Part shown: piece by piece, positions 1 through 64,000 of the stretch | Layout of the letters: each line of letters starts with the position of its first letter | How positions within the stretch are numbered: position 1 is the first letter of the stretch | Assembly: GCF_003600685.1 (NCBI RefSeq) | Contig: NZ_CP032084.1 | Span: forward strand, 1 to 64,000 | Direction of reading: 5' to 3' | DNA from: Achromobacter sp. B7 | GTDB taxonomy: Bacteria > Pseudomonadota > Gammaproteobacteria > Burkholderiales > Burkholderiaceae_B | Length of the DNA: 64,000 nt | The notes under the pieces: model-generated | Database searches by the model: none | Told to the model about the DNA's origin: nothing | What the model saw: only the letters and a program-made list of their open reading frames with translations | Position numbers and translations under genes: made by a program

Positions 1-1458
1 ATGAAAGAATTCTGGCAGACCTGCGTCAGTCGTCTTGAGCAGGAACTCCCCCCCCAACAAATCAGCGCGTGGATACGACCGCTGGTCCCGCTTGCGTACG
101 ACGAAACGCAGGCGGTGCTGCGCGTTGCCGCGCCCAACCGCTTCAAGCTGGATTGGGTGCGCAAGAATTTTTCCCACCAGATCGAAGCGTTGGCCGCGGA
201 GTGGTTCAAGCGACCGGTACAGGTCTTGTTCGAGTTGCCTTCTCATGGAGCCGCCCCGCGCATGCCGGTCGCGCCCGTGCGTGCACCGCAGCCCGATCAA
301 TCGCACCTGTCCGCTGCACAGCCCGCGGGCGGCGCGCCGCCCATGCAGGCCCCGGCTACGGCCGCCCCTCCCCCCCCCGCCACCACGGTGGCTGCGCAAG
401 CGGTCAACGCCGATGCAGCCAATATCGTGTACGAGCGTTCGCGCCTGAATACGGATCTCACCTTCGAGAACTTCGTGACGGGTAAGGCGAACCAGCTTGC
501 GCGCGCCGCGGCGTTGCAGGTGGCCGAGAACCCCGGCACGTCCTATAACCCGCTGTTCCTGTATGGCGGCGTGGGCCTGGGCAAGACGCACTTGATCCAC
601 GCCATCGGCAACGCGATGGTCGCTGCCGGTACCGGCGTGCGGGTGCGCTATGTGCATGCCGACCAATACGTGTCCGACGTGGTGAAGGCGTACCAGCGCA
701 AGGCGTTCGATGACTTCAAGCGCTACTACCATTCGCTGGACTTGCTGCTGATCGATGACATCCAGTTCTTCTCCGGCAAGAACCGCACGCAGGAAGAATT
801 CTTCTACGCGTTCGAAGCAATGGTCGCGCAGCGCAAGCAGATCATCATCACCAGCGATACGTACCCCAAGGAACTGTCGGGCATCGACAGCCGCCTGATC
901 TCGCGCTTTGACTCCGGCCTGACGGTGGCGATCGAGCCGCCGGAGCTGGAAATGCGCGTGGCGATTCTGCTGCGCAAGGCCGAGTCCGAAGGCGTGCCCA
1001 TGCCCGAGGAAGTGGCGTTCTTCATTGCCAAGCATCTGCGCAGCAACGTGCGCGAGCTGGAAGGCGCGCTGCGCAAGGTTCTGGCCTACGCCCGCTTCCA
1101 CGGCCGCGACGTGCTGACGGTGGATGTCTGCAAGGAAGCCCTGAAGGACCTGCTGTCCGTGTCCAACGGCCAGATCACGGTGGAAAACATCCAGAAGACG
1201 GTGGCGGATTTCTACAAGATCAAGGTCGCGGACATGTACTCGAAACGCCGGCCCGCCAATATCGCCTTGCCGCGTCAGGTTGCGATGTACCTGGCCAAGG
1301 AGCTGACGCAGAAAAGCCTGCCGGAAATCGGTGATCTGTTCGGGGGGCGCGATCACACCACCGTACTGCATGCCGTACGCAAGATTTCCGACGCCCGCGC
1401 AAAACAAGCGGAGCTCAACCATACCCTGCACGTGTTGGAACAAACTCTAAAAGGATGA
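1..1458 (+). CDS. dnaA: Chromosomal replication initiator DnaA
   Basis: ATP-bound DnaA binds DnaA boxes and melts the origin. Domain I covers residues 1 to about 80 and is followed by a Pro/Ala-rich linker (about 85-140). The AAA+ domain has Walker [10 protein letters not shown] near residue 189 and Walker B LLLIDD near 249. Domain IV carries the box-recognition signature DHTTVLHA near 451. A length of 485 residues is normal for a betaproteobacterium. The window starts exactly on its ATG, so the promoter and the origin, usually just upstream, lie outside. The order dnaA-dnaN-gyrB is the conserved origin set. Confidence 0.98.
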
Positions 1459-1460
1459 AC

Positions 1461-2570
1461 ATGCAACTCGTACAAACCACACGCGATGCATTGCTGAAAC
1501 CGCTGTCGACTGTGGCGGGCATCGTCGAAAGACGCCATACCCTGCCCATTCTTGCGAACATCCTGATGCGCAAGGAAGGCAACAAGGTTGCCTTCATTGC
1601 GACCGACCTGGAAGTACAGATCACCACGCACGCCGACTTCGGCGTGGGCCAGGACAACGAGTCCACCACGGTTGCCGCGCGCAAGTTGCTCGACATCCTG
1701 AAAGCGCTGCCGGATACCGGCGACGTGCGCCTGGCGCTGGCCAGCAACAAGCTGTCGGTGCAGTCGGCCAAGAGCCGCTTCGCGCTGCAGACGCTGGCCG
1801 CCAGCGAGTTCCCCACCGTGGCTCAGCCCGAGCAATGGGACGTCTCGCTGACGATGCCGCAACGCACGCTGCGCCATCTGTTCAACATGGTGCACTTCGC
1901 CATGGCGCAACAAGACATCCGTTACTACCTGAACGGCATGCTGCTGGTGTTTGAACCGGGTCGTGTGCGCGCCGTCGCCACCGATGGCCACCGCCTGGCG
2001 CATTGCTCGACGGAAGCCGACGGCATCGCCGAACGCCACGAAGTGATCGTGCCGCGCAAGACCGTGCTGGAAATGCAGCGCCTGCTGGAAGACTCCGACG
2101 AAGTGGTCTCCATTGATGTGGCGCCGGGCCAGATCCGCTTTCGCTTCGGCGACGTGGAACTGGTGTCCAAGCTGGTCGAAGGCAAGTTCCCCGATTTCAC
2201 GCGTGTGATTCCCACGAACTACACGCGCCACTTCATGGTGGGCCGCGAAGCGCTTCAGGGCAGCCTGCAGCGTGCCGCCATCCTGACCACCGACAAGTTC
2301 AAGGGCGTGCGCCTGCAACTTGCGCAGAACCAGATGAAGATCTCGTCTTCCAACGCCGAGCAGGAAGAAGCGCAGGAAGAAATCGACATCGACTACGGCC
2401 ATGAAGCATTGGACGTGGGCTTTAACGTGGGCTATTTGCTTGATGTGCTGGCCAACGTGAAAGTCGACAACATCCAGTGGTCGGTCATGCCCGATGCCAA
2501 TGCATCGGCGCTCATCACCCTGCCCGAAGACGACCAGTTCAAGTACGTCGTCATGCCCATGCGGATTTGA
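1461..2570 (+). CDS. dnaN: DNA polymerase III beta subunit (sliding clamp)
   Basis: The clamp is a ring-shaped dimer that tethers polymerase III to DNA. The protein (369 residues) begins MQLVQTTRDALLKPL and keeps the three repeated clamp folds, ending in the typical VVMPMRI. Two in-frame ATGs are possible. The first, at 1455, overlaps the dnaA stop and has no room for a ribosome site. The one at 1461 sits six bases after AAAGGA and matches the family N-terminus, so I chose it. It is almost certainly co-transcribed with dnaA. Confidence 0.97.
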   Translation: MQLVQTTRDALLKPLSTVAGIVERRHTLPILANILMRKEGNKVAFIATDLEVQITTHADFGVGQDNESTTVAARKLLDILKALPDTGDVRLALASNKLSVQSAKSRFALQTLAASEFPTVAQPEQWDVSLTMPQRTLRHLFNMVHFAMAQQDIRYYLNGMLLVFEPGRVRAVATDGHRLAHCSTEADGIAERHEVIVPRKTVLEMQRLLEDSDEVVSIDVAPGQIRFRFGDVELVSKLVEGKFPDFTRVIPTNYTRHFMVGREALQGSLQRAAILTTDKFKGVRLQLAQNQMKISSSNAEQEEAQEEIDIDYGHEALDVGFNVGYLLDVLANVKVDNIQWSVMPDANASALITLPEDDQFKYVVMPMRI

Positions 2571-2649
2571 TCCGCACCCCTCTTGTGGGTTTGTGCCGCT
2601 TGCGGGCCTGAGGGCTCGCGGGCGGTCCGGCCGCCAGGCCGTTCTTTAA

Positions 2650-5115
<2,466 letters not shown>

Positions 5116-5135
5116 GCGTTTGCCAGCGGCAGTCC

Positions 5136-5168
5136 AAGGCCAGCCTGAAAGGGCTGGCCTTTCTTTTT
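5136..5168 (+). terminator. Intrinsic terminator after gyrB
   Basis: A 10-bp perfect stem (AAGGCCAGCC with GGCTGGCCTT, loop TGAAAG) is followed at once by TCTTTTTG, twenty bases past the gyrB stop. This is the clearest factor-independent terminator in the window. Confidence 0.9.
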
Positions 5169-5219
5169 GACGGGTCGCGCGCGGACGGTGCGCGGCCGAT
5201 GTGCTTGAAGGATGCAGGT

Positions 5220-7283
<2,064 letters not shown>

Positions 7284-7359
7284 CACTCATTCGCCCACCG
7301 CGCGTCCCCGCGCGTCCCCCATGCAGCCGCACGCGGCCGCATGCCGCACGCTGCACGCC

Positions 7360-7427
7360 GCTAGTGGCGCGCCGCTAGCCGCACTCCGCTAGCCGCGCGC
7401 TGCTAGCCGCGCGCTGCTAGCCGCACG
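7360..7427. repeat. Intergenic 14-bp tandem repeat
   Basis: About five head-to-tail units of GCTAGCCGCGCGCT and close variants begin at 7360, 7374, 7388, 7402 and 7416. They fill most of the 163-base gap between the WG-repeat gene and the converging LysR gene. The copies at 7388 and 7402 are identical. No gene or clear terminator is visible in this gap. Confidence 0.8.
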
Positions 7428-7446
7428 CGTCGCTCCACAGCCCCTA

Positions 7447-8379
7447 CTACCGCGCCGGCCGCGCCTTCAGATCCGCCATCTCTTCCTGCATCAACTGATG
7501 CGCATACCGTGAGAACACGCTGACCAGCCGCGTTCGCGTGTGATACGGCGGGTACAGCAGCGCCACCGTCACCGGCACCGACGGGCTGAATGGGCGCACT
7601 TCCACGCCGTTGGCCTCGTACTCTTCGCGCGCGGCCAAAGGGTTGATCAGCGCCACGCCCAGCCCCGCGCCCACCAGCGCGCATACCGACGAGCCCAGCC
7701 CCGCTTCGGCCACGGTCTGCCGTTCCACCTTCGCTGCCTTGAAGACGGCGTCGATCTTCTCGCGCAGCGGCGTGGCGCTGGGAAAGGCGATGAAGGGCTC
7801 GCCCGCGAAGTCGGCGGGTTTCAGCTTTTTCAGCTTGGTCAGCCGGTGCCCCTTGGGCAGCACCGCCACGCAGCTCATGGTCAGCACGGGTTCGACCTGG
7901 ATGCCCGGGCTGTCGCCCGACAGCATCGCCAGCCCCGTGTCGCAAAAGCCCGAGCTGATCCAGTTGTGCACCGCGCTGGCGCTTCCCGAATGGATGGACA
8001 CCATCACTTCCGGGTACTCGGTCTTGAAGGCGGCGACGATGCGCGCCAGCATGCCGCCGGCCAGCCGGGGCATGGCCGCCACGCTCAGGCGGCTGGCGCT
8101 GAACGAGCGGATGCTGGCTGCCGCCGACTCCAGCCCGGCCAGGCCGATAAAGGTTTTTTCGACCTCCTGAAAGAAGCGCGAGCCGTCTTGCGTAGGGCTC
8201 AGGCGGCTGCCATTGCGGTCGAACAAGGGAAACTGGGTGATCGCTTCCAATTGCGCTATTAAGCGGCTAACGTGCGGCTGCGAGGTGTGCACGCGCCGTG
8301 CCGCGGCCGTCATCGAGCCGGTCATCATGACGGCTCGGAAGGCCTCGATGTGTCTTAAGCCCATCCGTGGAATGGCCAT
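7447..8379 (-). CDS. LysR-family transcriptional regulator
   Basis: This 310-residue protein has an N-terminal winged helix-turn-helix (about 9-68, with AFRAVMMTGSMTAAARRVHTSQP) and a C-terminal LysR effector-binding domain (about 95-300). It is transcribed away from the amino-acid ABC operon that starts at 8551. That is the classic LysR arrangement and suggests it controls that operon in response to the transported amino acid or a derivative. The length is normal. Confidence 0.92.
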   Translation of the reverse strand: MAIPRMGLRHIEAFRAVMMTGSMTAAARRVHTSQPHVSRLIAQLEAITQFPLFDRNGSRLSPTQDGSRFFQEVEKTFIGLAGLESAAASIRSFSASRLSVAAMPRLAGGMLARIVAAFKTEYPEVMVSIHSGSASAVHNWISSGFCDTGLAMLSGDSPGIQVEPVLTMSCVAVLPKGHRLTKLKKLKPADFAGEPFIAFPSATPLREKIDAVFKAAKVERQTVAEAGLGSSVCALVGAGLGVALINPLAAREEYEANGVEVRPFSPSVPVTVALLYPPYHTRTRLVSVFSRYAHQLMQEEMADLKARPAR

Positions 8380-8388
8380 ATCAAATCC

Positions 8389-8402
8389 GTATAGAGGAAT
8401 AC
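8389..8402. promoter_or_regulatory. Possible LysR-binding inverted repeat
   Basis: A short imperfectly spaced dyad, GTAT-N6-ATAC, lies just upstream of the LysR start in the 171-base divergent gap before the ABC operon. The position fits a LysR site, but the dyad is short and could be chance. Confidence 0.3.
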
Positions 8403-8550
8403 CTGATTGGAACTGGATAAAACCATACTGCTAGTTGATACTTTTTGCCAGCCGCGGGGCTCATCGCGGGACGTGGCGGACGCCGGCCAAACCGGTGCCG
8501 CCGATCGTGAATACAAATACGCGCCGATTGCACGGCGCCAAGGGAATCAG

Positions 8551-9462
8551 ATGAAAGCATTTGCCGCGATCTCCGTCGCTGCCGCCCTGTTGGGCAGCGC
8601 GGCCACCGCCCACGCCGAAGGCCCCAGCCGCCTGGACAAGATCCGCGAAACCGGCGTGATCACCCTGGGGCACCCCGAGACCTCGGTGCCGTTTGCGTAT
8701 CTGGACGGCAACCAGAAGCCGATCGGCTACACGGTGGAGATCTGCCAGGAAGTGGCCAAGCATATCCAGGCCGCGTTGAAGCTGCCCAAGCTGGACGTGC
8801 GCTACAACCCGACGACCTCGGCCACGCGCATCCCGCTGCTGGCCAACGGCACCATCGACCTGGAATGCGGCAACACCACCAACAACCTGGACCGCCACAA
8901 GCTGGTGTCGTTCGCGCCCACGACCTTCGTGGCGCAGGTGGTGCTGGTGGCGCGCAAGGATGGCGGCGTCGATCCCAACAACCTGGAATCGTTTCGCGGC
9001 AAGACCATCGCCGCCCAGGCCGGCGGCCAGACCTTCCGCCTGATCTCCGGGTTGAACGCCAAGGGCAATCTGGGCATCACGATGGCGCCCACCAAGGACA
9101 CCGCCGAAACCATCCTGATGGTGGAATCGGGCCGTGCCGCGGGTTCTGCCAACGATGACGGCATCGCGTACGGCGCCGTGGCTTCGTCCAAGAACCCCGA
9201 CGCGTTCGTGATCGGCAAGAAGGGCCTGGAAATGGCGCCCTACGGCATCATGGAACCCAAGGATGACCCCGCCTTCAAGAAGGTGGTGGACGATGCCGTT
9301 CTCGACCTGATCAAGACCGGCAAGGTCGCCGCCATCTACGACAAGTACTTCAATTCGCCGATTCCCCCGAAGCAGATCAACCTGAAGTACCCGATGAGCG
9401 ACGCGCTCAAGCGCGCGCTGGCCAACCCGACCGATTCGGGTGACCCCAAGGCGTACGAGTAA
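8551..9462 (+). CDS. Amino-acid ABC transporter periplasmic binding protein (GltI type)
   Basis: This periplasmic receptor delivers an amino acid to the permease pair encoded next. The signal peptide runs MKAFAAISVAAALLGSAATAHA and the mature type-2 binding fold begins at about residue 23. ATG 8551 follows AAGGGA by five bases and gives a proper signal sequence; longer frames do not. The family resembles glutamate/aspartate receptors (SATRIPLL and LECGNTTNN segments). It is the first gene of a five-gene operon that includes a threonine aldolase, so a hydroxy-amino acid is a reasonable ligand guess. Confidence 0.93.
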   Translation: MKAFAAISVAAALLGSAATAHAEGPSRLDKIRETGVITLGHPETSVPFAYLDGNQKPIGYTVEICQEVAKHIQAALKLPKLDVRYNPTTSATRIPLLANGTIDLECGNTTNNLDRHKLVSFAPTTFVAQVVLVARKDGGVDPNNLESFRGKTIAAQAGGQTFRLISGLNAKGNLGITMAPTKDTAETILMVESGRAAGSANDDGIAYGAVASSKNPDAFVIGKKGLEMAPYGIMEPKDDPAFKKVVDDAVLDLIKTGKVAAIYDKYFNSPIPPKQINLKYPMSDALKRALANPTDSGDPKAYE

Positions 9463-9474
9463 ACAGCAGGTAGT

Positions 9475-9500
9475 CCGCGGGACGCCCAGGCGTCCCGCGG
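9475..9500 (+). terminator. Strong hairpin after the binding-protein gene (attenuator or mRNA stabiliser)
   Basis: The 11-bp perfect stem CCGCGGGACGC / GCGTCCCGCGG with loop CCAG starts 12 bases after the stop and is followed by CGGTTTTGG. Its place between receptor and permease genes suggests it raises receptor mRNA over permease mRNA. Confidence 0.7.
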
Positions 9501-9550
9501 CGGTTTTGGGGCAAGGCGCCGTGGCCGGCGCCGCCATCTAGGGCACGGGC

Positions 9551-10333
9551 ATGAACTACAACTGGAGTTGGAGCGTCTTCCTGGAGATGTCGCCGGACGG
9601 CGTGCACACCTTCCTGGAAACCATCCTGATCGGGGTGGGCTGGACGCTGGCGCTGGCGCTGACGGCGTGGGTCTTTTCGCTGTTGCTGGGGTCTTGGCTG
9701 GGCGTGATGCGCACGGCGCAATCGCGCGTGATGAATGTGTTGGGCGCGACCTACGTCGAGCTGTTTCGCAACGTGCCGCTGCTGGTGCAGATGTTCCTGT
9801 GGTACTTCGTGCTGCCTGAATTGCTGCCGCATGCCTGGGGCTTGGCGATCAAGCAGATGCCGCAACCCTGGGGGCAATTTGTGCCCGCCGTGCTGTGCCT
9901 GGGTTTCTATGGGTCGGCTCGCGTGGCCGAGCAGCTGCGCGCCGGCATCCAGTCGTTGCCGCGCGGCCAGTTCCAGGCGGGTACCGCGCTGGGGCTGACC
10001 GAGGTGCAGGTGTACCGCTACATCATCCTGCCCGAGGCGTTCCGTATCGTGCTGCCGCCGTTGACCTCGGAATTCATGGGCACCATCAAGTATTCGTCGG
10101 TGGCCTTGACCATCGGCCTGCTGGAGCTGACCGGCCAGGCGCGGTCCATGCAGGAATTCACCTTCCACATCTTCGAGGCGTTTTCCGCCGCGACGGTGAT
10201 CTACCTGATCCTCAACGGCATGGTCGTGCTGGGCATGCGCCAGCTTGAGCGGCATATCGCGGTGCCCGGATTGATCGGCGCGGCCAGCAAGAGCGGCCCG
10301 GTCGCCGTCAATACCGCCGGCCTGGGTCGGTAG
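9551..10333 (+). CDS. Amino-acid ABC transporter permease (GltJ type)
   Basis: This is an inner-membrane subunit of the HisMQ class. It has 260 residues with about five hydrophobic segments and the EAA loop (AEQLRAGIQSLPRGQFQAGTALG) that contacts the ATPase. It pairs with the permease encoded at 10343 to form the channel. It lies 88 bases after the receptor gene, beyond the hairpin, and nine bases before the next permease. Confidence 0.93.
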   Translation: MNYNWSWSVFLEMSPDGVHTFLETILIGVGWTLALALTAWVFSLLLGSWLGVMRTAQSRVMNVLGATYVELFRNVPLLVQMFLWYFVLPELLPHAWGLAIKQMPQPWGQFVPAVLCLGFYGSARVAEQLRAGIQSLPRGQFQAGTALGLTEVQVYRYIILPEAFRIVLPPLTSEFMGTIKYSSVALTIGLLELTGQARSMQEFTFHIFEAFSAATVIYLILNGMVVLGMRQLERHIAVPGLIGAASKSGPVAVNTAGLGR

Positions 10334-10342
10334 GGGATCGCG

Positions 10343-11032
10343 ATGGGAAAATTTGATTTCGACGTCATCGGGACCGCACTGCCCTACCTGTTCCAGACGG
10401 GCATGACGTTCACCTTGACGCTGACGGCGCTGGCCGCCGTGATGGGCCTGGCGCTGGGCACGGTGCTGGCGATGATGCGGCTGTCGCGCTTCAAGCTGCT
10501 GTCGGTACCGGCGGGCATCTACGTCAATGTGATGCGTTCCATCCCGCTCTTGCTGGTGATCTTCTGGTTCTATTTCCTGGTGCCGTACATGGCGGCGTGG
10601 GTGGTCGGGTCGCCGACGCCGCTGCGCGTGGGGGCGTTCAATTCCGCGGTCATCACATTCACGATGTTCGAGGCCGCGTACTTCTGCGAAATCATGCGCG
10701 CGGGCATCCAGTCCATTGCGCGTGGCCAGGTGTCGGCCAGCATGGCCATCGGACTTACGCCGTGGCAAGGCATGCGTTATGTGGTGCTGCCGCAGGCGTT
10801 TCGCAACATGGTGCCGGCGCTGCTGACCCGCGTGATCATCCTGTTCCAGGACACCTCGCTGGTCTACGTGCTGTCGCTGACCGACTTCCTGGGCGCGGCC
10901 TCCAAGATCGGCCAGCGCGATGGCCGCCTGGTCGAGCTCTACCTATTCGTGGCGGTGGTGTATTTCGTGATCTGCTTCACGGCGTCCCGCCTGGTCAAAC
11001 TGCTGGAAAAGCGCACCCGCGTGCTGCGATAG
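10343..11032 (+). CDS. Amino-acid ABC transporter permease (GltK type)
   Basis: This is the second HisMQ-class permease, 229 residues with about five membrane spans. Its EAA loop reads EIMRAGIQSIARGQVSASMAIG. It forms a heterodimer with the preceding permease. The spacing of nine bases on each side (permease before, ATPase after) marks tight co-transcription. Confidence 0.93.
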   Translation: MGKFDFDVIGTALPYLFQTGMTFTLTLTALAAVMGLALGTVLAMMRLSRFKLLSVPAGIYVNVMRSIPLLLVIFWFYFLVPYMAAWVVGSPTPLRVGAFNSAVITFTMFEAAYFCEIMRAGIQSIARGQVSASMAIGLTPWQGMRYVVLPQAFRNMVPALLTRVIILFQDTSLVYVLSLTDFLGAASKIGQRDGRLVELYLFVAVVYFVICFTASRLVKLLEKRTRVLR

Positions 11033-11041
11033 GGTTTAACG

Positions 11042-11800
11042 ATGCAACTGTTTCCGAATACCCCGATGATCGAGATCAACCAGGTCAGCAAGTGGTACGG
11101 CTCCTTTCAGGTGCTGGATGAATGCACGACGAAAGTCGGCAAGGGCGAGGTCGTGGTGGTGTGCGGGCCGTCCGGTTCGGGCAAGTCCACGCTGATCAAG
11201 ACCGTGAACGCGCTTGAACCCTTTCAAAAGGGCGACATCGTGGTCAACGGCATTTCGGTGGGCGACCCGCGCACCAACCTGCCCAAGCTGCGTTCGGTGG
11301 CCGGCATGGTGTTCCAGCACTTTGAGTTGTTCCCGCATCTGTCGGTGACCGAAAACCTGTGCCTGGGCCAGACCAAGGTGCTGGGGCGCGGCAAGCAAGA
11401 GGCCCGCGCGCGGGCGCTGACGCTGCTGGAACGCGTGGGCCTGTCGGCGCACAAGGACAAGCATCCCGGCGAACTGTCGGGCGGCCAGCAACAACGGGTG
11501 GCGATTGCGCGTGCGTTGTCGATGGACCCGGTCGTCATGTTGTTCGACGAACCCACCTCGGCGCTGGACCCCGAGATGGTCAACGAAGTGTTGGACGTCA
11601 TGACGGACCTGGCCAGCGAAGGCATGACGATGATGGTGGTGACCCACGAAATGGGGTTTGCCCGCCGCGTTGCCGACCGTGTGATTTTCATGGACGGCGG
11701 CAAGATTGTCGAAGACTGCGTCAAGGACGAATTCTTCGGCAATGTCGAGGAGCGTGCTCCGCGCACGCGCCAATTTCTTTCCAAAATTTTGCAGCATTGA
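11042..11800 (+). CDS. Amino-acid ABC transporter ATPase (GltL type)
   Basis: This cytoplasmic ATPase drives uptake. It has Walker [10 protein letters not shown], the ABC signature [15 protein letters not shown] and Walker [16 protein letters not shown], in 252 residues as expected. A start eight residues later (11066) also gives a family-like N-terminus, but only the upstream ATG has a weak AGGG at suitable distance. The threonine aldolase gene begins five bases after its stop. Confidence 0.94.
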
Positions 11801-11805
11801 TTCCC

Positions 11806-12864
11806 ATGACCCAGCGGACTCCCGCCGACAATCAGACCGTGCCTGTCGACCTGCGCAGCGACACCGTCACCCACCCCACCGCGGCTATGTACGAGCGCAT
11901 GCGTACCGCGCCGATTGGCGATGACGGCCTGGATGGCGACCCGTCGGTGCGCGCGCTGGAAGCGCACGTAGCGGCACTCCTGGGCAAGGAGGCCGGGCTG
12001 TTCGTGCCCAGCTGCACCATGGCCAACCTGCTGGCGGTGCTGGCGCAAACCCAGCGCAACGAACAGGTGGTGCTGGAATCGTCGGCCCACATGTACACGT
12101 CGGAGCGCGGCGCCGCCACCTTCACCGGCTTGTTCTATCAAGGCGTGTCCGGCACGGACGGCGCGATGGACCTGAACCGGCTGGAAGAGGCGCTGCTGTC
12201 GGGCGGCCACCGCTTGAAGACGTCGTTGGTGGCGATGGAAACATCGCACAACAACGCCGGCGGCACGGTGCTGCCGCTGGACCATATGCGCACGGTGCAC
12301 GGCATGGCGCAGGCGGGCGGTATCCCCGTGCACCTGGACGGCGCGCGCCTGTTCAATGCGTCCGTGGCGCTGGGCGTTCCCGCCGACGAGATCACGCAGT
12401 ACGCTGACACGGTGTCGCTGTGCCTGTCCAAGGGTCTGAGCGCGCCGGTGGGCGCGGTGCTGGCGGGCAGCAAGGCTGTGATCGCCAAATCGCGCACGCT
12501 GCGCCGCATGCTGGGCGGCACGCAGCGCCAGTCGGGCATCATGGCGGCGGCCGGCCTGGAAGGGGTGCAGACGATGACGGGGCGGCTGGTTGAAGACCAC
12601 GTGCGCGCGCGCCGCTTGAGCGACGGCATCAACCGCCTGGCGCCGGCCCTGTCGGCTACGGTGCCGCAAACCAACATCGTGCAGGTCGAGACGGCAGATT
12701 CCGGCATGACCAATACGCAGTGGGTCGCCGCCTTGCAGGCCGAAGGGCTGCTGACGCGCCCGTGGGGCCGCACGCGGCTGCGTTGCGTGACGCATCGCCA
12801 CATCGAGGACGAGGACATCGACACCGCGGTGCAAGCCTTTGCGGCAGTGCTGAAAAAACGCTGA
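11806..12864 (+). CDS. ltaE: Low-specificity L-threonine aldolase
   Basis: This PLP enzyme cleaves threonine and related beta-hydroxy amino acids to glycine and an aldehyde. Visible are DLRSDTVTHPT at the N-terminus, HLDGARLFNA, and the PLP-binding lysine in CLSKGLSAPVG at about residue 209. The 352 residues span a full beta-eliminating-lyase domain. It starts five bases after the transporter ATPase gene, so transporter and enzyme are one unit. The exact hydroxy-amino acid cannot be told from sequence. Confidence 0.9.
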   Translation: MTQRTPADNQTVPVDLRSDTVTHPTAAMYERMRTAPIGDDGLDGDPSVRALEAHVAALLGKEAGLFVPSCTMANLLAVLAQTQRNEQVVLESSAHMYTSERGAATFTGLFYQGVSGTDGAMDLNRLEEALLSGGHRLKTSLVAMETSHNNAGGTVLPLDHMRTVHGMAQAGGIPVHLDGARLFNASVALGVPADEITQYADTVSLCLSKGLSAPVGAVLAGSKAVIAKSRTLRRMLGGTQRQSGIMAAAGLEGVQTMTGRLVEDHVRARRLSDGINRLAPALSATVPQTNIVQVETADSGMTNTQWVAALQAEGLLTRPWGRTRLRCVTHRHIEDEDIDTAVQAFAAVLKKR

Positions 12865-12965
12865 AAAGGCGCTGAAAAAACCCCACGGTCCGGCGCTGAA
12901 AATTGCGCTGGAAAACTCGTGTTTATCGACGCCGCCGGCACCTTCCGGCGGTGCGATAATGCCGC

Positions 12966-13871
12966 ATGTCCACGACTCATCTCACCCGAAAAGACTATTT
13001 CTGCGCACTGGCGGTCGTGGTCATCTGGGGTCTTAATTTTGTTGTCATGAAGGTCGGCATGCGGGGCTTGTCCCCCATGATGCTGGGCGCGCTTCGGTTC
13101 GCGCTGGCCGCCTTCCCCCTGGTCCTTTTCGTGCGCCGGCCACAGCTGCCGTGGCACTGGATCGCCGCCTACGGGCTGGTGCAGGGGCTGGGCCAATTCG
13201 GCCTGTTGTTCACCGCGCTGAAATTCGGCATGCCGGCCGGCATGGCTTCGCTGGTCATCCAGACGCAGGCGTTCTTCACCTTGCTGCTGGCTGCGCCCGT
13301 GCTGGGCGAGCGGGCGCGGCGGCATCACTGGATCGGGTTGGGCGTGGCCGCGTTGGGGCTGGCCGTGATCGCCGGCGGGCGCGGCGAGGGGCCGGGCCAG
13401 ATGACGATGCTGGGCTTTGCGCTGACGCTGGGGGGCGCGTTCATGTGGGCGGCGTCCAACATGATCGTGCGGCTGGCCAGCCGCAAGGCGCCCGGCTACG
13501 ACCCCTTTGCGTTCATCGCCTGGAGCAGCGCCGCGCCGGTGCTGCCGTTCCTGTTGCTGGCCGTGCTGATCGACGGCTGGGAGCCGGTGGTGGGCATGAT
13601 TACCGGCATGGGCTGGGGCGAGGCGCTGTCGGTGCTGTACCTGGCCGTGCTGGCCACGCTGGTGGCCTACACGCTGTGGACCCGCCTTCTGACCCGCCAC
13701 CCCGCCGCCAAGATCGCGCCATTTTCGCTGCTGGTGCCCGTAGTGGGCCTGTGGGCGGCGTCGATGGCCTTTGGCGAGCAGTTGCAGCCGTTGCAATGGC
13801 TGGGGGCGGCCGGCGTGCTGGCCGGGCTGATCATTAACCAGGTGGGCGGGCGCTGGCTGCGGAACCGTTGA
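12966..13871 (+). CDS. EamA-family transporter
   Basis: This is an inner-membrane drug/metabolite transporter of 301 residues with about ten hydrophobic segments in two EamA halves (GLNFVVMKVGMRGLSPMMLGALRF opens the first). Such proteins often export amino acids or their relatives. It follows the threonine aldolase by 101 bases with no terminator. No ribosome site is visible; GATAAT lies at 12955-12960, six bases before the ATG, so a leaderless transcript is possible. Confidence 0.88.
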   Translation: MSTTHLTRKDYFCALAVVVIWGLNFVVMKVGMRGLSPMMLGALRFALAAFPLVLFVRRPQLPWHWIAAYGLVQGLGQFGLLFTALKFGMPAGMASLVIQTQAFFTLLLAAPVLGERARRHHWIGLGVAALGLAVIAGGRGEGPGQMTMLGFALTLGGAFMWAASNMIVRLASRKAPGYDPFAFIAWSSAAPVLPFLLLAVLIDGWEPVVGMITGMGWGEALSVLYLAVLATLVAYTLWTRLLTRHPAAKIAPFSLLVPVVGLWAASMAFGEQLQPLQWLGAAGVLAGLIINQVGGRWLRNR

Positions 13872-13990
13872 TCGAAACCCGTGACCGGAACGGGTCACAG
13901 CCCCGCCCCTCCGGCCTGCCAAACCCGGTAATGCAACACTCATCCCTCGGCCGGCCGGACTAGCCCTTCACGGCGACCCGGATTTGTTGC

Positions 13991-14287
13991 CTACACCTGC
14001 TCAAAACGGATGTAACGCTTGTCGGTGTACTCGCGGCGCGTCGTGATTTCTTCTACCGAGGCGCCCGGCGGGCCGCGCCGCAGCCACTCAAGCATGTGGT
14101 CCACCTGGTCGGGCGTGCCCTGCACCAGGGCTTCGACCGTGCCGTCCAGCAGGTTCTGCACCCAGCCCGTCACACCCAGCATATGAGCGCGCCGCACGGT
14201 CGCGTGGCGATACCCCACGCCTTGCACCGTGCCGCTGACTGACACAAGAACGGTTTCGATATGGGGGTCGGTTTTAGGGTCTTGCAT
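13991..14287 (-). CDS. acyP: Acylphosphatase
   Basis: This small cytosolic enzyme hydrolyses carboxyl-phosphate bonds. It has 98 residues with the active-site signature GTVQGVGYR (catalytic Arg27) and GWVQNLLDGTVE (catalytic Asn45), both intact. It stands alone, converging on the EamA gene and divergent from the dioxygenase gene. Confidence 0.94.
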   Translation of the reverse strand: MQDPKTDPHIETVLVSVSGTVQGVGYRHATVRRAHMLGVTGWVQNLLDGTVEALVQGTPDQVDHMLEWLRRGPPGASVEEITTRREYTDKRYIRFEQV

Positions 14288-14445
14288 GGATTTTCCTTCG
14301 GATGATGCGCCGCCAATGGGATGAATAGGCGGATATGGCTACAGCGGATGGTCTATAGGCCCCATGGGCATCGAAGCGATACGTTAGTGCTCATGTCAAA
14401 ACGTGCCAACGGGAACACCCGCTACCAGAGCTTGGAGAAGCCATT

Positions 14446-15342
14446 ATGGAAGAGACCAGTTTGTTGTCGGAAGCTGAGACAGCGCGCTACAGGGATCAGG
14501 GTTACCTGGCCCTGAAGGACATGTGTCCGCAGGACGAGGTGGGCTATATCCGCCGCACCCTGCTGGACCTGTTCGCCAACAAGACGGGATACAACGAGGG
14601 TGCGCAGTACGACTTTGTGAGCCGGGACGACCCGTCCAAGCCCGCCAAGTTTCCCAGCCTGCACGATCCGCGTCATTATGCCCCCGGTCTGCTCAAGACG
14701 ACTTACCACGAGCGCACGCTGGACCTGGCGCGGCAACTGCTGGGCGAAGAGGCGGCGCTGTATGGCGAGCACGCCCTGCTCAAGCCCGGCCCGTTCGGCC
14801 CCGAGACGCCGTGGCACCAGGACGAGGCGTTCCGTTCGCCCGACTTTGTCTACAACGAACTGAGCATCTGGCTGGCGCTGCAACCGGCAACCGTGGAAAA
14901 CGGCTGCATGCAGTTCATTCCCGGATCGAACAAATGGGATGTGCTGGAACACCGCTCGCCCGGGGGCGACAAGAGCCTGCATCCGCTGGAATGCTGCGGC
15001 GACTTTCGCCGCGACCAGGCCGTGGCCGAACCGCTGGACCCGGGCGGCATCACCGTGCATGACGCGCGCACCTTGCATTTCACGGGGCCCAATACGTCGC
15101 CGTCGCCGCGCCTGGCGTACATCCTGATCTACAACACGCCGCCGGTCTACAAGCCGGGGCGCCGTGAATTTCCGTGGCTGGAAGGCCGCTGGACCGACAG
15201 CCAGACGCGTAAAAAGCAATGGCACAAGCGCGGCGGTCTGGCCGTGGATGTGATGCGCCGGCTGCCGGGCGCGCGGCTGACCAGCCCGCGTTGGGTGGCG
15301 TGGGCAACGATCCGCGCGGTCAGCAAGGTCTGGCCGCGATAG
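14446..15342 (+). CDS. Phytanoyl-CoA dioxygenase (PhyH) family protein
   Basis: This is an Fe(II)/2-oxoglutarate-type oxygenase of 298 residues. The metal triad is visible: H124-x-D126 in PWHQDEAF and the distal His211 in ARTLHFTG, followed by SPRLAY for the co-substrate arginine. The substrate is unknown; bacterial members hydroxylate diverse small molecules. It stands alone between the acylphosphatase and an FMN dehydrogenase gene 209 bases downstream. Confidence 0.85.
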   Translation: MEETSLLSEAETARYRDQGYLALKDMCPQDEVGYIRRTLLDLFANKTGYNEGAQYDFVSRDDPSKPAKFPSLHDPRHYAPGLLKTTYHERTLDLARQLLGEEAALYGEHALLKPGPFGPETPWHQDEAFRSPDFVYNELSIWLALQPATVENGCMQFIPGSNKWDVLEHRSPGGDKSLHPLECCGDFRRDQAVAEPLDPGGITVHDARTLHFTGPNTSPSPRLAYILIYNTPPVYKPGRREFPWLEGRWTDSQTRKKQWHKRGGLAVDVMRRLPGARLTSPRWVAWATIRAVSKVWPR

Positions 15343-15551
15343 CTTGGGTGGACAGGGGGCCGAAAGAGCCCCGGTCAGAGGGGGGGCGAACGGGGCCGGC
15401 AAGCAGCGCTTGCCGGCCTCGGCGCGTATACTGGGCGGCGCCGCAGGTCCTGTTACCCAGGCGTTGCGGCGAGGCCGCCCGCAGCCGGCGGCTCCAGATT
15501 CTAAAAATACGAAACGCAGCTGGCGCACCTCTATCACTCCTCAGACCTCTC

Positions 15552-16715
15552 ATGACCGCTAACCTTTCTACGATCACCTGCATCGAAGATTTGCGCGCCA
15601 TTGCGCAACAGCGCGTGCCGCGCATGTTCTACGACTACGCCGATTCCGGCGCCTGGACCGAAGGCACCTACCGCGCCAATGAAAGCGATTTTCACAAGAT
15701 CAAGCTGCGCCAGCGCGTAGCGGTGAACATGGAAGGCCGGTCGTTGCGCACCACGATGGTGGGCCATGACGTGGTGATGCCGCTGGCAATTTCGCCCACC
15801 GGCCTGACCGGCATGCAGCATGCCGACGGCGAGATCCTGGCGGCCAAGGCGGCGGCGGATTTCGGCGTGCCGTTCACCTTGTCCACGATGAGCATCTGCT
15901 CGCTGGAAGACGTGGCAGAAGCCACCAAAAAGCCGTTCTGGTTCCAGCTGTACGTGATGCGCGACCGCGAATTCGTGGCCAACCTGATCGACCGCGCCAA
16001 GGCCGCCGGCTGCACCGCGCTGGTGCTGACGCTGGACTTGCAGATCCTGGGCCAGCGCCACAAGGACATCAAGAATGGCCTGTCGACGCCGCCCAAGCCC
16101 ACGCTGCGCAACCTGATCAACCTGGCGACCAAACCGCGCTGGTGCATGGGCATGCTGGGCACCAAGCGCCGCACGTTCGGCAACATCGTCGGCCACGCCA
16201 AGGGCGTCAGCGACCTGTCGTCGCTGTCCTCCTGGACGGCCGAGCAATTCGACCCGCGCCTGAGCTGGGACGATGTGGAATGGATCAAGCAGCGCTGGGG
16301 CGGCAAGCTCATCATCAAGGGCATCCTGGATGTGGAAGATGCGCACCTGGCCGCCAATAGCGGGGCCGATGCGCTGATCGTCAGCAACCACGGCGGGCGC
16401 CAGCTGGACGGCGCCATGTCGTCGATCGCGGCGTTGCCGTCGATTGCCGATGCGGTGGGCTCGAAGATCGAAGTCTGGATGGACGGCGGCATCCGTTCCG
16501 GCCAGGACATCCTGAAGGCGGTGGCGCTGGGCGCGCGCGGCACGATGATCGGCCGCGCCTTCCTGTACGGCCTGGGCGCGTACGGCCAGGCGGGCGTGAC
16601 CCGCGTGCTGGAGCTGCTTTACAAGGAAATGGATACGACGATGGCGCTGTGCGGCCGCCGTAATCTTGAAGTGGGCGACCGCAGCATCCTGCTGCCCGGC
16701 ACGTACCCGACCTGA
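15552..16715 (+). CDS. FMN-dependent alpha-hydroxy-acid dehydrogenase (LldD family)
   Basis: It oxidises a 2-hydroxy acid such as L-lactate or a relative to the 2-oxo acid using FMN. The 387 residues form a full TIM barrel. The active-site base is His280 in SNHGGRQLDGA, and the phosphate-binding segment is DGGIRSGQDILKA. The N-terminus RMFYDYADSGAWTEGTYRAN is typical. The upstream frame is open, but ATG 15552 gives the family start. It converges on the IclR gene, which may respond to the same acids. Confidence 0.9.
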   Translation: MTANLSTITCIEDLRAIAQQRVPRMFYDYADSGAWTEGTYRANESDFHKIKLRQRVAVNMEGRSLRTTMVGHDVVMPLAISPTGLTGMQHADGEILAAKAAADFGVPFTLSTMSICSLEDVAEATKKPFWFQLYVMRDREFVANLIDRAKAAGCTALVLTLDLQILGQRHKDIKNGLSTPPKPTLRNLINLATKPRWCMGMLGTKRRTFGNIVGHAKGVSDLSSLSSWTAEQFDPRLSWDDVEWIKQRWGGKLIIKGILDVEDAHLAANSGADALIVSNHGGRQLDGAMSSIAALPSIADAVGSKIEVWMDGGIRSGQDILKAVALGARGTMIGRAFLYGLGAYGQAGVTRVLELLYKEMDTTMALCGRRNLEVGDRSILLPGTYPT

Positions 16716-16817
16716 GGCGGGGCGCCTGTGCGCGCCATGCGATGTGATTGAACCGCCGTTCGCGGCGGCCCCCTTCGTACATACCGCGCACCTCGCGCAC
16801 CATGCGCAGCGCGCGGA

Positions 16818-17660
16818 CTATGCCCCGTTGCCGGCGCCCAGGTACTGGCTGGGCCGCCGCAACGCCGGGTCGAAAGGATTGATCTGCGCGCCCACTGCGT
16901 CGGCCTCCCGGCGCAGCATTTCAACGATTAGCGGCAGGCGCTCGTCGTTGATGCGTTCGATGGGAGCGGCCACGCTCAGCGCCGCCACCGTGACGCCGTT
17001 GCGGTCTTGGACCGGCACCGCCAGCCCCGCGATATTCGGAAACACGCCCTGCCCCTGGCTGCGCGCGTACTGCAATTGCTGGCATTCCTGGATGCGTACC
17101 CGCATCGAGATTTCATCGACGAAACCCAGATGGTGCAGCCGGGGAATGTTGAAGCGGATGACCTCTTCGCGTTCCGCCTCCGGCAAGCTGGCCAGCAGCA
17201 CCAGGCCGCCCTGGCCCATGCCCAGCGGCACGCGCCCGCCGATGTCGCCGGTATGCGAACGCACCGGAAAAGCCCCGTCCACCCGGTCCACGCAGACCGC
17301 GTCAAAGCCGCTGCGCACCAGCAGAAAAATGGTGTCGTTCAGCATGCCCGACAGCCGCAGCATGGCCGGGCGGTACAGCGTGCGCAAGCTGGATTGATGC
17401 GTGCCCGCGGCCGCTGCCAGCGCAAAGAAAGCCACGCTCAGCTGATAGCCCTTGCTTTGCGCGGGTTGCTCCACCACCCCTTCCTGCATCAAGCCTTGCA
17501 GCACGCGATGCACCGTGGCCTGCGCCTGGCCGGTACGCGCGGCGATGTCGGTCAGCCGCAGCTTTTCGCCCTTGGCATCGGCCAACACGCGCAGCACCGC
17601 AAACGCCCGTTGCAAGACCCCCTGGCCGCTGGAATCGTCCGCTGTCTCAGTTTTCTTCAT
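16818..17660 (-). CDS. IclR-family transcriptional regulator
   Basis: This 280-residue regulator has a winged helix at about 10-75 (LTDIAARTGQAQATVHRVLQ) and an IclR effector domain. I start at ATG 17660 (MKKTETADDSS); the open frame continues upstream without a family-like sequence. It is divergent from the Pot-type transporter operon at 17876 and probably controls it. Half-sites TTCCGACAAAC (17668) and TTGTTCGGAA (17744) in the shared gap are roughly inverted copies and may be its operators. Confidence 0.9.
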   Translation of the reverse strand: MKKTETADDSSGQGVLQRAFAVLRVLADAKGEKLRLTDIAARTGQAQATVHRVLQGLMQEGVVEQPAQSKGYQLSVAFFALAAAAGTHQSSLRTLYRPAMLRLSGMLNDTIFLLVRSGFDAVCVDRVDGAFPVRSHTGDIGGRVPLGMGQGGLVLLASLPEAEREEVIRFNIPRLHHLGFVDEISMRVRIQECQQLQYARSQGQGVFPNIAGLAVPVQDRNGVTVAALSVAAPIERINDERLPLIVEMLRREADAVGAQINPFDPALRRPSQYLGAGNGA

Positions 17661-17761
17661 TATTGAATTCCGACAAACAAAATATCCAGCATCATTTGTA
17701 GCAGTAAATTCTTCTGGGCGGAAATCGCAGCCGATAAATTCGATTGTTCGGAAAACCCTAA

Positions 17762-17791
17762 TTGACCACGTATTTTGGCAACTCCTAGACT
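17762..17791 (+). promoter_or_regulatory. Predicted promoter of catabolic module 1
   Basis: TTGACC at 17762 and TAGACT at 17786 are separated by 18 bases in the IclR/transporter divergent gap. The sequence resembles a sigma-70 promoter reading toward 17876. Confidence 0.5.
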
Positions 17792-17875
17792 GGCCCCATC
17801 GATAAGCCGCTAACGCGCCGGGCAACCGGGCCAACACGCGGCACAACGCCCGCATCGGGCGACGGGGTTTGGAAA

Positions 17876-18946
17876 ATGTCATTTCTGCGGCTGGACAACG
17901 TCTCGAAGAACTACGGCGACTTGCGCGTCGTTTCCGACCTGAACCTGACCGTTGAAAAGGGCGAGTTCGTCTCACTGCTCGGCCCCTCGGGTTGCGGCAA
18001 GACCACCACCTTGCAGATGATCGCCGGCTTTGCCGACGTGACCCAGGGCGTCATCACGCTGGATGGGCGCGACATCACCCATGCCAAACCCAACACGCGC
18101 GGCCTGGGCATCGTGTTCCAAAGCTACGCCCTGTTTCCGCACCTGACCGTGGCCGACAACGTGGCCTTCGGCTTGAAGATGCGCAAAGTGGAACGCGCCG
18201 AGCGCGCGGAACGCGTGCGCGAGGCGCTGGCGCTGGTCAAGCTGGACAAGCACGCCGACCGCTATCCGCGCGAGCTTTCGGGCGGCCAACGCCAGCGCGT
18301 GGCGCTGTCCCGCGCGCTGGTCATCCGCCCGCCCGTGTTGCTGCTGGACGAGCCGCTGTCCAACCTGGATGCCAAGCTGCGCGAAGACATGCAGTTTGAA
18401 TTGCGCGGCATCCAGAAGAAGATCGGCACCACCACCGTGATGGTCACGCACGACCAGGCCGAAGCCCTGTCCATCAGCGATCGCGTCGTGGTCATGCAGG
18501 ACGGCCGTGCCACACAGGTGGACGCGCCGTTTCGCATGTACGAACATCCGCAAACCGAATTCATTTCGCGCTTTGTCGGCAAGACCAACCTGTTGCCTGG
18601 CCGCGTCACGCGTTGCGGCGCGCAAGCCGAAATCGAAACCGGCGCGCTGCGCGTGCTGGTCGACGGCGAAGGCCTGCGCCACGGCGACAACGTGCAGCTA
18701 TCGCTGCGCCCCGAAAAACTGGTGCCGGTGCCCGCCGGCCAGGGCAAGCTGGCCTGTGTGGTCAGCACGCGCTACTTCCTGGGCAGCCAGTGGATGTACG
18801 ACCTGGATTCGCCGGTGGGGGCGCTGACCGTGCTGACGCCCAACGACGGCCGCCGCCCGCATGACGATGGCGAGGCCATCGGGCTGGACTGGGCCGAGGG
18901 CGTGCTGCGCGTGTTGCGCGCGCCTGCCGTGGAAAAGGCCGCCTGA
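17876..18946 (+). CDS. Pot-type ABC transporter ATPase (module 1)
   Basis: This is a 356-residue ATPase of the spermidine/putrescine class. It has Walker A GPSGCGKTT, signature LSGGQRQRVALSRAL and Walker B LLLDEPLSNLDAKLR, plus a C-terminal TOBE region from about 285. It heads an operon with two permeases, three dehydrogenase subunits and a receptor. The substrate class is probably an amine, amino acid or opine, judged from the enzymes. Confidence 0.93.
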   Translation: MSFLRLDNVSKNYGDLRVVSDLNLTVEKGEFVSLLGPSGCGKTTTLQMIAGFADVTQGVITLDGRDITHAKPNTRGLGIVFQSYALFPHLTVADNVAFGLKMRKVERAERAERVREALALVKLDKHADRYPRELSGGQRQRVALSRALVIRPPVLLLDEPLSNLDAKLREDMQFELRGIQKKIGTTTVMVTHDQAEALSISDRVVVMQDGRATQVDAPFRMYEHPQTEFISRFVGKTNLLPGRVTRCGAQAEIETGALRVLVDGEGLRHGDNVQLSLRPEKLVPVPAGQGKLACVVSTRYFLGSQWMYDLDSPVGALTVLTPNDGRRPHDDGEAIGLDWAEGVLRVLRAPAVEKAA

Positions 18947-18947
18947 C

Positions 18948-19829
18948 ATGGCGACGCTGACTCAAGCCGCCACCGGCCCCAAGCCGCGCAATGATGGCCT
19001 GCTGGCCATTCTGGGCTCCATCCCGCTGGCCATTGTTTTTCTGACACTGGTGCTGACGCCGCTGGCGCTGACCTTCGTGCTGTCGTTTCGGCCGTTCGAC
19101 TACGGCGCGGGCATCTTGCCCGGCCACACGTTCGAACACTATCTGGCCGTGGTCACCGACAGCTACTTCCTGGAGATCTTCTGGCGCACCTTCTGGATCG
19201 CCGGCGTCACCACGCTGATCTGCGTGCTGATCGGCGCGCCCGAAGCCTACATCCTGTCCCGCATGGGCAAGCCGTGGCGGTCCATCTTTTTGCTGGTCGT
19301 GCTGTCGCCCCTGTTGATATCGCTGGTGGTGCGGGCGTTCGGCTGGAGCATGCTGTTGGGACCAGGCGGCGCCATCGGTCGCGCGGCCGCCGCCCTGGGC
19401 ATGGGGCCGCTGCTGTACACGCCCACCGCCGTCATCATCGGCCTGGTGCACGTGATGCTGCCCTTCATGGTCATCCCCGTGTGGACGTCGCTGCAAAAGC
19501 TGGACCCCACCGTCGAGCACGCCGCGCTGTCGCTGAACGCATCGCGTTTTCAGACGCTGACGCGCATCGTGCTGCCGCAAGCCATGCCCGGCATCCTGTC
19601 GGGCAGCCTGATCGTGTTTGGCCTGTCGGCCAGCTCGTTCGCCATCCCCGCGCTGCTGGGCGGACGACGGCTGAAGATGGTCGCCACCGTCGTGTACGAC
19701 GAATTCCTGACCGAGCTGAACTGGCCGCTGGGCGCGGCCATCGCCATCGTGCTCCTGGTGCTCAACGTCATCATCATGATGGCGTACAACCGCGTTGTCG
19801 AACGCTCTTACCGACGCAGCCTGGGCTAG
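18948..19829 (+). CDS. Pot-type ABC permease, PotB class (module 1)
   Basis: This inner-membrane permease of 293 residues has about six spans and the EAA loop EHAALSLNASRFQTLTRIVLP. ATG 18948 sits one base after the ATPase stop and gives a cytoplasmic N-terminus followed by a clean first span. It forms the channel with the next gene product. Confidence 0.92.
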   Translation: MATLTQAATGPKPRNDGLLAILGSIPLAIVFLTLVLTPLALTFVLSFRPFDYGAGILPGHTFEHYLAVVTDSYFLEIFWRTFWIAGVTTLICVLIGAPEAYILSRMGKPWRSIFLLVVLSPLLISLVVRAFGWSMLLGPGGAIGRAAAALGMGPLLYTPTAVIIGLVHVMLPFMVIPVWTSLQKLDPTVEHAALSLNASRFQTLTRIVLPQAMPGILSGSLIVFGLSASSFAIPALLGGRRLKMVATVVYDEFLTELNWPLGAAIAIVLLVLNVIIMMAYNRVVERSYRRSLG

Positions 19830-19845
19830 CCGACAAGGAACCAAC

Positions 19846-20640
19846 ATGCAGAAAAACGGCCCTTTCGCGCTGGCGTTCAACTTCCTGGTGGTGGCCTTCG
19901 TGCTGGCGCCGCTGGTCATCGTGTGCCTGGTGGCGTTCACGCCCGACTCCACGCTGACAGTGCCCACCACGCAATTTTCGCTGCGCTGGTTCCGGGCGGT
20001 GTTCGAACATCCCAACTTCATGCAGGCGTTTCAGAACAGCCTGTGGCTGGCCTTTCTGTCGGCCACCATCGCCGTGTGCCTGGCCGTGCCGGCCGCCATC
20101 GCCATTACGCGTTACCGCTTCCCGGGCCGCGATGTGCTGAACGGCCTGTTCCTGTCGCCGCTGATGATTCCGCACCTGGTGCTGGGCGTGGCGCTGCTGC
20201 GCTTTTTCGCGCTGATGGGCATGGCCGGCAGTTTTTCGTGGCTGGTCGCCGCGCACGTCGTCGTCATCACGCCGTACGTGATGCGGCTGGTGATCGGCGC
20301 GCTGGTCGGCTTTGACCGCTCCATCGAACACGCCGCGCTGTCGCTGGGCGCCAGCCGCGCCACCGTGTTCTTCCAGATGACCCTGCCGCTGATCATTCCC
20401 GGCGTGTCCGGCGGCTGGCTGCTGGCCTTCATCAACAGCTTCGATGAACTGACCATGTCCGTCTTCATCACCGCGCCGTCCACCATCACGCTGCCCGTGC
20501 GCATGTACATGTACGCCACGGAATCCATCGACCCGATGATGGCCGCCGTGTCGGCGCTGGTCATCCTGTTGACCGCCGTCACCATGCTGTTGCTGGACCG
20601 CGTGTACGGCCTGGACCGCGTGCTGGTGGGGCAGAAATGA
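19846..20640 (+). CDS. Pot-type ABC permease, PotC class (module 1)
   Basis: This second permease has 264 residues and about six spans. Its EAA loop reads EHAALSLGASRATVFFQMTLP, with SFDELTMSVFIT in the segment typical of PotC. ATG 19846 follows AAGGA. It is 16 bases behind the PotB-class gene and 37 bases ahead of the small iron-sulfur subunit. Confidence 0.92.
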   Translation: MQKNGPFALAFNFLVVAFVLAPLVIVCLVAFTPDSTLTVPTTQFSLRWFRAVFEHPNFMQAFQNSLWLAFLSATIAVCLAVPAAIAITRYRFPGRDVLNGLFLSPLMIPHLVLGVALLRFFALMGMAGSFSWLVAAHVVVITPYVMRLVIGALVGFDRSIEHAALSLGASRATVFFQMTLPLIIPGVSGGWLLAFINSFDELTMSVFITAPSTITLPVRMYMYATESIDPMMAAVSALVILLTAVTMLLLDRVYGLDRVLVGQK

Positions 20641-20677
20641 AACGCTTGCCGTTGGCGAAAAGAGAGGCGCCGGCATC

Positions 20678-21019
20678 ATGGCAATACTGAAACGCCTGGC
20701 GGAATCGGGCCGGCCCGCCGTCCCGTTCACCTTGAACGGGCAAGCCTGTACCGCGCTGGCCGGCGACACCGTCTTGACCGCCGTGCTGACCCAGGCCGAC
20801 TGCGTGCGCCATTCCGAATTCAGCGGCAGCCCACGCGCCGGCTTCTGCATGATGGGCGCCTGCCAGGACTGCTGGATGCAGCTTGAAGACGGCTCGCGCC
20901 TGCGCGCCTGCTCAACGTTTGTCGAACCCGGCATGCGTCTTTTAAGTCTGCCCATGGCGCCCGCTGCCGTGCCCGGCACGCTGGCGGCGGCACCCTGGCC
21001 CGAGGACGACATCGCATGA
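20678..21019 (+). CDS. Small 2Fe-2S subunit of heteromeric dehydrogenase (module 1, HcnA-like)
   Basis: This 113-residue ferredoxin-like subunit is of the type found in HcnA, opine oxidase and hydroxyproline dehydrogenase. Cys57, Cys62, Cys65 and Cys78 (GFCMMGACQDCW then RACST) supply the 2Fe-2S ligands. It passes electrons between flavoprotein subunits. Its stop overlaps the start of the large subunit by four bases, so the two are translationally coupled. Confidence 0.88.
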   Translation: MAILKRLAESGRPAVPFTLNGQACTALAGDTVLTAVLTQADCVRHSEFSGSPRAGFCMMGACQDCWMQLEDGSRLRACSTFVEPGMRLLSLPMAPAAVPGTLAAAPWPEDDIA

Positions 21020-22401
21020 GCATCGTGATGCCCGTCATCGTAGGCGCCGGCCCGGCCGGCGTGCGCGCCGCTCAGGCGCTGGTCGCGCACGGCCTGCGGC
21101 CCGTCATCCTGGACGAAGCGCTGCGCGCCGGTGGGCAGATCTACCGCCAGCCGCCACCCGGATTCCAACGCCCGAAGTCCGCGCTGTACGGCTTTGAACA
21201 TCGCAAGGCCGATGCCGTGCATCGCGCCATGGCCGCCTTGCAGCCGCACGCCGACTATCGACCCGGCAGCCTGGTGTGGAACGTGGAAGGCAAGACGCTG
21301 GACGTGATGCAAGACGGCGTCAGCACCGCCGTGCCCTACACCCACCTGATCCTTGCCACCGGCGCCACCGACCGCGTGCTGCCCTTTCCCGGCTGGCTGA
21401 CGCCCGGCGTCTACACCTTGGGCGGATCGCAGGTCGCGCTGAAATTCCAGGGCTGCGCCATCGGATCGCGCGTAGTCTTCATGGGTACCGGGCCGCTGCT
21501 TTACCTGGTGGCCTATCAATACGCCAAGGCCGGCGCGCAAGTGGCTGCCGTGCTCGACACCGCGCGCTTTACCGACCACCTGGCCGCGCTGCCCGGCATG
21601 CTGCGCGCGCCCGGGCTGCTGGCCAAGGGGATGTACACCATGGCCTGGCTGCGCGCGCATGGCGTGCCGCTGCATCGCGGCGTGCGGCCCGTCGCCGTGC
21701 ATGGCAAGGACCGCGTATCGGGCCTGACCTATCGCCAGGGCAACCGCGACCACACCGTGTCCTGCGACGCCGTGGCCTACGGCCTGGCGCTGCGATCCGA
21801 AACCCAACTGGCCAGCCTGGTCGGCTGCGAATTCGAATTCAATGCGCGCGATAGAAGCTGGACGCCACGCCGCGATACCGCCGGACGCGGCAGCGTGCCC
21901 GGCGTCTATGTCGCCGGTGACGGCGCCGCCATCGCCGGCGCCGACGCCGCCGAACTTGCGGGTGAACGCGCCGCGTTGGCGCTGCTGCAAGACATCGGCC
22001 AACCCGTCGACACCGCGCGTGCCCGCCTGCTGGAAACGCGCCTGGACGCCAACAGCCGAGTGCGCTCCGCGCTGGAACGCGCCTTTCCCTTTCCCGAGGA
22101 CTGGGCCGCAACCATCGCCGACGACACCGTCATCTGCCGCTGCGAAGACGTGACGGCTGGCACGGTGCGACGCGCCGTCACCGACACGGGGGCGCAAGAA
22201 CTGAACCGCCTCAAAGCGCTGACACGCGTCGGCATGGGCCGCTGCCAGGGCCGCATGTGCGGCGCGGCGGCAGCCGAGGTCCTGGCGCAAGCCTGCGGCC
22301 GCACGCCCGCCGACGTGGGCCGCTTGCGTAACCAGCCGCCCGTCAAACCGGTACCCGTGCGCGTGGTGTGCCTGGAACGTCAGGACAAGGTGTCGACATG
22401 A
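21016..22401 (+). CDS. FAD/NAD(P)-binding subunit with BFD-like Fe-S domain (module 1, HcnB-like)
   Basis: This 461-residue flavoprotein has the dinucleotide motif VIVGAGPAGVRAAQAL at residue 7 and a second nucleotide fold around MGTGPLLY. The C-terminus is a BFD-like Fe-S domain with C374-x-C376 and C410-x4-C415. It matches the alpha subunit of HcnABC/opine-oxidase-type dehydrogenases. It overlaps its neighbours by four bases on both sides. Confidence 0.88.
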   Translation: MSIVMPVIVGAGPAGVRAAQALVAHGLRPVILDEALRAGGQIYRQPPPGFQRPKSALYGFEHRKADAVHRAMAALQPHADYRPGSLVWNVEGKTLDVMQDGVSTAVPYTHLILATGATDRVLPFPGWLTPGVYTLGGSQVALKFQGCAIGSRVVFMGTGPLLYLVAYQYAKAGAQVAAVLDTARFTDHLAALPGMLRAPGLLAKGMYTMAWLRAHGVPLHRGVRPVAVHGKDRVSGLTYRQGNRDHTVSCDAVAYGLALRSETQLASLVGCEFEFNARDRSWTPRRDTAGRGSVPGVYVAGDGAAIAGADAAELAGERAALALLQDIGQPVDTARARLLETRLDANSRVRSALERAFPFPEDWAATIADDTVICRCEDVTAGTVRRAVTDTGAQELNRLKALTRVGMGRCQGRMCGAAAAEVLAQACGRTPADVGRLRNQPPVKPVPVRVVCLERQDKVST

Positions 22402-23567
22402 CGCGGCGCATCGACACCGAAGTGGCCATCATCGGCGGCGGCATCGTCGGTGGCAGCGCCGCGCTGTTCCTGCGGCGCGCCGGCGTACCCGTCGTCTTGC
22501 TGGAAGCCGCCTTGTGCGGCGCGCGCGCCAGCGGCGTCAACTATGGCGGTGTGCGGCGGCAAGGGCGCGGGCTGGAACAGATGCCCCTGGCCCGACGCGC
22601 ACATGAACTGTGGGGCCAGCTGCCGTCACTGATCGGCATCGATGGCGAATACGTGCGCTCTGGTCATTTGAAGCTGGCCGCGTCCAACGCCGACATGGTG
22701 CAGTTGGAAGCGTATCGCCAGCGCACGCGCGGCTTCGGCATGCACCTGCAAATGCTGGACCGCCGCGAGCTGGCGCGCCGCTTCGGCTGGCTGGGCCAGG
22801 ACGTCGCGGGCGGATCCTTCTGCCCCGAAGACGGCCACGCCAACCCCCGGCTGGTGTCACCGGCTTTCGCGCGCGCGGCGGCGGCGCTGGGCGCCGACGT
22901 GCGCGAAGGCGTGAAGGTTACCCAGGCCGATCACGACGGCACGCACTTCATCGTGCGCGCCGACGGCCTGGAAGTGCGCTCCCGCGTCCTGCTCAATTGC
23001 GCGGGCGCCTGGGCGGGCCGCTTTGCAGAGCACTTTGGCGAAGCCGTACCCGAAACGTCCATCCACCCTTTGATGATGGTCACCGAGCCGCTGCCCGTCT
23101 TCATGGACGTCAGCCTGGGCATACAAGGCGGTGGCATCTACGCACGACAGGTCGCGCGCGGCAATTGCGTCATCGGCGGTGGCCGTGGCGTGTCCACCGA
23201 CCCCGACTACGCACGGCCTGGCCGCGCCGGCCTGGGCGCGCTGATGGCCAACGCTACCCGGCTGCTGCCCGTGCTGCGCGGCGCGCAGGTCGTCCGCTTC
23301 TGGACCGGCGTGGAAGGCAACATGCCCGACCACAATCCCGTGCTGGGCCCCAGCGCCCGAGTCCCCGGCCTGTTCCACGCCTTCGGCCTGTCCGGCGCCG
23401 GTTTCCAGATCGGCCCCGCCGTGGGCGAAGTGCTTTCCGAACTGGTCCTGCGCGGCCAGTCCTCGATTCCTATCGATGCCTTTTGCATTGAACGATACGC
23501 GGCCGCCGCTCACGGCGCCGTGGCTCGGCCTGAACGTGTTCGTGAGCAAACGCAGGAGTCACCATGA
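22398..23567 (+). CDS. FAD-dependent DAO-family subunit (module 1, HcnC-like)
   Basis: This is the likely catalytic beta subunit, 389 residues, related to glycine and D-amino-acid oxidases. The FAD motif is EVAIIGGGIVGGSAALFLRR and the closing segment HAFGLSGAGFQIGPAVGE. It should oxidise a C-N bond of the imported compound to an imine. ATG 22398 overlaps the preceding stop, and its own stop overlaps the receptor gene start. Glycine, D-proline, hydroxyproline and opines are all possible substrates; sequence alone does not decide. Confidence 0.88.
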   Translation: MTRRIDTEVAIIGGGIVGGSAALFLRRAGVPVVLLEAALCGARASGVNYGGVRRQGRGLEQMPLARRAHELWGQLPSLIGIDGEYVRSGHLKLAASNADMVQLEAYRQRTRGFGMHLQMLDRRELARRFGWLGQDVAGGSFCPEDGHANPRLVSPAFARAAAALGADVREGVKVTQADHDGTHFIVRADGLEVRSRVLLNCAGAWAGRFAEHFGEAVPETSIHPLMMVTEPLPVFMDVSLGIQGGGIYARQVARGNCVIGGGRGVSTDPDYARPGRAGLGALMANATRLLPVLRGAQVVRFWTGVEGNMPDHNPVLGPSARVPGLFHAFGLSGAGFQIGPAVGEVLSELVLRGQSSIPIDAFCIERYAAAAHGAVARPERVREQTQESP

Positions 23568-24634
23568 TGGATAAGAAACAGGGCGCATCGCGCCTGAGCA
23601 AGGGGAAGCGGCTGCTGGGCGCGGCAACGTTGGCGTTGCTGTCCGCAGGGGCCATGGCGCAGCAAAAGACCTTGTACGTCGGCATGAACGGCGGCGACAT
23701 GGAACGCGCCTTCACGCAATACGTGTTCCCCGATTTCGAGAAAGCCAACAACGTGAAAATCGTCGTCGTGCCCGGCACGTCGACCGACGTACTGGCCAAG
23801 GCGCAAGCCTATAAAGACAACCCGCAGATGCACGTCATGTTCCTGGACGACGGCATCATGGCACGCGCCATCTCCATGAGCCTGTGCCAACAGCTTAATG
23901 ACGACCCCGTCCTGAAAGAGCTGTACCCCACCGCCGTGATGAAAGACCGCATGGCCGCCGGCATCGACATCGGCATGACCGGCCTGGGCTACAACACCAA
24001 GATGTTCGCCGACAAAGGCTGGGCACCGCCCACCTCCTGGATGGACCTGGCCGACCCCAAGTACAAAGGCAAGGTCGTATTCCAGTCCGCCGCCGGCAGC
24101 ACCTTTGGCCTGCACGGCTTCCTGATGTTCAACCGCATCCAGGGCGGCGACGACAAGAACTATGAACCCGGCTTCAAGAAGTGGCCCGACACCATCGGCC
24201 CCAACGTGCTGGAATACATCCCCAACTCGGCCAAGCTGGCCGAAATGATCCAGTCCAACGAAGCCGCCATCTTCCCGCTGACCCCCACCGCCATCGCCCG
24301 CCTGAAAAAGCGCGACATCCCGGTGGAATACGCCCAGCCCAAGGAAGGCTCCGTCATCCTGATGGTGGCTGAATGCGTCATCGCCAAGAACAGCGAACCC
24401 GAACTCTCGCAAAAATTGGCGCTGTACCTCTTGTCCGCCAGCGCGCAGGCCAAGGCACTGGAAATGGGTGGCCACTTCCCATCCAACAAAAACGTCAAGG
24501 CGTCCGCCGCCAGCGCCGACGCGCTCAAGCGCTTCCAGGGCTACATGGAAAACGCCAAGATCCTGGATTGGGACCAGATCAACACTGCGCGCCCCGCCTT
24601 CAACGCCCGCTGGAACCGCACCGTCGAACGTTGA
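23564..24634 (+). CDS. Pot-type ABC transporter periplasmic binding protein (module 1)
   Basis: This receptor for the module 1 transporter has 356 residues. A long signal peptide contains KRLLGAATLALLSAGAMA and cleavage is likely near residue 31. The mature part starts QQKTLYVGMNGGDMERAF, as in PotD-type proteins. Two adjacent ATGs (23564, 23567) share an AGGAG; either is possible. Unusually the receptor gene is last in the operon, whereas in module 2 it is first. Confidence 0.92.
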   Translation: MMDKKQGASRLSKGKRLLGAATLALLSAGAMAQQKTLYVGMNGGDMERAFTQYVFPDFEKANNVKIVVVPGTSTDVLAKAQAYKDNPQMHVMFLDDGIMARAISMSLCQQLNDDPVLKELYPTAVMKDRMAAGIDIGMTGLGYNTKMFADKGWAPPTSWMDLADPKYKGKVVFQSAAGSTFGLHGFLMFNRIQGGDDKNYEPGFKKWPDTIGPNVLEYIPNSAKLAEMIQSNEAAIFPLTPTAIARLKKRDIPVEYAQPKEGSVILMVAECVIAKNSEPELSQKLALYLLSASAQAKALEMGGHFPSNKNVKASAASADALKRFQGYMENAKILDWDQINTARPAFNARWNRTVER

Positions 24635-24715
24635 TAAGATCTTGCAGCGCGCCTGTGGATAAACCGCAAGCGCGCTCGCAAGCAAGCGCCTGCCAGCGTG
24701 CGGCCGGTACGCGCG

Positions 24716-24775
24716 TAGCAGACGCGCGTCTGCTAACACGTCTGCTAACACGCGTCTGCTAACGCGCGTCTGCTA
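24716..24775. repeat. Palindrome plus CGTCTGCTA repeats after module 1
   Basis: A perfect 20-bp palindrome, TAGCAGACGC joined to GCGTCTGCTA, covers 24716-24735. CGTCTGCTA then recurs at 24739, 24753 and 24767, so there are four copies spaced 12 to 14 bases apart. It lies between the receptor stop and the 2-hydroxyacid dehydrogenase gene. Folded as RNA it would give a hairpin without a T-run. Confidence 0.8.
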
Positions 24776-24803
24776 CGCCCGTCCGCCAACAAGGAACCTT
24801 TGC

Positions 24804-25739
24804 ATGCGGCTCATCATCAATTCCGGCGGCCCCGCCGCCATCGACGCATGGCGCGCACAGTTCCACGCCTTCGCGCCGCAGTTGGACGTGGTCGGGTGGC
24901 ATGAAGACGTCGCGCCCGACAGCGTCGATTACGCGTTGGTCTGGGCGCCCGACGCCGGCCGCCTCGCCACGTTCCCCAACCTGAAACTGATCATCAGCGC
25001 GGGCGCCGGCGTCGACCACATCCTGGCCGACCCCCAGCTACCCCGGCACTTGCGCATCGCCCGCATGGTCACCGCCCGCACCCAAACCGAAATGGCCGAA
25101 TTCGTGCTGACGTCCGCGCTGATGCTCACCCGCGACATCAAGCGCGTGGTGAATAACCAGGCACGCCAACATTGGGAACTGTTCGACTCCCTGCGCGTTG
25201 CCGCGGACGTCCGCGTCGGCATCATGGGCCTGGGCCACCTGGGCATCGCCGCCGCGCAACTGCTGTCACGCGTCGGCTTCCCCGTCAGCGGCTGGTCACG
25301 CGGCGCCAGCCAACTCGACGGCCTGCCCTGCTACGCGGGCCAAGCGGAATTCGGCCAATTCCTGGCCAACACCGACCTGCTGGTCTGCCTGCTGCCCGCC
25401 ACCGAGGCCACCAAAGGCATCCTCAACGCCACCACGCTATCGCAGCTGCCGCGCGGCGCCAGCCTGATCAACGCCGGCCGTGGCACGCATATGGTCACGC
25501 AAGACGTCATCGCAGCGCTGGACAGCGGCCAGTTGCACCAAGCGGTGCTGGACGTTTTCGAACAAGAGCCGCTACCGGCGGACTCCCCCTTGTGGACGCA
25601 CCCGCAGATCATCATCACGCCCCATTGCGCGGCGATCCCCGACCGCAAGGAACGCGCCCGTCACACCGCATGGCTGATCGAGGCCAACGAGCGCGGCGAT
25701 GCGCTACCCAACATCTACGATCCGCTACGCGGATATTGA
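24804..25739 (+). CDS. 2-hydroxyacid dehydrogenase (GhrA-like, D-isomer family)
   Basis: This NAD(P)-dependent reductase of 2-oxo acids has 311 residues. The Rossmann motif is GIMGLGHLGIAAAQ, the substrate arginine is in NAGRGTHM, and the catalytic His is in ITPHCAAIPDR. It is closest in style to glyoxylate/hydroxypyruvate reductase A. It follows module 1 in the same direction after a 169-base repeat-bearing gap and could reduce glyoxylate or another oxo acid formed there. AAGGAA precedes the ATG. Confidence 0.88.
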   Translation: MRLIINSGGPAAIDAWRAQFHAFAPQLDVVGWHEDVAPDSVDYALVWAPDAGRLATFPNLKLIISAGAGVDHILADPQLPRHLRIARMVTARTQTEMAEFVLTSALMLTRDIKRVVNNQARQHWELFDSLRVAADVRVGIMGLGHLGIAAAQLLSRVGFPVSGWSRGASQLDGLPCYAGQAEFGQFLANTDLLVCLLPATEATKGILNATTLSQLPRGASLINAGRGTHMVTQDVIAALDSGQLHQAVLDVFEQEPLPADSPLWTHPQIIITPHCAAIPDRKERARHTAWLIEANERGDALPNIYDPLRGY

Positions 25740-25809
25740 GCACACTACCAAGAGGCGTCTATCCCCGCCGGCAGGAATGAACATCAACGCCTAGCATTGG
25801 CACTGGCGC

Positions 25810-25969
25810 CAGCAGCGGCAGCACCAGCACCCGCACCCGCACCAGCACCCGCACCAGCATCAGCACCAGCACCCGCACCAGCATCAGCATCAGCATCAGC
25901 ATCAGCAACAGCATCAGCAACAGCAACGGCAACAGCACCAGCATCAGCATCAAGCAGCAACAGCAGGCA
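25810..25969. repeat. Degenerate CAGCAN/CACCAG hexamer tract
   Basis: About 160 bases are built almost wholly of CAGCAC, CCGCAC, CAGCAT and CAGCAA units. Runs of identical units, such as four CAGCAT in a row, suggest replication slippage. Confidence 0.85.
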
Positions 25970-26192
25970 CTAAGCACGGAGCAGCACCAAGCACCCAGCA
26001 CGCCACACCAATCAAGACGGCCCGGCACCAATCAAGACGACCCCGCACCAACGCGCGTAAGCCCCAAAAGGCCGCCCGCGCGGCCGGCCTGGGGCGGGCC
26101 CCGCAAGATCTTCCAGCCCACCACCACCCTCGCAAAAAAACGCCAAGCACTCCACCCTCCCCCCCTGACGTCAGCGCAAACTGACCGAGCAT

Positions 26193-26349
26193 GGTGTGGC
26201 GGTGGCTGGTGGGAGGCGGGGAGTCGATAAGCCCGAGGGAATCCGAAGGCAGTCGCCGCAGGCGACAACGAGGATGACGACGGGGCAGTCCGGAGCGAAG
26301 GCTCCGGACCGCAATCGTTGACCCGCCTCCCACCAGCCGCCGCCACGCC
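26193..26349. repeat. 157-bp nested inverted-repeat element
   Basis: Two 28-bp arms (26193-26220 and 26322-26349) match in inverted orientation at 26 of 28 positions; the shared core is GCTGGTGGGAGGCGGG. Inside are two more perfect hairpins: GTCGCC-GCA-GGCGAC at 26252-26266 and GTCCGGAGC-GAAG-GCTCCGGAC at 26288-26309. The whole would fold as a long stem with a branched head on either strand. It has the look of a dispersed, MITE-like or REP-like element. Confidence 0.75.
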
Positions 26350-26432
26350 GTGCGTCAAAAGAACCCTCCCCAACAAAAAAACCGCAAAATCCGCAAATCC
26401 CCCAAAGCTACATTGCCCTCCAAGGAGCAAGC

Positions 26433-27266
26433 ATGAAGCCCGAAACCCGATCCCTCTACACCGACCGCCTGGACCCCGTCCTGCGCTGGCTCGCCGCCCA
26501 CCCTGACGCCGACCCTGATCTGCACCAGCTGGCCGACCTGGCTTGCCTGTCGCCGTATCACTTTCACCGGGTCTACCGCGCCATGATGGGCGAAACGGTC
26601 AACGCCACCGTCCAACGCATCCGCATGCATCGCGCCGCCGCTGCCTTGGCCGATTCCCAGGCGCCGTTAAGAGCCATTGCACAACGCGCCGGTTACGACT
26701 CCGACGCCGCCTTCAATCGGGCATTCGGCAACTTCTTCGGCACCCCGCCCGGCCGCTACCGCGCCGCGCGTTCCCAACCCTTAGCCCTTCAGGAGCCTGC
26801 CGTGTACCCCATCGCCATCGAACACTTCCCCGGCGCCACCCTCGCCGTCCTGCCCCACCAAGGCAGCTACCAAGACATCGGCCCCGTCTTTACCCGCGCC
26901 TTCATGCTTGCCTACGGCCGTGGCATCGCCGACCCCGCAACGCCAGGCTTCGGCGTCTACTTCGACGACCCCGAACAAGTCCCCGAAAACAAGCTGCGAT
27001 CCCTGGCCGGCATGGCCGTCAACGTTGACGCCGACTTGGGCGAAGAACTGCAACGCCACATCATTCCCGCCTGCCGCTGCGCCATCCTGACCTACACCGG
27101 CCCCTACAACGAAATGGCCAAACCCTACCAATGGATGTTCTCTGAATGGCTACCCGCCAGCGGCCACCTGCCCGCCGACATCCCCATGTTCGAGCAATAC
27201 CTGAACGACCCCCGCAACACCCCGCCCGCCCAACTGCAAACCCGCATCTGCCTGCCCTTGAAATAA
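26433..27266 (+). CDS. AraC-family regulator with C-terminal GyrI-like domain
   Basis: The 277-residue protein has two AraC helix-turn-helix units at about 25-115 (LHQLADLACLSPYHFHRVYR and GYDSDAAFNRAFGNFFGTPPGRYR). A GyrI-like small-molecule-binding domain follows from about 120 to the end. The layout matches Rob/BmrR-style regulators that sense drugs or other hydrophobic ligands. AAGGAG precedes the ATG. It is monocistronic and converges on the LysR gene; its target is not evident. Confidence 0.9.
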   Translation: MKPETRSLYTDRLDPVLRWLAAHPDADPDLHQLADLACLSPYHFHRVYRAMMGETVNATVQRIRMHRAAAALADSQAPLRAIAQRAGYDSDAAFNRAFGNFFGTPPGRYRAARSQPLALQEPAVYPIAIEHFPGATLAVLPHQGSYQDIGPVFTRAFMLAYGRGIADPATPGFGVYFDDPEQVPENKLRSLAGMAVNVDADLGEELQRHIIPACRCAILTYTGPYNEMAKPYQWMFSEWLPASGHLPADIPMFEQYLNDPRNTPPAQLQTRICLPLK

Positions 27267-27287
27267 GGCCCGGCACGGCGCCACCCG

Positions 27288-28190
27288 CTACCCCAGCACG
27301 CCGGCCAGGTACTGCCTGAGCCACGCGTGCGCCGGGTCGTCCTGATAGCGCTCGTGCCAGTACAACGACACCGTAATCTGCGGCAACGTCAACGGCACCT
27401 TCTGCGTCACGATCCGCGCCGCGCCCGACATCGCGCGTGCAACGCTTACCGGCATCGTCGCAATCAAATCAGACCCTTCCACAATGAACGGGCACACCAG
27501 ATAACTGGACAACGTCGCCACGATCTTGCGGCTGCGGTTCTGCCCCATCAAGATGCGATCAATCGCCGTGCTGAAATACCGCGTGTGCGCCGCCAGATCC
27601 AGATGCCCATAGCTCAGGTACGCGTCCAGGTTCCAACGCTTGCGCAAACACGGATGCCCCTCGCGCACGATGCACACCGCCGGCTCCTGGTACAGAAAGC
27701 GTGTGCGCAGATCCGGCGCCGGGTCAGGAAAATAACCCGCGATCAACTCCACATGGTTCGTGTCCAGCATGCTCAAGCCATGTTGTGGCCGGGCCGGCAC
27801 AATCTGCAATTGGAAGTGCGGCGCATCCACCGCCAGCCGCGGAATCAACTTCGGCAGCAACGTGTATTGCACATAGTCCGTTGCGTACAACGACAACGTG
27901 CGCGATGAATGCGCCGGGTCGAACGCCTCGCGGGTGCGAGTCGCGCGATGCCAGCTTTCCAGCAAGGGCTTGAAGTTCTGATGCAACTCCATCGCGCGCA
28001 ACGTCGGCTGCCACGCACCGCCCTCGCGCACCAGCAACGGGTCGCCGAACAGCTGACGCAGCCGATTCATCGCCGCGCTCATCGCCGGCTGGCTGATGTT
28101 CATCGCCTCGGCCGCGCGCGACACGTTGCGGCACGCCATCAGCGCGTCAAAATGCAAAAGCAGATTCAGGTCCGGATTCTTCACGGCCAT
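27288..28190 (-). CDS. LysR-family regulator, divergent from the Bug/hyu operon
   Basis: This 300-residue regulator has a winged helix at about 8-67 (ALMACRNVSRAAEAMNISQPAMS) and a NodD/LinR-style effector domain. ATG 28190 (MAVKNPDLNLLLHFDAL) is chosen because it gives the usual NLLLHF start; the frame is open further upstream. It faces the Bug/hyuA/hyuB genes across 153 bases holding a good LysR box. Confidence 0.92.
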   Translation of the reverse strand: MAVKNPDLNLLLHFDALMACRNVSRAAEAMNISQPAMSAAMNRLRQLFGDPLLVREGGAWQPTLRAMELHQNFKPLLESWHRATRTREAFDPAHSSRTLSLYATDYVQYTLLPKLIPRLAVDAPHFQLQIVPARPQHGLSMLDTNHVELIAGYFPDPAPDLRTRFLYQEPAVCIVREGHPCLRKRWNLDAYLSYGHLDLAAHTRYFSTAIDRILMGQNRSRKIVATLSSYLVCPFIVEGSDLIATMPVSVARAMSGAARIVTQKVPLTLPQITVSLYWHERYQDDPAHAWLRQYLAGVLG

Positions 28191-28195
28191 GCACC

Positions 28196-28212
28196 TATAA
28201 ATAGCGTTTATA
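28196..28212. promoter_or_regulatory. LysR box between the divergent LysR and Bug genes
   Basis: TATAAA-TAGCG-TTTATA is a perfect 6+5+6 dyad and fits the T-N11-A rule. It lies six bases upstream of the regulator start, which fits autorepression and activation of the 28344 operon. Confidence 0.65.
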
Positions 28213-28343
28213 CAAATATAAGCCCGCAGGGCTGCTGCCCTTGAAGCCAGAAGCCTAGGATGACCCTGTTGTTGCAGCGAACCAGGACCGGACACGCATG
28301 ATCCGGCCACAAGGAAGTTCTATCAACAAGGGGAAACCAAGCC

Positions 28344-29324
28344 ATGAACCAAGGGCTGATACGTCGTTGCTGTCGCATTGCCGCCGGACTCGTGATCTTC
28401 GCCACCGCCAGCGCCGCGCAAGCGGCCTGGCCAGACAAAGTCATCCGCATCGTCGTGCCGTTCGCGGCGGGCGGGTCCACCGATTTGATCGCGCGCAAAA
28501 TCGCCGAAGGACTCGGCCAGCGCCTTTCCGCCAACGTCATTGTTGAAAACCGGCCCGGCGCGGGCGGCACCGTCGGCACCGAATACGTCGCCCGCCAGCC
28601 GGCCGACGGCTACACCATCCTGATGGGATCGGTCAGCACGCACGGCAGCGCGCCCTGCGTGTATTCCAAGCTGCCGTACGACGCCGTCAAGGACTTCACG
28701 CCACTGACCGTGATCGCCACGATTCCGAATGTGATGTCGGTCAACCAGTCAGTGCCCGCCAACAACCTGCAAGAGTTCGTCGCGCTATTGAAGAAGGAAC
28801 CCGAGAAGTATTCCTTCGCGTCCAACGGCCAGGGCACCTCCAACCACCTGGCTGCCGAACTCTTCAAGTCCACCGCCGGCGTCTCCATGGTGCACGTGCC
28901 GTATCGCGGCTCGGGTCCCGCGCTGATCGACCTGGTGGGCGGCCAGATCAACATGATGATGGACGTGGTGATGACGTCCTACCCCTACATCAAGGACGGC
29001 AAGATCAAGGCGCTGGCCGTCACCTCGCCACAGCGCTCCACGCTGCTGCCCGATGTGCCCACCGTCGCGGAATCCGGCTACCCCGGCTACGAAGCCATGG
29101 TGTGGTTCGGCATGTTGGCGCCTGCCAACCTGCCCGAGCCGCTGCGCCAGAAACTTACCGACGGCCTGGTGCAGACGCTGCACGCGCCCGCCATGAAAAC
29201 GTACCTGGAACAACAGGGCGCACAGGTGTCCGACGTGGCCGGCCCCGCCTTCGCCACGATGATCAAAAGCGAGATCAACAAATGGTGCGGCGTCGTCAAG
29301 CAAGCCGGCATTCGCCTGGACTGA
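28344..29324 (+). CDS. Bug-family (tripartite tricarboxylate type) periplasmic binding protein
   Basis: This extracytoplasmic receptor has 326 residues, a signal peptide ending near ASAAQA and the typical WPDKVIRIVVPFAAGGSTDLIARKIAEGL opening. Bug proteins are greatly expanded in Alcaligenaceae and bind organic acids or their amides. No TctA/TctB membrane genes are nearby, so it must borrow a transporter or act as a sensor. It heads the unit with hyuA and hyuB and probably binds their substrate. Confidence 0.93.
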   Translation: MNQGLIRRCCRIAAGLVIFATASAAQAAWPDKVIRIVVPFAAGGSTDLIARKIAEGLGQRLSANVIVENRPGAGGTVGTEYVARQPADGYTILMGSVSTHGSAPCVYSKLPYDAVKDFTPLTVIATIPNVMSVNQSVPANNLQEFVALLKKEPEKYSFASNGQGTSNHLAAELFKSTAGVSMVHVPYRGSGPALIDLVGGQINMMMDVVMTSYPYIKDGKIKALAVTSPQRSTLLPDVPTVAESGYPGYEAMVWFGMLAPANLPEPLRQKLTDGLVQTLHAPAMKTYLEQQGAQVSDVAGPAFATMIKSEINKWCGVVKQAGIRLD

Positions 29325-29360
29325 TCTTGCGCGCCTAGTCCTTTCTTTGGAATCAACGAT

Positions 29361-31418
29361 ATGTATCGCATAGGGATAGACGTCGGGGGCACGTTCACCG
29401 ACTTCACGATGATCGACGAGGACGCGGGCGTCGTGCACTTTCACAAAGTGCCGTCCACCCCGCACGACCCGTCCGAGGCCATTGCCACGGGCATCGGCCA
29501 GATGTTGGCGGACCATGGCGTGCCGCCCTCGCTGGTGTCGCACGTGGGGCACGGCACCACGGTTGCCACCAACCTCATCATCGAACGCAAGGGCGCGCGC
29601 GTCGGCCTCATCACCACGCGCGGCTTTCGTGACGTGCTGGAAATCGGCCGCCAGACCCGCCCGCACCTGTACGACTACAGCGTCGGCAAACCGCCCGTGG
29701 CGGTGCCGCGCGAGTTTCGCATTGAAGTCAGCGAACGCGTGAGCGCATCGGGCGACGTGCTGACCCCGCTGGACGAGGACCAGGTGCTGGCGGCCGCGCG
29801 GCAGTTCGCCGCCGCCGGCATCGAGGCCGTCACCGTCTGCTTTCTGCATGCGTACCGCAATCCCGAGCATGAACGCCGCGCTGCAAAAATCGTGGCCGAG
29901 GCCATGCCGGGCGCCTACATCAGCCTGTCGTCCGACGTGCTGCCTGAATTCCGTGAATACGAACGCCTGTCCACCACCGTGCTGAACGCCGCCGTCGGCC
30001 CCAAGATGGCGCGCTACCTGGAACGCTTCATGCAGCGCGTGCGCGATCTGGACATCGGCCACGAGCCGCACACCATCCATTCCAACGGCGGCCTGATGTC
30101 GATCGGCACCGTGCGCCAGTACCCCGTGCGCACCTGCCTGTCCGGCCCGGCGGCGGGTGTGGTGGGCGCAGCGGCCGTGGGCCGCGCCATCGGCAGCCTG
30201 AACCTGGTTACGTTCGACGTCGGCGGCACCAGCACCGACGTGTCGCTGGTGTGCGAAGGCCGGCCGCTGTTCACCTCGCATCGGCATGTGGCCGGCTACC
30301 CCGTCAAGACCCCCATGGTCGATATTCACGTCATCGGCGCGGGCGGCGGCAGTATCGCGTGGCTGGACGATGCCGGCGCCCTGAAGGTGGGGCCGCACAG
30401 CGCGGGCGCGGTGCCTGGCCCGGTCGGCTACGGCCGTGGCGGCCAGGAGCCCACCATCACCGACGCCGAGATCGCGCTACAGCGCCTGAACCCCGTCGCC
30501 CTGCTGCGTGGCCGCATGCCCGTACACGCCGACGCCGCGCGCGATGTGATCGCGCAGCGCGTGGCGCAGCCGCTGGGCATGGACCTGGAAGCGGCGGCCG
30601 AAGGCATCCTGCGCATCGCGGCGGCCAACATGAGCCGCGCCATCCGCGCCGTGTCCACCGAGCGCGGCTACGACCTGTCCAATTTTGCGCTGTACGCCTA
30701 CGGCGGCGCCGGGCCGCTGCACGCGGTCGAGGTCGCCGAGGAATGCGGCATCCCCGTCGTGATCGTGCCGCAGGAACCCGGCACCATGTGCGCGCGCGGC
30801 ATCCTGCTCAGCGACATCTCGTTTGACTTCGTGCAAAGCGAAATCTCGTTGGCCAGCGAAGCCGGCTGGCCCGCCATTACCGCCATCTTCAATGGCTTGC
30901 GCGAGCAGGCCGAACGCTGGCTGGAACAAGAACGCGTGGACCCCGCGCTGCGCGTCTGCCACAGCGCCATCGACGCCCGCTACGAAGGGCAGAACTTTGA
31001 AGTGCAGGTCAGCGTCGACGGCATGGGCGCGGGCGGCTACGCCGAATTCGCGCGCCGCTTTGCCGACGCGCACGAACGCGAATACGGCTACACGGTCGAT
31101 GACCGCAAGGTGCAGATCATCAACTGCCGCATGCAGGCCGTGGGCCAGGTGGTGAAAGCGCCATTGGCGCCGCGTCACATCGGCGGCGCGTTGCAAGACG
31201 CCAGCCTGGGACGGCGCAAAGCCTACTTCGGCCCGGTGCACGGCTGGCTGGAAACACCCGTCTACGACCGCGACCTGGTGCCGACCGGCGCGCGCTTCAC
31301 CGGCCCCGCCCTGCTTGAGGAAATGAGCTCGACCACGGTGGTGGGCGTGGGCCATGAGGCCAGCGTGGACGACTACGGCAACCTGATCATTCGTTTGCAA
31401 GGAGGCTTGCATGGCTAA
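29361..31418 (+). CDS. hyuA: Hydantoinase/oxoprolinase subunit A
   Basis: This ATP-dependent ring-opening subunit of the N-methylhydantoinase/5-oxoprolinase/acetone-carboxylase family has 685 residues. Actin-like ATPase motifs are visible: GIDVGGTFTDF at the start, GHGTTVATN, TFDVGGTSTDVSL and GAGGGSIAW. It works with subunit B, whose start overlaps its stop by eight bases. The substrate could be a hydantoin, oxoproline or another lactam or ketone. Confidence 0.92.
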   Translation: MYRIGIDVGGTFTDFTMIDEDAGVVHFHKVPSTPHDPSEAIATGIGQMLADHGVPPSLVSHVGHGTTVATNLIIERKGARVGLITTRGFRDVLEIGRQTRPHLYDYSVGKPPVAVPREFRIEVSERVSASGDVLTPLDEDQVLAAARQFAAAGIEAVTVCFLHAYRNPEHERRAAKIVAEAMPGAYISLSSDVLPEFREYERLSTTVLNAAVGPKMARYLERFMQRVRDLDIGHEPHTIHSNGGLMSIGTVRQYPVRTCLSGPAAGVVGAAAVGRAIGSLNLVTFDVGGTSTDVSLVCEGRPLFTSHRHVAGYPVKTPMVDIHVIGAGGGSIAWLDDAGALKVGPHSAGAVPGPVGYGRGGQEPTITDAEIALQRLNPVALLRGRMPVHADAARDVIAQRVAQPLGMDLEAAAEGILRIAAANMSRAIRAVSTERGYDLSNFALYAYGGAGPLHAVEVAEECGIPVVIVPQEPGTMCARGILLSDISFDFVQSEISLASEAGWPAITAIFNGLREQAERWLEQERVDPALRVCHSAIDARYEGQNFEVQVSVDGMGAGGYAEFARRFADAHEREYGYTVDDRKVQIINCRMQAVGQVVKAPLAPRHIGGALQDASLGRRKAYFGPVHGWLETPVYDRDLVPTGARFTGPALLEEMSSTTVVGVGHEASVDDYGNLIIRLQGGLHG

Positions 31419-33189
31419 GCCCGACAATTCCAAGCCCAACAATCCCGAGCCCGACAATTTCGACGCCGGCATTGCGCTGGCCGACCCGATCGGCATGGAG
31501 GTATTTTGCAACCGCCTGCTGTCCATCACCGAGGACATGAACAATACGCTGGTGCGCGCGTCGTTCTCCACCAACATCAAGGAACGCAAGGACTGCTCGG
31601 TGGCGCTGTTCGACGCCGCCGGGCGGCTGGTGGCGCAGGGCACGCAGATTCCGCTGCACCTGGGCTCGCTGGACGGCGCCATGGGCGCCATCCTGCGCGC
31701 GTATCCGGTGAACGAGATTCGTGAAGGCGACGTGTTCATCTGCAACGATCCTTACCTGGCCGACGGCAGCCACCTGCCCGACATCAACATCGTGACGCCC
31801 GTGTTCTGGGACGGCGTGCTGCGATTTTTCGCCGCCAACATCGCGCACCATTCCGACGTGGGCGGCGCGGTGCCGGGGTCCATCGCGGGCGGCTTGAAGT
31901 CCATCTTCGAAGAAGGCATACGCATCCCCGCCTGCCGCCTCGCCCGGCACGGGCAGACGGACGAAGACCTGCTGCGCCTGATCTGCGCCAACACCCGCGA
32001 CCCCGAAGAACGCGTGCTGGACCTGCGCGTGCAGATGGCCACCAACCGCCGGGGCGCCGCCGCGGTGCAAGGCCTGATCCGCCAGATGGGGCTGGAGGCC
32101 GTGCTGCGTTCCGTGGATGACGTCATCACGTACACGCGCCGTCGCCTGCTCAACCGCATCGCCGAATTGCAGGAAGGCAGCTACACCTTCCGCAGCGATC
32201 TGGACGACGATGGCATGGGCGGCGATCCGGTGCCGATTCAGGTGACGCTGACCGTGCGGCGCGACAAGCTGCATTTCGATTTCGAAGGGTCCGGCAAACA
32301 GGCGCGAGGCGCGATGAACCTGCCGTTCAACGCGTTGCGCGCCTGCGTCTACTACGCCGTAAAGGCGTTGCTGGACCCTGACCTTGCGCCCAACGCGGGC
32401 CTGTTCGACCCCATCACCTTGTCGGCGCCCGTGGGCACCATCACCAACCCCGAGCATCCCGCCGCCGTCGGTGCGCGATCGATTACCGCGCAGAAGGTCG
32501 CGGGCGCGATATTCGGCGCGTTCCGAGGCCTGCTGCCGCCGCAGAAAACCATGGCGTCCAGCAACGATTGCTGCCCGGCCATTGTGTTTTCCGGCCGCTG
32601 GCGCGAGCGCGCCGGCCACTTCGTCTATCTGGAAACGCTGGGCGGCGGCGCGGGTGCGCGCTTTGATACCGATGGCATGGATGCCGTGCACGTGCACATG
32701 ACCAACACGTCGAACCTGCCCGTGGAAGCGCTGGAAAACGAGTACCCGCTGTTGATGGACGAGTACGCGATGATTCCGGATTCGGGTGGCGCGGGCCGCA
32801 CGCGCGGCGGCATGGCAATTGCCAAACAGATACGCGCCGTGGGGCCGGGCATCGTGTTCTCGGCGCGGTCCGACAGCCACACGGTGGGCGTGGCGGCCGG
32901 CGTGGATGGCGGCGGCGACGGACGCCGCGCGCGGCTGGTGCGCAACTTCGGCACGCCGCAAGAGGAAGAACTGTTTTCCAAGACCGCCAATATCGCGCTG
33001 GCGTCCGGCGAAAGCGTGCGCATCGAAACGCCGGGCGGCGGCGGCTACGGGCCGCCCGCCGAACGGCCGCAGGCCCGCATCGAGCAGGACCTGGCCGACG
33101 GCAAGATCACGGCCGACGCAGCGCGCACGGCCTATGGCGCGCGTGGCGCCAAGGCCGTCATCGCCACTAGCCAGCCTACGCCACGTTGA
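31411..33189 (+). CDS. hyuB: Hydantoinase B/oxoprolinase subunit B
   Basis: This partner subunit has 592 residues with DPIGMEVFCNRLLSITEDMNNTLVR, CNDPYLADGSHLPDI and the C-terminal GGGGYGPP. An unusual Asp/Asn/Pro/Lys-rich lead of about 20 residues precedes the conserved part, so a later start near the conserved DPIGMEVF segment is possible; AAGGAGG before 31411 supports the longer form. Its 3' end overlaps the converging GntR gene by 14 bases. Confidence 0.92.
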   Translation: MAKPDNSKPNNPEPDNFDAGIALADPIGMEVFCNRLLSITEDMNNTLVRASFSTNIKERKDCSVALFDAAGRLVAQGTQIPLHLGSLDGAMGAILRAYPVNEIREGDVFICNDPYLADGSHLPDINIVTPVFWDGVLRFFAANIAHHSDVGGAVPGSIAGGLKSIFEEGIRIPACRLARHGQTDEDLLRLICANTRDPEERVLDLRVQMATNRRGAAAVQGLIRQMGLEAVLRSVDDVITYTRRRLLNRIAELQEGSYTFRSDLDDDGMGGDPVPIQVTLTVRRDKLHFDFEGSGKQARGAMNLPFNALRACVYYAVKALLDPDLAPNAGLFDPITLSAPVGTITNPEHPAAVGARSITAQKVAGAIFGAFRGLLPPQKTMASSNDCCPAIVFSGRWRERAGHFVYLETLGGGAGARFDTDGMDAVHVHMTNTSNLPVEALENEYPLLMDEYAMIPDSGGAGRTRGGMAIAKQIRAVGPGIVFSARSDSHTVGVAAGVDGGGDGRRARLVRNFGTPQEEELFSKTANIALASGESVRIETPGGGGYGPPAERPQARIEQDLADGKITADAARTAYGARGAKAVIATSQPTPR

Positions 33190-33979
33190 GCGTCATCGAG
33201 TACTTCATCTTGTCGTGCGGGAAGGTGGTGATGGTGGCCAGCAGCAACAGGCCGCCCTCACCGTAATAGCGGCGGGTAATGACAAAGCCCGCCGTCTTGG
33301 GCTCGACCTTGAGTTGCCTGGCCACCGTTGCATTGATGGGCGTGGCCGAGAACTCCTGGTTGACCTCGGTAATGCGGTCGCCGAAGTGATCTTCGATCAG
33401 CCGCAGCAGCGAGATGCGGGACTTGACCTCGACCTGCACGTTCGAATGTTCGGGATCGGCGTAGATCAGCGTGGTGGCGGCTGCCGTGTCGGCGTCGTCC
33501 AGCGTCTTGATGGAGTTGATATGCAGCCAGGTTTTATCGGCCGCGCAGCCCAGCGCTTCGGCCAGCCGCTTGGGCAGCTTGATGGTGCGCACGTCCTGCA
33601 CCAGCAGCGCAGCGTTGCGGGCGTATTGCAGCAGGTCTGGAAACTGCGAGATGCGCTGCGTGAAGCGGGTGCTGGCGCGGGCGGTCTCAACGCGGGTGCC
33701 CACCCCCGGGCGGCGCGACACCATGCCCGCCACCGTCAACATGCGGATGGCTTCGCGAATCGTGTGGCGGCTGGCGTTGAACTGGTCGCACAGCTCGTGC
33801 TCGGTGGGCAGCAGCGTCATGACGGGGTAGCGGCCGGTGCTGATGTCGTGCGACAGCGCCTGAAAAATGCTCTTGTAGCGGGGGCCGCCGGCATCGCCCC
33901 CGGAGGCGGGCGATTCGGGTTTGCCACGCGCCTGCCGGGCTCCGGCGGGGCCGGCCGCGCGCTCGGAGGATCGGGTCAT
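33176..33979 (-). CDS. GntR-family regulator, HutC/UTRA subfamily
   Basis: This 267-residue regulator has a GntR winged helix (about 35-100, LCDQFNASRHTIREAIRML) and a UTRA ligand domain in the remainder. UTRA domains bind small metabolites, often intermediates of the controlled pathway. It is divergent from module 2, and three copies of one palindrome lie in the gap. ATG 33979 is the first with a family-like sequence; the frame is open further upstream. Confidence 0.92.
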   Translation of the reverse strand: MTRSSERAAGPAGARQARGKPESPASGGDAGGPRYKSIFQALSHDISTGRYPVMTLLPTEHELCDQFNASRHTIREAIRMLTVAGMVSRRPGVGTRVETARASTRFTQRISQFPDLLQYARNAALLVQDVRTIKLPKRLAEALGCAADKTWLHINSIKTLDDADTAAATTLIYADPEHSNVQVEVKSRISLLRLIEDHFGDRITEVNQEFSATPINATVARQLKVEPKTAGFVITRRYYGEGGLLLLATITTFPHDKMKYSMTLNVA

Positions 33980-34010
33980 GGGGGGTGCTCCTTGAATTTT
34001 TATATGGGGT

Positions 34011-34085
34011 TTGTACGGACAATAACCGATTGACAACGATGTCTAGTCGGATTCATTATTTGTCCGGACATTCATGTACGGACAA
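34011..34085. promoter_or_regulatory. Three operator copies between GntR and module 2
   Basis: The sites are TTGTACGGACAA at 34011-34022, TTGTCCGGACAT at 34060-34071 and ATGTACGGACAA at 34074-34085. All fit WTGTMCGGACAW, and the inner TGTCCGGACA is a perfect palindrome. The last two together form a larger dyad around a two-base centre. They flank and overlap the predicted promoter and are the likely binding sites of the adjacent GntR protein. Confidence 0.75.
34030..34059 (+). promoter_or_regulatory. Predicted promoter of catabolic module 2
   Basis: TTGACA at 34030-34035 and CATTAT at 34054-34059 are spaced by 18 bases. Transcription would start near 34066, inside the second operator copy, so bound GntR would block it. 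Confidence 0.6.
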
Positions 34086-34110
34086 AGTGTACCAACAATC
34101 GGGGGTTCTC

Positions 34111-35142
34111 ATGGGCAAGGTACTTGCAGTGATCGCGGCGACGACGGTAGCCGTCGGACTCAGCGCAAACGCAGCAGCGCAGCAGAAGTTGGTGGTGGCC
34201 GGCTACGGCGGCTCGTTCGAAGACATCATGCGCAAGGACATCTTTCCGCCCTTCGCCAAGCAGCACGGTATTGAGCTGGACTACGTGGCCGGCAACTCCA
34301 CCAACACGGTGGCGCGCTTGCAGGCGCAAAAGAGCAACCAGCAGATCGACGTGGCCATCATCGATGACGGCCCCATGTACCAGGCCATCGCGCTGGGCTT
34401 TTGCGAACCCATCAAGGGCCTGCCCACCGACGACATCTACAGCACCGCGCGCTACAAGGACGACAAGGCCGTGGCTATCGGCATCGTGGCCACCGGCATC
34501 ATGTACAACAAGAAGGTCTTCGACGAAAAGAAGTGGGCCGCGCCCACGTCGTGGAAAGACCTGAAGGACCCCAAGTACAAGAAGCAGCTGGTGGTGCCAC
34601 CGCTGAACAATACCTACGGCCTGCACGCGCTGGTGGAATATGCGCGTGAAGGCGGCGGCGGCGAAAAGAAGATCGACGCGGGCTTTACCACCTTCAAGAA
34701 TGAGGTCGGCCCGAACGTGCTGGTGTACGAGCCCTCGCCGGGCAAGATGACGGAACTGTTCTCGTCAGGCCAGGCCGTGATTTCCGTGTGGGGCAGCGGC
34801 CGCGCCAAATCGTTTGCCGACACCGGCTTCCCGGTGGGCTTCGTGTATCCGCAGGAAGGCGCCTATGCGCTGCTGTCCTCGGTATGCCCGGTCGCCAAGC
34901 CGAAGACCAATCCCATGGCGCAGGCGTTTGTGCAGTATCTGGTGACGCCCGAAGTGCAGGAAAAGCTGGCCAACGCTTACGGCTACGGGCCGGTCAACAA
35001 GAAGGCCAAGGTCACCGATGACCCGCGCGTGCCGCTGCCTATCGGCAAGCGCGCCGCCGACCTGATCGTGATCGACTGGGACACGGTGAACCAGAACCGA
35101 GACGATTGGAACAAGCGCTGGACGCGGGAAATCGAGCGCTGA
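34111..35142 (+). CDS. Pot-type ABC transporter periplasmic binding protein (module 2)
   Basis: This 343-residue receptor has a signal peptide (MGKVLAVIAATTVAVGLSANAAAQ) and the mature start QKLVVAGYGGSFEDIMRKDI. It belongs to the PotD-like group of the module 1 receptor but is clearly divergent in sequence. ATG 34111 gives a proper signal peptide, though the ribosome site (GGGGG) is poor; the frame is open upstream through the operator region. It is the first gene of the GntR-controlled operon. Confidence 0.92.
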   Translation: MGKVLAVIAATTVAVGLSANAAAQQKLVVAGYGGSFEDIMRKDIFPPFAKQHGIELDYVAGNSTNTVARLQAQKSNQQIDVAIIDDGPMYQAIALGFCEPIKGLPTDDIYSTARYKDDKAVAIGIVATGIMYNKKVFDEKKWAAPTSWKDLKDPKYKKQLVVPPLNNTYGLHALVEYAREGGGGEKKIDAGFTTFKNEVGPNVLVYEPSPGKMTELFSSGQAVISVWGSGRAKSFADTGFPVGFVYPQEGAYALLSSVCPVAKPKTNPMAQAFVQYLVTPEVQEKLANAYGYGPVNKKAKVTDDPRVPLPIGKRAADLIVIDWDTVNQNRDDWNKRWTREIER

Positions 35143-35167
35143 CACGCATCGCCGATCGTGCAATACG

Positions 35168-35188
35168 GGGCGGCGCGGCGCGTCGCCC
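35168..35188 (+). terminator. GC hairpin after the module 2 receptor gene
   Basis: GGGCGGCGC pairs with GCGTCGCCC (one G-T pair, three-base loop) between the receptor stop and the ATPase start. No T-run follows, so stabilisation or partial attenuation of the upstream mRNA is more likely than full termination. Confidence 0.45.
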
Positions 35189-35200
35189 ACGGGAGCCTTC

Positions 35201-36262
35201 ATGAGTTATCTAGTGCTGAACCGCCTGTGCAAGCGCTATGGCGAAACGACCGCCGTGGAAGAACTGAGCCTGTCCGTCAATCGTGGCGAGTTCATTTCCC
35301 TGCTGGGGCCTTCGGGTTGCGGCAAGACCACCACGCTGCAAATGATCGCGGGCTTTGTCGAACCCACCAGCGGCAGCATTGTGCTGGACGGGCGCGACGT
35401 CAGCCGCGTCCCGGCCAACAAGCGCGGGCTGGGGCTGGTGTTCCAGAACTATGCCCTGTTCCCGCACATGACCGCGTTTGAAAACGTGTCGTTCGGCCTG
35501 GAGATGCAGCGGGTCAAGAAGGAAGAACGCGAAGCGCGCGTGGCCGATGCCTTGAAGCTGGTCGGGCTGGCGCATCTGGCGGACCGGCATCCGGCTCGCA
35601 TGTCGGGCGGGCAGCAGCAGCGCGTCGCCTTGGCGCGCGCGCTGGTGATCCGGCCCAGCGTGCTGCTGCTGGACGAGCCACTGTCGAACCTGGACGCCAA
35701 GCTGCGCGAGGAAATGCAGCTGGAACTGCGCAGCATCCAGCGCACGATCGGCACCACCACCATTCTGGTCACCCACGATCAGTCGGAGGCGCTGGCGCTG
35801 TCGGATCGCATCGTGGTGATGAACCAGGGCCGGGTCGAACAAGTGGCCGAGCCCTTTCAAGCCTACGAAGGGCCGGCCAGCCACTTCGTCGGCGGCTTCC
35901 TGGGCAAGGCGAATGTGTTCACGCCCACGGCCGAACAATACGAAAACGAGACGCGTGCGCGCATCGGCGAAGCGCATATCCCCATGGCCGGCGCACCCGT
36001 GCCGCAAGGCGCGGTGATCGTCCGCCCCGAAAAAATCCTGTTCTCGGAACCTGCCGCCTGTGCGTTGCCCGGACGCATGAAAACGCGCGTATTCCAGGGC
36101 AACCATTGGCTGTGCCAGGTCGACACATCGGTGGGCGAAGTGATGGTGATCCGGCAGAACGACGGCGTGGCCGTGCCCGCCGAGGGCGAGCCCGTGCACT
36201 TGCGCTGGCGCGCGCAGGACATGTGCGAAGTCGCGGCCGCGCCCAAGGGCCTGGCGTCATGA
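35201..36262 (+). CDS. Pot-type ABC transporter ATPase (module 2)
   Basis: This 353-residue ATPase has Walker A GPSGCGKTT, signature [15 protein letters not shown], Walker B LLLDEPLSNLDAKLR and a C-terminal TOBE domain. It aligns end to end with the module 1 ATPase. GGGAGCC lies upstream of the ATG. Its stop overlaps the next permease start by four bases. Confidence 0.93.
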   Translation: MSYLVLNRLCKRYGETTAVEELSLSVNRGEFISLLGPSGCGKTTTLQMIAGFVEPTSGSIVLDGRDVSRVPANKRGLGLVFQNYALFPHMTAFENVSFGLEMQRVKKEEREARVADALKLVGLAHLADRHPARMSGGQQQRVALARALVIRPSVLLLDEPLSNLDAKLREEMQLELRSIQRTIGTTTILVTHDQSEALALSDRIVVMNQGRVEQVAEPFQAYEGPASHFVGGFLGKANVFTPTAEQYENETRARIGEAHIPMAGAPVPQGAVIVRPEKILFSEPAACALPGRMKTRVFQGNHWLCQVDTSVGEVMVIRQNDGVAVPAEGEPVHLRWRAQDMCEVAAAPKGLAS

Positions 36263-37125
36263 GCGCGCGCGCCAACCCATGGATGTTGAGCGCGCCGGCG
36301 CTGGTGGTCTACGCCACGTTCCTGGTGGTGCCGATGGCGCTGGTGTTCCTGATCAGCTTCTTCGATTTCCAGTTCTATGGCGGCATGCAGGTGACCTTCA
36401 CCTGGAAGAACTACGTCGAGATTTTCAGCGACGGCTACTACTACGAAATCTACGCGCGCACCTTCGGCGTGGCGGCGGCCGTGACCGTTGCTTGCCTGGT
36501 GCTGGGCACCGCCGAGGCCTACGTGCTGTCGCGCATGGCCAACCCATGGAAAGGCTTGTTCCTGATGGTGGTGCTGGGCCCTTTGTTGATTTCGGTAGTG
36601 GTGCGCACGCTGGGCTGGGCGCTGCTGTTCGGGTCCACCGGACTAATCAACAAGGCGCTGATGGGCATCGGGCTGATCAGCACGCCCGTGGACCTGATGT
36701 ACAGCAATCTGGGCGTGGGCATCGCGCTGACGCACGTGCTGGTGCCCTTCATGGTGATCTCGGTGTGGGCGTCGTTGCAACGGATCAATCCCGCCACCGA
36801 AGCGGCCGCCCTGTCGTTGGGCGCGTCCCAGTTCACGGTGATCCGGCGCGTGATCGTGCCGCAGGTGATGCCCGGCATTTTGTCGGGCGCGATCATGGTG
36901 TTCGCGATGGCGGCCAGCTCGTTCGCCACGCCGGCCATCATTGGCGGCCGGCGCTTGAAGAACGTGGCCACGGCGGCCTACGACGAATTCCTGAACACAT
37001 TGAACTGGCCGCTGGGCGCGGCGCTGGCCGTGGTGCTGTTGCTGGCCACCGTCGTCGTGCTGTTGTCCGCCAACCGGATCATTGAACGCAAGTACGGTGC
37101 CGTCTTCAACCAGGCAGGGGGCTGA
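36259..37125 (+). CDS. Pot-type ABC permease, PotB class (module 2)
   Basis: This 288-residue permease has about six spans and the EAA loop TEAAALSLGASQFTVIRRVIVP. ATG 36259 overlaps the ATPase stop. The GGRRLKNVATAAYDEFLNTLNWPLGAA segment matches the equivalent part of the module 1 permease nearly word for word, which supports common descent. Confidence 0.92.
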   Translation: MSARANPWMLSAPALVVYATFLVVPMALVFLISFFDFQFYGGMQVTFTWKNYVEIFSDGYYYEIYARTFGVAAAVTVACLVLGTAEAYVLSRMANPWKGLFLMVVLGPLLISVVVRTLGWALLFGSTGLINKALMGIGLISTPVDLMYSNLGVGIALTHVLVPFMVISVWASLQRINPATEAAALSLGASQFTVIRRVIVPQVMPGILSGAIMVFAMAASSFATPAIIGGRRLKNVATAAYDEFLNTLNWPLGAALAVVLLLATVVVLLSANRIIERKYGAVFNQAGG

Positions 37126-37126
37126 C

Positions 37127-37927
37127 ATGCAATTCCGTAACGGCCCCATCGGCCTGGTCTTTCACACGATCTTCATCCTGTTCATCCTGGCGCCCATCGT
37201 CATGGTGTGCGCGGTGGCGTTCACGTCCGAGGGCTTTATTTCTTTGCCCACGGGCGGGCTGTCGTTGCGCTGGTTCCGCGCCATCCTGGACAACCCGCGT
37301 TTTATCGAGGCGTTCTGGTTCAGCCTTGGCCTGGGCACCCTGTCCGCCACGCTGGCCATCGGGCTGGCCGTGCCCACCGCGCTGGCCCTGGCCCGCAACC
37401 GCTTTCGTGGCCGCGAGGCGTTGGTGGCGTTCTTCCTGTCGCCGCTGATGATTCCGCATGTGGTGCTTGGCCTGGCATTCCTGAAGTTCTTCACCACCGT
37501 GGATCTGGCCGGCACCTATGTGGGCCTGGTGGTGGCGCACGTCATCCTGGTGATGCCCTACGCGCTGCGCCTGGTGCTGGCGTCGGCCACCGGTATCGAC
37601 CCCGCGCTGGAGCGCGCCGCGCAATCGCTGGGCGCGTCCAACTGGACGGCATTCCGGCGCGTGGTGCTGCCGCTGCTGCTGCCGGGCGTGGTCAGCGGCT
37701 GGGTCATCGCTTTCATTACCAGCTTTGACGAACTGACCATGTCGATCTTCATCGCCTCGCCGTCCACGACGACGCTGCCGGTGCGCATCTTCCTGCATAT
37801 CGAAGACACCATCGATCCGCTCGTGACCGCCGTGTCGGCCGTGCTGATCTACGTGACGATCATCGCCATTTTCATTCTGGACCGCGTGGTCGGCCTGGAA
37901 AAGCTGTTTGTAGGAAAGGGACGCTAA
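37127..37927 (+). CDS. Pot-type ABC permease, PotC class (module 2)
   Basis: This 266-residue permease has about six spans and the EAA loop ERAAQSLGASNWTAFRRVVLP. It starts one base after the PotB-class stop. Its own stop shares one base with the start of the first flavoprotein (TAATG), so transport and catabolic genes form a single translated unit. Confidence 0.92.
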   Translation: MQFRNGPIGLVFHTIFILFILAPIVMVCAVAFTSEGFISLPTGGLSLRWFRAILDNPRFIEAFWFSLGLGTLSATLAIGLAVPTALALARNRFRGREALVAFFLSPLMIPHVVLGLAFLKFFTTVDLAGTYVGLVVAHVILVMPYALRLVLASATGIDPALERAAQSLGASNWTAFRRVVLPLLLPGVVSGWVIAFITSFDELTMSIFIASPSTTTLPVRIFLHIEDTIDPLVTAVSAVLIYVTIIAIFILDRVVGLEKLFVGKGR

Positions 37928-39084
37928 TGACGGACGAGAAAGAACTGGCGCCCCGCGCGCCCGTGCATCGCGGCATTTATGACGCCGCGGTGATCGGCGG
38001 CGGGCTGGTGGGATCAGCCATCGCCTATGGCTTGCGGCGCGAGCTGGACCATGTGGCCGTGCTGGACGAAGGCGACGTGGCCTACCGCGCGTCGCGCGGC
38101 AACTTCGGGCTGGTGTGGGTGCAAAGCAAGGGCATGGGCCTGCCGCGCTACGGCGTGTGGACGATGACGTCCGCGTCCGGCTGGCCGCGTCTGGCCGCGC
38201 AACTGCTGGATGAAACCGGCGTGGACGTGCACCTGGAACAGCGCGGTGGGCTGCATGCGCTGCTAAGCGACGAAGAGGTGGAAGCGCGCGGCACGTTCAT
38301 GAAGACCTTGCTGGCGCAGCCGGGCATGGCGCAATACGACTGGAAGCTGCTGGACCGCGCCGAAGTGGCCGACCTGGTGCCGGGCATCGGCCCCGATGTG
38401 CGCGGCGCGACGTGGACGCCGGTCGATGGCATTGCCAACCCGCTCAAGCTGCTGCGCGCCTTGCATGCGAGTTTTGCACAGCGGGTTGTGGATTACCTGC
38501 CGCGCCGTCCGGCGCAAAGCATCAAGCAGCGCGACGGCGTGTTTGAGATCGCGACGCCCTCGGGCACGGTGCGCGCGCGCAAGGTGGTGCTGGCATCGGG
38601 CTTGTCCAACAAGGACCTGGGTGCGCAGGTGGGTCTGGATGTGCCGGTGCGCCCGCAACGCGGCCAGATCGTGGTGCTGGAACGCACGCGCCGCCTGTTG
38701 GAAACACCGTTGTCCACCTTGCGCCAAACCGATGAAGGCACGTGGCTGATCGGCGATTCGCAGGAAGAAGCCGGCTATGTGGATAACCTGGTGGGGCTGC
38801 CGATCCTGGGCACGCTGGCCGACCGCGCCGTACGCACGCTGCCTGCATTGCGCGACGTGCGCGTGGTGCGTAGCTGGGCGGCGCTGCGCGTGATGTCCAA
38901 GGACGGCTTTCCGATCTATCAGCAATCCGAAACGTGCCCGGGCGCCTTTGTCGCGACCTGTCATAGCGGCGTGACGCTGGCCGCCGCGCACGCCCTCAAT
39001 CTGGCGCCCATGATCGTGGCCGGCAAGCTTGCCGACGACATGGCGCCCTTCTCGACCCGGAGGTTTCATGTTCAAGAGGCTTGA
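37927..39084 (+). CDS. FAD-dependent DAO-family oxidoreductase, first copy (module 2)
   Basis: This 385-residue flavoprotein has AAVIGGGLVGSAIAYGLRREL near residue 20 and the closing CHSGVTLAAAHALNLAPMI. It belongs to the glycine/D-amino-acid oxidase superfamily and is a candidate catalytic subunit of the Fe-S dehydrogenase encoded behind it. Its end overlaps the small Fe-S gene by 17 bases. A second, different DAO protein lies at 40820, so this module has two where module 1 has one. Confidence 0.88.
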   Translation: MTDEKELAPRAPVHRGIYDAAVIGGGLVGSAIAYGLRRELDHVAVLDEGDVAYRASRGNFGLVWVQSKGMGLPRYGVWTMTSASGWPRLAAQLLDETGVDVHLEQRGGLHALLSDEEVEARGTFMKTLLAQPGMAQYDWKLLDRAEVADLVPGIGPDVRGATWTPVDGIANPLKLLRALHASFAQRVVDYLPRRPAQSIKQRDGVFEIATPSGTVRARKVVLASGLSNKDLGAQVGLDVPVRPQRGQIVVLERTRRLLETPLSTLRQTDEGTWLIGDSQEEAGYVDNLVGLPILGTLADRAVRTLPALRDVRVVRSWAALRVMSKDGFPIYQQSETCPGAFVATCHSGVTLAAAHALNLAPMIVAGKLADDMAPFSTRRFHVQEA

Positions 39085-39376
39085 TGAGGCGCAGCGCCAG
39101 GCGCAAGGCGCGCCCGTGCGCGTGACGGTCAACGGGGCCGAGCTGCAATGCCGCCAGGGCGACAGCGTGGCGGCCGCCTTGTTCGCGGGCGGTGTGTCGG
39201 CCTGTCGCGACACCGCCGTGAACGAAGTGCCGCGCGGGCCCTATTGCATGATGGGCGTGTGCTACGACTGCCTGGTCACCATTGACGGCCAGGCGAACCA
39301 GCAGGGCTGCATGACGGCCGTGCGCGAAGGCATGAAGATCGAGCGCCAGCTGGGCGCGCGCAAGGTGCAGGCATGA
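39068..39376 (+). CDS. Small 2Fe-2S subunit of heteromeric dehydrogenase (module 2, HcnA-like)
   Basis: This 102-residue ferredoxin-type subunit has its ligands at Cys60, Cys65, Cys68 and Cys81 (PYCMMGVCYDCLV then GCMTA). Compared with the module 1 homologue it keeps the same cysteine spacing. GGAGG lies just before ATG 39068, inside the end of the preceding gene. It overlaps the large subunit by four bases. Confidence 0.88.
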   Translation: MFKRLDEAQRQAQGAPVRVTVNGAELQCRQGDSVAAALFAGGVSACRDTAVNEVPRGPYCMMGVCYDCLVTIDGQANQQGCMTAVREGMKIERQLGARKVQA

Positions 39377-40815
39377 TCGAAACAACGCAATGCGATTTGC
39401 TGGTGGTGGGCGCGGGTCCGGCCGGGTTGGCGGCGGCGACGGTGGCGGCCGGGCTGGGCGTGGATACCGTGCTGCTGGATGAACAGCCGGCGCCGGGCGG
39501 ACAGATCTATCGCGCCATCACGACCACGCCGGTGACCGACCGCGGCATCCTGGGCGAAGACTACTGGCATGGTGCATCCCTGATTGCGCCCTTCAAGCAA
39601 TCGGGCGCGCGCTACGTGCCGGGCGCCACGGTGTGGGCGGTGGCCGAGCGCACCGCGCCGCATCCCGAAAAGGGCTTTGAAGTGGCGTATTCCGTGGCGG
39701 GTGAAGCGCGCATCATCCATGCGCGCCGCTTGCTGCTGGCAACGGGCGCGCAAGAGCGTCCCTTCCCCATTCCGGGCTGGACGCTGCCGGGCGTGATCAC
39801 GGCGGGTGCCGCGCAGATTCTGCTGAAGTCGGCCGGTGTGGTGCCGGCGGATCGCACGGTGCTGGCGGGCAGCGGCCCGCTGCTGTATCTGGTGGCGTGG
39901 CAATACCTGAACGCGGGCGTGAAGATCGACGCGCTCTTGGAAACCACGCCGCCCGGACGCATGGGCCAGGCGTTGCCCAAGGTCTGGGGCTTTCTGCGGT
40001 CGCCGTATCTGGGCAAGGGCTTGAAGCTGCTGCGCGCGGTCAAGGCCGCGGTGCCGATCACACGCGGCGTGACCGCGTTGGAGGCCGTTGGCGACGGCAA
40101 GCTGCAAAGCGTGCGCTACACGGCGGGCGGCGTCACCAAGACCTTGCCGGCCGAACAACTGATGCTGCATCAGGGCGTGGTGCCCAACGTGAACCTGTCA
40201 CGCGCCGTGGGTGCCGAGCATCGTTGGAACGACGCCCTGGACTGTTGGGAGCCGCAGGTCGACGAGTGGGGCCTGACGACGGTGGACGGCATCGGCATGG
40301 CCGGTGACGGCGCGGGTATCGCGGGTGCGTTGGCGGCGGAACACCGGGGCCGGCTGGCCGCGCTGCAAGCCGCGCATCTGTTGGGCCGTATCGACGCCGC
40401 CAAGCGCGATAGACAGGCCGTGGCGCCGCGCGAGGCGCTTGCCCGTGCCGTGAGAGGCCGCGAGTTCTTCGACACGCTCTACAAGGCGCCTGATGCGTTC
40501 CGGCGGCCCACCGGCGACACCATCGTGTGCCGCTGCGAGGAAGTCACCGCCGCGCAGGTGCGCGAAACGGTCAAGCTCGGGTGCAGCGGACCTAACCAGA
40601 TGAAGGCGTTTCTTCGCTGCGGCATGGGGCCGTGCCAGGGGCGCTTCTGCGGGTTGACGGTGGCCGAGATCATCGCCGAAGAGCGCGGCGTGCCAACGCA
40701 GGAAGTGGGCTATTACCGGCTGCGCTTTCCGACCAAGCCGCTGACGCTGGGCGAGCTGGCGTCGCTGCCGCAGACGGACGATTCCCGCCAAGCCGTTGTC
40801 CGCCTGAAAAAGTAA
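39373..40815 (+). CDS. FAD/NAD(P)-binding subunit with BFD-like Fe-S domain (module 2, HcnB-like)
   Basis: This 480-residue flavoprotein has LLVVGAGPAGLAAATVAAGL at the N-terminus, a second nucleotide fold at LAGSGPLLYLVAWQ, and a C-terminal BFD-like domain with C386-x-C388 and C421-x4-C426. The architecture is the same as the module 1 large subunit. It would shuttle electrons from the DAO subunit toward the respiratory chain. Confidence 0.88.
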   Translation: MIETTQCDLLVVGAGPAGLAAATVAAGLGVDTVLLDEQPAPGGQIYRAITTTPVTDRGILGEDYWHGASLIAPFKQSGARYVPGATVWAVAERTAPHPEKGFEVAYSVAGEARIIHARRLLLATGAQERPFPIPGWTLPGVITAGAAQILLKSAGVVPADRTVLAGSGPLLYLVAWQYLNAGVKIDALLETTPPGRMGQALPKVWGFLRSPYLGKGLKLLRAVKAAVPITRGVTALEAVGDGKLQSVRYTAGGVTKTLPAEQLMLHQGVVPNVNLSRAVGAEHRWNDALDCWEPQVDEWGLTTVDGIGMAGDGAGIAGALAAEHRGRLAALQAAHLLGRIDAAKRDRQAVAPREALARAVRGREFFDTLYKAPDAFRRPTGDTIVCRCEEVTAAQVRETVKLGCSGPNQMKAFLRCGMGPCQGRFCGLTVAEIIAEERGVPTQEVGYYRLRFPTKPLTLGELASLPQTDDSRQAVVRLKK

Positions 40816-40819
40816 TGCC

Positions 40820-41983
40820 ATGACCGGTTCAACGCGGTCGGCGGCGGTCATCATCATTGGCGGGGGCCTGCACGGCAGCTCGGCCGCGCTGCATCTGGCG
40901 CGTGCGGGCGTGCCCGCCCTGGTGATCGAAAAGAATTACGTGGGTCGGCACGCGTCGGGCGTGAACGCGGGCGGCGTGCGGACCTTGTCGCGGCATCTGG
41001 CCGAAGTGCCGCTGGCGCTGGCCTCGCGCGAACTTTGGGTTCGCATCGGCGACCTGGTGGACGACGATTGTGGTTTCGAGCAGCACGGGCAGGTGCGCGT
41101 GGCCGAGAACGCCGCCGACGCCGACACGTTGCGGCAGCGCCTGCGCACGATGACGGACCACGGCTACACGCACGAAGCATGGATCAGCGCCGAGGACCTG
41201 CGCGACATGATCCCCGCCATCGCGCCAACCATCCAGGGCGGGCTGATGGCGCGCGAGGACGGCGCGGCCGACCCGTATCGCACAACGCTGGCGTTTCGTA
41301 CCAAGGCCGCGAGCCTGGGTGCGCGTTTTCTGGAAGGCGTGCGCGTGCATGGCGTGACGCACGACGGCACGCAGTGGCGCGTGGACACTGATGCCGGCGC
41401 CTACACCGCGCCGCAAGTGTTGAACTGCGCGGGCGCCTGGGCCGACCGTATCGCGGCGCAGTGGGGTGAGCCGGTGCCGCTCCTGGCCATCAGCCCGATG
41501 ATGTTGGTGACGTTGCGCATGGATCACTTTCTGGACCCCGTCGTGCTGGGCACCGGGCGCGCGCTATCGTTCAAGCAGCGCGGCAACGGCACGGTGCTGA
41601 TCGGCGGCGGGCGGCGGGCCTGGGTGGATCGCGACGCCGAATGGACCGAGCTGGATTTCCGCTCGTTGGCGGAAGGCGCGCGTACGGTCTGCGACTTATT
41701 CCCCCACATGCGCCACGCCATCGTGAACCGGGGTTGGGCGGGCATCGAAGCGGCCATGCCGGACGAGATCCCCGTGATCGGTCGCAGCAGCCGCCACGAG
41801 ACCGCGTTCCATGCGTTCGGCTTTTCGGCGCATGGCTTTGAACTGGGCCCCATCGTGGGCCGCATCATGGCCGATTTGATTACCACCGGCGCGACGGACA
41901 TGCCGATTGCGCCCTTCCGGATTGACCGTTTTTCGGACGCGGCGAAGGCGTCCACCCCATCAGAAAAGGAGCAAGACGAATGA
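40820..41983 (+). CDS. FAD-dependent DAO-family oxidoreductase, second copy (module 2, HcnC-like)
   Basis: This 387-residue protein has the FAD motif VIIIGGGLHGSSAALHLARAGV and VGRHASGVNAGGVR, which resembles the module 1 beta subunit (ASGVNYGGVR) more than the first DAO of this operon does. It lies four bases after the large subunit and overlaps the RidA gene by four bases. It is probably the true beta subunit; the first copy may act on a different bond or a downstream product. Confidence 0.87.
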   Translation: MTGSTRSAAVIIIGGGLHGSSAALHLARAGVPALVIEKNYVGRHASGVNAGGVRTLSRHLAEVPLALASRELWVRIGDLVDDDCGFEQHGQVRVAENAADADTLRQRLRTMTDHGYTHEAWISAEDLRDMIPAIAPTIQGGLMAREDGAADPYRTTLAFRTKAASLGARFLEGVRVHGVTHDGTQWRVDTDAGAYTAPQVLNCAGAWADRIAAQWGEPVPLLAISPMMLVTLRMDHFLDPVVLGTGRALSFKQRGNGTVLIGGGRRAWVDRDAEWTELDFRSLAEGARTVCDLFPHMRHAIVNRGWAGIEAAMPDEIPVIGRSSRHETAFHAFGFSAHGFELGPIVGRIMADLITTGATDMPIAPFRIDRFSDAAKASTPSEKEQDE

Positions 41984-42369
41984 ACGACGACATCGTGCGC
42001 AAGCAAACCAACCAGCGCCTGAGCCGCATCGTGATCCATGGCGATACGGTCTATGTGGCGGGCGTGACGTCAGCGGCCGAAGGCGGCATCGTGGCGCAGA
42101 CGCGCGACGCGCTGGCCAAGATCGACGGCTATCTGGCCGAGGCCGGCACCGACAAGTCGCGACTGCTGTCGGTGCAGATCTGGCTGAAGGATATCGACCG
42201 CGATTTCGCGGGCATGAACAGCGTGTGGGCCGAGTGGGCGCTGCCCGACGCGATGCCCACCCGCGCCACCTGCGAGGCCAAGCTGGCCGCGCCGGAGCTG
42301 CTGGTGGAGATTATCGTGACGGCCGCCAAGCGGCCGCCGTATGTCAGCGGGCCGGTGTCTGAAAGCTGA
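41980..42369 (+). CDS. RidA-family enamine/imine deaminase
   Basis: This 129-residue Rid protein hydrolyses reactive enamines and imines to oxo acids and ammonia. TNQRLSRIVIHGDTVYVAG opens it and the conserved arginine is in MPTRATCEAKLAAPELLVEI. It closes the module 2 operon, which is strong context for imine-producing flavoenzymes upstream. Its 3' end overlaps the converging deaminase gene by 26 bases. Confidence 0.9.
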   Translation: MNDDIVRKQTNQRLSRIVIHGDTVYVAGVTSAAEGGIVAQTRDALAKIDGYLAEAGTDKSRLLSVQIWLKDIDRDFAGMNSVWAEWALPDAMPTRATCEAKLAAPELLVEIIVTAAKRPPYVSGPVSES

Positions 42370-43624
42370 CCTGACCCGGGCGGCCCGGCAGATTCAAGGT
42401 GGCGGTAGCGGGCGGCGTGGTGGCAATCACCTGCCCCGCGCGCAGCACCATCAGGCGGGTCGCGCGCAGGCGTAGCGCTTCGACGGGATCGCGCGCTTGC
42501 AACAACACCAGGTCGGCACGCTTGCCGACCGCGATGCCCGTGTCGTCCAGCCCCAGGATCTTGGCGGGCGTGGCCGTCACGGCCTCGAAACAGGCGCGCA
42601 TGGCGTCCTGGCCCGTCATCTGGGCCACGTGCAGACCCATGTGCGCCACTTCCAGCATGTCGCCCGAGCCCAGGCTGTACCAGGGGTCCATCACGCAGTC
42701 ATGGCCGAAGGCCACCGGCACGCCGGCCGCCAGCAGTTCGGGCACCCGGGTCATGCCACGGCGCTTGGGATAGGTGTCGTGGCGGCCTTGCAGCGTGATG
42801 TTGATCAGCGGGTTGGCAATTGCCGCGACACCGGCTTCGCGCATCAGCGGGATCAGCTTGGACACGTAGTAGTTGTCCATGGAATGCATGGACGTCAGGT
42901 GCGAACCGGTGACGCGGCCATGCAGACCCAGGCGTTGGGTGTGGTACGCCAGCGTTTCGATGTGGCGCGACAAGGGGTCGTCGCTTTCGTCGCAATGCAT
43001 GTCCACGCGCAGGCCGCGTTCGGCGGCCAGTTCGCACAGGATGCGCACGGATTCGGCGCCGTCCTGCATGGTGCGTTCAAAGTGCGGAATGCCGCCGACC
43101 ACGTCCACGCCCATATCGAGCGCGCGCTTCAGGTTGTCCAGCGCACCGGGCGCGCGCAGCACGCCGTCTTGCGGGAAGGCGACCAGTTGCAGGTCCAGAT
43201 AGGGTTTGACCTTTTCGCGCACGTGCAGCAGCGCTTCGGTGGCGAGCAGGCGCGGGTCACAGACGTCTACGTGCGAGCGGATGGCCAGCAGGCCGCGGGC
43301 AACGGCCCAGTCGCAATACGCCAACGCGCGTTCCACCAGCGCTTCCTGCGTCAACAGCGGCTTGAGTTCCCCCCACAGCGCGATGCCTTCCAGCAAGGTG
43401 CCGGACTGGTTCACGCGCGGCAGCCCGAAGGACAGCGTGGAATCCATGTGAAAGTGCGCGTCCACAAAGGGCGACGACACGAGCTGGCCGGCGGCATCGA
43501 TCACCTGCCCGGCCTCGGCTTTCAGCGCGGGCTCCACCGCCGTGATGCGACCCTGCGCCACGCCGATGTCGACGTTCGTGCGCCCATCGGGCAGCGTGCA
43601 ATTCTTGATAATCAGATCGAGCAT
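42344..43624 (-). CDS. CodA-like nucleobase deaminase (amidohydrolase family)
   Basis: This metal-dependent hydrolase of 426 residues follows bacterial cytosine deaminase closely. It has the metal pair His57/His59 in VDAHFHMD, HCDESDDP with His210 and Glu213, GSHLTSMHSM, QGRHDTYPKRRGMTRV, and the catalytic Asp309 in AFGHDCVMDPWY. The substrate may be cytosine, isoguanine, creatinine or a similar ring. It is the last gene of a minus-strand group with a BMP-type transporter, from which it is separated by a repeat-bearing gap. Confidence 0.85.
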   Translation of the reverse strand: MLDLIIKNCTLPDGRTNVDIGVAQGRITAVEPALKAEAGQVIDAAGQLVSSPFVDAHFHMDSTLSFGLPRVNQSGTLLEGIALWGELKPLLTQEALVERALAYCDWAVARGLLAIRSHVDVCDPRLLATEALLHVREKVKPYLDLQLVAFPQDGVLRAPGALDNLKRALDMGVDVVGGIPHFERTMQDGAESVRILCELAAERGLRVDMHCDESDDPLSRHIETLAYHTQRLGLHGRVTGSHLTSMHSMDNYYVSKLIPLMREAGVAAIANPLINITLQGRHDTYPKRRGMTRVPELLAAGVPVAFGHDCVMDPWYSLGSGDMLEVAHMGLHVAQMTGQDAMRACFEAVTATPAKILGLDDTGIAVGKRADLVLLQARDPVEALRLRATRLMVLRAGQVIATTPPATATLNLPGRPGQVSFQTPAR

Positions 43625-43671
43625 GGGGTGATCCTAATGGAAGTTCAGTATTTCACAATGCCGCGAAAGTA

Positions 43672-43754
43672 CCCCAACCTGGGGGTCGCGCGGAGCCGGC
43701 TCCGCCGGTCCGTCGCGATGCTCCCTTGAGGGGGAAGCGCGCAGCGCTTCGGGG
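43672..43754. repeat. Structured intergenic element between deaminase and permease genes
   Basis: The gap contains a series of small dyads: CCCC-AACCT-GGGG, GGAGCCGGCTCC, and AAGCGC-GCA-GCGCTT followed by GGGG. I recall similar blocks downstream of genes in several betaproteobacteria, where they look like dispersed elements with a processing or terminator role; that comparison is from memory. Confidence 0.5.
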
Positions 43755-43765
43755 CTGGATCCCCG

Positions 43766-44716
43766 CTAGCGTTCGCCTTTGCGGTACGGCTTCATCAGCG
43801 CTTGGGGGTAGGCGGCGCGGCGCGCCATGACTACCAGGGCGAGGATGGACAGGATGTAGGGCAGCATCAGGTACACCTGATACGGTAGCTCGGGCAGGCC
43901 GGGCAAGGCCGCGCCGCCTTGTTGCAGGCGCAGTTGCAGCGCGTCGAAGAAGGCGAAGATCAGCGCGCCCAGCAGCGCCTTGCCGGGCCGCCACGATGCA
44001 AACACCACCAGCGCCACGCATACCCAGCCGCGGCCGTTGACCATGTTGAAAAAGAACGCGTTGAACGCCGCCAGCGTCAGGAAGCTGCCGGCCACGCCCA
44101 TCAGTGCCGACCCGGCCACAATCGCGCCGATGCGCAGTCGCGTGACGGACAGGCCCTGCCCTTCGGCGGCCGCGGGGTTTTCGCCCACCATGCGGATCGC
44201 CAACCCGACCGGGGTGCGGTTCAGCACCCAGGCAAGAATGGGCACGGCGGCCAGCGCGATCAGTGTCATGGGCGTCTGCCCCGCCAGCACCGGGCCGATC
44301 AGCGGAATGCCGTCCAGGAATTTCATCTCGGCAAACGGCGTGATCGTGGGCGGCGTGTTCACGCTGGGAAACGTCACCCGGTAAGCAAAGTACGACAGGC
44401 TGGTGGCAAGCAGCGTCACGCCCAATCCCGACACGTGTTGCGACAGGCCCAGCGGCACCGTCAGCACGGCATGCAGCAAACCGAACACGGCACCGGCAAA
44501 GGCCGCCGCCAACACGCCTACATACAGCGGCGCGCCCAGGTACACGACCAGCCAGCCGGTAAATGCCCCGGCGGCCATGATGCCTTCGATGCCCAGATTC
44601 AACACCCCCGCGCGCTCGCACAGCAGTACGCCCAAGGTGCCCAGAATCAACGGCGTCGCCAGACGCAGCACGGCGACCCAGAAGGCCGAGGAACTCAACA
44701 GATCCATCCATTCCAT
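43766..44716 (-). CDS. BMP-type nucleoside ABC permease, second subunit
   Basis: This inner-membrane permease of the BPD_transp_2 class has 316 residues and about eight spans (LILGTLGVLLCERAGVLNLGIEGIMAAGAF). I start at ATG 44716, preceded by GAGGAG; the frame extends upstream without merit. It pairs with the permease encoded at 44727, ten bases away. The class carries nucleosides or related bases. Confidence 0.92.
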   Translation of the reverse strand: MEWMDLLSSSAFWVAVLRLATPLILGTLGVLLCERAGVLNLGIEGIMAAGAFTGWLVVYLGAPLYVGVLAAAFAGAVFGLLHAVLTVPLGLSQHVSGLGVTLLATSLSYFAYRVTFPSVNTPPTITPFAEMKFLDGIPLIGPVLAGQTPMTLIALAAVPILAWVLNRTPVGLAIRMVGENPAAAEGQGLSVTRLRIGAIVAGSALMGVAGSFLTLAAFNAFFFNMVNGRGWVCVALVVFASWRPGKALLGALIFAFFDALQLRLQQGGAALPGLPELPYQVYLMLPYILSILALVVMARRAAYPQALMKPYRKGER

Positions 44717-44726
44717 GGCGTGCTCC

Positions 44727-45800
44727 TCAAGCCCGGTTGCGGCGCAGGCGGTACTGCGCAAATAGCGTCGCGACCAGCATGGCAAGCAACGAGGTGGCGA
44801 CGATGACGTCGGCGATGTAGTTCGGCACCGCGATGGCGCGGCTCATGCTGTCCGCGCCGACCAGCATGCCGGCGACAAAGATGCTGGCCAGGATCACGCC
44901 CAGCGGATGCAGCCCGGCCAGCATGGCGACGACCACGCCGGTGTAGCCATAGCCCGGCGACATATCCAGCGTGACGTAGCCGGTGCGGCCCGCCACTTCG
45001 ATGGCGCCCGCCAGACCGGCCAGCGCGCCGGACAACATCGCGGTGCCGAGCATCACGCGGTTGACCGGCAGGCCCAGGAAACGCGAGGCGTGCGCGTTGG
45101 CGCCCACGGCGCGCATCTGGAAGCCGAAGACCGTGTAGCGATTCAACAGCCACAAGCCCAGCGCCAGGCCCGCGGCCCACAGCAGCCCGGTGTGGGCGCG
45201 CGTGCGCTCGATCAGCTTGCCCAACTCCAGGTCGCCGTTAAGCGCCACGGACTGCGGCCAGCCCATCGCCATCGGGTCCTTCATGGGGCCGTCCAGCATC
45301 ATGGACGCGAACAGCAGCACGATGAAGTTGCCCAGCAAGGTGGTTACCACTTCGTCCACGCCCAGGCGGGTCTTGAGCAGCGCGGGAATCAGCAGCAGCA
45401 AGGCGCCGGCCAGCGCGGCCGCCAGCATCATGCCGCCGAACAGCACGGGCACGGGCAGGTCGAACCCCGTGCCGTCGTGCAGCCCGCCGATGGCGACTGC
45501 CGCCAGCGCGCCCAGATACAGCTGGCCTTCGGCGCCGATGTTGTAGAAGCGCGCGCGAAACGCCACGGCACAGGCCAGGCCCGTCAGCATCAAGGGCGTG
45601 GCGCGGGTCAGCGTTTCGGACAGCGCGAAGCGCGAGCCGAACGCGCCTTCGAACAGCAGCGCGTAGGTGCGGCCCACGGGCGCGCCGGCCCAGGCGACCA
45701 GCAAAGTGCAGACCGCCAGGGTAAAGAGGATGGCCGCGATGGGGGCCAAGGCCAGCGCCAGGCGGCTGGGCTCGGGGCGGCGTTCCAGGATCAGTTTCAT
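44727..45800 (-). CDS. BMP-type nucleoside ABC permease, first subunit
   Basis: This 357-residue permease has about nine hydrophobic segments. It carries ARFYNIGAEGQLYLGALAA and GDLELGKLIERTRAHTGLLWAAGLALG, typical of the YufP-like subunit. It lies 58 bases after the ATPase gene and directly before the second permease. Confidence 0.92.
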   Translation of the reverse strand: MKLILERRPEPSRLALALAPIAAILFTLAVCTLLVAWAGAPVGRTYALLFEGAFGSRFALSETLTRATPLMLTGLACAVAFRARFYNIGAEGQLYLGALAAVAIGGLHDGTGFDLPVPVLFGGMMLAAALAGALLLLIPALLKTRLGVDEVVTTLLGNFIVLLFASMMLDGPMKDPMAMGWPQSVALNGDLELGKLIERTRAHTGLLWAAGLALGLWLLNRYTVFGFQMRAVGANAHASRFLGLPVNRVMLGTAMLSGALAGLAGAIEVAGRTGYVTLDMSPGYGYTGVVVAMLAGLHPLGVILASIFVAGMLVGADSMSRAIAVPNYIADVIVATSLLAMLVATLFAQYRLRRNRA

Positions 45801-45858
45801 GCGAGTAAGGCTCGGTAAAGGGGGGCGCGGCAGGCGCGGCGCGCGACGGTACGAGTCG

Positions 45859-47388
45859 TCACGCGCGCGTTCCCGTCATGGCCAGGCCGACGGTGGCGGG
45901 CGTCCATTCGGCCACCGGTTTGACGGCCACCAGCTTGCCGCCGCACAGCACGGCGATGCGGTCGGCCAGCGCAAAGATTTCTTCCAGGTCTTCGGACACC
46001 AGCAGCACGCCGGCGCCGCGCGCGCGGGCGGCCAGCAGCTGCTCGCGCACATAGGCCACGGCGCCGATGTCCAGGCCCCAGGTGGGCTGGTCGGCCACGA
46101 TGAAGCGCGGTTCGCGCGCCAGCGTGCGGCCCAGGATCAGCTTTTGCATATTGCCGCCCGACAGGCTGCGCGTGCGCACATCCAGCGAGGCCGCGCGCAC
46201 ATCGAACTGCTTGGCCAGTGACGCGGCGTAGGCGCGGCCGGCGCGTGCGCGGATCAAACCGTAGCGCGCGAAGCGCTTGTCTTTGAGGTCTTCAACGATG
46301 GCGTTTTCCCAAAGCGGGCTGTCGCCGATCATGCCTTCGCCGTGGCGGTCTTCGGGGATGCGGCCGACGCGGGCAGCGGTCCAGCCGGCGGGCGTGGTGG
46401 GCGCGGGCGCGTGTTCCGCGCCCAGCCGGATGGTGCCGTCGCTGGGGTGGCGCAGGCCGGTCAGCACCGATACCAACGCCTGCTGGCCGTTGCCGGCCAC
46501 GCCCGCGATCGCCACGATTTCATGTTTGTGGACGGTCAGGTCCAGGCTGTCCAGGCGCAGCGCGCCATCGCGGCCGTCGCGCACGGTCACTTGCGACAAG
46601 GTCACGACCGGCGCGGCCTGTTCGGCGGCGGCCACCGCCTCGGCGCGCGGCATGACGACCTTGCGGCCCACCATCAGTTCCGCAAGCTCGGCGGGGCTGG
46701 TGCCGGCGGTGTCGCGTTCGGCCACCAGTTTGCCCTGGCGCAGCACGGCCACGCGGCGCGATACGGCCATCACTTCGTCCAGCTTGTGCGAAATGAAGAT
46801 GACGGCCAGGCCGTCGTCGACAAAGCCGCGCAAGGTGGCGAACAGATCCTGTACTTCTTGCGGCGTGAGCACCGCGGTGGGCTCATCCAGGATCAGCACG
46901 CGCGCGCCGCGATACAGCGCCTTCAGGATTTCAACGCGCTGTTTTTCGCCGACGGACAAGCCGCCCACGCGCGCGTCCGGGTCCACGCCCAGGCCGAAGC
47001 GCTGGCCCAGTTCAACCAGGCGGCGGCGTGCCTTGGCGCGGCCCGAGGCCAGCTTCCACAGCGATTCCGTGCCGACCATGATGTTGTCCAGCACGCTCAG
47101 GTTGTCGGCCAGGGTGAAGTGCTGATGCACCATGCCCACGCCCGCCGCCAGCGCGGCGTCGGGCCGGCCGGGCGGCAGGGGCTTGCCGAACACCTCAATG
47201 CTGCCGGCATCGGCCACATAGTGGCCGAACAGAATCGACACCAGCGTCGATTTGCCGGCGCCGTTCTCGCCCAGCAAGGCCAAGACCTCGCCCTGCCGTA
47301 GCGTCAGCGAGATATCGTCGTTGGCCGTCAGGCTGCCGAACCGTTTGGTGATCCCTGTCAGTTGCAGGGCGAGAGGCGCTTGGTTCAT
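45859..47388 (-). CDS. BMP-type nucleoside ABC ATPase (two fused ABC domains)
   Basis: This is a double ATPase of 509 residues. The first half has Walker A GENGAGKST and signature LSVGEKQRVEI. The second half has the usual degenerate P-loop (GVAGNGQQAL) and signature LSGGNMQKLILGR. This is normal for RbsA/YufO-class proteins. It overlaps the receptor gene stop by four bases. Confidence 0.93.
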   Translation of the reverse strand: MNQAPLALQLTGITKRFGSLTANDDISLTLRQGEVLALLGENGAGKSTLVSILFGHYVADAGSIEVFGKPLPPGRPDAALAAGVGMVHQHFTLADNLSVLDNIMVGTESLWKLASGRAKARRRLVELGQRFGLGVDPDARVGGLSVGEKQRVEILKALYRGARVLILDEPTAVLTPQEVQDLFATLRGFVDDGLAVIFISHKLDEVMAVSRRVAVLRQGKLVAERDTAGTSPAELAELMVGRKVVMPRAEAVAAAEQAAPVVTLSQVTVRDGRDGALRLDSLDLTVHKHEIVAIAGVAGNGQQALVSVLTGLRHPSDGTIRLGAEHAPAPTTPAGWTAARVGRIPEDRHGEGMIGDSPLWENAIVEDLKDKRFARYGLIRARAGRAYAASLAKQFDVRAASLDVRTRSLSGGNMQKLILGRTLAREPRFIVADQPTWGLDIGAVAYVREQLLAARARGAGVLLVSEDLEEIFALADRIAVLCGGKLVAVKPVAEWTPATVGLAMTGTRA

Positions 47389-48419
47389 CGTGCCGAGGAC
47401 TTGGGTTCTTTGTCGTTGACCTTGACGGCGAAGCTGCCATCCAGGATGGCCTTCTGCTTGGCGTCGACCTTGGCGATGAGATCGGCCGGGATCTTCTTTT
47501 CGAAGGTGCCCAGCGGCGCGAGAGACGAGCCCTTGTGCTTCATCAGCGAATACTGGCCGTAGTCTTCAGCCTTGAACGTGCCGGCCTTGACCTGCTTGAG
47601 GGCTTCGTCGATGGTCGGTTCCATGCTCCACAACGCGGATGCCACGACGGTTTCGGGGTACTGCGGCTGCGTGTCGATCACGTTGCCGATAGCCAGCTTG
47701 CCGCGTTCCTTGGCGGCGTCCGACACGCCGAAACGCTCGGCGTACAGCACGTCCGCGCCCTTGTCGATCATGGCGAAGGCGGCTTCCTTGGCCTTCGGGG
47801 GATCGAACCACGAACCGATGAAGGTCACGGTGAATTCGGCCTTCGGGTTCACTTCCTTGGCGCCTTCAATGAAGGCTTGCATCAGGCGGTTCACTTCGGG
47901 GATGGGGTAGCCGCCCACCAGGCCGATCTTGCCCGTCTGGCTCATGCCGCCGGCGATCATGCCGGTCAGGTACGCGGGTTCCTGGATGTAGTTGTCGAAC
48001 ACCGAGAAGTTGGGCTGCTGCGGCTTGCCCGACGAGCCCATCAGGAAGGCGGTCTGCGGATAGTCCTTGGCCACCTTGCGCGCGGCGGCTTCCACGGCAA
48101 AGGCTTCACCCACGACCAGCTTGTTGCCCTGCTCGGCGTACTGGCGCATCACGCGCTCGTAGTCGGCGTTGGTGACGTTTTCCGAGAAGGTGTAGTCGAT
48201 CTCGCCACGGTCGCGCGCGGCGGTCAGCGCCTTGTGGATGCGCGACACCCATTGCTGCTCGACCGGCACCGTGTAGATGGCGGCAACCTTGGTCTTGGCG
48301 GGGGCTTGGGCTTGCGCCGCGCCCGAGAACAGCAGCACGCCGGTGGCGGCGGCCGCGGCCAGCTTGAGCAGGCCACGGCGGGCAATGCCGCCTGCGGACG
48401 AGGGGGACAGGGATTTCAT
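47385..48419 (-). CDS. BMP-family periplasmic binding protein (nucleoside receptor)
   Basis: This 344-residue receptor of the PnrA/Med family has a twin-arginine-like lead (ARRGLLKLAAAAATGVLLFSGAAQAQA) and the mature start PAKTKVAAIYTVPVEQQWVSRIH. ATG 48419 follows GAAGGAG; the frame runs further up but reads as low-complexity sequence. It is the first gene of the ABC-deaminase group and is preceded by a leader of about 320 bases. Confidence 0.92.
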   Translation of the reverse strand: MKSLSPSSAGGIARRGLLKLAAAAATGVLLFSGAAQAQAPAKTKVAAIYTVPVEQQWVSRIHKALTAARDRGEIDYTFSENVTNADYERVMRQYAEQGNKLVVGEAFAVEAAARKVAKDYPQTAFLMGSSGKPQQPNFSVFDNYIQEPAYLTGMIAGGMSQTGKIGLVGGYPIPEVNRLMQAFIEGAKEVNPKAEFTVTFIGSWFDPPKAKEAAFAMIDKGADVLYAERFGVSDAAKERGKLAIGNVIDTQPQYPETVVASALWSMEPTIDEALKQVKAGTFKAEDYGQYSLMKHKGSSLAPLGTFEKKIPADLIAKVDAKQKAILDGSFAVKVNDKEPKSSAR

Positions 48420-48741
48420 GCGGGTGACTCCTTCGCGGGGGATGGAAACGTGATGGGATGGCAGCGATGCGGCGGCGGCACGGTGTGTGCCGGACAGCGC
48501 CGGGCACGGCCGGCAATGCGGGTGTCGCGCGGAATCGCGGTCCAACGTGCCACGGTCCCGGCCACCGGCGGACAAGCCGGGGCAATCGGACGAAAACGTG
48601 GGCGTGGGATCGGTCATCGGATGGGGACGCCGGAAGGCGCGTCCCATCCACATGGTCGGGTTCGCTGCCAGTCCTGGCGAAGCAAGTTGTATGCCATGCG
48701 CTTGCCCTGCACTAGTCGGGGAAACCTGATGGCCGGGCGGA
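48420..48741 (-). promoter_or_regulatory. Long structured leader of the nucleoside transporter operon
   Basis: No gene is visible here. Read on the minus strand, a compact fold appears first. CGCATGG pairs with CCATGTG (48694-48700 with 48649-48655) and encloses ACAACTTGC, a small hairpin GCCA-GGAC-TGGC, and AGCGAACCCGA. A strong hairpin with an 11-bp stem follows at once (48619-48649). A compact aptamer followed by a strong stem is what a riboswitch looks like. The class is uncertain; a purine-type sensor would suit the genes. Confidence 0.4.
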
Positions 48742-48747
48742 ATTATA
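48742..48747 (-). promoter_or_regulatory. -10 element for the nucleoside transporter leader
   Basis: On the minus strand the sequence is a perfect TATAAT. No good -35 is present, which suggests an activator or repressor-controlled promoter. Transcription would begin near 48735, about 35 bases before the predicted leader fold. Confidence 0.5.
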
Positions 48748-48768
48748 GGCACCCTGGCAGGGAAACGT

Positions 48769-48785
48769 GGCACCAATTTGGTGCC
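48769..48785. promoter_or_regulatory. Perfect palindrome near the -35 region of the nucleoside transporter promoter
   Basis: GGCACCAA-T-TTGGTGCC is a perfect 8+1+8 dyad immediately upstream of the position where the -35 should be. It resembles an operator. Between it and the DedA gene at 48923 nothing else is evident. Confidence 0.5.
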
Positions 48786-48922
48786 TGCCGTCCCAAGGGA
48801 TGGACACGGCGCGTGGAAAACCGCGTTTTGGTGCGCGGGCGCGTTCGCCAAGCGCCGCGCGGGCGGCAGGCCCATTAAAATCGCCGCTTCGGCCGTGCGT
48901 GGCGCGGCAAGCTGGAAGATCC

Positions 48923-49837
48923 ATGCAAGACATTCAATTGCTGCTCGAGCAATACGGCGGGTGGCTGGTGTTCGCCAACGTCCTGGTCGAACAGGCGGGC
49001 CTGCCCGTGCCCGCCTACCCCATGTTGATCGCTGCCGGTGCGTTGGGCGGCGCGGCGGGTTGGCTCGCGCCGTGGCTGGCCGCGACCGTTGCCTGCCTGT
49101 TGGCCGACACGCTTTGGTATGTGGCCGGCCGCCGATATGGCGCGCGGCTGTTGGGCGTGGTTTGCAAGATGTCCTTGTCGCAGGATTCCTGCATACGCCA
49201 GACGCAGCGCCTGTACCTGCGCATTGGCGTGCGCGCCTTGCTGGTGTGCAAGTTCCTGCCCGGCGCGGGCGCGCTGTCCACCGTCATGGCCGGGCTGACC
49301 GGCACGGCGTATCGGCGCTTCCTGGTCTACGACCTGGTCGGCGCGATGATCTGGGCGGGTTCCGCGCTGCTGCTGGGCGGGCTGTTCCACAGCGTCATCA
49401 ACGACGTGCTGGATGTGCTGGGCACCTACGGCCCGATGGGTTTGGGTGTGCTGGCGGCGGTGCTGGCGCTGTACATACTGGCGCGCTTTTTGCGCCGCAA
49501 GATCCTGCTGCGCAGCCTGCGCGTCATCCCGCGCGTGTCGGTCGACGAGCTGATGCAATGGCGTCAGGACGGCCGCAACACGCTGGTCTTTGACGTGCGG
49601 CCCGACGCGCAAGGCGACGGCGCGCGCATTCCCGGCGCCATCGCCGTGGACCTGAAGGCGCCCCTGCCCAAGCTGGACGCGCAGGCGCTGGATTCCGACA
49701 TCGTGGTCTATTGCGCCTGCCCGAACGAGGTCTCGGCCGCACTGCTCGCCTCGCGCCTGCGCGCTGCGGGATACCCCAAGACGTGGGCGCTGCGCGGCGG
49801 CTACGAAGCGTGGATGGAGCGCAATCAAGAGGCTTGA
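48923..49837 (+). CDS. DedA-family membrane protein fused to a rhodanese domain
   Basis: This 304-residue protein has an N-terminal DedA/SNARE-associated domain of about 200 residues with several membrane segments (EQAGLPVPAYPMLIAAGAL and KFLPGAGALSTVMAG). A cytoplasmic rhodanese-like domain follows from about 218 to the end. The rhodanese loop Cys264 in YCACPNEVSA is present. DedA proteins act in lipid carrier recycling and membrane homeostasis; the fused domain may carry sulfur or sense redox state. It is monocistronic. Confidence 0.9.
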   Translation: MQDIQLLLEQYGGWLVFANVLVEQAGLPVPAYPMLIAAGALGGAAGWLAPWLAATVACLLADTLWYVAGRRYGARLLGVVCKMSLSQDSCIRQTQRLYLRIGVRALLVCKFLPGAGALSTVMAGLTGTAYRRFLVYDLVGAMIWAGSALLLGGLFHSVINDVLDVLGTYGPMGLGVLAAVLALYILARFLRRKILLRSLRVIPRVSVDELMQWRQDGRNTLVFDVRPDAQGDGARIPGAIAVDLKAPLPKLDAQALDSDIVVYCACPNEVSAALLASRLRAAGYPKTWALRGGYEAWMERNQEA

Positions 49838-50070
49838 TCGAAAGCGGGCGACACGTGAGACCGGTGACCCGTGGCACCCGGTTGCCCGGTCTGGTCCCTG
49901 GCCAACCGTCTTGCGCGATGTCGGAATTCGGCTCCCCCTGATACGCGCTATCAGACTCCTCCTATAGACCTGCCCCGCGTCTATTGCGCAAGATCTTGGC
50001 TTCGGGTTGAGGTCCAGGGCGCCGTGCCTCTTGCATGCCGGCCTGGTTCCCGTCGACAAGGAGGTCTTGC

Positions 50071-50898
50071 ATGGCAGCCCCTGTTGTCGGTGCGCTTATC
50101 TGGGGATATCGCGCCTACCGTGCTTACGCCGCCTACGAAACGGCGCAAACCGCCATCGAAACGGCCGAGACGCTGGCGCAGATCGGCCAGCGCAAGAAAG
50201 AGGTCCAGACCATCCTGAAAGATGCCATCAGCGGCATGAAGAAAGAGATCGACATCAAGAGCTCGACGTTCGTGCGCACTGGCGGCAACGTCACGGTGTC
50301 GCGCGGCCGCCGTGAAAACGTGACGTACCGGCAGTACATCGAACGCAAGATCCCATTCCGGCCGGTAATCAGCATGGTGTGCCAGTGGGCGCTGAAGTCA
50401 CCGCTGGTCGTGCCCAGACGGATACGCAAGAAGATCCCGGGCGAGGTCATCGAAACCACGATCGATATCGCGCTCAAGCAGACCACGGCGTCGCTGGTGT
50501 TTGAAGCGGTGGATGACCTGCTGGCGTGGCAAAGCCCTTTGAAAGCGGAACCTAACTACAACGCCGCGTCGCGCGCGGCGATGCTGGGCGACCCGGCGAC
50601 GCGACCCCTGCGCATCAGTGAATATTTCCCCTTCTGGCCAAGGCCGAAAGGCAGCCTGGCGCCGGATTTGGTCATCGTGGAATACCGCCAGCAGCCGTTT
50701 GAGGTCGACAACGTGTTCGCGGCGGTGGAGATCAAGTTTCCGAACGACTGGGTCAGGGATGTGCAGATAAGCGACTACCTTGAACTGATGGGCCGGGATC
50801 CCCAAAAAGTTGCACTCTTGCGGGTGCCGGAGGATTGCACCGGCTATCGGCCAGAGAAGGCTGGCGATAGCGATCGAAAGCCAAGGAGAGGACGATGA
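50071..50898 (+). CDS. VRR-NUC-like putative nuclease effector
   Basis: This 275-residue protein has an N-terminal hydrophobic/helical segment (residues 4-40, alternating Ala/Tyr), a middle part of unknown fold, and a C-terminal PD-(D/E)xK-like core. In that core P198-D199 is followed by E220-I-K222 (FAAVEIKFPND), as in VRR-NUC nucleases. Similar proteins in Burkholderiales are type VI secretion toxins. An ideal AAGGAGG stands before the ATG, and the stop overlaps the partner gene by four bases. No VgrG, PAAR or Hcp gene is nearby. Confidence 0.6.
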   Translation: MAAPVVGALIWGYRAYRAYAAYETAQTAIETAETLAQIGQRKKEVQTILKDAISGMKKEIDIKSSTFVRTGGNVTVSRGRRENVTYRQYIERKIPFRPVISMVCQWALKSPLVVPRRIRKKIPGEVIETTIDIALKQTTASLVFEAVDDLLAWQSPLKAEPNYNAASRAAMLGDPATRPLRISEYFPFWPRPKGSLAPDLVIVEYRQQPFEVDNVFAAVEIKFPNDWVRDVQISDYLELMGRDPQKVALLRVPEDCTGYRPEKAGDSDRKPRRGR

Positions 50899-52472
50899 GC
50901 AGCAGTCACCCTTTGATCGACGACGACGATCTGTTCGGCATGGTCACCGACCTGAAAAAATGGCCTCACACCGCCGTCGACCACGGCGCGTTCGAATTAT
51001 CGACAACCCTGTTTTCGACGTTCTACTTCACCTACGAGCCCACGCATTACCTTCAGACAACGCTCGCGATGATCGATGTGAAGGAGGCATTCGAGAATCT
51101 GGTTGGTCATCCGTTCACGGTCGCGACGCATCCCGACTCCGAACGCCCGCATCCCTACGGCTCGAAGCGGCTTGGCGATATACGCGAGTGGGCGAGGCGA
51201 AAGCCTCTGGAAAATGTTTTCGTCGTAAAGTTCTCAGACGAAAAGAACTACCAAAGTTCGCCAACCCATTCCGCGTATCTGTGGCGGCACAATCTGCGGG
51301 GCGATCGTGAACAAAACTATTCATCAATCCAGTTTTATTACCGCTGGCAATGGTGGCTGGAGAACAAGGACGCGTGGCGGCGGTTCGTGCTGGATGCGAT
51401 CGGCCGCCTGAAGCCGGCCCAGGTCTACAGCGGCTTTTCAATGGGAAACCCGCTGGAATTCGGCATGCGTGCCGAAACAGCGGTATGGGATCGCGCGTTG
51501 GCGCCACATTTTTATGGGCTGGATACCGATTACCCATTCGGCATGTCGCTCACGCCGCAGCTGCCTTCCGGCATCCGTCCACCCACCTGGGGTTTCTTCC
51601 TGTCCGACATCTGGCGCAATAAGGCGTCTCTTTCCAGCGAAGACGTGATCGCGCAACTTGCCGATCCGCGTATCCGTATCGACGCCCTGAGTGGCGGTCA
51701 TTGGATCGAGCTGGGGCCGCAACCCGAGCTCTATCCGGTGGAAGACGGCGTGCCCGCGCTTCCCGTTTTGCTCAACCGGCTGCTGCGCAGAATTCGCCAC
51801 CCGCAGCTGGATCTGGTCGGCTTTGGCGAATGGGACGGCGACCCGAACGAACGCTTCAACCGTCGCGACACTCAGCGTTGGCTGGCGCGGTTCGACGATG
51901 ACAGCGATTGGCCCACGCCGGACATTCGTGGTCATGAACCAGGGGCGCCGGCGGTCGATCCCGTACCCACCCACGTCGTCGCGGGCAGCACGATTCCGTC
52001 TGAGGGCTGGTGGTACACGCTGGCGCAAGACCAGTCACGCCGCTACTTCAAGGCCGACGACGTCGCGCCACCCATCTCCCAGGACACCTCGCGCGGGCGC
52101 GTCATCTGGCAACGCGATATCGACCAGGGAGTGCCTGAACCTGAACCGGCGCGCGGCGCCGAAACGGGCCAGCTTGCCCCTCGCGCCGGTCAGTGGCGCG
52201 CGCACGAAGTGGCCGACGTCTGGTGCGTCGTGGCCAAACATGAGCCCTTGCCGGCGTACCAAGGGCGGCCAATAACGTGGCGGTGGATGCACGAAGCCGT
52301 GGCCGCGCCCGCGGGCGCCGCGCACGGTCGGTCAGGCCAGGCCTGCCCCTACCCCGGCACATGGACGTGCCAGGAATTTGCCACGGGCCCCCAGACCTTC
52401 ATGCATCAGACGATCTTCCCGAAGATCAATGGGCAGGACGTCACCTGGGTACTGGTGACATTCATGAAATAA
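50895..52472 (+). CDS. Putative type VI immunity protein (DUF3396-like) with extra C-terminal domain
   Basis: This 525-residue protein has an N-terminal part, residues 1 to about 330, that resembles DUF3396 type VI immunity proteins (YRWQWWLENKDAWRRFVLDA, HFYGLDTDYPFGM, SGIRPPTWGFFLSD). A Pro/Asp-rich linker leads to about 170 residues with GWWYTLAQDQSRRYFKADDV. I recall that GWW-type motif from other type VI-associated proteins. It has no signal peptide, so it should act in the cytoplasm, as expected for protection against a DNase. It is translationally coupled to the preceding nuclease-like gene. Confidence 0.55.
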   Translation: MSSSHPLIDDDDLFGMVTDLKKWPHTAVDHGAFELSTTLFSTFYFTYEPTHYLQTTLAMIDVKEAFENLVGHPFTVATHPDSERPHPYGSKRLGDIREWARRKPLENVFVVKFSDEKNYQSSPTHSAYLWRHNLRGDREQNYSSIQFYYRWQWWLENKDAWRRFVLDAIGRLKPAQVYSGFSMGNPLEFGMRAETAVWDRALAPHFYGLDTDYPFGMSLTPQLPSGIRPPTWGFFLSDIWRNKASLSSEDVIAQLADPRIRIDALSGGHWIELGPQPELYPVEDGVPALPVLLNRLLRRIRHPQLDLVGFGEWDGDPNERFNRRDTQRWLARFDDDSDWPTPDIRGHEPGAPAVDPVPTHVVAGSTIPSEGWWYTLAQDQSRRYFKADDVAPPISQDTSRGRVIWQRDIDQGVPEPEPARGAETGQLAPRAGQWRAHEVADVWCVVAKHEPLPAYQGRPITWRWMHEAVAAPAGAAHGRSGQACPYPGTWTCQEFATGPQTFMHQTIFPKINGQDVTWVLVTFMK

Positions 52473-52616
52473 CCGGCCCAGGCTGGTGATCGGCCCTGCG
52501 ACGCGTTGTGGCCGCGCGGGCTCGTTTGGATGCACGCCGGGGTGGGCGAGGCTTGTTGCCAAGCGCATAATTCCAGTTCAGCCCGCAATACAGGTGGGCG
52601 GCTACAGGAGAGACGA

Positions 52617-53549
52617 ATGCGGTTGTTGTTTTTGGGTGCCGGCGGCACGGGCGGATATTTCGGCGGGCGCGCCGCGCAGGCGGGCGCGGATGTGACCTTT
52701 CTGGTGCGCGAACCGCGCGCCGCGCGCTTGCGCGAACAAGGCTTGCGCATCAAGAGCCCGCTCGGTGATGCCACCTTGCATCCGAAGCTGGCCACGCAGC
52801 AGACGCTGCAAGGCACCTATGACGTGGTTGTGCTCAGCTGCAAGGCGTACGACCTGGCCAGCGCCATCGACGCCATCCGCCCCGCTGTCGGTCCGGACAC
52901 CGCCGTGCTGCCCATCATGAACGGCGTGCTGCAATACGACGTGCTGGACCGCGAATTTGAACCGCATCGCGTGTTGGGCGGGCTGTGCCAGATCAACGCC
53001 ACGCTGGGCCCGGACGGCGAAGTGGTGCACCTGGGCAAGCACGCGAATATCGTCTTCGGCGAACGCGCGGGCCCGGCGCGCAGCGAGCGTTGCGTGGCGC
53101 TGGAACAGGCTCTGGCCGGCGGTGAGTATGTCAGCCGCCTTAGCGAAGACATCCACCAGGACATGTGGGAAAAGTACGTGATGCTGACCACGCTGGCCGC
53201 CGCCACGTGCCTGATGCGCGGCTCGATCGGCCAGATTGCGTCCACCGACGACGGCATCGATATCCTGAAAAGCCTGCTGCAAGAATCGCAGGCCGTGGCC
53301 GCCGCTTCCGGCCATGCGGTGCGTCCGGAGGCCGATGCGTTTGTGCAGAACTTGATCAGCGACCGCACGCAACCCATGACGGCGTCCATGTTCCGCGACC
53401 TGCGCCAGGGCCTGCCGGTGGAAGCGGACCACATTGTGGGCGACATGGTGCATCGCGCCCATACGCTGGGCGTGGACGCGACCTATCTGCGCGTGGCCTA
53501 TTCGCATTTGCAGGTGTATCAGGCGCAGCGCGCGGCCGCTGCCGGTTGA
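52617..53549 (+). CDS. Ketopantoate reductase family protein (PanE/ApbA)
   Basis: This NADPH-dependent 2-oxo-acid reductase of 310 residues has the Rossmann motif FLGAGGTGGYFGGRAAQAG, the loop LSCKAYDL with the conserved Lys, and a C-terminal helical domain with KYVMLTTLAAATCLMRG. ATG 52617 follows AGGAGAG. Alcaligenaceae carry several paralogues, so a role outside pantothenate synthesis is possible. It stands alone. Confidence 0.88.
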   Translation: MRLLFLGAGGTGGYFGGRAAQAGADVTFLVREPRAARLREQGLRIKSPLGDATLHPKLATQQTLQGTYDVVVLSCKAYDLASAIDAIRPAVGPDTAVLPIMNGVLQYDVLDREFEPHRVLGGLCQINATLGPDGEVVHLGKHANIVFGERAGPARSERCVALEQALAGGEYVSRLSEDIHQDMWEKYVMLTTLAAATCLMRGSIGQIASTDDGIDILKSLLQESQAVAAASGHAVRPEADAFVQNLISDRTQPMTASMFRDLRQGLPVEADHIVGDMVHRAHTLGVDATYLRVAYSHLQVYQAQRAAAAG

Positions 53550-53571
53550 TTGGTCCGGGTGGGTCTATGGG

Positions 53572-53601
53572 TTCATGATCCATTGATTCATGATCCATTG
53601 A
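53572..53601. repeat. 15-bp tandem duplication
   Basis: TTCATGATCCATTGA occurs twice in a row, with a third partial copy beginning at 53602. It lies in the 193-base gap before the NAD(P)-binding protein gene. Confidence 0.8.
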
Positions 53602-53638
53602 TGCATGGATTGCAAAAAACTCGTCCCTTTTGATGGGT

Positions 53639-53666
53639 TTGTTGTTCGGAATTGACCGAATAGTAT
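53639..53666 (+). promoter_or_regulatory. Possible promoter with internal dyad before 53743
   Basis: TTGTTG at 53639 and TAGTAT at 53661 are 16 bases apart. The spacer holds the dyad TTCGG-AATTGA-CCGAA (53645-53660), a possible operator. There is no regulator gene next door. Confidence 0.4.
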
Positions 53667-53742
53667 GGATTGCCAGATTCGGGGCGACAGGCGGCGCATC
53701 GTGCACCGCCTGCCGCCCCGCCCCTTTCCCAGGAGCAAGACC

Positions 53743-54354
53743 ATGAAAATCGCATTGATCGGAATCACGGGCCGTGTGGGCTCGCGCGTGGCGGACGAAC
53801 TGCTCAAGCGCGGCCACCAGGTAACGGGCATCGCCCGCAACCCAGCCGACGTCAACGCCCAGCCCGGCCTGACCATCCAGCAGGGCGACGCCACCGACCC
53901 CGCCACCTTGACCCCCCTGCTGGCCGGCCACGACGCCGTGGTCAGCGCCACACGCTTCGTGTCGACCGACGCCAAGCCCCTGATCGCCGCCGTGAAGAAC
54001 GCGGGCGTGCCGCGCCTGCTGGTGGTCGGCGGCGCGGGCAGCCTGCTGGTGGCGCCCGGCACGCTGCTGATCGACACCCCCGAATTTCCGGATGCCTACA
54101 AACCCGAGGCGCGCGCCGGCGTCGTGTTCCTGGACACGCTGCGCCAGGAAAAAGTGCTGAACTGGACGTTCCTGTCGCCCTCGGCAATGTTTGAGCCGGG
54201 CGAGCGCACCGGCCAGTTCCGCCTGGGCGAAGACCACCTGCTGGCCGATGACGAAGGCAAGAGCTGGATTTCGATGGAGGACTACGCGATTGCGCTGGCC
54301 GACGAAATCGAAACCCCGCAGCATGCGCGCCGCCGCTACACGGTGGGCTACTGA
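53743..54354 (+). CDS. NAD(P)-binding oxidoreductase of the atypical SDR/NmrA type
   Basis: This 203-residue protein has the Rossmann start KIALIGITGRVGSRVADELLKRGH and VVGGAGSLLVAPG. It lacks the classical Tyr-x3-Lys pair and may be a redox sensor or a quinone/flavin-linked reductase. Starting at ATG 53743, after AGGAG, gives the proper Rossmann strand. It is followed directly by an intrinsic terminator, so it is a single-gene unit. Confidence 0.85.
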   Translation: MKIALIGITGRVGSRVADELLKRGHQVTGIARNPADVNAQPGLTIQQGDATDPATLTPLLAGHDAVVSATRFVSTDAKPLIAAVKNAGVPRLLVVGGAGSLLVAPGTLLIDTPEFPDAYKPEARAGVVFLDTLRQEKVLNWTFLSPSAMFEPGERTGQFRLGEDHLLADDEGKSWISMEDYAIALADEIETPQHARRRYTVGY

Positions 54355-54387
54355 AGCCGCCGCCGGCCCCTGCCGCCAAGGTCCCTG

Positions 54388-54411
54388 GGAGCCCGTCAAG
54401 GGCTCCTTTTT
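54388..54411 (+). terminator. Intrinsic terminator after the NAD(P)-binding protein gene
   Basis: GGAGCCC-GTCAA-GGGCTCC is followed directly by TTTTT. Confidence 0.85.
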
Positions 54412-54492
54412 CTATTGTGCAAGCCTGCCGGAACCCGCCTTTTTGTTTGTAAACTGGCAGGCCGCCAGCCGGCGTATCCAGAAGTTGTCCGT

Positions 54493-54951
54493 ATGCGTAT
54501 GAAGTGCAAATCCTTGGCCGCCTGTGTGCTGCTTGCGTCCCAAAGCCTGGCCTGCGCGCCCGCGCTGGCGGCCGCGCCGCAGTCGAACAAGGAGATCGTC
54601 GTTGCGTTTTTTCGCATGATGTTCCAGGACCGCGACGTCGATGAGGCCGTGCGCCTGTACGTCAGCCCCAACTATGTGCAGCACAACCCTTACATGCGTG
54701 ATGGCGTCAGCCCCATGGTTGATTTCTTCCCGCCTTATTTCGGCCAGCATCCGCAAGCCATCGTCGACATCAAGCGTGTGATCGCCGAGGGCGATCTGGT
54801 GGTGATCCACAATCAATGGCGTGATTCGCCTGAAGATCGGGGTCAGGCCATCGTCGACATCTTTCGGGTCGACAAAGGAAAGATCGTCGAACACTGGGAC
54901 GTCAGCCAGGAAATTCCCGAGAACCCCGCCAATCAGAATGGCATGTTCTAA
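54493..54951 (+). CDS. Secreted SnoaL-like protein
   Basis: This 152-residue protein has a signal peptide (MRMKCKSLAACVLLASQSLACAPALAAA) and a SnoaL/NTF2-like fold of about 120 residues (MFQDRDVDEAVRLYVSPNYVQHNPYM, EGDLVVIHNQWRD, IVEHWDVSQEIPE). SnoaL-like folds bind small cyclic or hydrophobic molecules; the periplasmic role here is unknown. ATG 54499 is an alternative start. The flavin reductase gene begins ten bases later. Confidence 0.82.
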   Translation: MRMKCKSLAACVLLASQSLACAPALAAAPQSNKEIVVAFFRMMFQDRDVDEAVRLYVSPNYVQHNPYMRDGVSPMVDFFPPYFGQHPQAIVDIKRVIAEGDLVVIHNQWRDSPEDRGQAIVDIFRVDKGKIVEHWDVSQEIPENPANQNGMF

Positions 54952-54961
54952 CAAGGCCGCC

Positions 54962-55531
54962 ATGTCACGCATCGAAGCCGTAGAGTTGCCCCGGTCCTAC
55001 CTGCTGTTGAACCACGGCCCCACCGTGCTGGTCACCAGCGCCCATGGCGCATCGCGCAACGTGATGGCGGCCGCGTGGGCGATGCCGCTGGATTTCAATC
55101 CGGCCAAGATGCTGGTGGTGGTGGACAAGAACACCTACACGCGCGAACTCATCGAAGCATCGGGCGAATTCGCGCTGTGCATACCGTCGCGCGCGCAGGC
55201 TGCCGCCACCTTGAAGGTGGGCTCGGAAACGGGCCGGGGCGTGGACAAGTTCGAACACTGCGGGCTGACCACGTTTGCCGCCAGCAAGATCGGCGCGCCG
55301 CTGGTCAGCGACTGCCTGGGCTGGCTGGAATGCAAGGTCGTGCCCGAACCGCACAACCAGCAGGCTTATGATCTGTTCATCGGCGAAGTCGTGGCCGCGT
55401 GGGCCGCGCCCGATGTGTTCTCGCAAAACCGCTGGCACTTCCCCCAAGACGAGCGCCGTTCGATTCACTATGTGGCGGGCGGTTCGTTCTTTACCACCGG
55501 CCAGCCCTTCAACGTTTCAGAACCGGAGTAG
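54962..55531 (+). CDS. Flavin reductase family protein (FMN-binding split barrel)
   Basis: This 189-residue flavin-binding protein opens SRIEAVELPRSYLLLNHGPTVLVTSAHG, with NVMAAAWAMPLDFNPAKMLVVV and HCGLTTFAASKIGAPLV typical of the flavoredoxin/flavin-reductase family. It probably supplies reduced flavin or reduces a small substrate. It is co-oriented with the SnoaL-like gene and, six bases later, a deoxyribosyltransferase-like gene. Confidence 0.86.
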   Translation: MSRIEAVELPRSYLLLNHGPTVLVTSAHGASRNVMAAAWAMPLDFNPAKMLVVVDKNTYTRELIEASGEFALCIPSRAQAAATLKVGSETGRGVDKFEHCGLTTFAASKIGAPLVSDCLGWLECKVVPEPHNQQAYDLFIGEVVAAWAAPDVFSQNRWHFPQDERRSIHYVAGGSFFTTGQPFNVSEPE

Positions 55532-55536
55532 CCCCT

Positions 55537-56052
55537 ATGCGCAGCGTGTATCTTGCGGGGTTCGACGTCTTCCTGCCCGATGCCGTGGCGCATGGCCAGC
55601 GGCTCAAGGCCTTGTGCGCGACGTACGGATTCGAGGGGCTTTTTCCCTTGGACAATACGGCGCCGCAAGACCTGTCGGGCGCGGCACTGGCGCAGTGGAT
55701 CTATCGCGAGAACGTCGCGCTGATCCGGCGTGCCGACATGGTGATGGCCAACTTGAATGCGTTCCGGGGTACCGAGCCGGATTCGGGCACGGCCTTCGAG
55801 GTGGGCTACGCCATCGCCTGCGGCAAACCGGTATGGGGCTATACCAGCCAGGCGGGATCGCTGATCGATCAGGTGGCGGTGGGGGCGGCGGCCGACGACG
55901 GCGCCGCGCGCATGGTCGACGCCGATGGCTACACGGTGGAAGACTTCGGCTTGAATCTGAACCTGATGCTGGCGTGCAGTGCGCGCGTTGTGGTGGGCAA
56001 GGCTTCCGATTGCCTGGCCCGCATGGCGCAGGACGCCGGCGGGAGCCGGTAA
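55537..56052 (+). CDS. Nucleoside 2-deoxyribosyltransferase family protein
   Basis: This 171-residue protein has the family hallmarks SVYLAGFDVFLPDA, PLDNTAPQD, MVMANLNAFRGTEPDSGTAFEVGYA and KPVWGYTS. The Asp of DNTAP and the Glu of GTAFEVG are the expected substrate and nucleophile residues. It exchanges or hydrolyses the base of (deoxy)nucleosides. It is the last gene of the three-gene run beginning at 54493. Confidence 0.86.
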   Translation: MRSVYLAGFDVFLPDAVAHGQRLKALCATYGFEGLFPLDNTAPQDLSGAALAQWIYRENVALIRRADMVMANLNAFRGTEPDSGTAFEVGYAIACGKPVWGYTSQAGSLIDQVAVGAAADDGAARMVDADGYTVEDFGLNLNLMLACSARVVVGKASDCLARMAQDAGGSR

Positions 56053-56131
56053 TAGCGCCAGTCGCCGCCGCTGACTTCGTCGCCGCTTACGTTGCCGCCG
56101 CTCACTTCGCCACCACTTACTTCGCCACCAC

Positions 56132-56782
56132 TTACTTCGCCGCCTTCTTGCGCGTGGCCTTCTTCGCCACCGGCGTACCCAGATACCCCATCACCGCATC
56201 CACCACGGCCTCTTCCAGCTGCTCGGTGGAAAAGCCCGCGGGCGGCTCCAACGCCGCCGCGTGCACCAGCGATTCCATGATGCGCAGCACCACATAGGTC
56301 GCCAGATCGCGATCCTGCTGCGCGATCTCGGCCCGGTGCAGTTCCAGCAGATGCCGCATGCGGCGGTGGATGTCCTGGTCAGCCATGCTGTGTTCGCGCG
56401 GCGTGTCGAACAAGGGGAATTCCCGTTCCAGCACGCGGTGCAGCGCGGGTTCCAGCAGGTGTGCGTGCAACATGGCCTGCACGATGGCGGCCACGCGCTC
56501 TTGCAGCGTCGCGGCGGGATTGCTGTTCAGCACATCGTCGATGACATCCAGCATCTGGTTGTCATGGCGCTGGTGCAGCGCCGCGATCAGCGCGTTCTTG
56601 TTCGGAAAGTACTGGTACAGCGACCCGACGCTGACCCCCGCCGTTTCAGCGATCAGATTGGTGTTGGTGCCCGCGTAGCCGTGCGAGGCCAGAACGTGAG
56701 CCGTCGCTTGCAAGATCGTATCGACGGTGTGCTGGGAACGGAGCTGGCGCGGCGATTTTCGGGGCTGGGGAATGGCGGTCAT
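56132..56782 (-). CDS. TetR-family transcriptional regulator
   Basis: This 216-residue repressor has a helix-turn-helix at about 18-65 (TILQATAHVLASHGYAGTNTNLIAETAGVSVGSLYQYFPNK) and a ligand domain. It ends in a Lys/Ala-rich tail (AKKATRKKAAK). A neat dyad lies 29 bases upstream of its start. No divergent target gene is present, so it probably regulates itself and genes elsewhere. Confidence 0.92.
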   Translation of the reverse strand: MTAIPQPRKSPRQLRSQHTVDTILQATAHVLASHGYAGTNTNLIAETAGVSVGSLYQYFPNKNALIAALHQRHDNQMLDVIDDVLNSNPAATLQERVAAIVQAMLHAHLLEPALHRVLEREFPLFDTPREHSMADQDIHRRMRHLLELHRAEIAQQDRDLATYVVLRIMESLVHAAALEPPAGFSTEQLEEAVVDAVMGYLGTPVAKKATRKKAAK

Positions 56783-56810
56783 GGATGCGTTGAAAGGCGA
56801 GTATCAAACC

Positions 56811-56824
56811 TGAGCAATGGCTCA
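56811..56824. promoter_or_regulatory. Candidate autoregulatory operator of the TetR gene
   Basis: TGAGC-AATG-GCTCA is a perfect 5+4+5 dyad just upstream of the TetR start codon. The position suits a self-repression site. Confidence 0.45.
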
Positions 56825-56948
56825 TGGAATTTACGGCAGGCAATCTGATTTTTTACCCGCAAGCGCGGATTATGCCATCGACGAATTCTGTCGCGATGGT
56901 GTCAGATCGCCACGCCCTTTTCACGCACGCATTTCTCAATGCCCGACG

Positions 56949-57662
56949 TCAGACCGTGGCGGCCATTTCCAGCACTTCGTCGTCCACGGGCTGCGTCTGG
57001 CCGTCTTTCAGCTGTTGCAGGTGGTCGGCCAGTTCGGCGATGGTCAGGGCGACCAGGCCGTGCTGGGCGGCGTAGCGTTCAAGCGAGGCGCCGCGCATCA
57101 TGGTGCCGTCGGGGTTCATCAGTTCGCACAGCACGCCGGCCGGGCGCAGGCCGGCCAGCACGGCCAGGTCGACCGAGCCTTCGGTGTGACCGCGTCGCGT
57201 CAGCACGCCACCGGGCTGCGCGCGCAGCGGGAAGACGTGGCCGGGGCTCACGATGTCTTCGCTTTGCGCGGTCGGCGAAATCGCCGCGCGGATGGTGGTG
57301 ACGCGGTCCACGGCGGACACGCCGGTGCTGACGCCGTCGCGCGCCTCGATCGACACGGTGAATGCGGTGGCGAAGCGGCTTTGGTTGCGCGTGACCATGG
57401 GCGGAAGTTCCAGGCGGTCCAGCGTTTCGCCGGGCAGGCACAGGCAGACGATGCCGCTGCCGTCGCGGATCAGTTGCGCCATGACGGGCACGGTCAGCTT
57501 GTCGGCGGCGACGATAAGGTCAGCTTCGTTCTCGCGATCGAAGTCGTCCATGAGGATGACGGGACGGCCCAGGCGCAGATGATGCAGCGCGCGCTGCAAA
57601 CGGGCGGCGAACGGTTGCGAAGCCAGGCTGGGGAGGGACTGCGGGGTATTGAGGTTGGACAT
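56949..57662 (-). CDS. ribB: 3,4-dihydroxy-2-butanone 4-phosphate synthase
   Basis: It converts ribulose 5-phosphate to the four-carbon riboflavin precursor. The 237-residue protein has the acidic site [19 protein letters not shown] (residues 39-57), [29 protein letters not shown] and [15 protein letters not shown]. There is no GTP cyclohydrolase II domain, so it is the single-function form. ATG 57662 is chosen because the conserved part begins soon after. An FMN riboswitch about 115 bases upstream controls it. Confidence 0.95.
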
Positions 57663-57736
57663 TGAAACGCTCTCGCAAAATGAAGGGGGCGAAAAACGTT
57701 TCAGGGCTAATCGACAGCCAAGCGCAATACGACGTT

Positions 57737-57756
57737 CCAGGCGCAAGTGCGCCTGG
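57737..57756 (-). terminator. Palindromic stem between riboswitch and ribB (expression platform candidate)
   Basis: CCAGGCGCAAGTGCGCCTGG folds into an 8-bp stem with a four-base loop just downstream of the aptamer. No T-run follows, so control by a sequestering stem or Rho is as likely as intrinsic termination. Confidence 0.4.
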
Positions 57757-57777
57757 GTGACGGGTGTTGTGCCGGCA

Positions 57778-57930
57778 CATCTTCTCTCATCCGGACTATG
57801 ACCGTCGGCTCTGGCATCTCACCAGATCTGCTGACCCCGATGTCCGTGAAGGACGCCGGGCGCTCGCGGGCTCGCCACATTGCATGGCATACCGCCGGTG
57901 GGGAATTGCACCCCGCCCTGAAGACGTACT
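57778..57930 (-). promoter_or_regulatory. FMN riboswitch (RFN element) of ribB
   Basis: The minus strand carries the classic RFN blocks. Near 57930 the 5' part reads CTTCAGGGCGGGGTGCAATT, then CCCCACCGGCGGTATG, and the 3' block is GACGGTCATAGTCCGGATG followed by AGAGAAGA near 57780. FMN binding is expected to lower ribB expression. With ribB, the hairpin and the SET-gene end this accounts for the gap 57663-58015. Confidence 0.95.
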
Positions 57931-58015
57931 GCATGTCGTGTTAACGACATCGGCGATTGTACGCCTGTCCGCGCGGATGGTGGGACAGGCGGGGCGGGGG
58001 TGCGTACGCCGAGTT

Positions 58016-58792
58016 TCAGGGGACGGATTTGTCGGCCGGGGCCGCCTGGGTCGGGGCCTTTTTCGTTGCTGCCCGCTTCGTTGCTGCCCGCTTCGTTGCT
58101 GCCCGCTTCGTTGCTGCATTCTTCGGTGCTGCCTTACTCGGTGCAGCCTTCTTCGTCGCTGCGTTCTTCGTTGCAGCCTCCTTCGGTGCAGCCTCCTTCG
58201 GTGCAGCCTCCTTCGGTGCTGCCTTCTTCGCTGCGGCCTTCGTCCGCGGCTCCGCCACCTTCTCCGCCTTCTCCGTCACCGCTTCCGCCGCTTCCTTCGA
58301 TGCCTTCTTATCCGTCTTCTTCTTCGGCAGCGCCAGCATCGTGCCTCGGCACGGCGGGGTGCCGCACAGGCAGCGGTAGCCTTCTTTCAGCGCCTTGGTG
58401 ATGCGGCCGTCCAGCACCAGCCCGTAGTCGTACGACAGCTCGGTGCCGCGCGGGATGTCCTGCAAGGCCACGATGTAGACGCGCTTGCCGTGCTTGCCTT
58501 CCTGCGCTTCGCAATTGGGCTGACAGGAATGGTTGATCCAGCGCGCGTCATTGCCTTGGTCGCCACCGTCGATCACGCGGCCGGAACTGAGCGCGAAGAA
58601 GAACGTGTGGAACGGATCGTCCGGGTTGGTCGGATGGCGCCGGTCGGCTTCCTTGGCGCTGATGCGCGCGCCGCCGTACTCGATGATGCGTGTGCCCGCG
58701 GGGATCTTGCGGGCGGCGAAGACGCCATTGCCATGCAACTTCGAGCGGCGAACGACGTGCCAGGGCTTGATCGGGGTGGCTTCGGTGGTCAT
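58016..58792 (-). CDS. SET-domain methyltransferase with histone H1-like Ala/Lys tail
   Basis: This 258-residue protein has a SET domain at residues 12-152. RWINHSC (84-90) and ELSYDYG (118-124) form the cofactor and lysine pocket, and a post-SET zinc motif C141-x-C143-x4-C148 follows. The rest, about 156-258, is a low-complexity tail of AAKKAAPKEA and AATKR units like bacterial histone H1 homologues. The protein may methylate a lysine on itself, on an H1-like protein or on a ribosomal protein. ATG 58792 gives a compact start, though its ribosome site is weak. It is divergent from the bestrophin-like gene. Confidence 0.85.
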   Translation of the reverse strand: MTTEATPIKPWHVVRRSKLHGNGVFAARKIPAGTRIIEYGGARISAKEADRRHPTNPDDPFHTFFFALSSGRVIDGGDQGNDARWINHSCQPNCEAQEGKHGKRVYIVALQDIPRGTELSYDYGLVLDGRITKALKEGYRCLCGTPPCRGTMLALPKKKTDKKASKEAAEAVTEKAEKVAEPRTKAAAKKAAPKEAAPKEAAPKEAATKNAATKKAAPSKAAPKNAATKRAATKRAATKRAATKKAPTQAAPADKSVP

Positions 58793-58834
58793 GGAGGCGT
58801 GGGGCGAGACGGTGGGGGAATGAGACGAAACAGA

Positions 58835-58876
58835 ATTATATCGACGCGCTTGTGACACGGATGACAGGCGTATAGT
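58835..58876. promoter_or_regulatory. Back-to-back -10 elements for the SET and bestrophin-like genes
   Basis: On the minus strand TATAAT lies at 58835-58840, facing the SET gene. On the plus strand TATAGT lies at 58871-58876, with TTGTGA at 58850 as a possible -35 (spacer 15). Confidence 0.4.
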
Positions 58877-58908
58877 GAGCGCCGCCTTGTCTTTACTTGA
58901 TATTCATC

Positions 58909-59829
58909 ATGATCGTCCGTCCGCGGCCTTCCGCGTTGGGTTTGTTCTTTGTGTTGCGCGGTTCCATCATCCCGCGCATTCTCAGCAGGATCCTCGTCAT
59001 CACGCTGTTGTCCTGCGTGGTGGTGTGGATGTACCACCGCCAGTGGTTCTCGCCCGCGCACCTGACGGCGGTGCCGTTTTCGCTGTTCGGGCTGGCGCTG
59101 TCGGTGTTCATGGGGTTTCGCAACAACGTCTGCTATGACCGTTGGTGGGAAGCCCGCAAGCAATGGGGCGACCTGATCGTGCAGGCGCGCAGCCTGGCGC
59201 GCGAAAGCGCTGTGCTGCTGGCCGCCAGCACCGCCAACCCGATCCAGGAACGGCTGGTGCGGCGCTGCATCGGTTTCGGTTATGGCCTGGCGGCGCGGCT
59301 GCGCGGGCAGGACATGGTCGATGCGGTGCGCCCCTGGGTGCAGCAAGACGAACTGGACACGCTGGCCGGTTGCCGCAACGTGCCCGACGCCCTGCTCATG
59401 GCCATCAACCGCGATCTGGCCGGCTGCCTGCGGCGCGGCGAACTCAGCGACATTCTTTACCAGGGCCTGACCCAACGCGTGGCCCAGTGCGCCGCCATCC
59501 AGGCCGCCTGCGAACGCATCAAGTTCACGCCCTGTCCGTTCGCGTATTCCTTGCTGCTGCATCGCACGGCATGGCTGTTCTGCCTGCTGCTGCCGTTTGG
59601 CCTGGTGGGCACGCTGGAATATCTGACGCCCGTGGCGGTCATCATCATTGCCTACACCTTCTTTGGGCTGGACGCGTTGGGTGACGAGCTTGAGGACCCC
59701 TTCGGCCTGGAAGAAAACGACCTGCCCCTGTCGGCGCTGGCCCGCGTCATCGAGATCGATTTGCTGGAAGGCCTGGGCGTGCGCCCGCTACCGGAACCGG
59801 CCGTGCCGCAGGACTACATCCTGCGCTGA
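58909..59829 (+). CDS. Bestrophin-like membrane channel
   Basis: This 306-residue protein of the bestrophin/YneE (UPF0187) family forms anion or cation channels. It has membrane segments at about 20-42 and 52-72, the signature FRNNVCYDRWWEARKQWG at 70-87, and two later segments around 225-265 followed by DALGDELEDPFG. ATG 58909 is preferred to an upstream TTG in frame. It converges with the Lrp gene, leaving eight bases between them. Confidence 0.88.
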   Translation: MIVRPRPSALGLFFVLRGSIIPRILSRILVITLLSCVVVWMYHRQWFSPAHLTAVPFSLFGLALSVFMGFRNNVCYDRWWEARKQWGDLIVQARSLARESAVLLAASTANPIQERLVRRCIGFGYGLAARLRGQDMVDAVRPWVQQDELDTLAGCRNVPDALLMAINRDLAGCLRRGELSDILYQGLTQRVAQCAAIQAACERIKFTPCPFAYSLLLHRTAWLFCLLLPFGLVGTLEYLTPVAVIIIAYTFFGLDALGDELEDPFGLEENDLPLSALARVIEIDLLEGLGVRPLPEPAVPQDYILR

Positions 59830-59837
59830 GCGCCGCT

Positions 59838-60308
59838 TCAGGCCACCGGGCCGGTCAGCGGCAGCATGGTCTCCTTCAGCCGACGCAGCACAAAGCAGGA
59901 CTTGCTGTGGCGGATGCCGGGGATGCGGTACAGCTGCTCGCGCAGCAGCCGTTCGTAGTCGCGCGTGTCGCGCACGGCGATGCGGATGTAGTAGTCGTAA
60001 TCGCCCGACACCAGAAACGCTTCCAGCACTTCGGGGATGGCCGCCAGCGCGCGGCCGAACTCGTACAAGGTTTCTTCGCTGTGGCTTTCCAGTGTCACGT
60101 GCACGATGACCGTGTCCATGAAGCCCAGGCTGGCCGGGTCGATGTCCACGGTGTAGCCCCGGATGACGCCGGCGCCCTCCATCCGCTTGATGCGATTCCA
60201 GCACGGGGTAGACGACAGCCCCACCGCCGCGCCGATCTCATTCAAGCTGGCGCGCGCGTTCTCTTGCAGCACCTTCAAAATGGCGAGGTCAAACTTGTCC
60301 AGGTTCAT
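59838..60308 (-). CDS. Lrp/AsnC-family transcriptional regulator
   Basis: This 156-residue protein has a helix-turn-helix at about 5-50 (FDLAILKVLQENARASLNEIGAAVGLSSTPCWNRIKRME) and a RAM ligand domain. Lrp proteins bind amino acids, often leucine. It is divergent from an acetolactate synthase gene across 102 bases, so branched-chain amino-acid control is likely. Its ribosome site GGAGG lies within a small dyad. Confidence 0.93.
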   Translation of the reverse strand: MNLDKFDLAILKVLQENARASLNEIGAAVGLSSTPCWNRIKRMEGAGVIRGYTVDIDPASLGFMDTVIVHVTLESHSEETLYEFGRALAAIPEVLEAFLVSGDYDYYIRIAVRDTRDYERLLREQLYRIPGIRHSKSCFVLRRLKETMLPLTGPVA

Positions 60309-60312
60309 TTTC

Positions 60313-60332
60313 TTTGATTCCTCCAAATCAAA
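60313..60332 (-). promoter_or_regulatory. Dyad enclosing the ribosome site of the Lrp gene
   Basis: On the mRNA strand TTTGATT-TGGAGG-AATCAAA is a perfect 7-bp stem whose six-base loop is the ribosome-binding GGAGG, five bases before the ATG. It may be an Lrp DNA site, an RNA control element, or both. Confidence 0.5.
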
Positions 60333-60410
60333 GATGAATTTACTCCGGCTCACCCGTATTCGTGGAAAAGAAGATAAAAATTCTGCGCGCCTACGAATAA
60401 GATAGATAGC

Positions 60411-62228
60411 ATGAACGATCGCCTGCACCCCACCGCCGCCGCCGCGCTAGCCGCCACCGAAGCCCCTCCTGCCAACGGGGCCAAGATTCTGCTCGATACG
60501 CTGATTGCGAACGGGGTCGATACCGTGTTCGGCTACCCGGGGGGCGCGGTCCTGCCGCTGTACGACGCCTTGTACGCCGAGCCGCGCCTGCGCCACGTGC
60601 TGGTGCGCCACGAGCAGGCCGCCGTGCACGCCGCCGAGGGCTATGCCCGCAGCACCGGCCGCACGGGCGTGGTGTTCGTGACCTCCGGCCCCGGCATGGC
60701 CAACACCACCTCCGGCCTGCTGGACGCGATGTGCGATTCGATTCCGGTGCTGTGCATCAGCGGCCAGGTCGCTACCGCCGCGATCGGCACCGACGCCTTT
60801 CAGGAATGCGATGCCATTGGCATCTCGCGTTCCGTCACCAAGTGGAATACCCAGATCCGCGCCGTGGACGACGTGGCCAACGTGGTGGGGCGCGCATTTG
60901 AACTGACCCGCCAGGGCCGGCCCGGCCCGGTGCTGGTGGACTTTCCGAAAGACGTCCAGCTGGCCGTCCCGCGCGACGCGGATGACGATGTGCCGGGCCT
61001 GCCGTCGCAGCAAAAGCTGGCCGCGCTGCGAGCGCGCCGGCAGTCGGGCAAGCTGGCGGCCAAGTTGCCGCAATCAGCCGTGCGCCGTGCTGCCGCGTTG
61101 ATCGCACAGGCCAAGCGCCCCATCTTCTACGGCGGTGGCGGCCTGGTGAATGCCGGCCCCGAGGCCTGCCAGGCCTTTACGGATCTGGTGCGCCACACCG
61201 GCGCGCCGTGCACGTTGACGCTGATGGGCCTGGGCGCTTTCCCCGCATCCGACCCGCGGTTTGTCGGCATGCTGGGCATGCACGGCACCGTTGAAGCCAA
61301 CCTGGCCATGCACAACGCCGATCTGGTCGTGTGCATCGGCGCCCGGTTCGACGACCGCATCACCGGCAAGCTGTCCGAGTTTTGCCCGCACGCCCGCAAG
61401 ATCCATATCGACATCGACCCCGCCTCCATCAACAAGGTGGTGCGCGTGGACGTGGCGTTGGTGGGCGACTGCCTGCCGCTGGTGCGCGCGCTGCGCGCCG
61501 AACTGGGCGACGCACCGCTGGAGCCCGCGCGCCTGGCGCCGTGGTTCAAGCGCATCGAGGCCTGGCGCGCGCAGGACTGCTTGGGCTTCACGCCTGCCGC
61601 CGACGCCATCTTGCCGCAGCACCTGATGTCCAGCCTGAACGCCGCGCTGGCCGATCGCGACGCCATCGTGTCCACCGACGTGGGCCAGCACCAGATGTGG
61701 GCCGCGCAATACCTGCGTTTCGACAAGCCGAACCACTGGTTGACGTCGGGCGGCGCCGGCACGATGGGCTATGGCGTGCCCGCCGCCATCGGCGCGCAGG
61801 TGGCGCATCCCGACAAGACCGTGGTGTGCGTCAGCGGCGATGCATCGGTGCTGATGAACATCCAGGAACTGTCCACCGCCATGCAACACCAGACGCCCGT
61901 GAAGGTCGTGCTGTGCAACAACGGCTACATGGGCATGGTGCGCCAATGGCAGGAACTGATCCACGGCGGCCGCTACAGCCACAGCTATAACGCGTCGCTG
62001 CCTGACTTCGTGGCGCTGGCGCGCGCGTTCGGCTGGGGCGCGGCGCGCGTGGATGATCCGGCCACGCTGGACGCCGCGCTGGCCGAATGCCTGGCGCATG
62101 ACGGGCCGTACTTTCTTGACGTGGCGGTGACCGCGCAAGAGAACTGCTTTCCGATGATGCCGGCGGGCCATGGCCACCAGAAGATGATGCTGGCCGAAGG
62201 CGTCTGGTACCAGGACGAGACGACCTGA
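60411..62228 (+). CDS. Acetolactate synthase large subunit (thiamine diphosphate enzyme)
   Basis: It condenses pyruvate with pyruvate or 2-oxobutyrate in branched-chain amino-acid synthesis. The 605-residue protein has the catalytic Glu68 in [14 protein letters not shown], the FAD-region [11 protein letters not shown], and the diphosphate-binding segment from SGDAS near 476 to CNNGYMG. The tail with [12 protein letters not shown] is typical of anabolic IlvB/IlvI. No small regulatory subunit follows; the next gene converges four bases away. It may use an IlvN from elsewhere or be a stand-alone paralogue. Confidence 0.9.
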
Positions 62229-62232
62229 TCGC

Positions 62233-63015
62233 CTAGAACTGGATCGACAGGCCGCCGTCCACCACCAGCACGTGCCCGTTCACGTAGGACGCGGCCGGTG
62301 ACGCCAGGAACACCGCCGCGCCGGCGATTTCCTCCGGCTCGCCCCACCGGCCCGTTGGATTGCGCGCGGCGATGCGCGGGCCGAAGTTCGGGTCCGCCAC
62401 CATGGCCGCATTGGTTTCCGTGGCGAACGTGCCCGGCGCGATGGCGTTGCTGGTGATGTGCTGGCCGCCAAATTCTGCCGCCAGCGCGCGCACCATGCCC
62501 GTCAAACCCTGCTTGGCGGCGGGATAGACCGCGTCGCCCGCCCTCGCCAATTCCCCCACCACCGACGTGATCGCGATCAGGCGCCCGCCGCCCTGGCGCA
62601 CCATGCGTTCGGCCGCGAACTTGGCCAGCAGCATGCCGGCCACCAGATCGGTATCGATCAACTCGCGGATTTCGGCCGGCGTCGTGTCGCGCAGCGTCTT
62701 GCGGTTGCGTGCGCCCACGTTGTTGACCAGCACGTCCAGCCGGCCATGCTCGTCGTCGATGCGTTGAAAGGCGCGCGCCATGTCGGCGTCGTTGCTGACG
62801 TCGAACGGCAAGGCATGCGCGTCCAGGCCCGCATCGGCCAGCTCGGCCACGGCGGCGTCCACCGACGCGCTGTTGCGGCCGTTGATCAACACGCGCGCGC
62901 CGCAGCCGGCCAACGCGCGCGCAATGCAAAAGCCCAGCCCGCGCGCGGACCCGGTTATCAGCGCCACCTGGCCCGTCAGGTCGAAGTTACGCAAATAGGG
63001 AAGAGTGCTCATCAA
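62233..63015 (-). CDS. SDR-family oxidoreductase (gluconate 5-dehydrogenase-like)
   Basis: This 260-residue classical short-chain dehydrogenase has TGSARGLG at 21-28, NNVGAR, Ser151, and the catalytic Tyr164-x3-Lys168 in YPAAK. The C-terminal VNGHVLVVDGGLSIQF is standard. The substrate is likely a sugar acid or alcohol. It is co-directional with the ABC permease at 63038, 22 bases away, so it belongs to that unit. A second Met one codon later is an equal start. Confidence 0.92.
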   Translation of the reverse strand: MMSTLPYLRNFDLTGQVALITGSARGLGFCIARALAGCGARVLINGRNSASVDAAVAELADAGLDAHALPFDVSNDADMARAFQRIDDEHGRLDVLVNNVGARNRKTLRDTTPAEIRELIDTDLVAGMLLAKFAAERMVRQGGGRLIAITSVVGELARAGDAVYPAAKQGLTGMVRALAAEFGGQHITSNAIAPGTFATETNAAMVADPNFGPRIAARNPTGRWGEPEEIAGAAVFLASPAASYVNGHVLVVDGGLSIQF

Positions 63016-63037
63016 TGCTGTCCCGAATGTTCCATGG

Positions 63038-63892
63038 TCATTCCCTGAATTCCGGCGCCCAATGCAGCAGCCGCCGTTCCAGCCAGGTCACACAATAAAC
63101 CAGCGCGATACCGACGATGGACAGCAGCGTTACGGCCGCGAACATGTCGGTGGCGTTCAAGGTGGCCAGCGCGGTGATCATCAGGTAGCCCATGCCCGTG
63201 GTCGACCCGACGAATTCGGCCAGCACCACGCCAATCAACGCGAAGCTGATGGCGTTGGGCAAGGCGGCGAACGTCCAGGCCGCGGCGGTAGGTATGCGCA
63301 CCCGCCACAGGATCTGGCGCGGCGAGCCGCCCAGCGTGCGGCAGAAGTCCACCAGTTCACGCTCGACGCTGCGCCCGCCCTTGTAGGTGTTGAAGAACAC
63401 CAGGAAGAACACCACGAACCACGATGTCACCACCTTGGAAGCCAGCCCCAGGCCGAAGAACATGGTGATGAGCGGCACGAAGGCGATGCGCGGCATCGAG
63501 TTGAACGCCACGATGAACGGGTTGAAGACGTCGGCCAGGAAGCGGCTGCGGCTAAGCGTCATGCCGACGATAAAGCCGCTGCCCACCCCCACCACCAGCC
63601 CCACCATCGTGGCTTGCAAGGTCAGCCAAAGATGCGGCCACACCGAGCGCGGGCCGGGTTGCAGCCATTCCCACAAACGCACCGCCACGCGGGACGGCTG
63701 GCTGATGAAGAACGGGTCGAACAACGTGTTCTGCGTGAACCACGGAATGCGCGTCAGCGTTTCCCATGACCCAAGAATGACGGCAAGAATCAGCACCTGC
63801 CACAACGTGATGCGGACTCGGCGCTTGATGCCGGCGCGGCGGTCCAGCCGTAGCTGGTCTTGCAAGGAATTTGAGGTTTCAGTCGGAATCAT
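63038..63892 (-). CDS. ABC transporter permease (SsuC/TauC type)
   Basis: This inner-membrane permease of 284 residues has about six spans and an EAA-like loop (LVDFCRTLGGSPRQILWRVRIP). The class imports sulfonates, nitrate, taurine or aromatic compounds. ATG 63892 (MIPTETSNSLQ) is selected because the upstream extension is not family-like. It lies 14 bases after the stop of the ATPase gene cut by the window edge. Confidence 0.9.
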   Translation of the reverse strand: MIPTETSNSLQDQLRLDRRAGIKRRVRITLWQVLILAVILGSWETLTRIPWFTQNTLFDPFFISQPSRVAVRLWEWLQPGPRSVWPHLWLTLQATMVGLVVGVGSGFIVGMTLSRSRFLADVFNPFIVAFNSMPRIAFVPLITMFFGLGLASKVVTSWFVVFFLVFFNTYKGGRSVERELVDFCRTLGGSPRQILWRVRIPTAAAWTFAALPNAISFALIGVVLAEFVGSTTGMGYLMITALATLNATDMFAAVTLLSIVGIALVYCVTWLERRLLHWAPEFRE

Positions 63893-63906
63893 GGGGCAGG
63901 AAGAAT

Positions 63907-64000
63907 CAGGCGGCGGCGCGGAACTGCTGGCCCAGCACACTCCAGAGGCTTTGCACATGGGCGACGAACTGCGGCGTTTCGCGCAGCGTGAACACGTCGC
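63907..64000 (-). CDS. ABC transporter ATPase, C-terminal fragment (cut by window end)
   Basis: Only the last 30 codons are present; the rest lies beyond the window. The fragment ends with LWSVLGQQFRAAA. Position before an SsuC-type permease indicates the SsuB/TauB ATPase of the same system; none of its catalytic motifs is visible here. Confidence 0.6.

Follow-up and report, generated by a model that had tools for sequence, protein, structure and literature searches.

Two Pot-type importer and heteromeric dehydrogenase operons flanking a HyuAB block in Achromobacter sp. B7 suggest a route for opine use

Genes at the locus

The window (the whole 64,000-nucleotide stretch analysed, positions 1 to 64,000 of NZ_CP032084.1 from Achromobacter sp. 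B7) is chromosomal, with dnaN and gyrB at 1455-5115. Two operons, module 1 (17876-24634) and module 2 (34111-42369), were confirmed, each with genes for a Pot-type ABC importer and a three-subunit flavin/iron-sulfur dehydrogenase. They lie ~9.5 kb apart, and a TctC-HyuA-HyuB block, which the original prediction did not mention, is located between them. The features are as follows.

16818..17660, - strand, IclR-family regulator gene, transcribed away from module 1 (scores for all NCBIfam IclR-type models below cut-off)
17705..17754, + strand, pair of direct repeats, AAATTC..TG..CGGAAA, ahead of module 1 (possible binding site of a regulator)
17762-17791, + strand, promoter-like site TTGACC-18-TAGACT upstream of module 1
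17876..18946, + strand, module 1 PotA-like ABC ATPase (PF00005 and TOBE_2; below the PotA equivalog cut-off)
18948..19829, + strand, module 1 PotB-like permease
19846..20640, + strand, module 1 PotC-like permease (nearest paralogue in the genome the module 2 PotC-like permease, 52%)
20678..21019, + strand, module 1 gamma subunit (C), Fer2_4, Cx4Cx2Cx11-12C
21016..22401, + strand, module 1 alpha subunit (A), FAD/NAD and BFD [2Fe-2S]
22398..23567, + strand, module 1 beta subunit (B) of the DAO family, placed with B2 ('post') in the beta tree
23564..24634, + strand, module 1 receptor, SBP_bac_8
24804..25739, + strand, GhrA-like 2-hydroxyacid dehydrogenase, possible member of the module 1 pathway
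26433..27266, + strand, AraC/GyrI-like regulator
27288..28310, - strand, LysR-family regulator, divergent from the TctC-HyuAB block
28344..29324, + strand, TctC-family periplasmic receptor, 36 bp before HyuA
29361..31418, + strand, HyuA (hydantoinase/oxoprolinase A; PF05378, PF01968, PF19278), proposed pyro-opine lactamase subunit
31411..33189, + strand, HyuB (hydantoinase/oxoprolinase B; PF02538)
33176..33979, - strand, GntR/HutC-type regulator, divergent from module 2 (models below cut-off)
34030..34086, + strand, promoter-like site TTGACA-18-CATTAT with overlapping inverted repeat, upstream of module 2
34059-34086, inverted repeat TTTGTCCGGACAT-TC-ATGTACGGACAAA, candidate GntR operator
34111..35142, + strand, module 2 receptor, SBP_bac_8
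35201..36262, + strand, module 2 PotA-like ATPase
36259..37125, + strand, module 2 PotB-like permease
37127..37927, + strand, module 2 PotC-like permease
37927..39084, + strand, module 2 beta-1 subunit (B1), DAO, NoxB/OoxB ('pre') side of the beta tree
39068..39376, + strand, module 2 gamma subunit (C), Fer2_4
39373..40815, + strand, module 2 alpha subunit (A), FAD/NAD and BFD, grouping with Bradyrhizobium and vitopine-plasmid alphas
40820..41983, + strand, module 2 beta-2 subunit (B2), DAO, 'post' side of the beta tree
41980..42369, + strand, RidA-family imine/enamine deaminase (PF01042)

Module 1 is arranged PotABC-C-A-B-receptor, with gaps of at most 37 bp and three 4-bp overlaps, and module 2 receptor-PotABC-B1-C-A-B2-RidA, with gaps of at most 58 bp; all genes of both are on the forward strand. 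Domains and coordinates bear out the original prediction that a Pot-type importer is combined in both modules with 2Fe-2S, FAD/NAD-BFD and DAO subunits, that the genes overlap or nearly so, and that the receptor ends module 1 and opens module 2. The importer and dehydrogenase genes of each module form a single predicted operon, which supports the original reading of a combined cassette. The DAO subunits predicted in the plural for both modules number two in module 2 but one in module 1, and the final gene of module 2, encoding RidA, had been missed. The listed open reading frame at 36279-37085 is a wrong frame of the module 2 permease and was rejected as a gene. A third set of importer and heteromeric dehydrogenase genes is found elsewhere in the genome, adjoining a proline racemase gene.

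Recurrence of the gene orders and upstream sites

The module 1 order occurs in 21 and the module 2 order (receptor-PotABC-B-C-A) in 33 of 182 surveyed loci, the window included in both counts. Loci without an alpha match, such as L189, were excluded from this survey; G083 (44%) and G104 (partial) do not figure among the alpha carriers, and the matches G131:C145, G242:C141, G144:C169 and G212:C483 are not part of the set of 20-kb loci. Receptor distances co-vary with alpha-subunit distances (Mantel r 0.58 for 21 loci and 0.70 for 32 loci, p 5e-4). Both orders recur more than by chance, and the idea of a modular, recurrent importer-dehydrogenase unit holds. A RidA gene lies near 47/102 module-2-clade loci versus 0/53 module-1-clade loci, and a GhrA gene near 14/53 module-1-clade loci versus 1/102 of the module 2 clade.

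Of the 21 module-1-order loci, the window among them, 20 have an IclR gene, and the sites upstream of module 1 are partially conserved in two relatives. The module 2 inverted repeat is retained in G138 and nearly so in G237 (same genus), and is absent from G207. The proposed IclR and GntR control agrees with the divergent orientation of both regulator genes from their modules, but control as such is deduced from the genome, and at 27 of the 33 module-2-order loci a LysR gene alone lies nearby.

Relationship between the modules

The ATPases and permeases of the two modules are 49-52% identical, the receptors about 35-36% and the dehydrogenase subunits 24-38%. A careful tree comprised 50 rows hand-picked from 173, plus one; proteins with internal stops or unusual length, e.g. 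OoxB of NC_002377 (incomplete sequence), were left out of the trees. In it, module 1 alpha belongs to its own 18-row clade (100/100), apart from the NoxA, OoxA and Bradyrhizobium alphas; in a quick tree it falls in a group of 23 rows (support 99) within 53 rows (100). Module 2 alpha clusters with those of two named Bradyrhizobium cassettes and of pTi_CFBP2681, in a clade of 12 rows (97/94). OoxA and NoxA are outside this clade in the careful tree, where they join module 2 less firmly, at a node with support of 82/97; the quick tree groups module 2 alpha with OoxA in 28 rows (100). The trees were built without the USDA110 and KT2440 proteins. In the beta tree, B1 falls on the same side as NoxB and the pTiCFBP4996 OoxB, and B2 on the other side. 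A Rhizobium match (L246) considered as an HcnABC reference proved to be another cluster and was rejected.

The modules are hence members of one superfamily, not of unrelated families, but they represent different clades of it, so that their close pairing as twin systems is not supported. Had the modules arisen by a recent tandem duplication, with the receptor gene moved afterwards, this might account for the short spacing, the functions in common and the identity of the ATPases and permeases. Such an origin is highly improbable, being contradicted by the trees, in which the subunits fall into different clades, each with its own gene order across classes, and by a genome of another genus of the same family (G098) that has both modules on a single contig 1 Mb apart. 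A second apparent case of separated modules (G797) was discarded as uninformative, because both contigs end at the break.

Substrates of the modules

Assignment of module 2 to the opine class, as predicted from sequence, is well supported by gene order, clade, RidA and the vitopine Ti plasmid. Its alpha (FAD and BFD), beta (DAO) and gamma (Fer2) genes are in tandem, as in opine dehydrogenase, and the motifs GxGxxG (alpha and beta), Cx4Cx2Cx11-12C (gamma) and RxW (both betas) are present. The alpha subunit also has CxC...Cx4C when the spacing is searched over 15-35, as NoxA and OoxA do; PMC4575208 prints 15-20. The pTi_CFBP2681 cassette, which adjoins the D-vitopine dehydrogenase gene, shares with module 2 55% identity in the receptor, 57% in PotA, 52% in PotB, 55% in PotC, 47% in B, 51% in C and 49% in A. 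According to the available text of PMC4575208, opine dehydrogenase activity was measured for the B1-C-A-B2 cluster of B. japonicum, and cofactors and beta-subunit exchange are described for related opine dehydrogenases. The Km of BjOpnDH2 for octopine is 19.5 mM (PMC4575208), and octopine is therefore probably not its natural substrate. No paper joining RidA, opine, imine and dehydrogenase was found among open-licence papers.

The modules might instead import and oxidise imino or N-methyl amino acids such as proline isomers, hydroxyproline, sarcosine or betaines. D-hydroxyproline and L-proline dehydrogenases are members of the dehydrogenase superfamily (PMC4575208), and Pot-type importers elsewhere in the genome adjoin proline racemase genes. 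Among solved structures, B2 and the module 1 beta both match best to 1y56_B, which we take to be chain B of the Pyrococcus L-proline dehydrogenase entry. However, the alpha of the racemase-linked third set is in a separate clade (100/100), a proline racemase gene lies near 0/155 module-1- or module-2-clade loci versus 2/32 others, and for module 2 an opine substrate suits the RidA, ornithine cyclodeaminase and HyuAB genes found as neighbours. Imino acids are thus unlikely overall, though a possible substrate class for module 1. Since the racemase-linked alpha stands apart, D-hydroxyproline probably has an enzyme of its own; neither module groups with D-hydroxyproline dehydrogenase, and hydroxyproline was ruled against as a substrate. 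From the original choice of imino acids or opines, opine is retained for module 2 and hydroxyproline is dropped.

Plain import of polyamines or GABA, in an operon shared with an amine dehydrogenase for polyamines or conjugates of them, would suit the nearest named importer families (PotABC and PhnSTUV) and the receptor fold, which is that of PotD, the Atu4243 GABA receptor and others; both receptors fit the PotD/opine-receptor fold cluster. This reading is improbable, as equivalog cut-offs are far missed (356 and 354 of 482 bits for PotA, 27 and 51 of 582 for PotD), and a PotABCD spermidine/putrescine importer was rejected on these curated models. The PotC-like permeases (52%, next 42%) and the receptors (36%, next 32%) are also mutual nearest paralogues in the genome. 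Putrescine conjugates include rideopine (PMC10410297 and PMC8554961, in the text available), and a polyamine opine would thus unite the polyamine and opine readings.

The HyuAB block

HyuAB genes are linked to dehydrogenases of both module clades. In the host's family, 20 of 37 HyuA copies lie within 12 kb of an alpha gene (0.43 expected), and 18 of 89 survey-genome loci include HyuA (1.01 expected); L152 was omitted from the locus count, and the G138 locus (L153) was scored as linked by hand from L152. HyuA (E <= 1e-180) was found in 25 of 151 genomes, all 25 with an alpha gene, which occurs in 57 of the 151 overall. With proline racemase as a control anchor, the enrichment shrinks: HyuA is near 11/97 alpha versus 1/68 control anchors (p 0.016) among the 150 HyuA matches listed, the 11 including pairs with one common HyuA. 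These counts overstate independence, as many linked loci are close relatives, and HyuA is near only 4 of 80 named contigs. The HyuA of L209, included in the locus count, has 30% identity and a long branch and is weak evidence. For a gene that L156 and L307 have in their HyuAB-C-A-B operons, the assignment as glyoxylate carboligase was rejected, as the product is a thiamine diphosphate enzyme of the PRK08199 subfamily.

HyuAB could belong to another pathway, of the 5-oxoproline, hydantoin or caprolactam type, that is merely clustered with the modules in a catabolic island and is not needed for their work. Together with TctC and LysR it makes up a distinct unit, outside the module 2 operon and with the GntR gene between; two genus relatives with both modules (L293 and L294) are without HyuAB, and the HyuA family acts on 5-oxoproline and lactams generally (available text of PMC8453981 and PMC13274462). 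Separate function is nevertheless rather unlikely, given that the linkage is repeated in several families, that every HyuA-bearing genome has an alpha gene, and that HyuB overlaps the gamma gene by 4 bp at L069, L228, L231 and L305. All four overlaps involve module-1-clade dehydrogenases, so the tightest links are not direct support for module 2. The vitopine-plasmid copy falls in the clade of the window HyuA (SH-aLRT 100), seven of the ten rows of this clade are linked to these dehydrogenases, and HyuAB is present in the opine regions of pTiC58 and the vitopine plasmid. As described in the available part of PMC10410297, pTi932 and pTi1078, with a rideopine-like region, have no hydantoinase genes. 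Lactam opening was proposed earlier for Ti plasmids (PMC6733357 and PMC8554961, in the parts available); as a general HyuAB-dehydrogenase link, no proposal was found in the open-licence literature beyond Ti plasmids.

Proposed pathway

Gene content and order, clades, motifs and linkage counts are direct results of the analysis; from them we infer the substrates of the modules, the order of electron transfer, lactam opening, the role of RidA and regulation. The module 2 receptor and PotABC-like pump would import an N-carboxyalkyl amino acid or amine (an opine or close analogue), and the alpha-beta-gamma dehydrogenase would oxidise the secondary amine at the beta-subunit FAD. The respiratory chain would receive the electrons by way of FMN, the iron-sulfur centres and the alpha-subunit FAD, with B1 and B2 as alternative catalytic subunits sharing A and C. 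The imine would yield a 2-oxo acid and an amino acid or amine with the help of RidA. TctC-HyuA-HyuB may take up the lactam (pyro) form and open it at the expense of ATP to give the dehydrogenase substrate. Module 1 would be a cassette of the same superfamily that was inherited independently of module 2 and acts on a different secondary amine, and a small 2-oxo acid released by it may be reduced by the GhrA-like enzyme downstream. This scheme as a whole is considered somewhat more probable than not.

More tentatively, and at rather less than even chance, HyuAB of this clade may be dedicated ATP-dependent 'pyro-opine' lactam hydrolases, forming with their receptor and an opine-type dehydrogenase a widespread chromosomal pathway through which ordinary soil and plant-associated bacteria use glutamate-type opines that have cyclised spontaneously, with no tie to crown gall; in the module 1 clade, where HyuB overlaps the gamma gene at several loci, the pathway would extend to conjugates that yield a small 2-oxo acid. 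Bacteria unrelated to crown gall also have opine dehydrogenases, whose natural substrates there are the question at stake. A ring-opening enzyme between the operons, recurrent beside such dehydrogenases, suggests a route for the use of ring-shaped opines outside plant tumours. The HyuAB linkage predicts that the ring-closed form is met in nature. The substrate question becomes testable through the conservation of an import-oxidise cassette that has a dedicated receptor and to which a lactam-opening enzyme is linked. If true, a function would be assigned to one clade of the large HyuAB family.

Comparison with known systems

The dehydrogenase gene order of module 2 is identical to that of Bradyrhizobium japonicum OpnDH (OdhB1-C-A-B2, bll7193-7190; PMC4575208), and the putative Achromobacter opine dehydrogenase has the same cofactor motifs. 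In the available text of the same source, Pseudomonas putida OpnDH has the order OdhB-C-A, and the B. thailandensis gene order OdhC-A-B matches that of module 1. Heteromeric D-hydroxyproline dehydrogenase shares the superfamily and subunit types of the modules but has a separate, racemase-linked alpha clade. The domain make-up of HyuA and HyuB is that of 5-oxoprolinase/hydantoinase HyuAB and caprolactamase CapAB, from which the window pair differs in that its HyuA belongs to a clade mostly linked to the heteromeric dehydrogenases discussed here; its lactam hydrolysis is putative.

The noc and occ regions (pTiC58 and octopine Ti plasmids; NoxAB, OoxAB) combine, as in the window, a B-C-A dehydrogenase with an ABC importer, and HyuAB adjoins noxBCA and RidA adjoins ooxA; the noc importer (NocPQMT) is of the polar amino acid type, whereas those of the window are Pot-type. 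The vitopine region (VoxA/B) of Allorhizobium vitis pTi_CFBP2681 resembles module 2, with LysR-receptor-PotABC-B-C-A, HyuAB and RidA in one region. It differs in having no B2 and in its position on a Ti plasmid next to an opine synthase gene, the window being chromosomal, and the regulator is GntR in the Achromobacter lineage and LysR in most relatives.

Gene content of the modules

The original prediction described two importer-dehydrogenase sets. Both were recovered, at 17876–24634 (module 1) and 34111–42369 (module 2), each a tight, co-directed group of genes for an importer, a receptor and a three-part dehydrogenase. The IclR and GntR genes are divergent. Domains clearly matched in the modules are ABC_tran with TOBE_2, BPD_transp_1 (permeases), SBP_bac_8, Fer2_4 (gamma subunit, gene C), Pyr_redox_2 with Fer2_BFD and SO_alpha_A3 (alpha subunit, gene A), and DAO (beta subunit, gene B). 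Intergenic gaps reach at most 37 bp in module 1 and 58 bp in module 2, and 4-bp overlaps are present. Module 2 has two DAO genes (B1 and B2) and ends with a RidA gene. The modules are chromosomal, given dnaN and gyrB at 1455–5115 and a single-contig genome of 6.24 Mb. The further features are as follows.

Upstream of module 1: two direct repeats, candidate operator
28344–33189: TctC-HyuA-HyuB block between the modules, which the original prediction did not mention
34030: promoter-like TTGACA-18-CATTAT, overlapping the inverted repeat
34059–34086: inverted repeat TTTGTCCGGACAT/ATGTACGGACAAA, candidate operator

The inverted repeat is conserved in genome G138, nearly so in G237 and absent in G207. 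Promoter-scan sites were about as numerous as in shuffles or somewhat more so (2 versus 1.0 and 4 versus 1.6).

Module 2 is followed, on the opposite strand, by genes for a cytosine deaminase-like protein and a BMP-type ABC importer (42344–48875); in an Azospirillum locus (L007), an amidohydrolase-BMP importer cluster adjoins module 1 instead. At 50035–52472, a VRR-NUC gene precedes one for TsiV-type immunity, an arrangement resembling a type VI secretion effector-immunity pair.

Relationship between the modules

Identity between modules 1 and 2 is 51, 49 and 52% for PotA, PotB and PotC, 35% for the receptors, 32% for gamma and 35% for alpha. The module 1 beta is 28% identical to B1 and 38% to B2, and B1 and B2 share 24%. 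Alpha loci came from 80 named contigs, 74 further genomes and a set of plasmid records; their neighbours were annotated by tblastn searches with references from the window and from Ti plasmids. This gave 187 alpha hits in 182 loci, with the window counted under both gene orders. The order PotA-PotB-PotC-C-A-B-receptor was found in 21 of the 182 loci and receptor-PotA-PotB-PotC-B-C-A in 33 (window included in each), the latter followed by B2 in 27 and next by RidA in 23.

In a FastTree phylogeny of 173 alpha rows, module 1 falls in a 23-row clade (support 99), almost all of whose members have the first order and IclR, within a 53-row clade (100); module 2 groups with Bradyrhizobium, OoxA and the vitopine plasmid in a clade of 28 rows (100). 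A more careful 50-row alpha tree recovered the module 1 side as 18 rows (100/100) and a 12-row module 2 clade (97/94) that includes two Bradyrhizobium loci and the vitopine plasmid and excludes OoxA and NoxA; it united 27 opine-type alphas at 82/97 and the racemase-linked alphas, among them one from the same genome, at 100/100. The beta tree separates genes preceding A from those behind it, with five changes versus 66 in shuffles. B1 groups with NoxB, and with the OoxB of pTiCFBP4996, in an 85-row clade (100), and B2 (38 rows, 97) and the module 1 beta (42 rows, 100) form two distinct clades of the second kind. Receptor distances track alpha distances inside each of the two cassette types (r 0.58 with n 21 and r 0.70 with n 32; p 5e-4), which shared ancestry alone would be enough to produce.

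In the own-family survey, the modules are side by side in five of the seven same-genus genomes with a hit (G000, the present genome, and G138, G735, G758 and G778), and in G797 both contigs stop between them. No module 1 cassette was seen in G237, of the same genus. Genome G098 carries both modules on one contig 1 Mb apart, and their adjacency is therefore a local event. The two cassettes are real, recurrent and independently inherited.

A third set with an importer and a heteromeric dehydrogenase lies elsewhere in the genome (L292, G000:C1:1453000–1466000), with genes for proline racemase, DAO, a fused Fer2-FAD subunit and an inositol-phosphatase-like product, and for a PotA-like ATPase, a fused permease and a receptor. 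A further Pot-type importer (receptor, ATPase, fused permease) is immediately 5' of a proline racemase gene at 4987–9983 of L313 (G000:C1:4494000–4513000).

Module 1

Module 1 represents a variant clade; no characterised member of it was found. IclR is nearby in 25 of 53 module 1-clade versus none of 102 module 2-clade loci, and GhrA in 14 of 53 versus 1 of 102. In the window GhrA is behind the module 1 receptor, and in Cupriavidus pampae (L054) a 49% identical relative occupies the same place. A GhrA relative lies inside the stretch in L181 and L185 and is absent from most of the 21 loci with the module 1 order. In L156 and L307, the gene for a thiamine diphosphate enzyme (subfamily PRK08199) separates HyuB from C. 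Taken together, the GhrA neighbours and this enzyme hint at a small 2-oxo acid as the module 1 product.

Another recurrent cluster of this clade has a DppABDF-type importer followed by C-A-B (L051, L056, L057, L064, L065, L067, L074, L075, L221 and L225), variously with genes for GhrA, aldehyde dehydrogenase, aminotransferase or Lrp.

The TctC-HyuA-HyuB block

In pTiC58, HyuAB is divergent from noxBCA. Opening of lactam opines has been proposed for such genes, present on succinamopine and nopaline plasmids, in PMC6733357, which also mentions a potABCD-like transporter; PMC8554961 proposes the same for rideopine. According to PMC4192606, NocT has a higher affinity for pyronopaline than for nopaline, and opines of this kind can form the ring spontaneously.

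HyuA was in the stretch in 18 of 89 loci of the genome set (6 of 24 families) versus 1.01 expected from the number of HyuA genes per genome, and in 4 of the 80 named contigs, though kinship among genomes inflates all HyuA linkage counts. It was within 9 kb in 12 of 53 module 1-clade loci (where the window's HyuA was tallied), 10 of 102 module 2-clade loci and none of 32 other alphas. Across 300 genomes of the order, HyuA of at least 60% identity occurred in 10, all with an alpha gene (at least 45%), which 20 genomes had overall. In the own family, HyuA (E 1e-180 or better) was found in 25 of 151 genomes, all with an alpha gene, against 57 with alpha overall, and 20 of 37 HyuA copies were within 12 kb of one versus 0.43 expected. 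The window HyuA belongs to a 10-row clade (SH-aLRT 100) that includes the vitopine-plasmid copy and has seven linked members; across the HyuA tree, linked copies tend to group together (10 changes versus 20 in shuffles). In L308–L310, TctC lies between HyuAB and a module 2-like dehydrogenase, all in one direction. HyuB and gamma overlap by 4 bp in L069, L228, L231 and L305, all with module 1-clade alphas; that the tightest HyuAB overlaps fall there slightly lowers the odds of the overall reading.

Among the HyuA matches listed, HyuA was near 11 of 97 alpha anchors versus 1 of 68 proline racemase anchors (p 0.016), a smaller excess that tempers the case for a general HyuAB link. G735 and G758 (L293, L294) have both modules without the block, and PMC10410297 describes a pair of Ti plasmids that carry a rideopine-like region but no hydantoinase genes. 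Of all the findings, the association of HyuAB with these dehydrogenases beyond Ti plasmids most deserves follow-up.

Locus L171 (G055:C2) has the interleaved order HyuA HyuB TctC HyuA TctC B C A HyuB TctC. The noc region of pTiC58 has a copy (NoxB 96, NoxA 92, HyuA 96% identical) at L043, on a 37.7-kb contig attributed to Brucella daejeonensis. Three HyuA relatives (79–80%) unlinked to alpha have one internal stop each (G799:C7:307529, G760:C1:5673226 and G737:C14:411216).

Module 2 and known opine dehydrogenases

Module 2 is most likely an opine dehydrogenase of the flavin-containing kind combined with a Pot-type importer. PMC4575208 describes such enzymes from P. putida (OdhB-C-A), B. japonicum (OdhB1-C-A-B2; bll7193, 7192, 7191 and 7190) and B. 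thailandensis (OdhC-A-B), notes putative ABC transporter genes in the clusters, and reports that either B. japonicum beta functions with one common alpha and gamma. Motifs of the family are present in the window proteins. RidA is nearby in 47 of 102 module 2-clade versus none of 53 module 1-clade loci, and ornithine cyclodeaminase in 12 of 102 versus none of 53. In the proposed mechanism, for which cofactors, opine oxidation and beta-subunit exchange follow PMC4575208, the modules would import the substrate, electrons would pass in order through the dehydrogenase, RidA might hydrolyse the imine, and HyuAB may open the lactam.

Loci L014, L161, L300 and L301 have a dehydrogenase close to that of module 2 (alpha 68–75%) with TctC-type receptor genes nearby where module 2 has its Pot importer, which suggests an exchange of the uptake system.

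The B. japonicum OdhB1-C-A-B2 order is that of the module 2 dehydrogenase genes. Two of the four named Bradyrhizobium loci, L045 and L085, have B-C-A-B behind a Pot-type importer, and L068 and L088 are arranged otherwise. Eight loci of one genus (G406, G492, G611, G656, G333, G507, G637 and G453) cluster with L045 and L085 and have the identical order. The most telling context is that of pTi_CFBP2681 from A. vitis, where LysR, receptor, PotABC, B, C and A adjoin the D-vitopine dehydrogenase gene in a region where HyuAB, RidA and another C-A pair also occur; VoxA/B is listed among opine catabolism families in PMC10745273. The pTi_CFBP2681 cassette is 47–57% identical to module 2, and its HyuA is 58% identical to that of the window.
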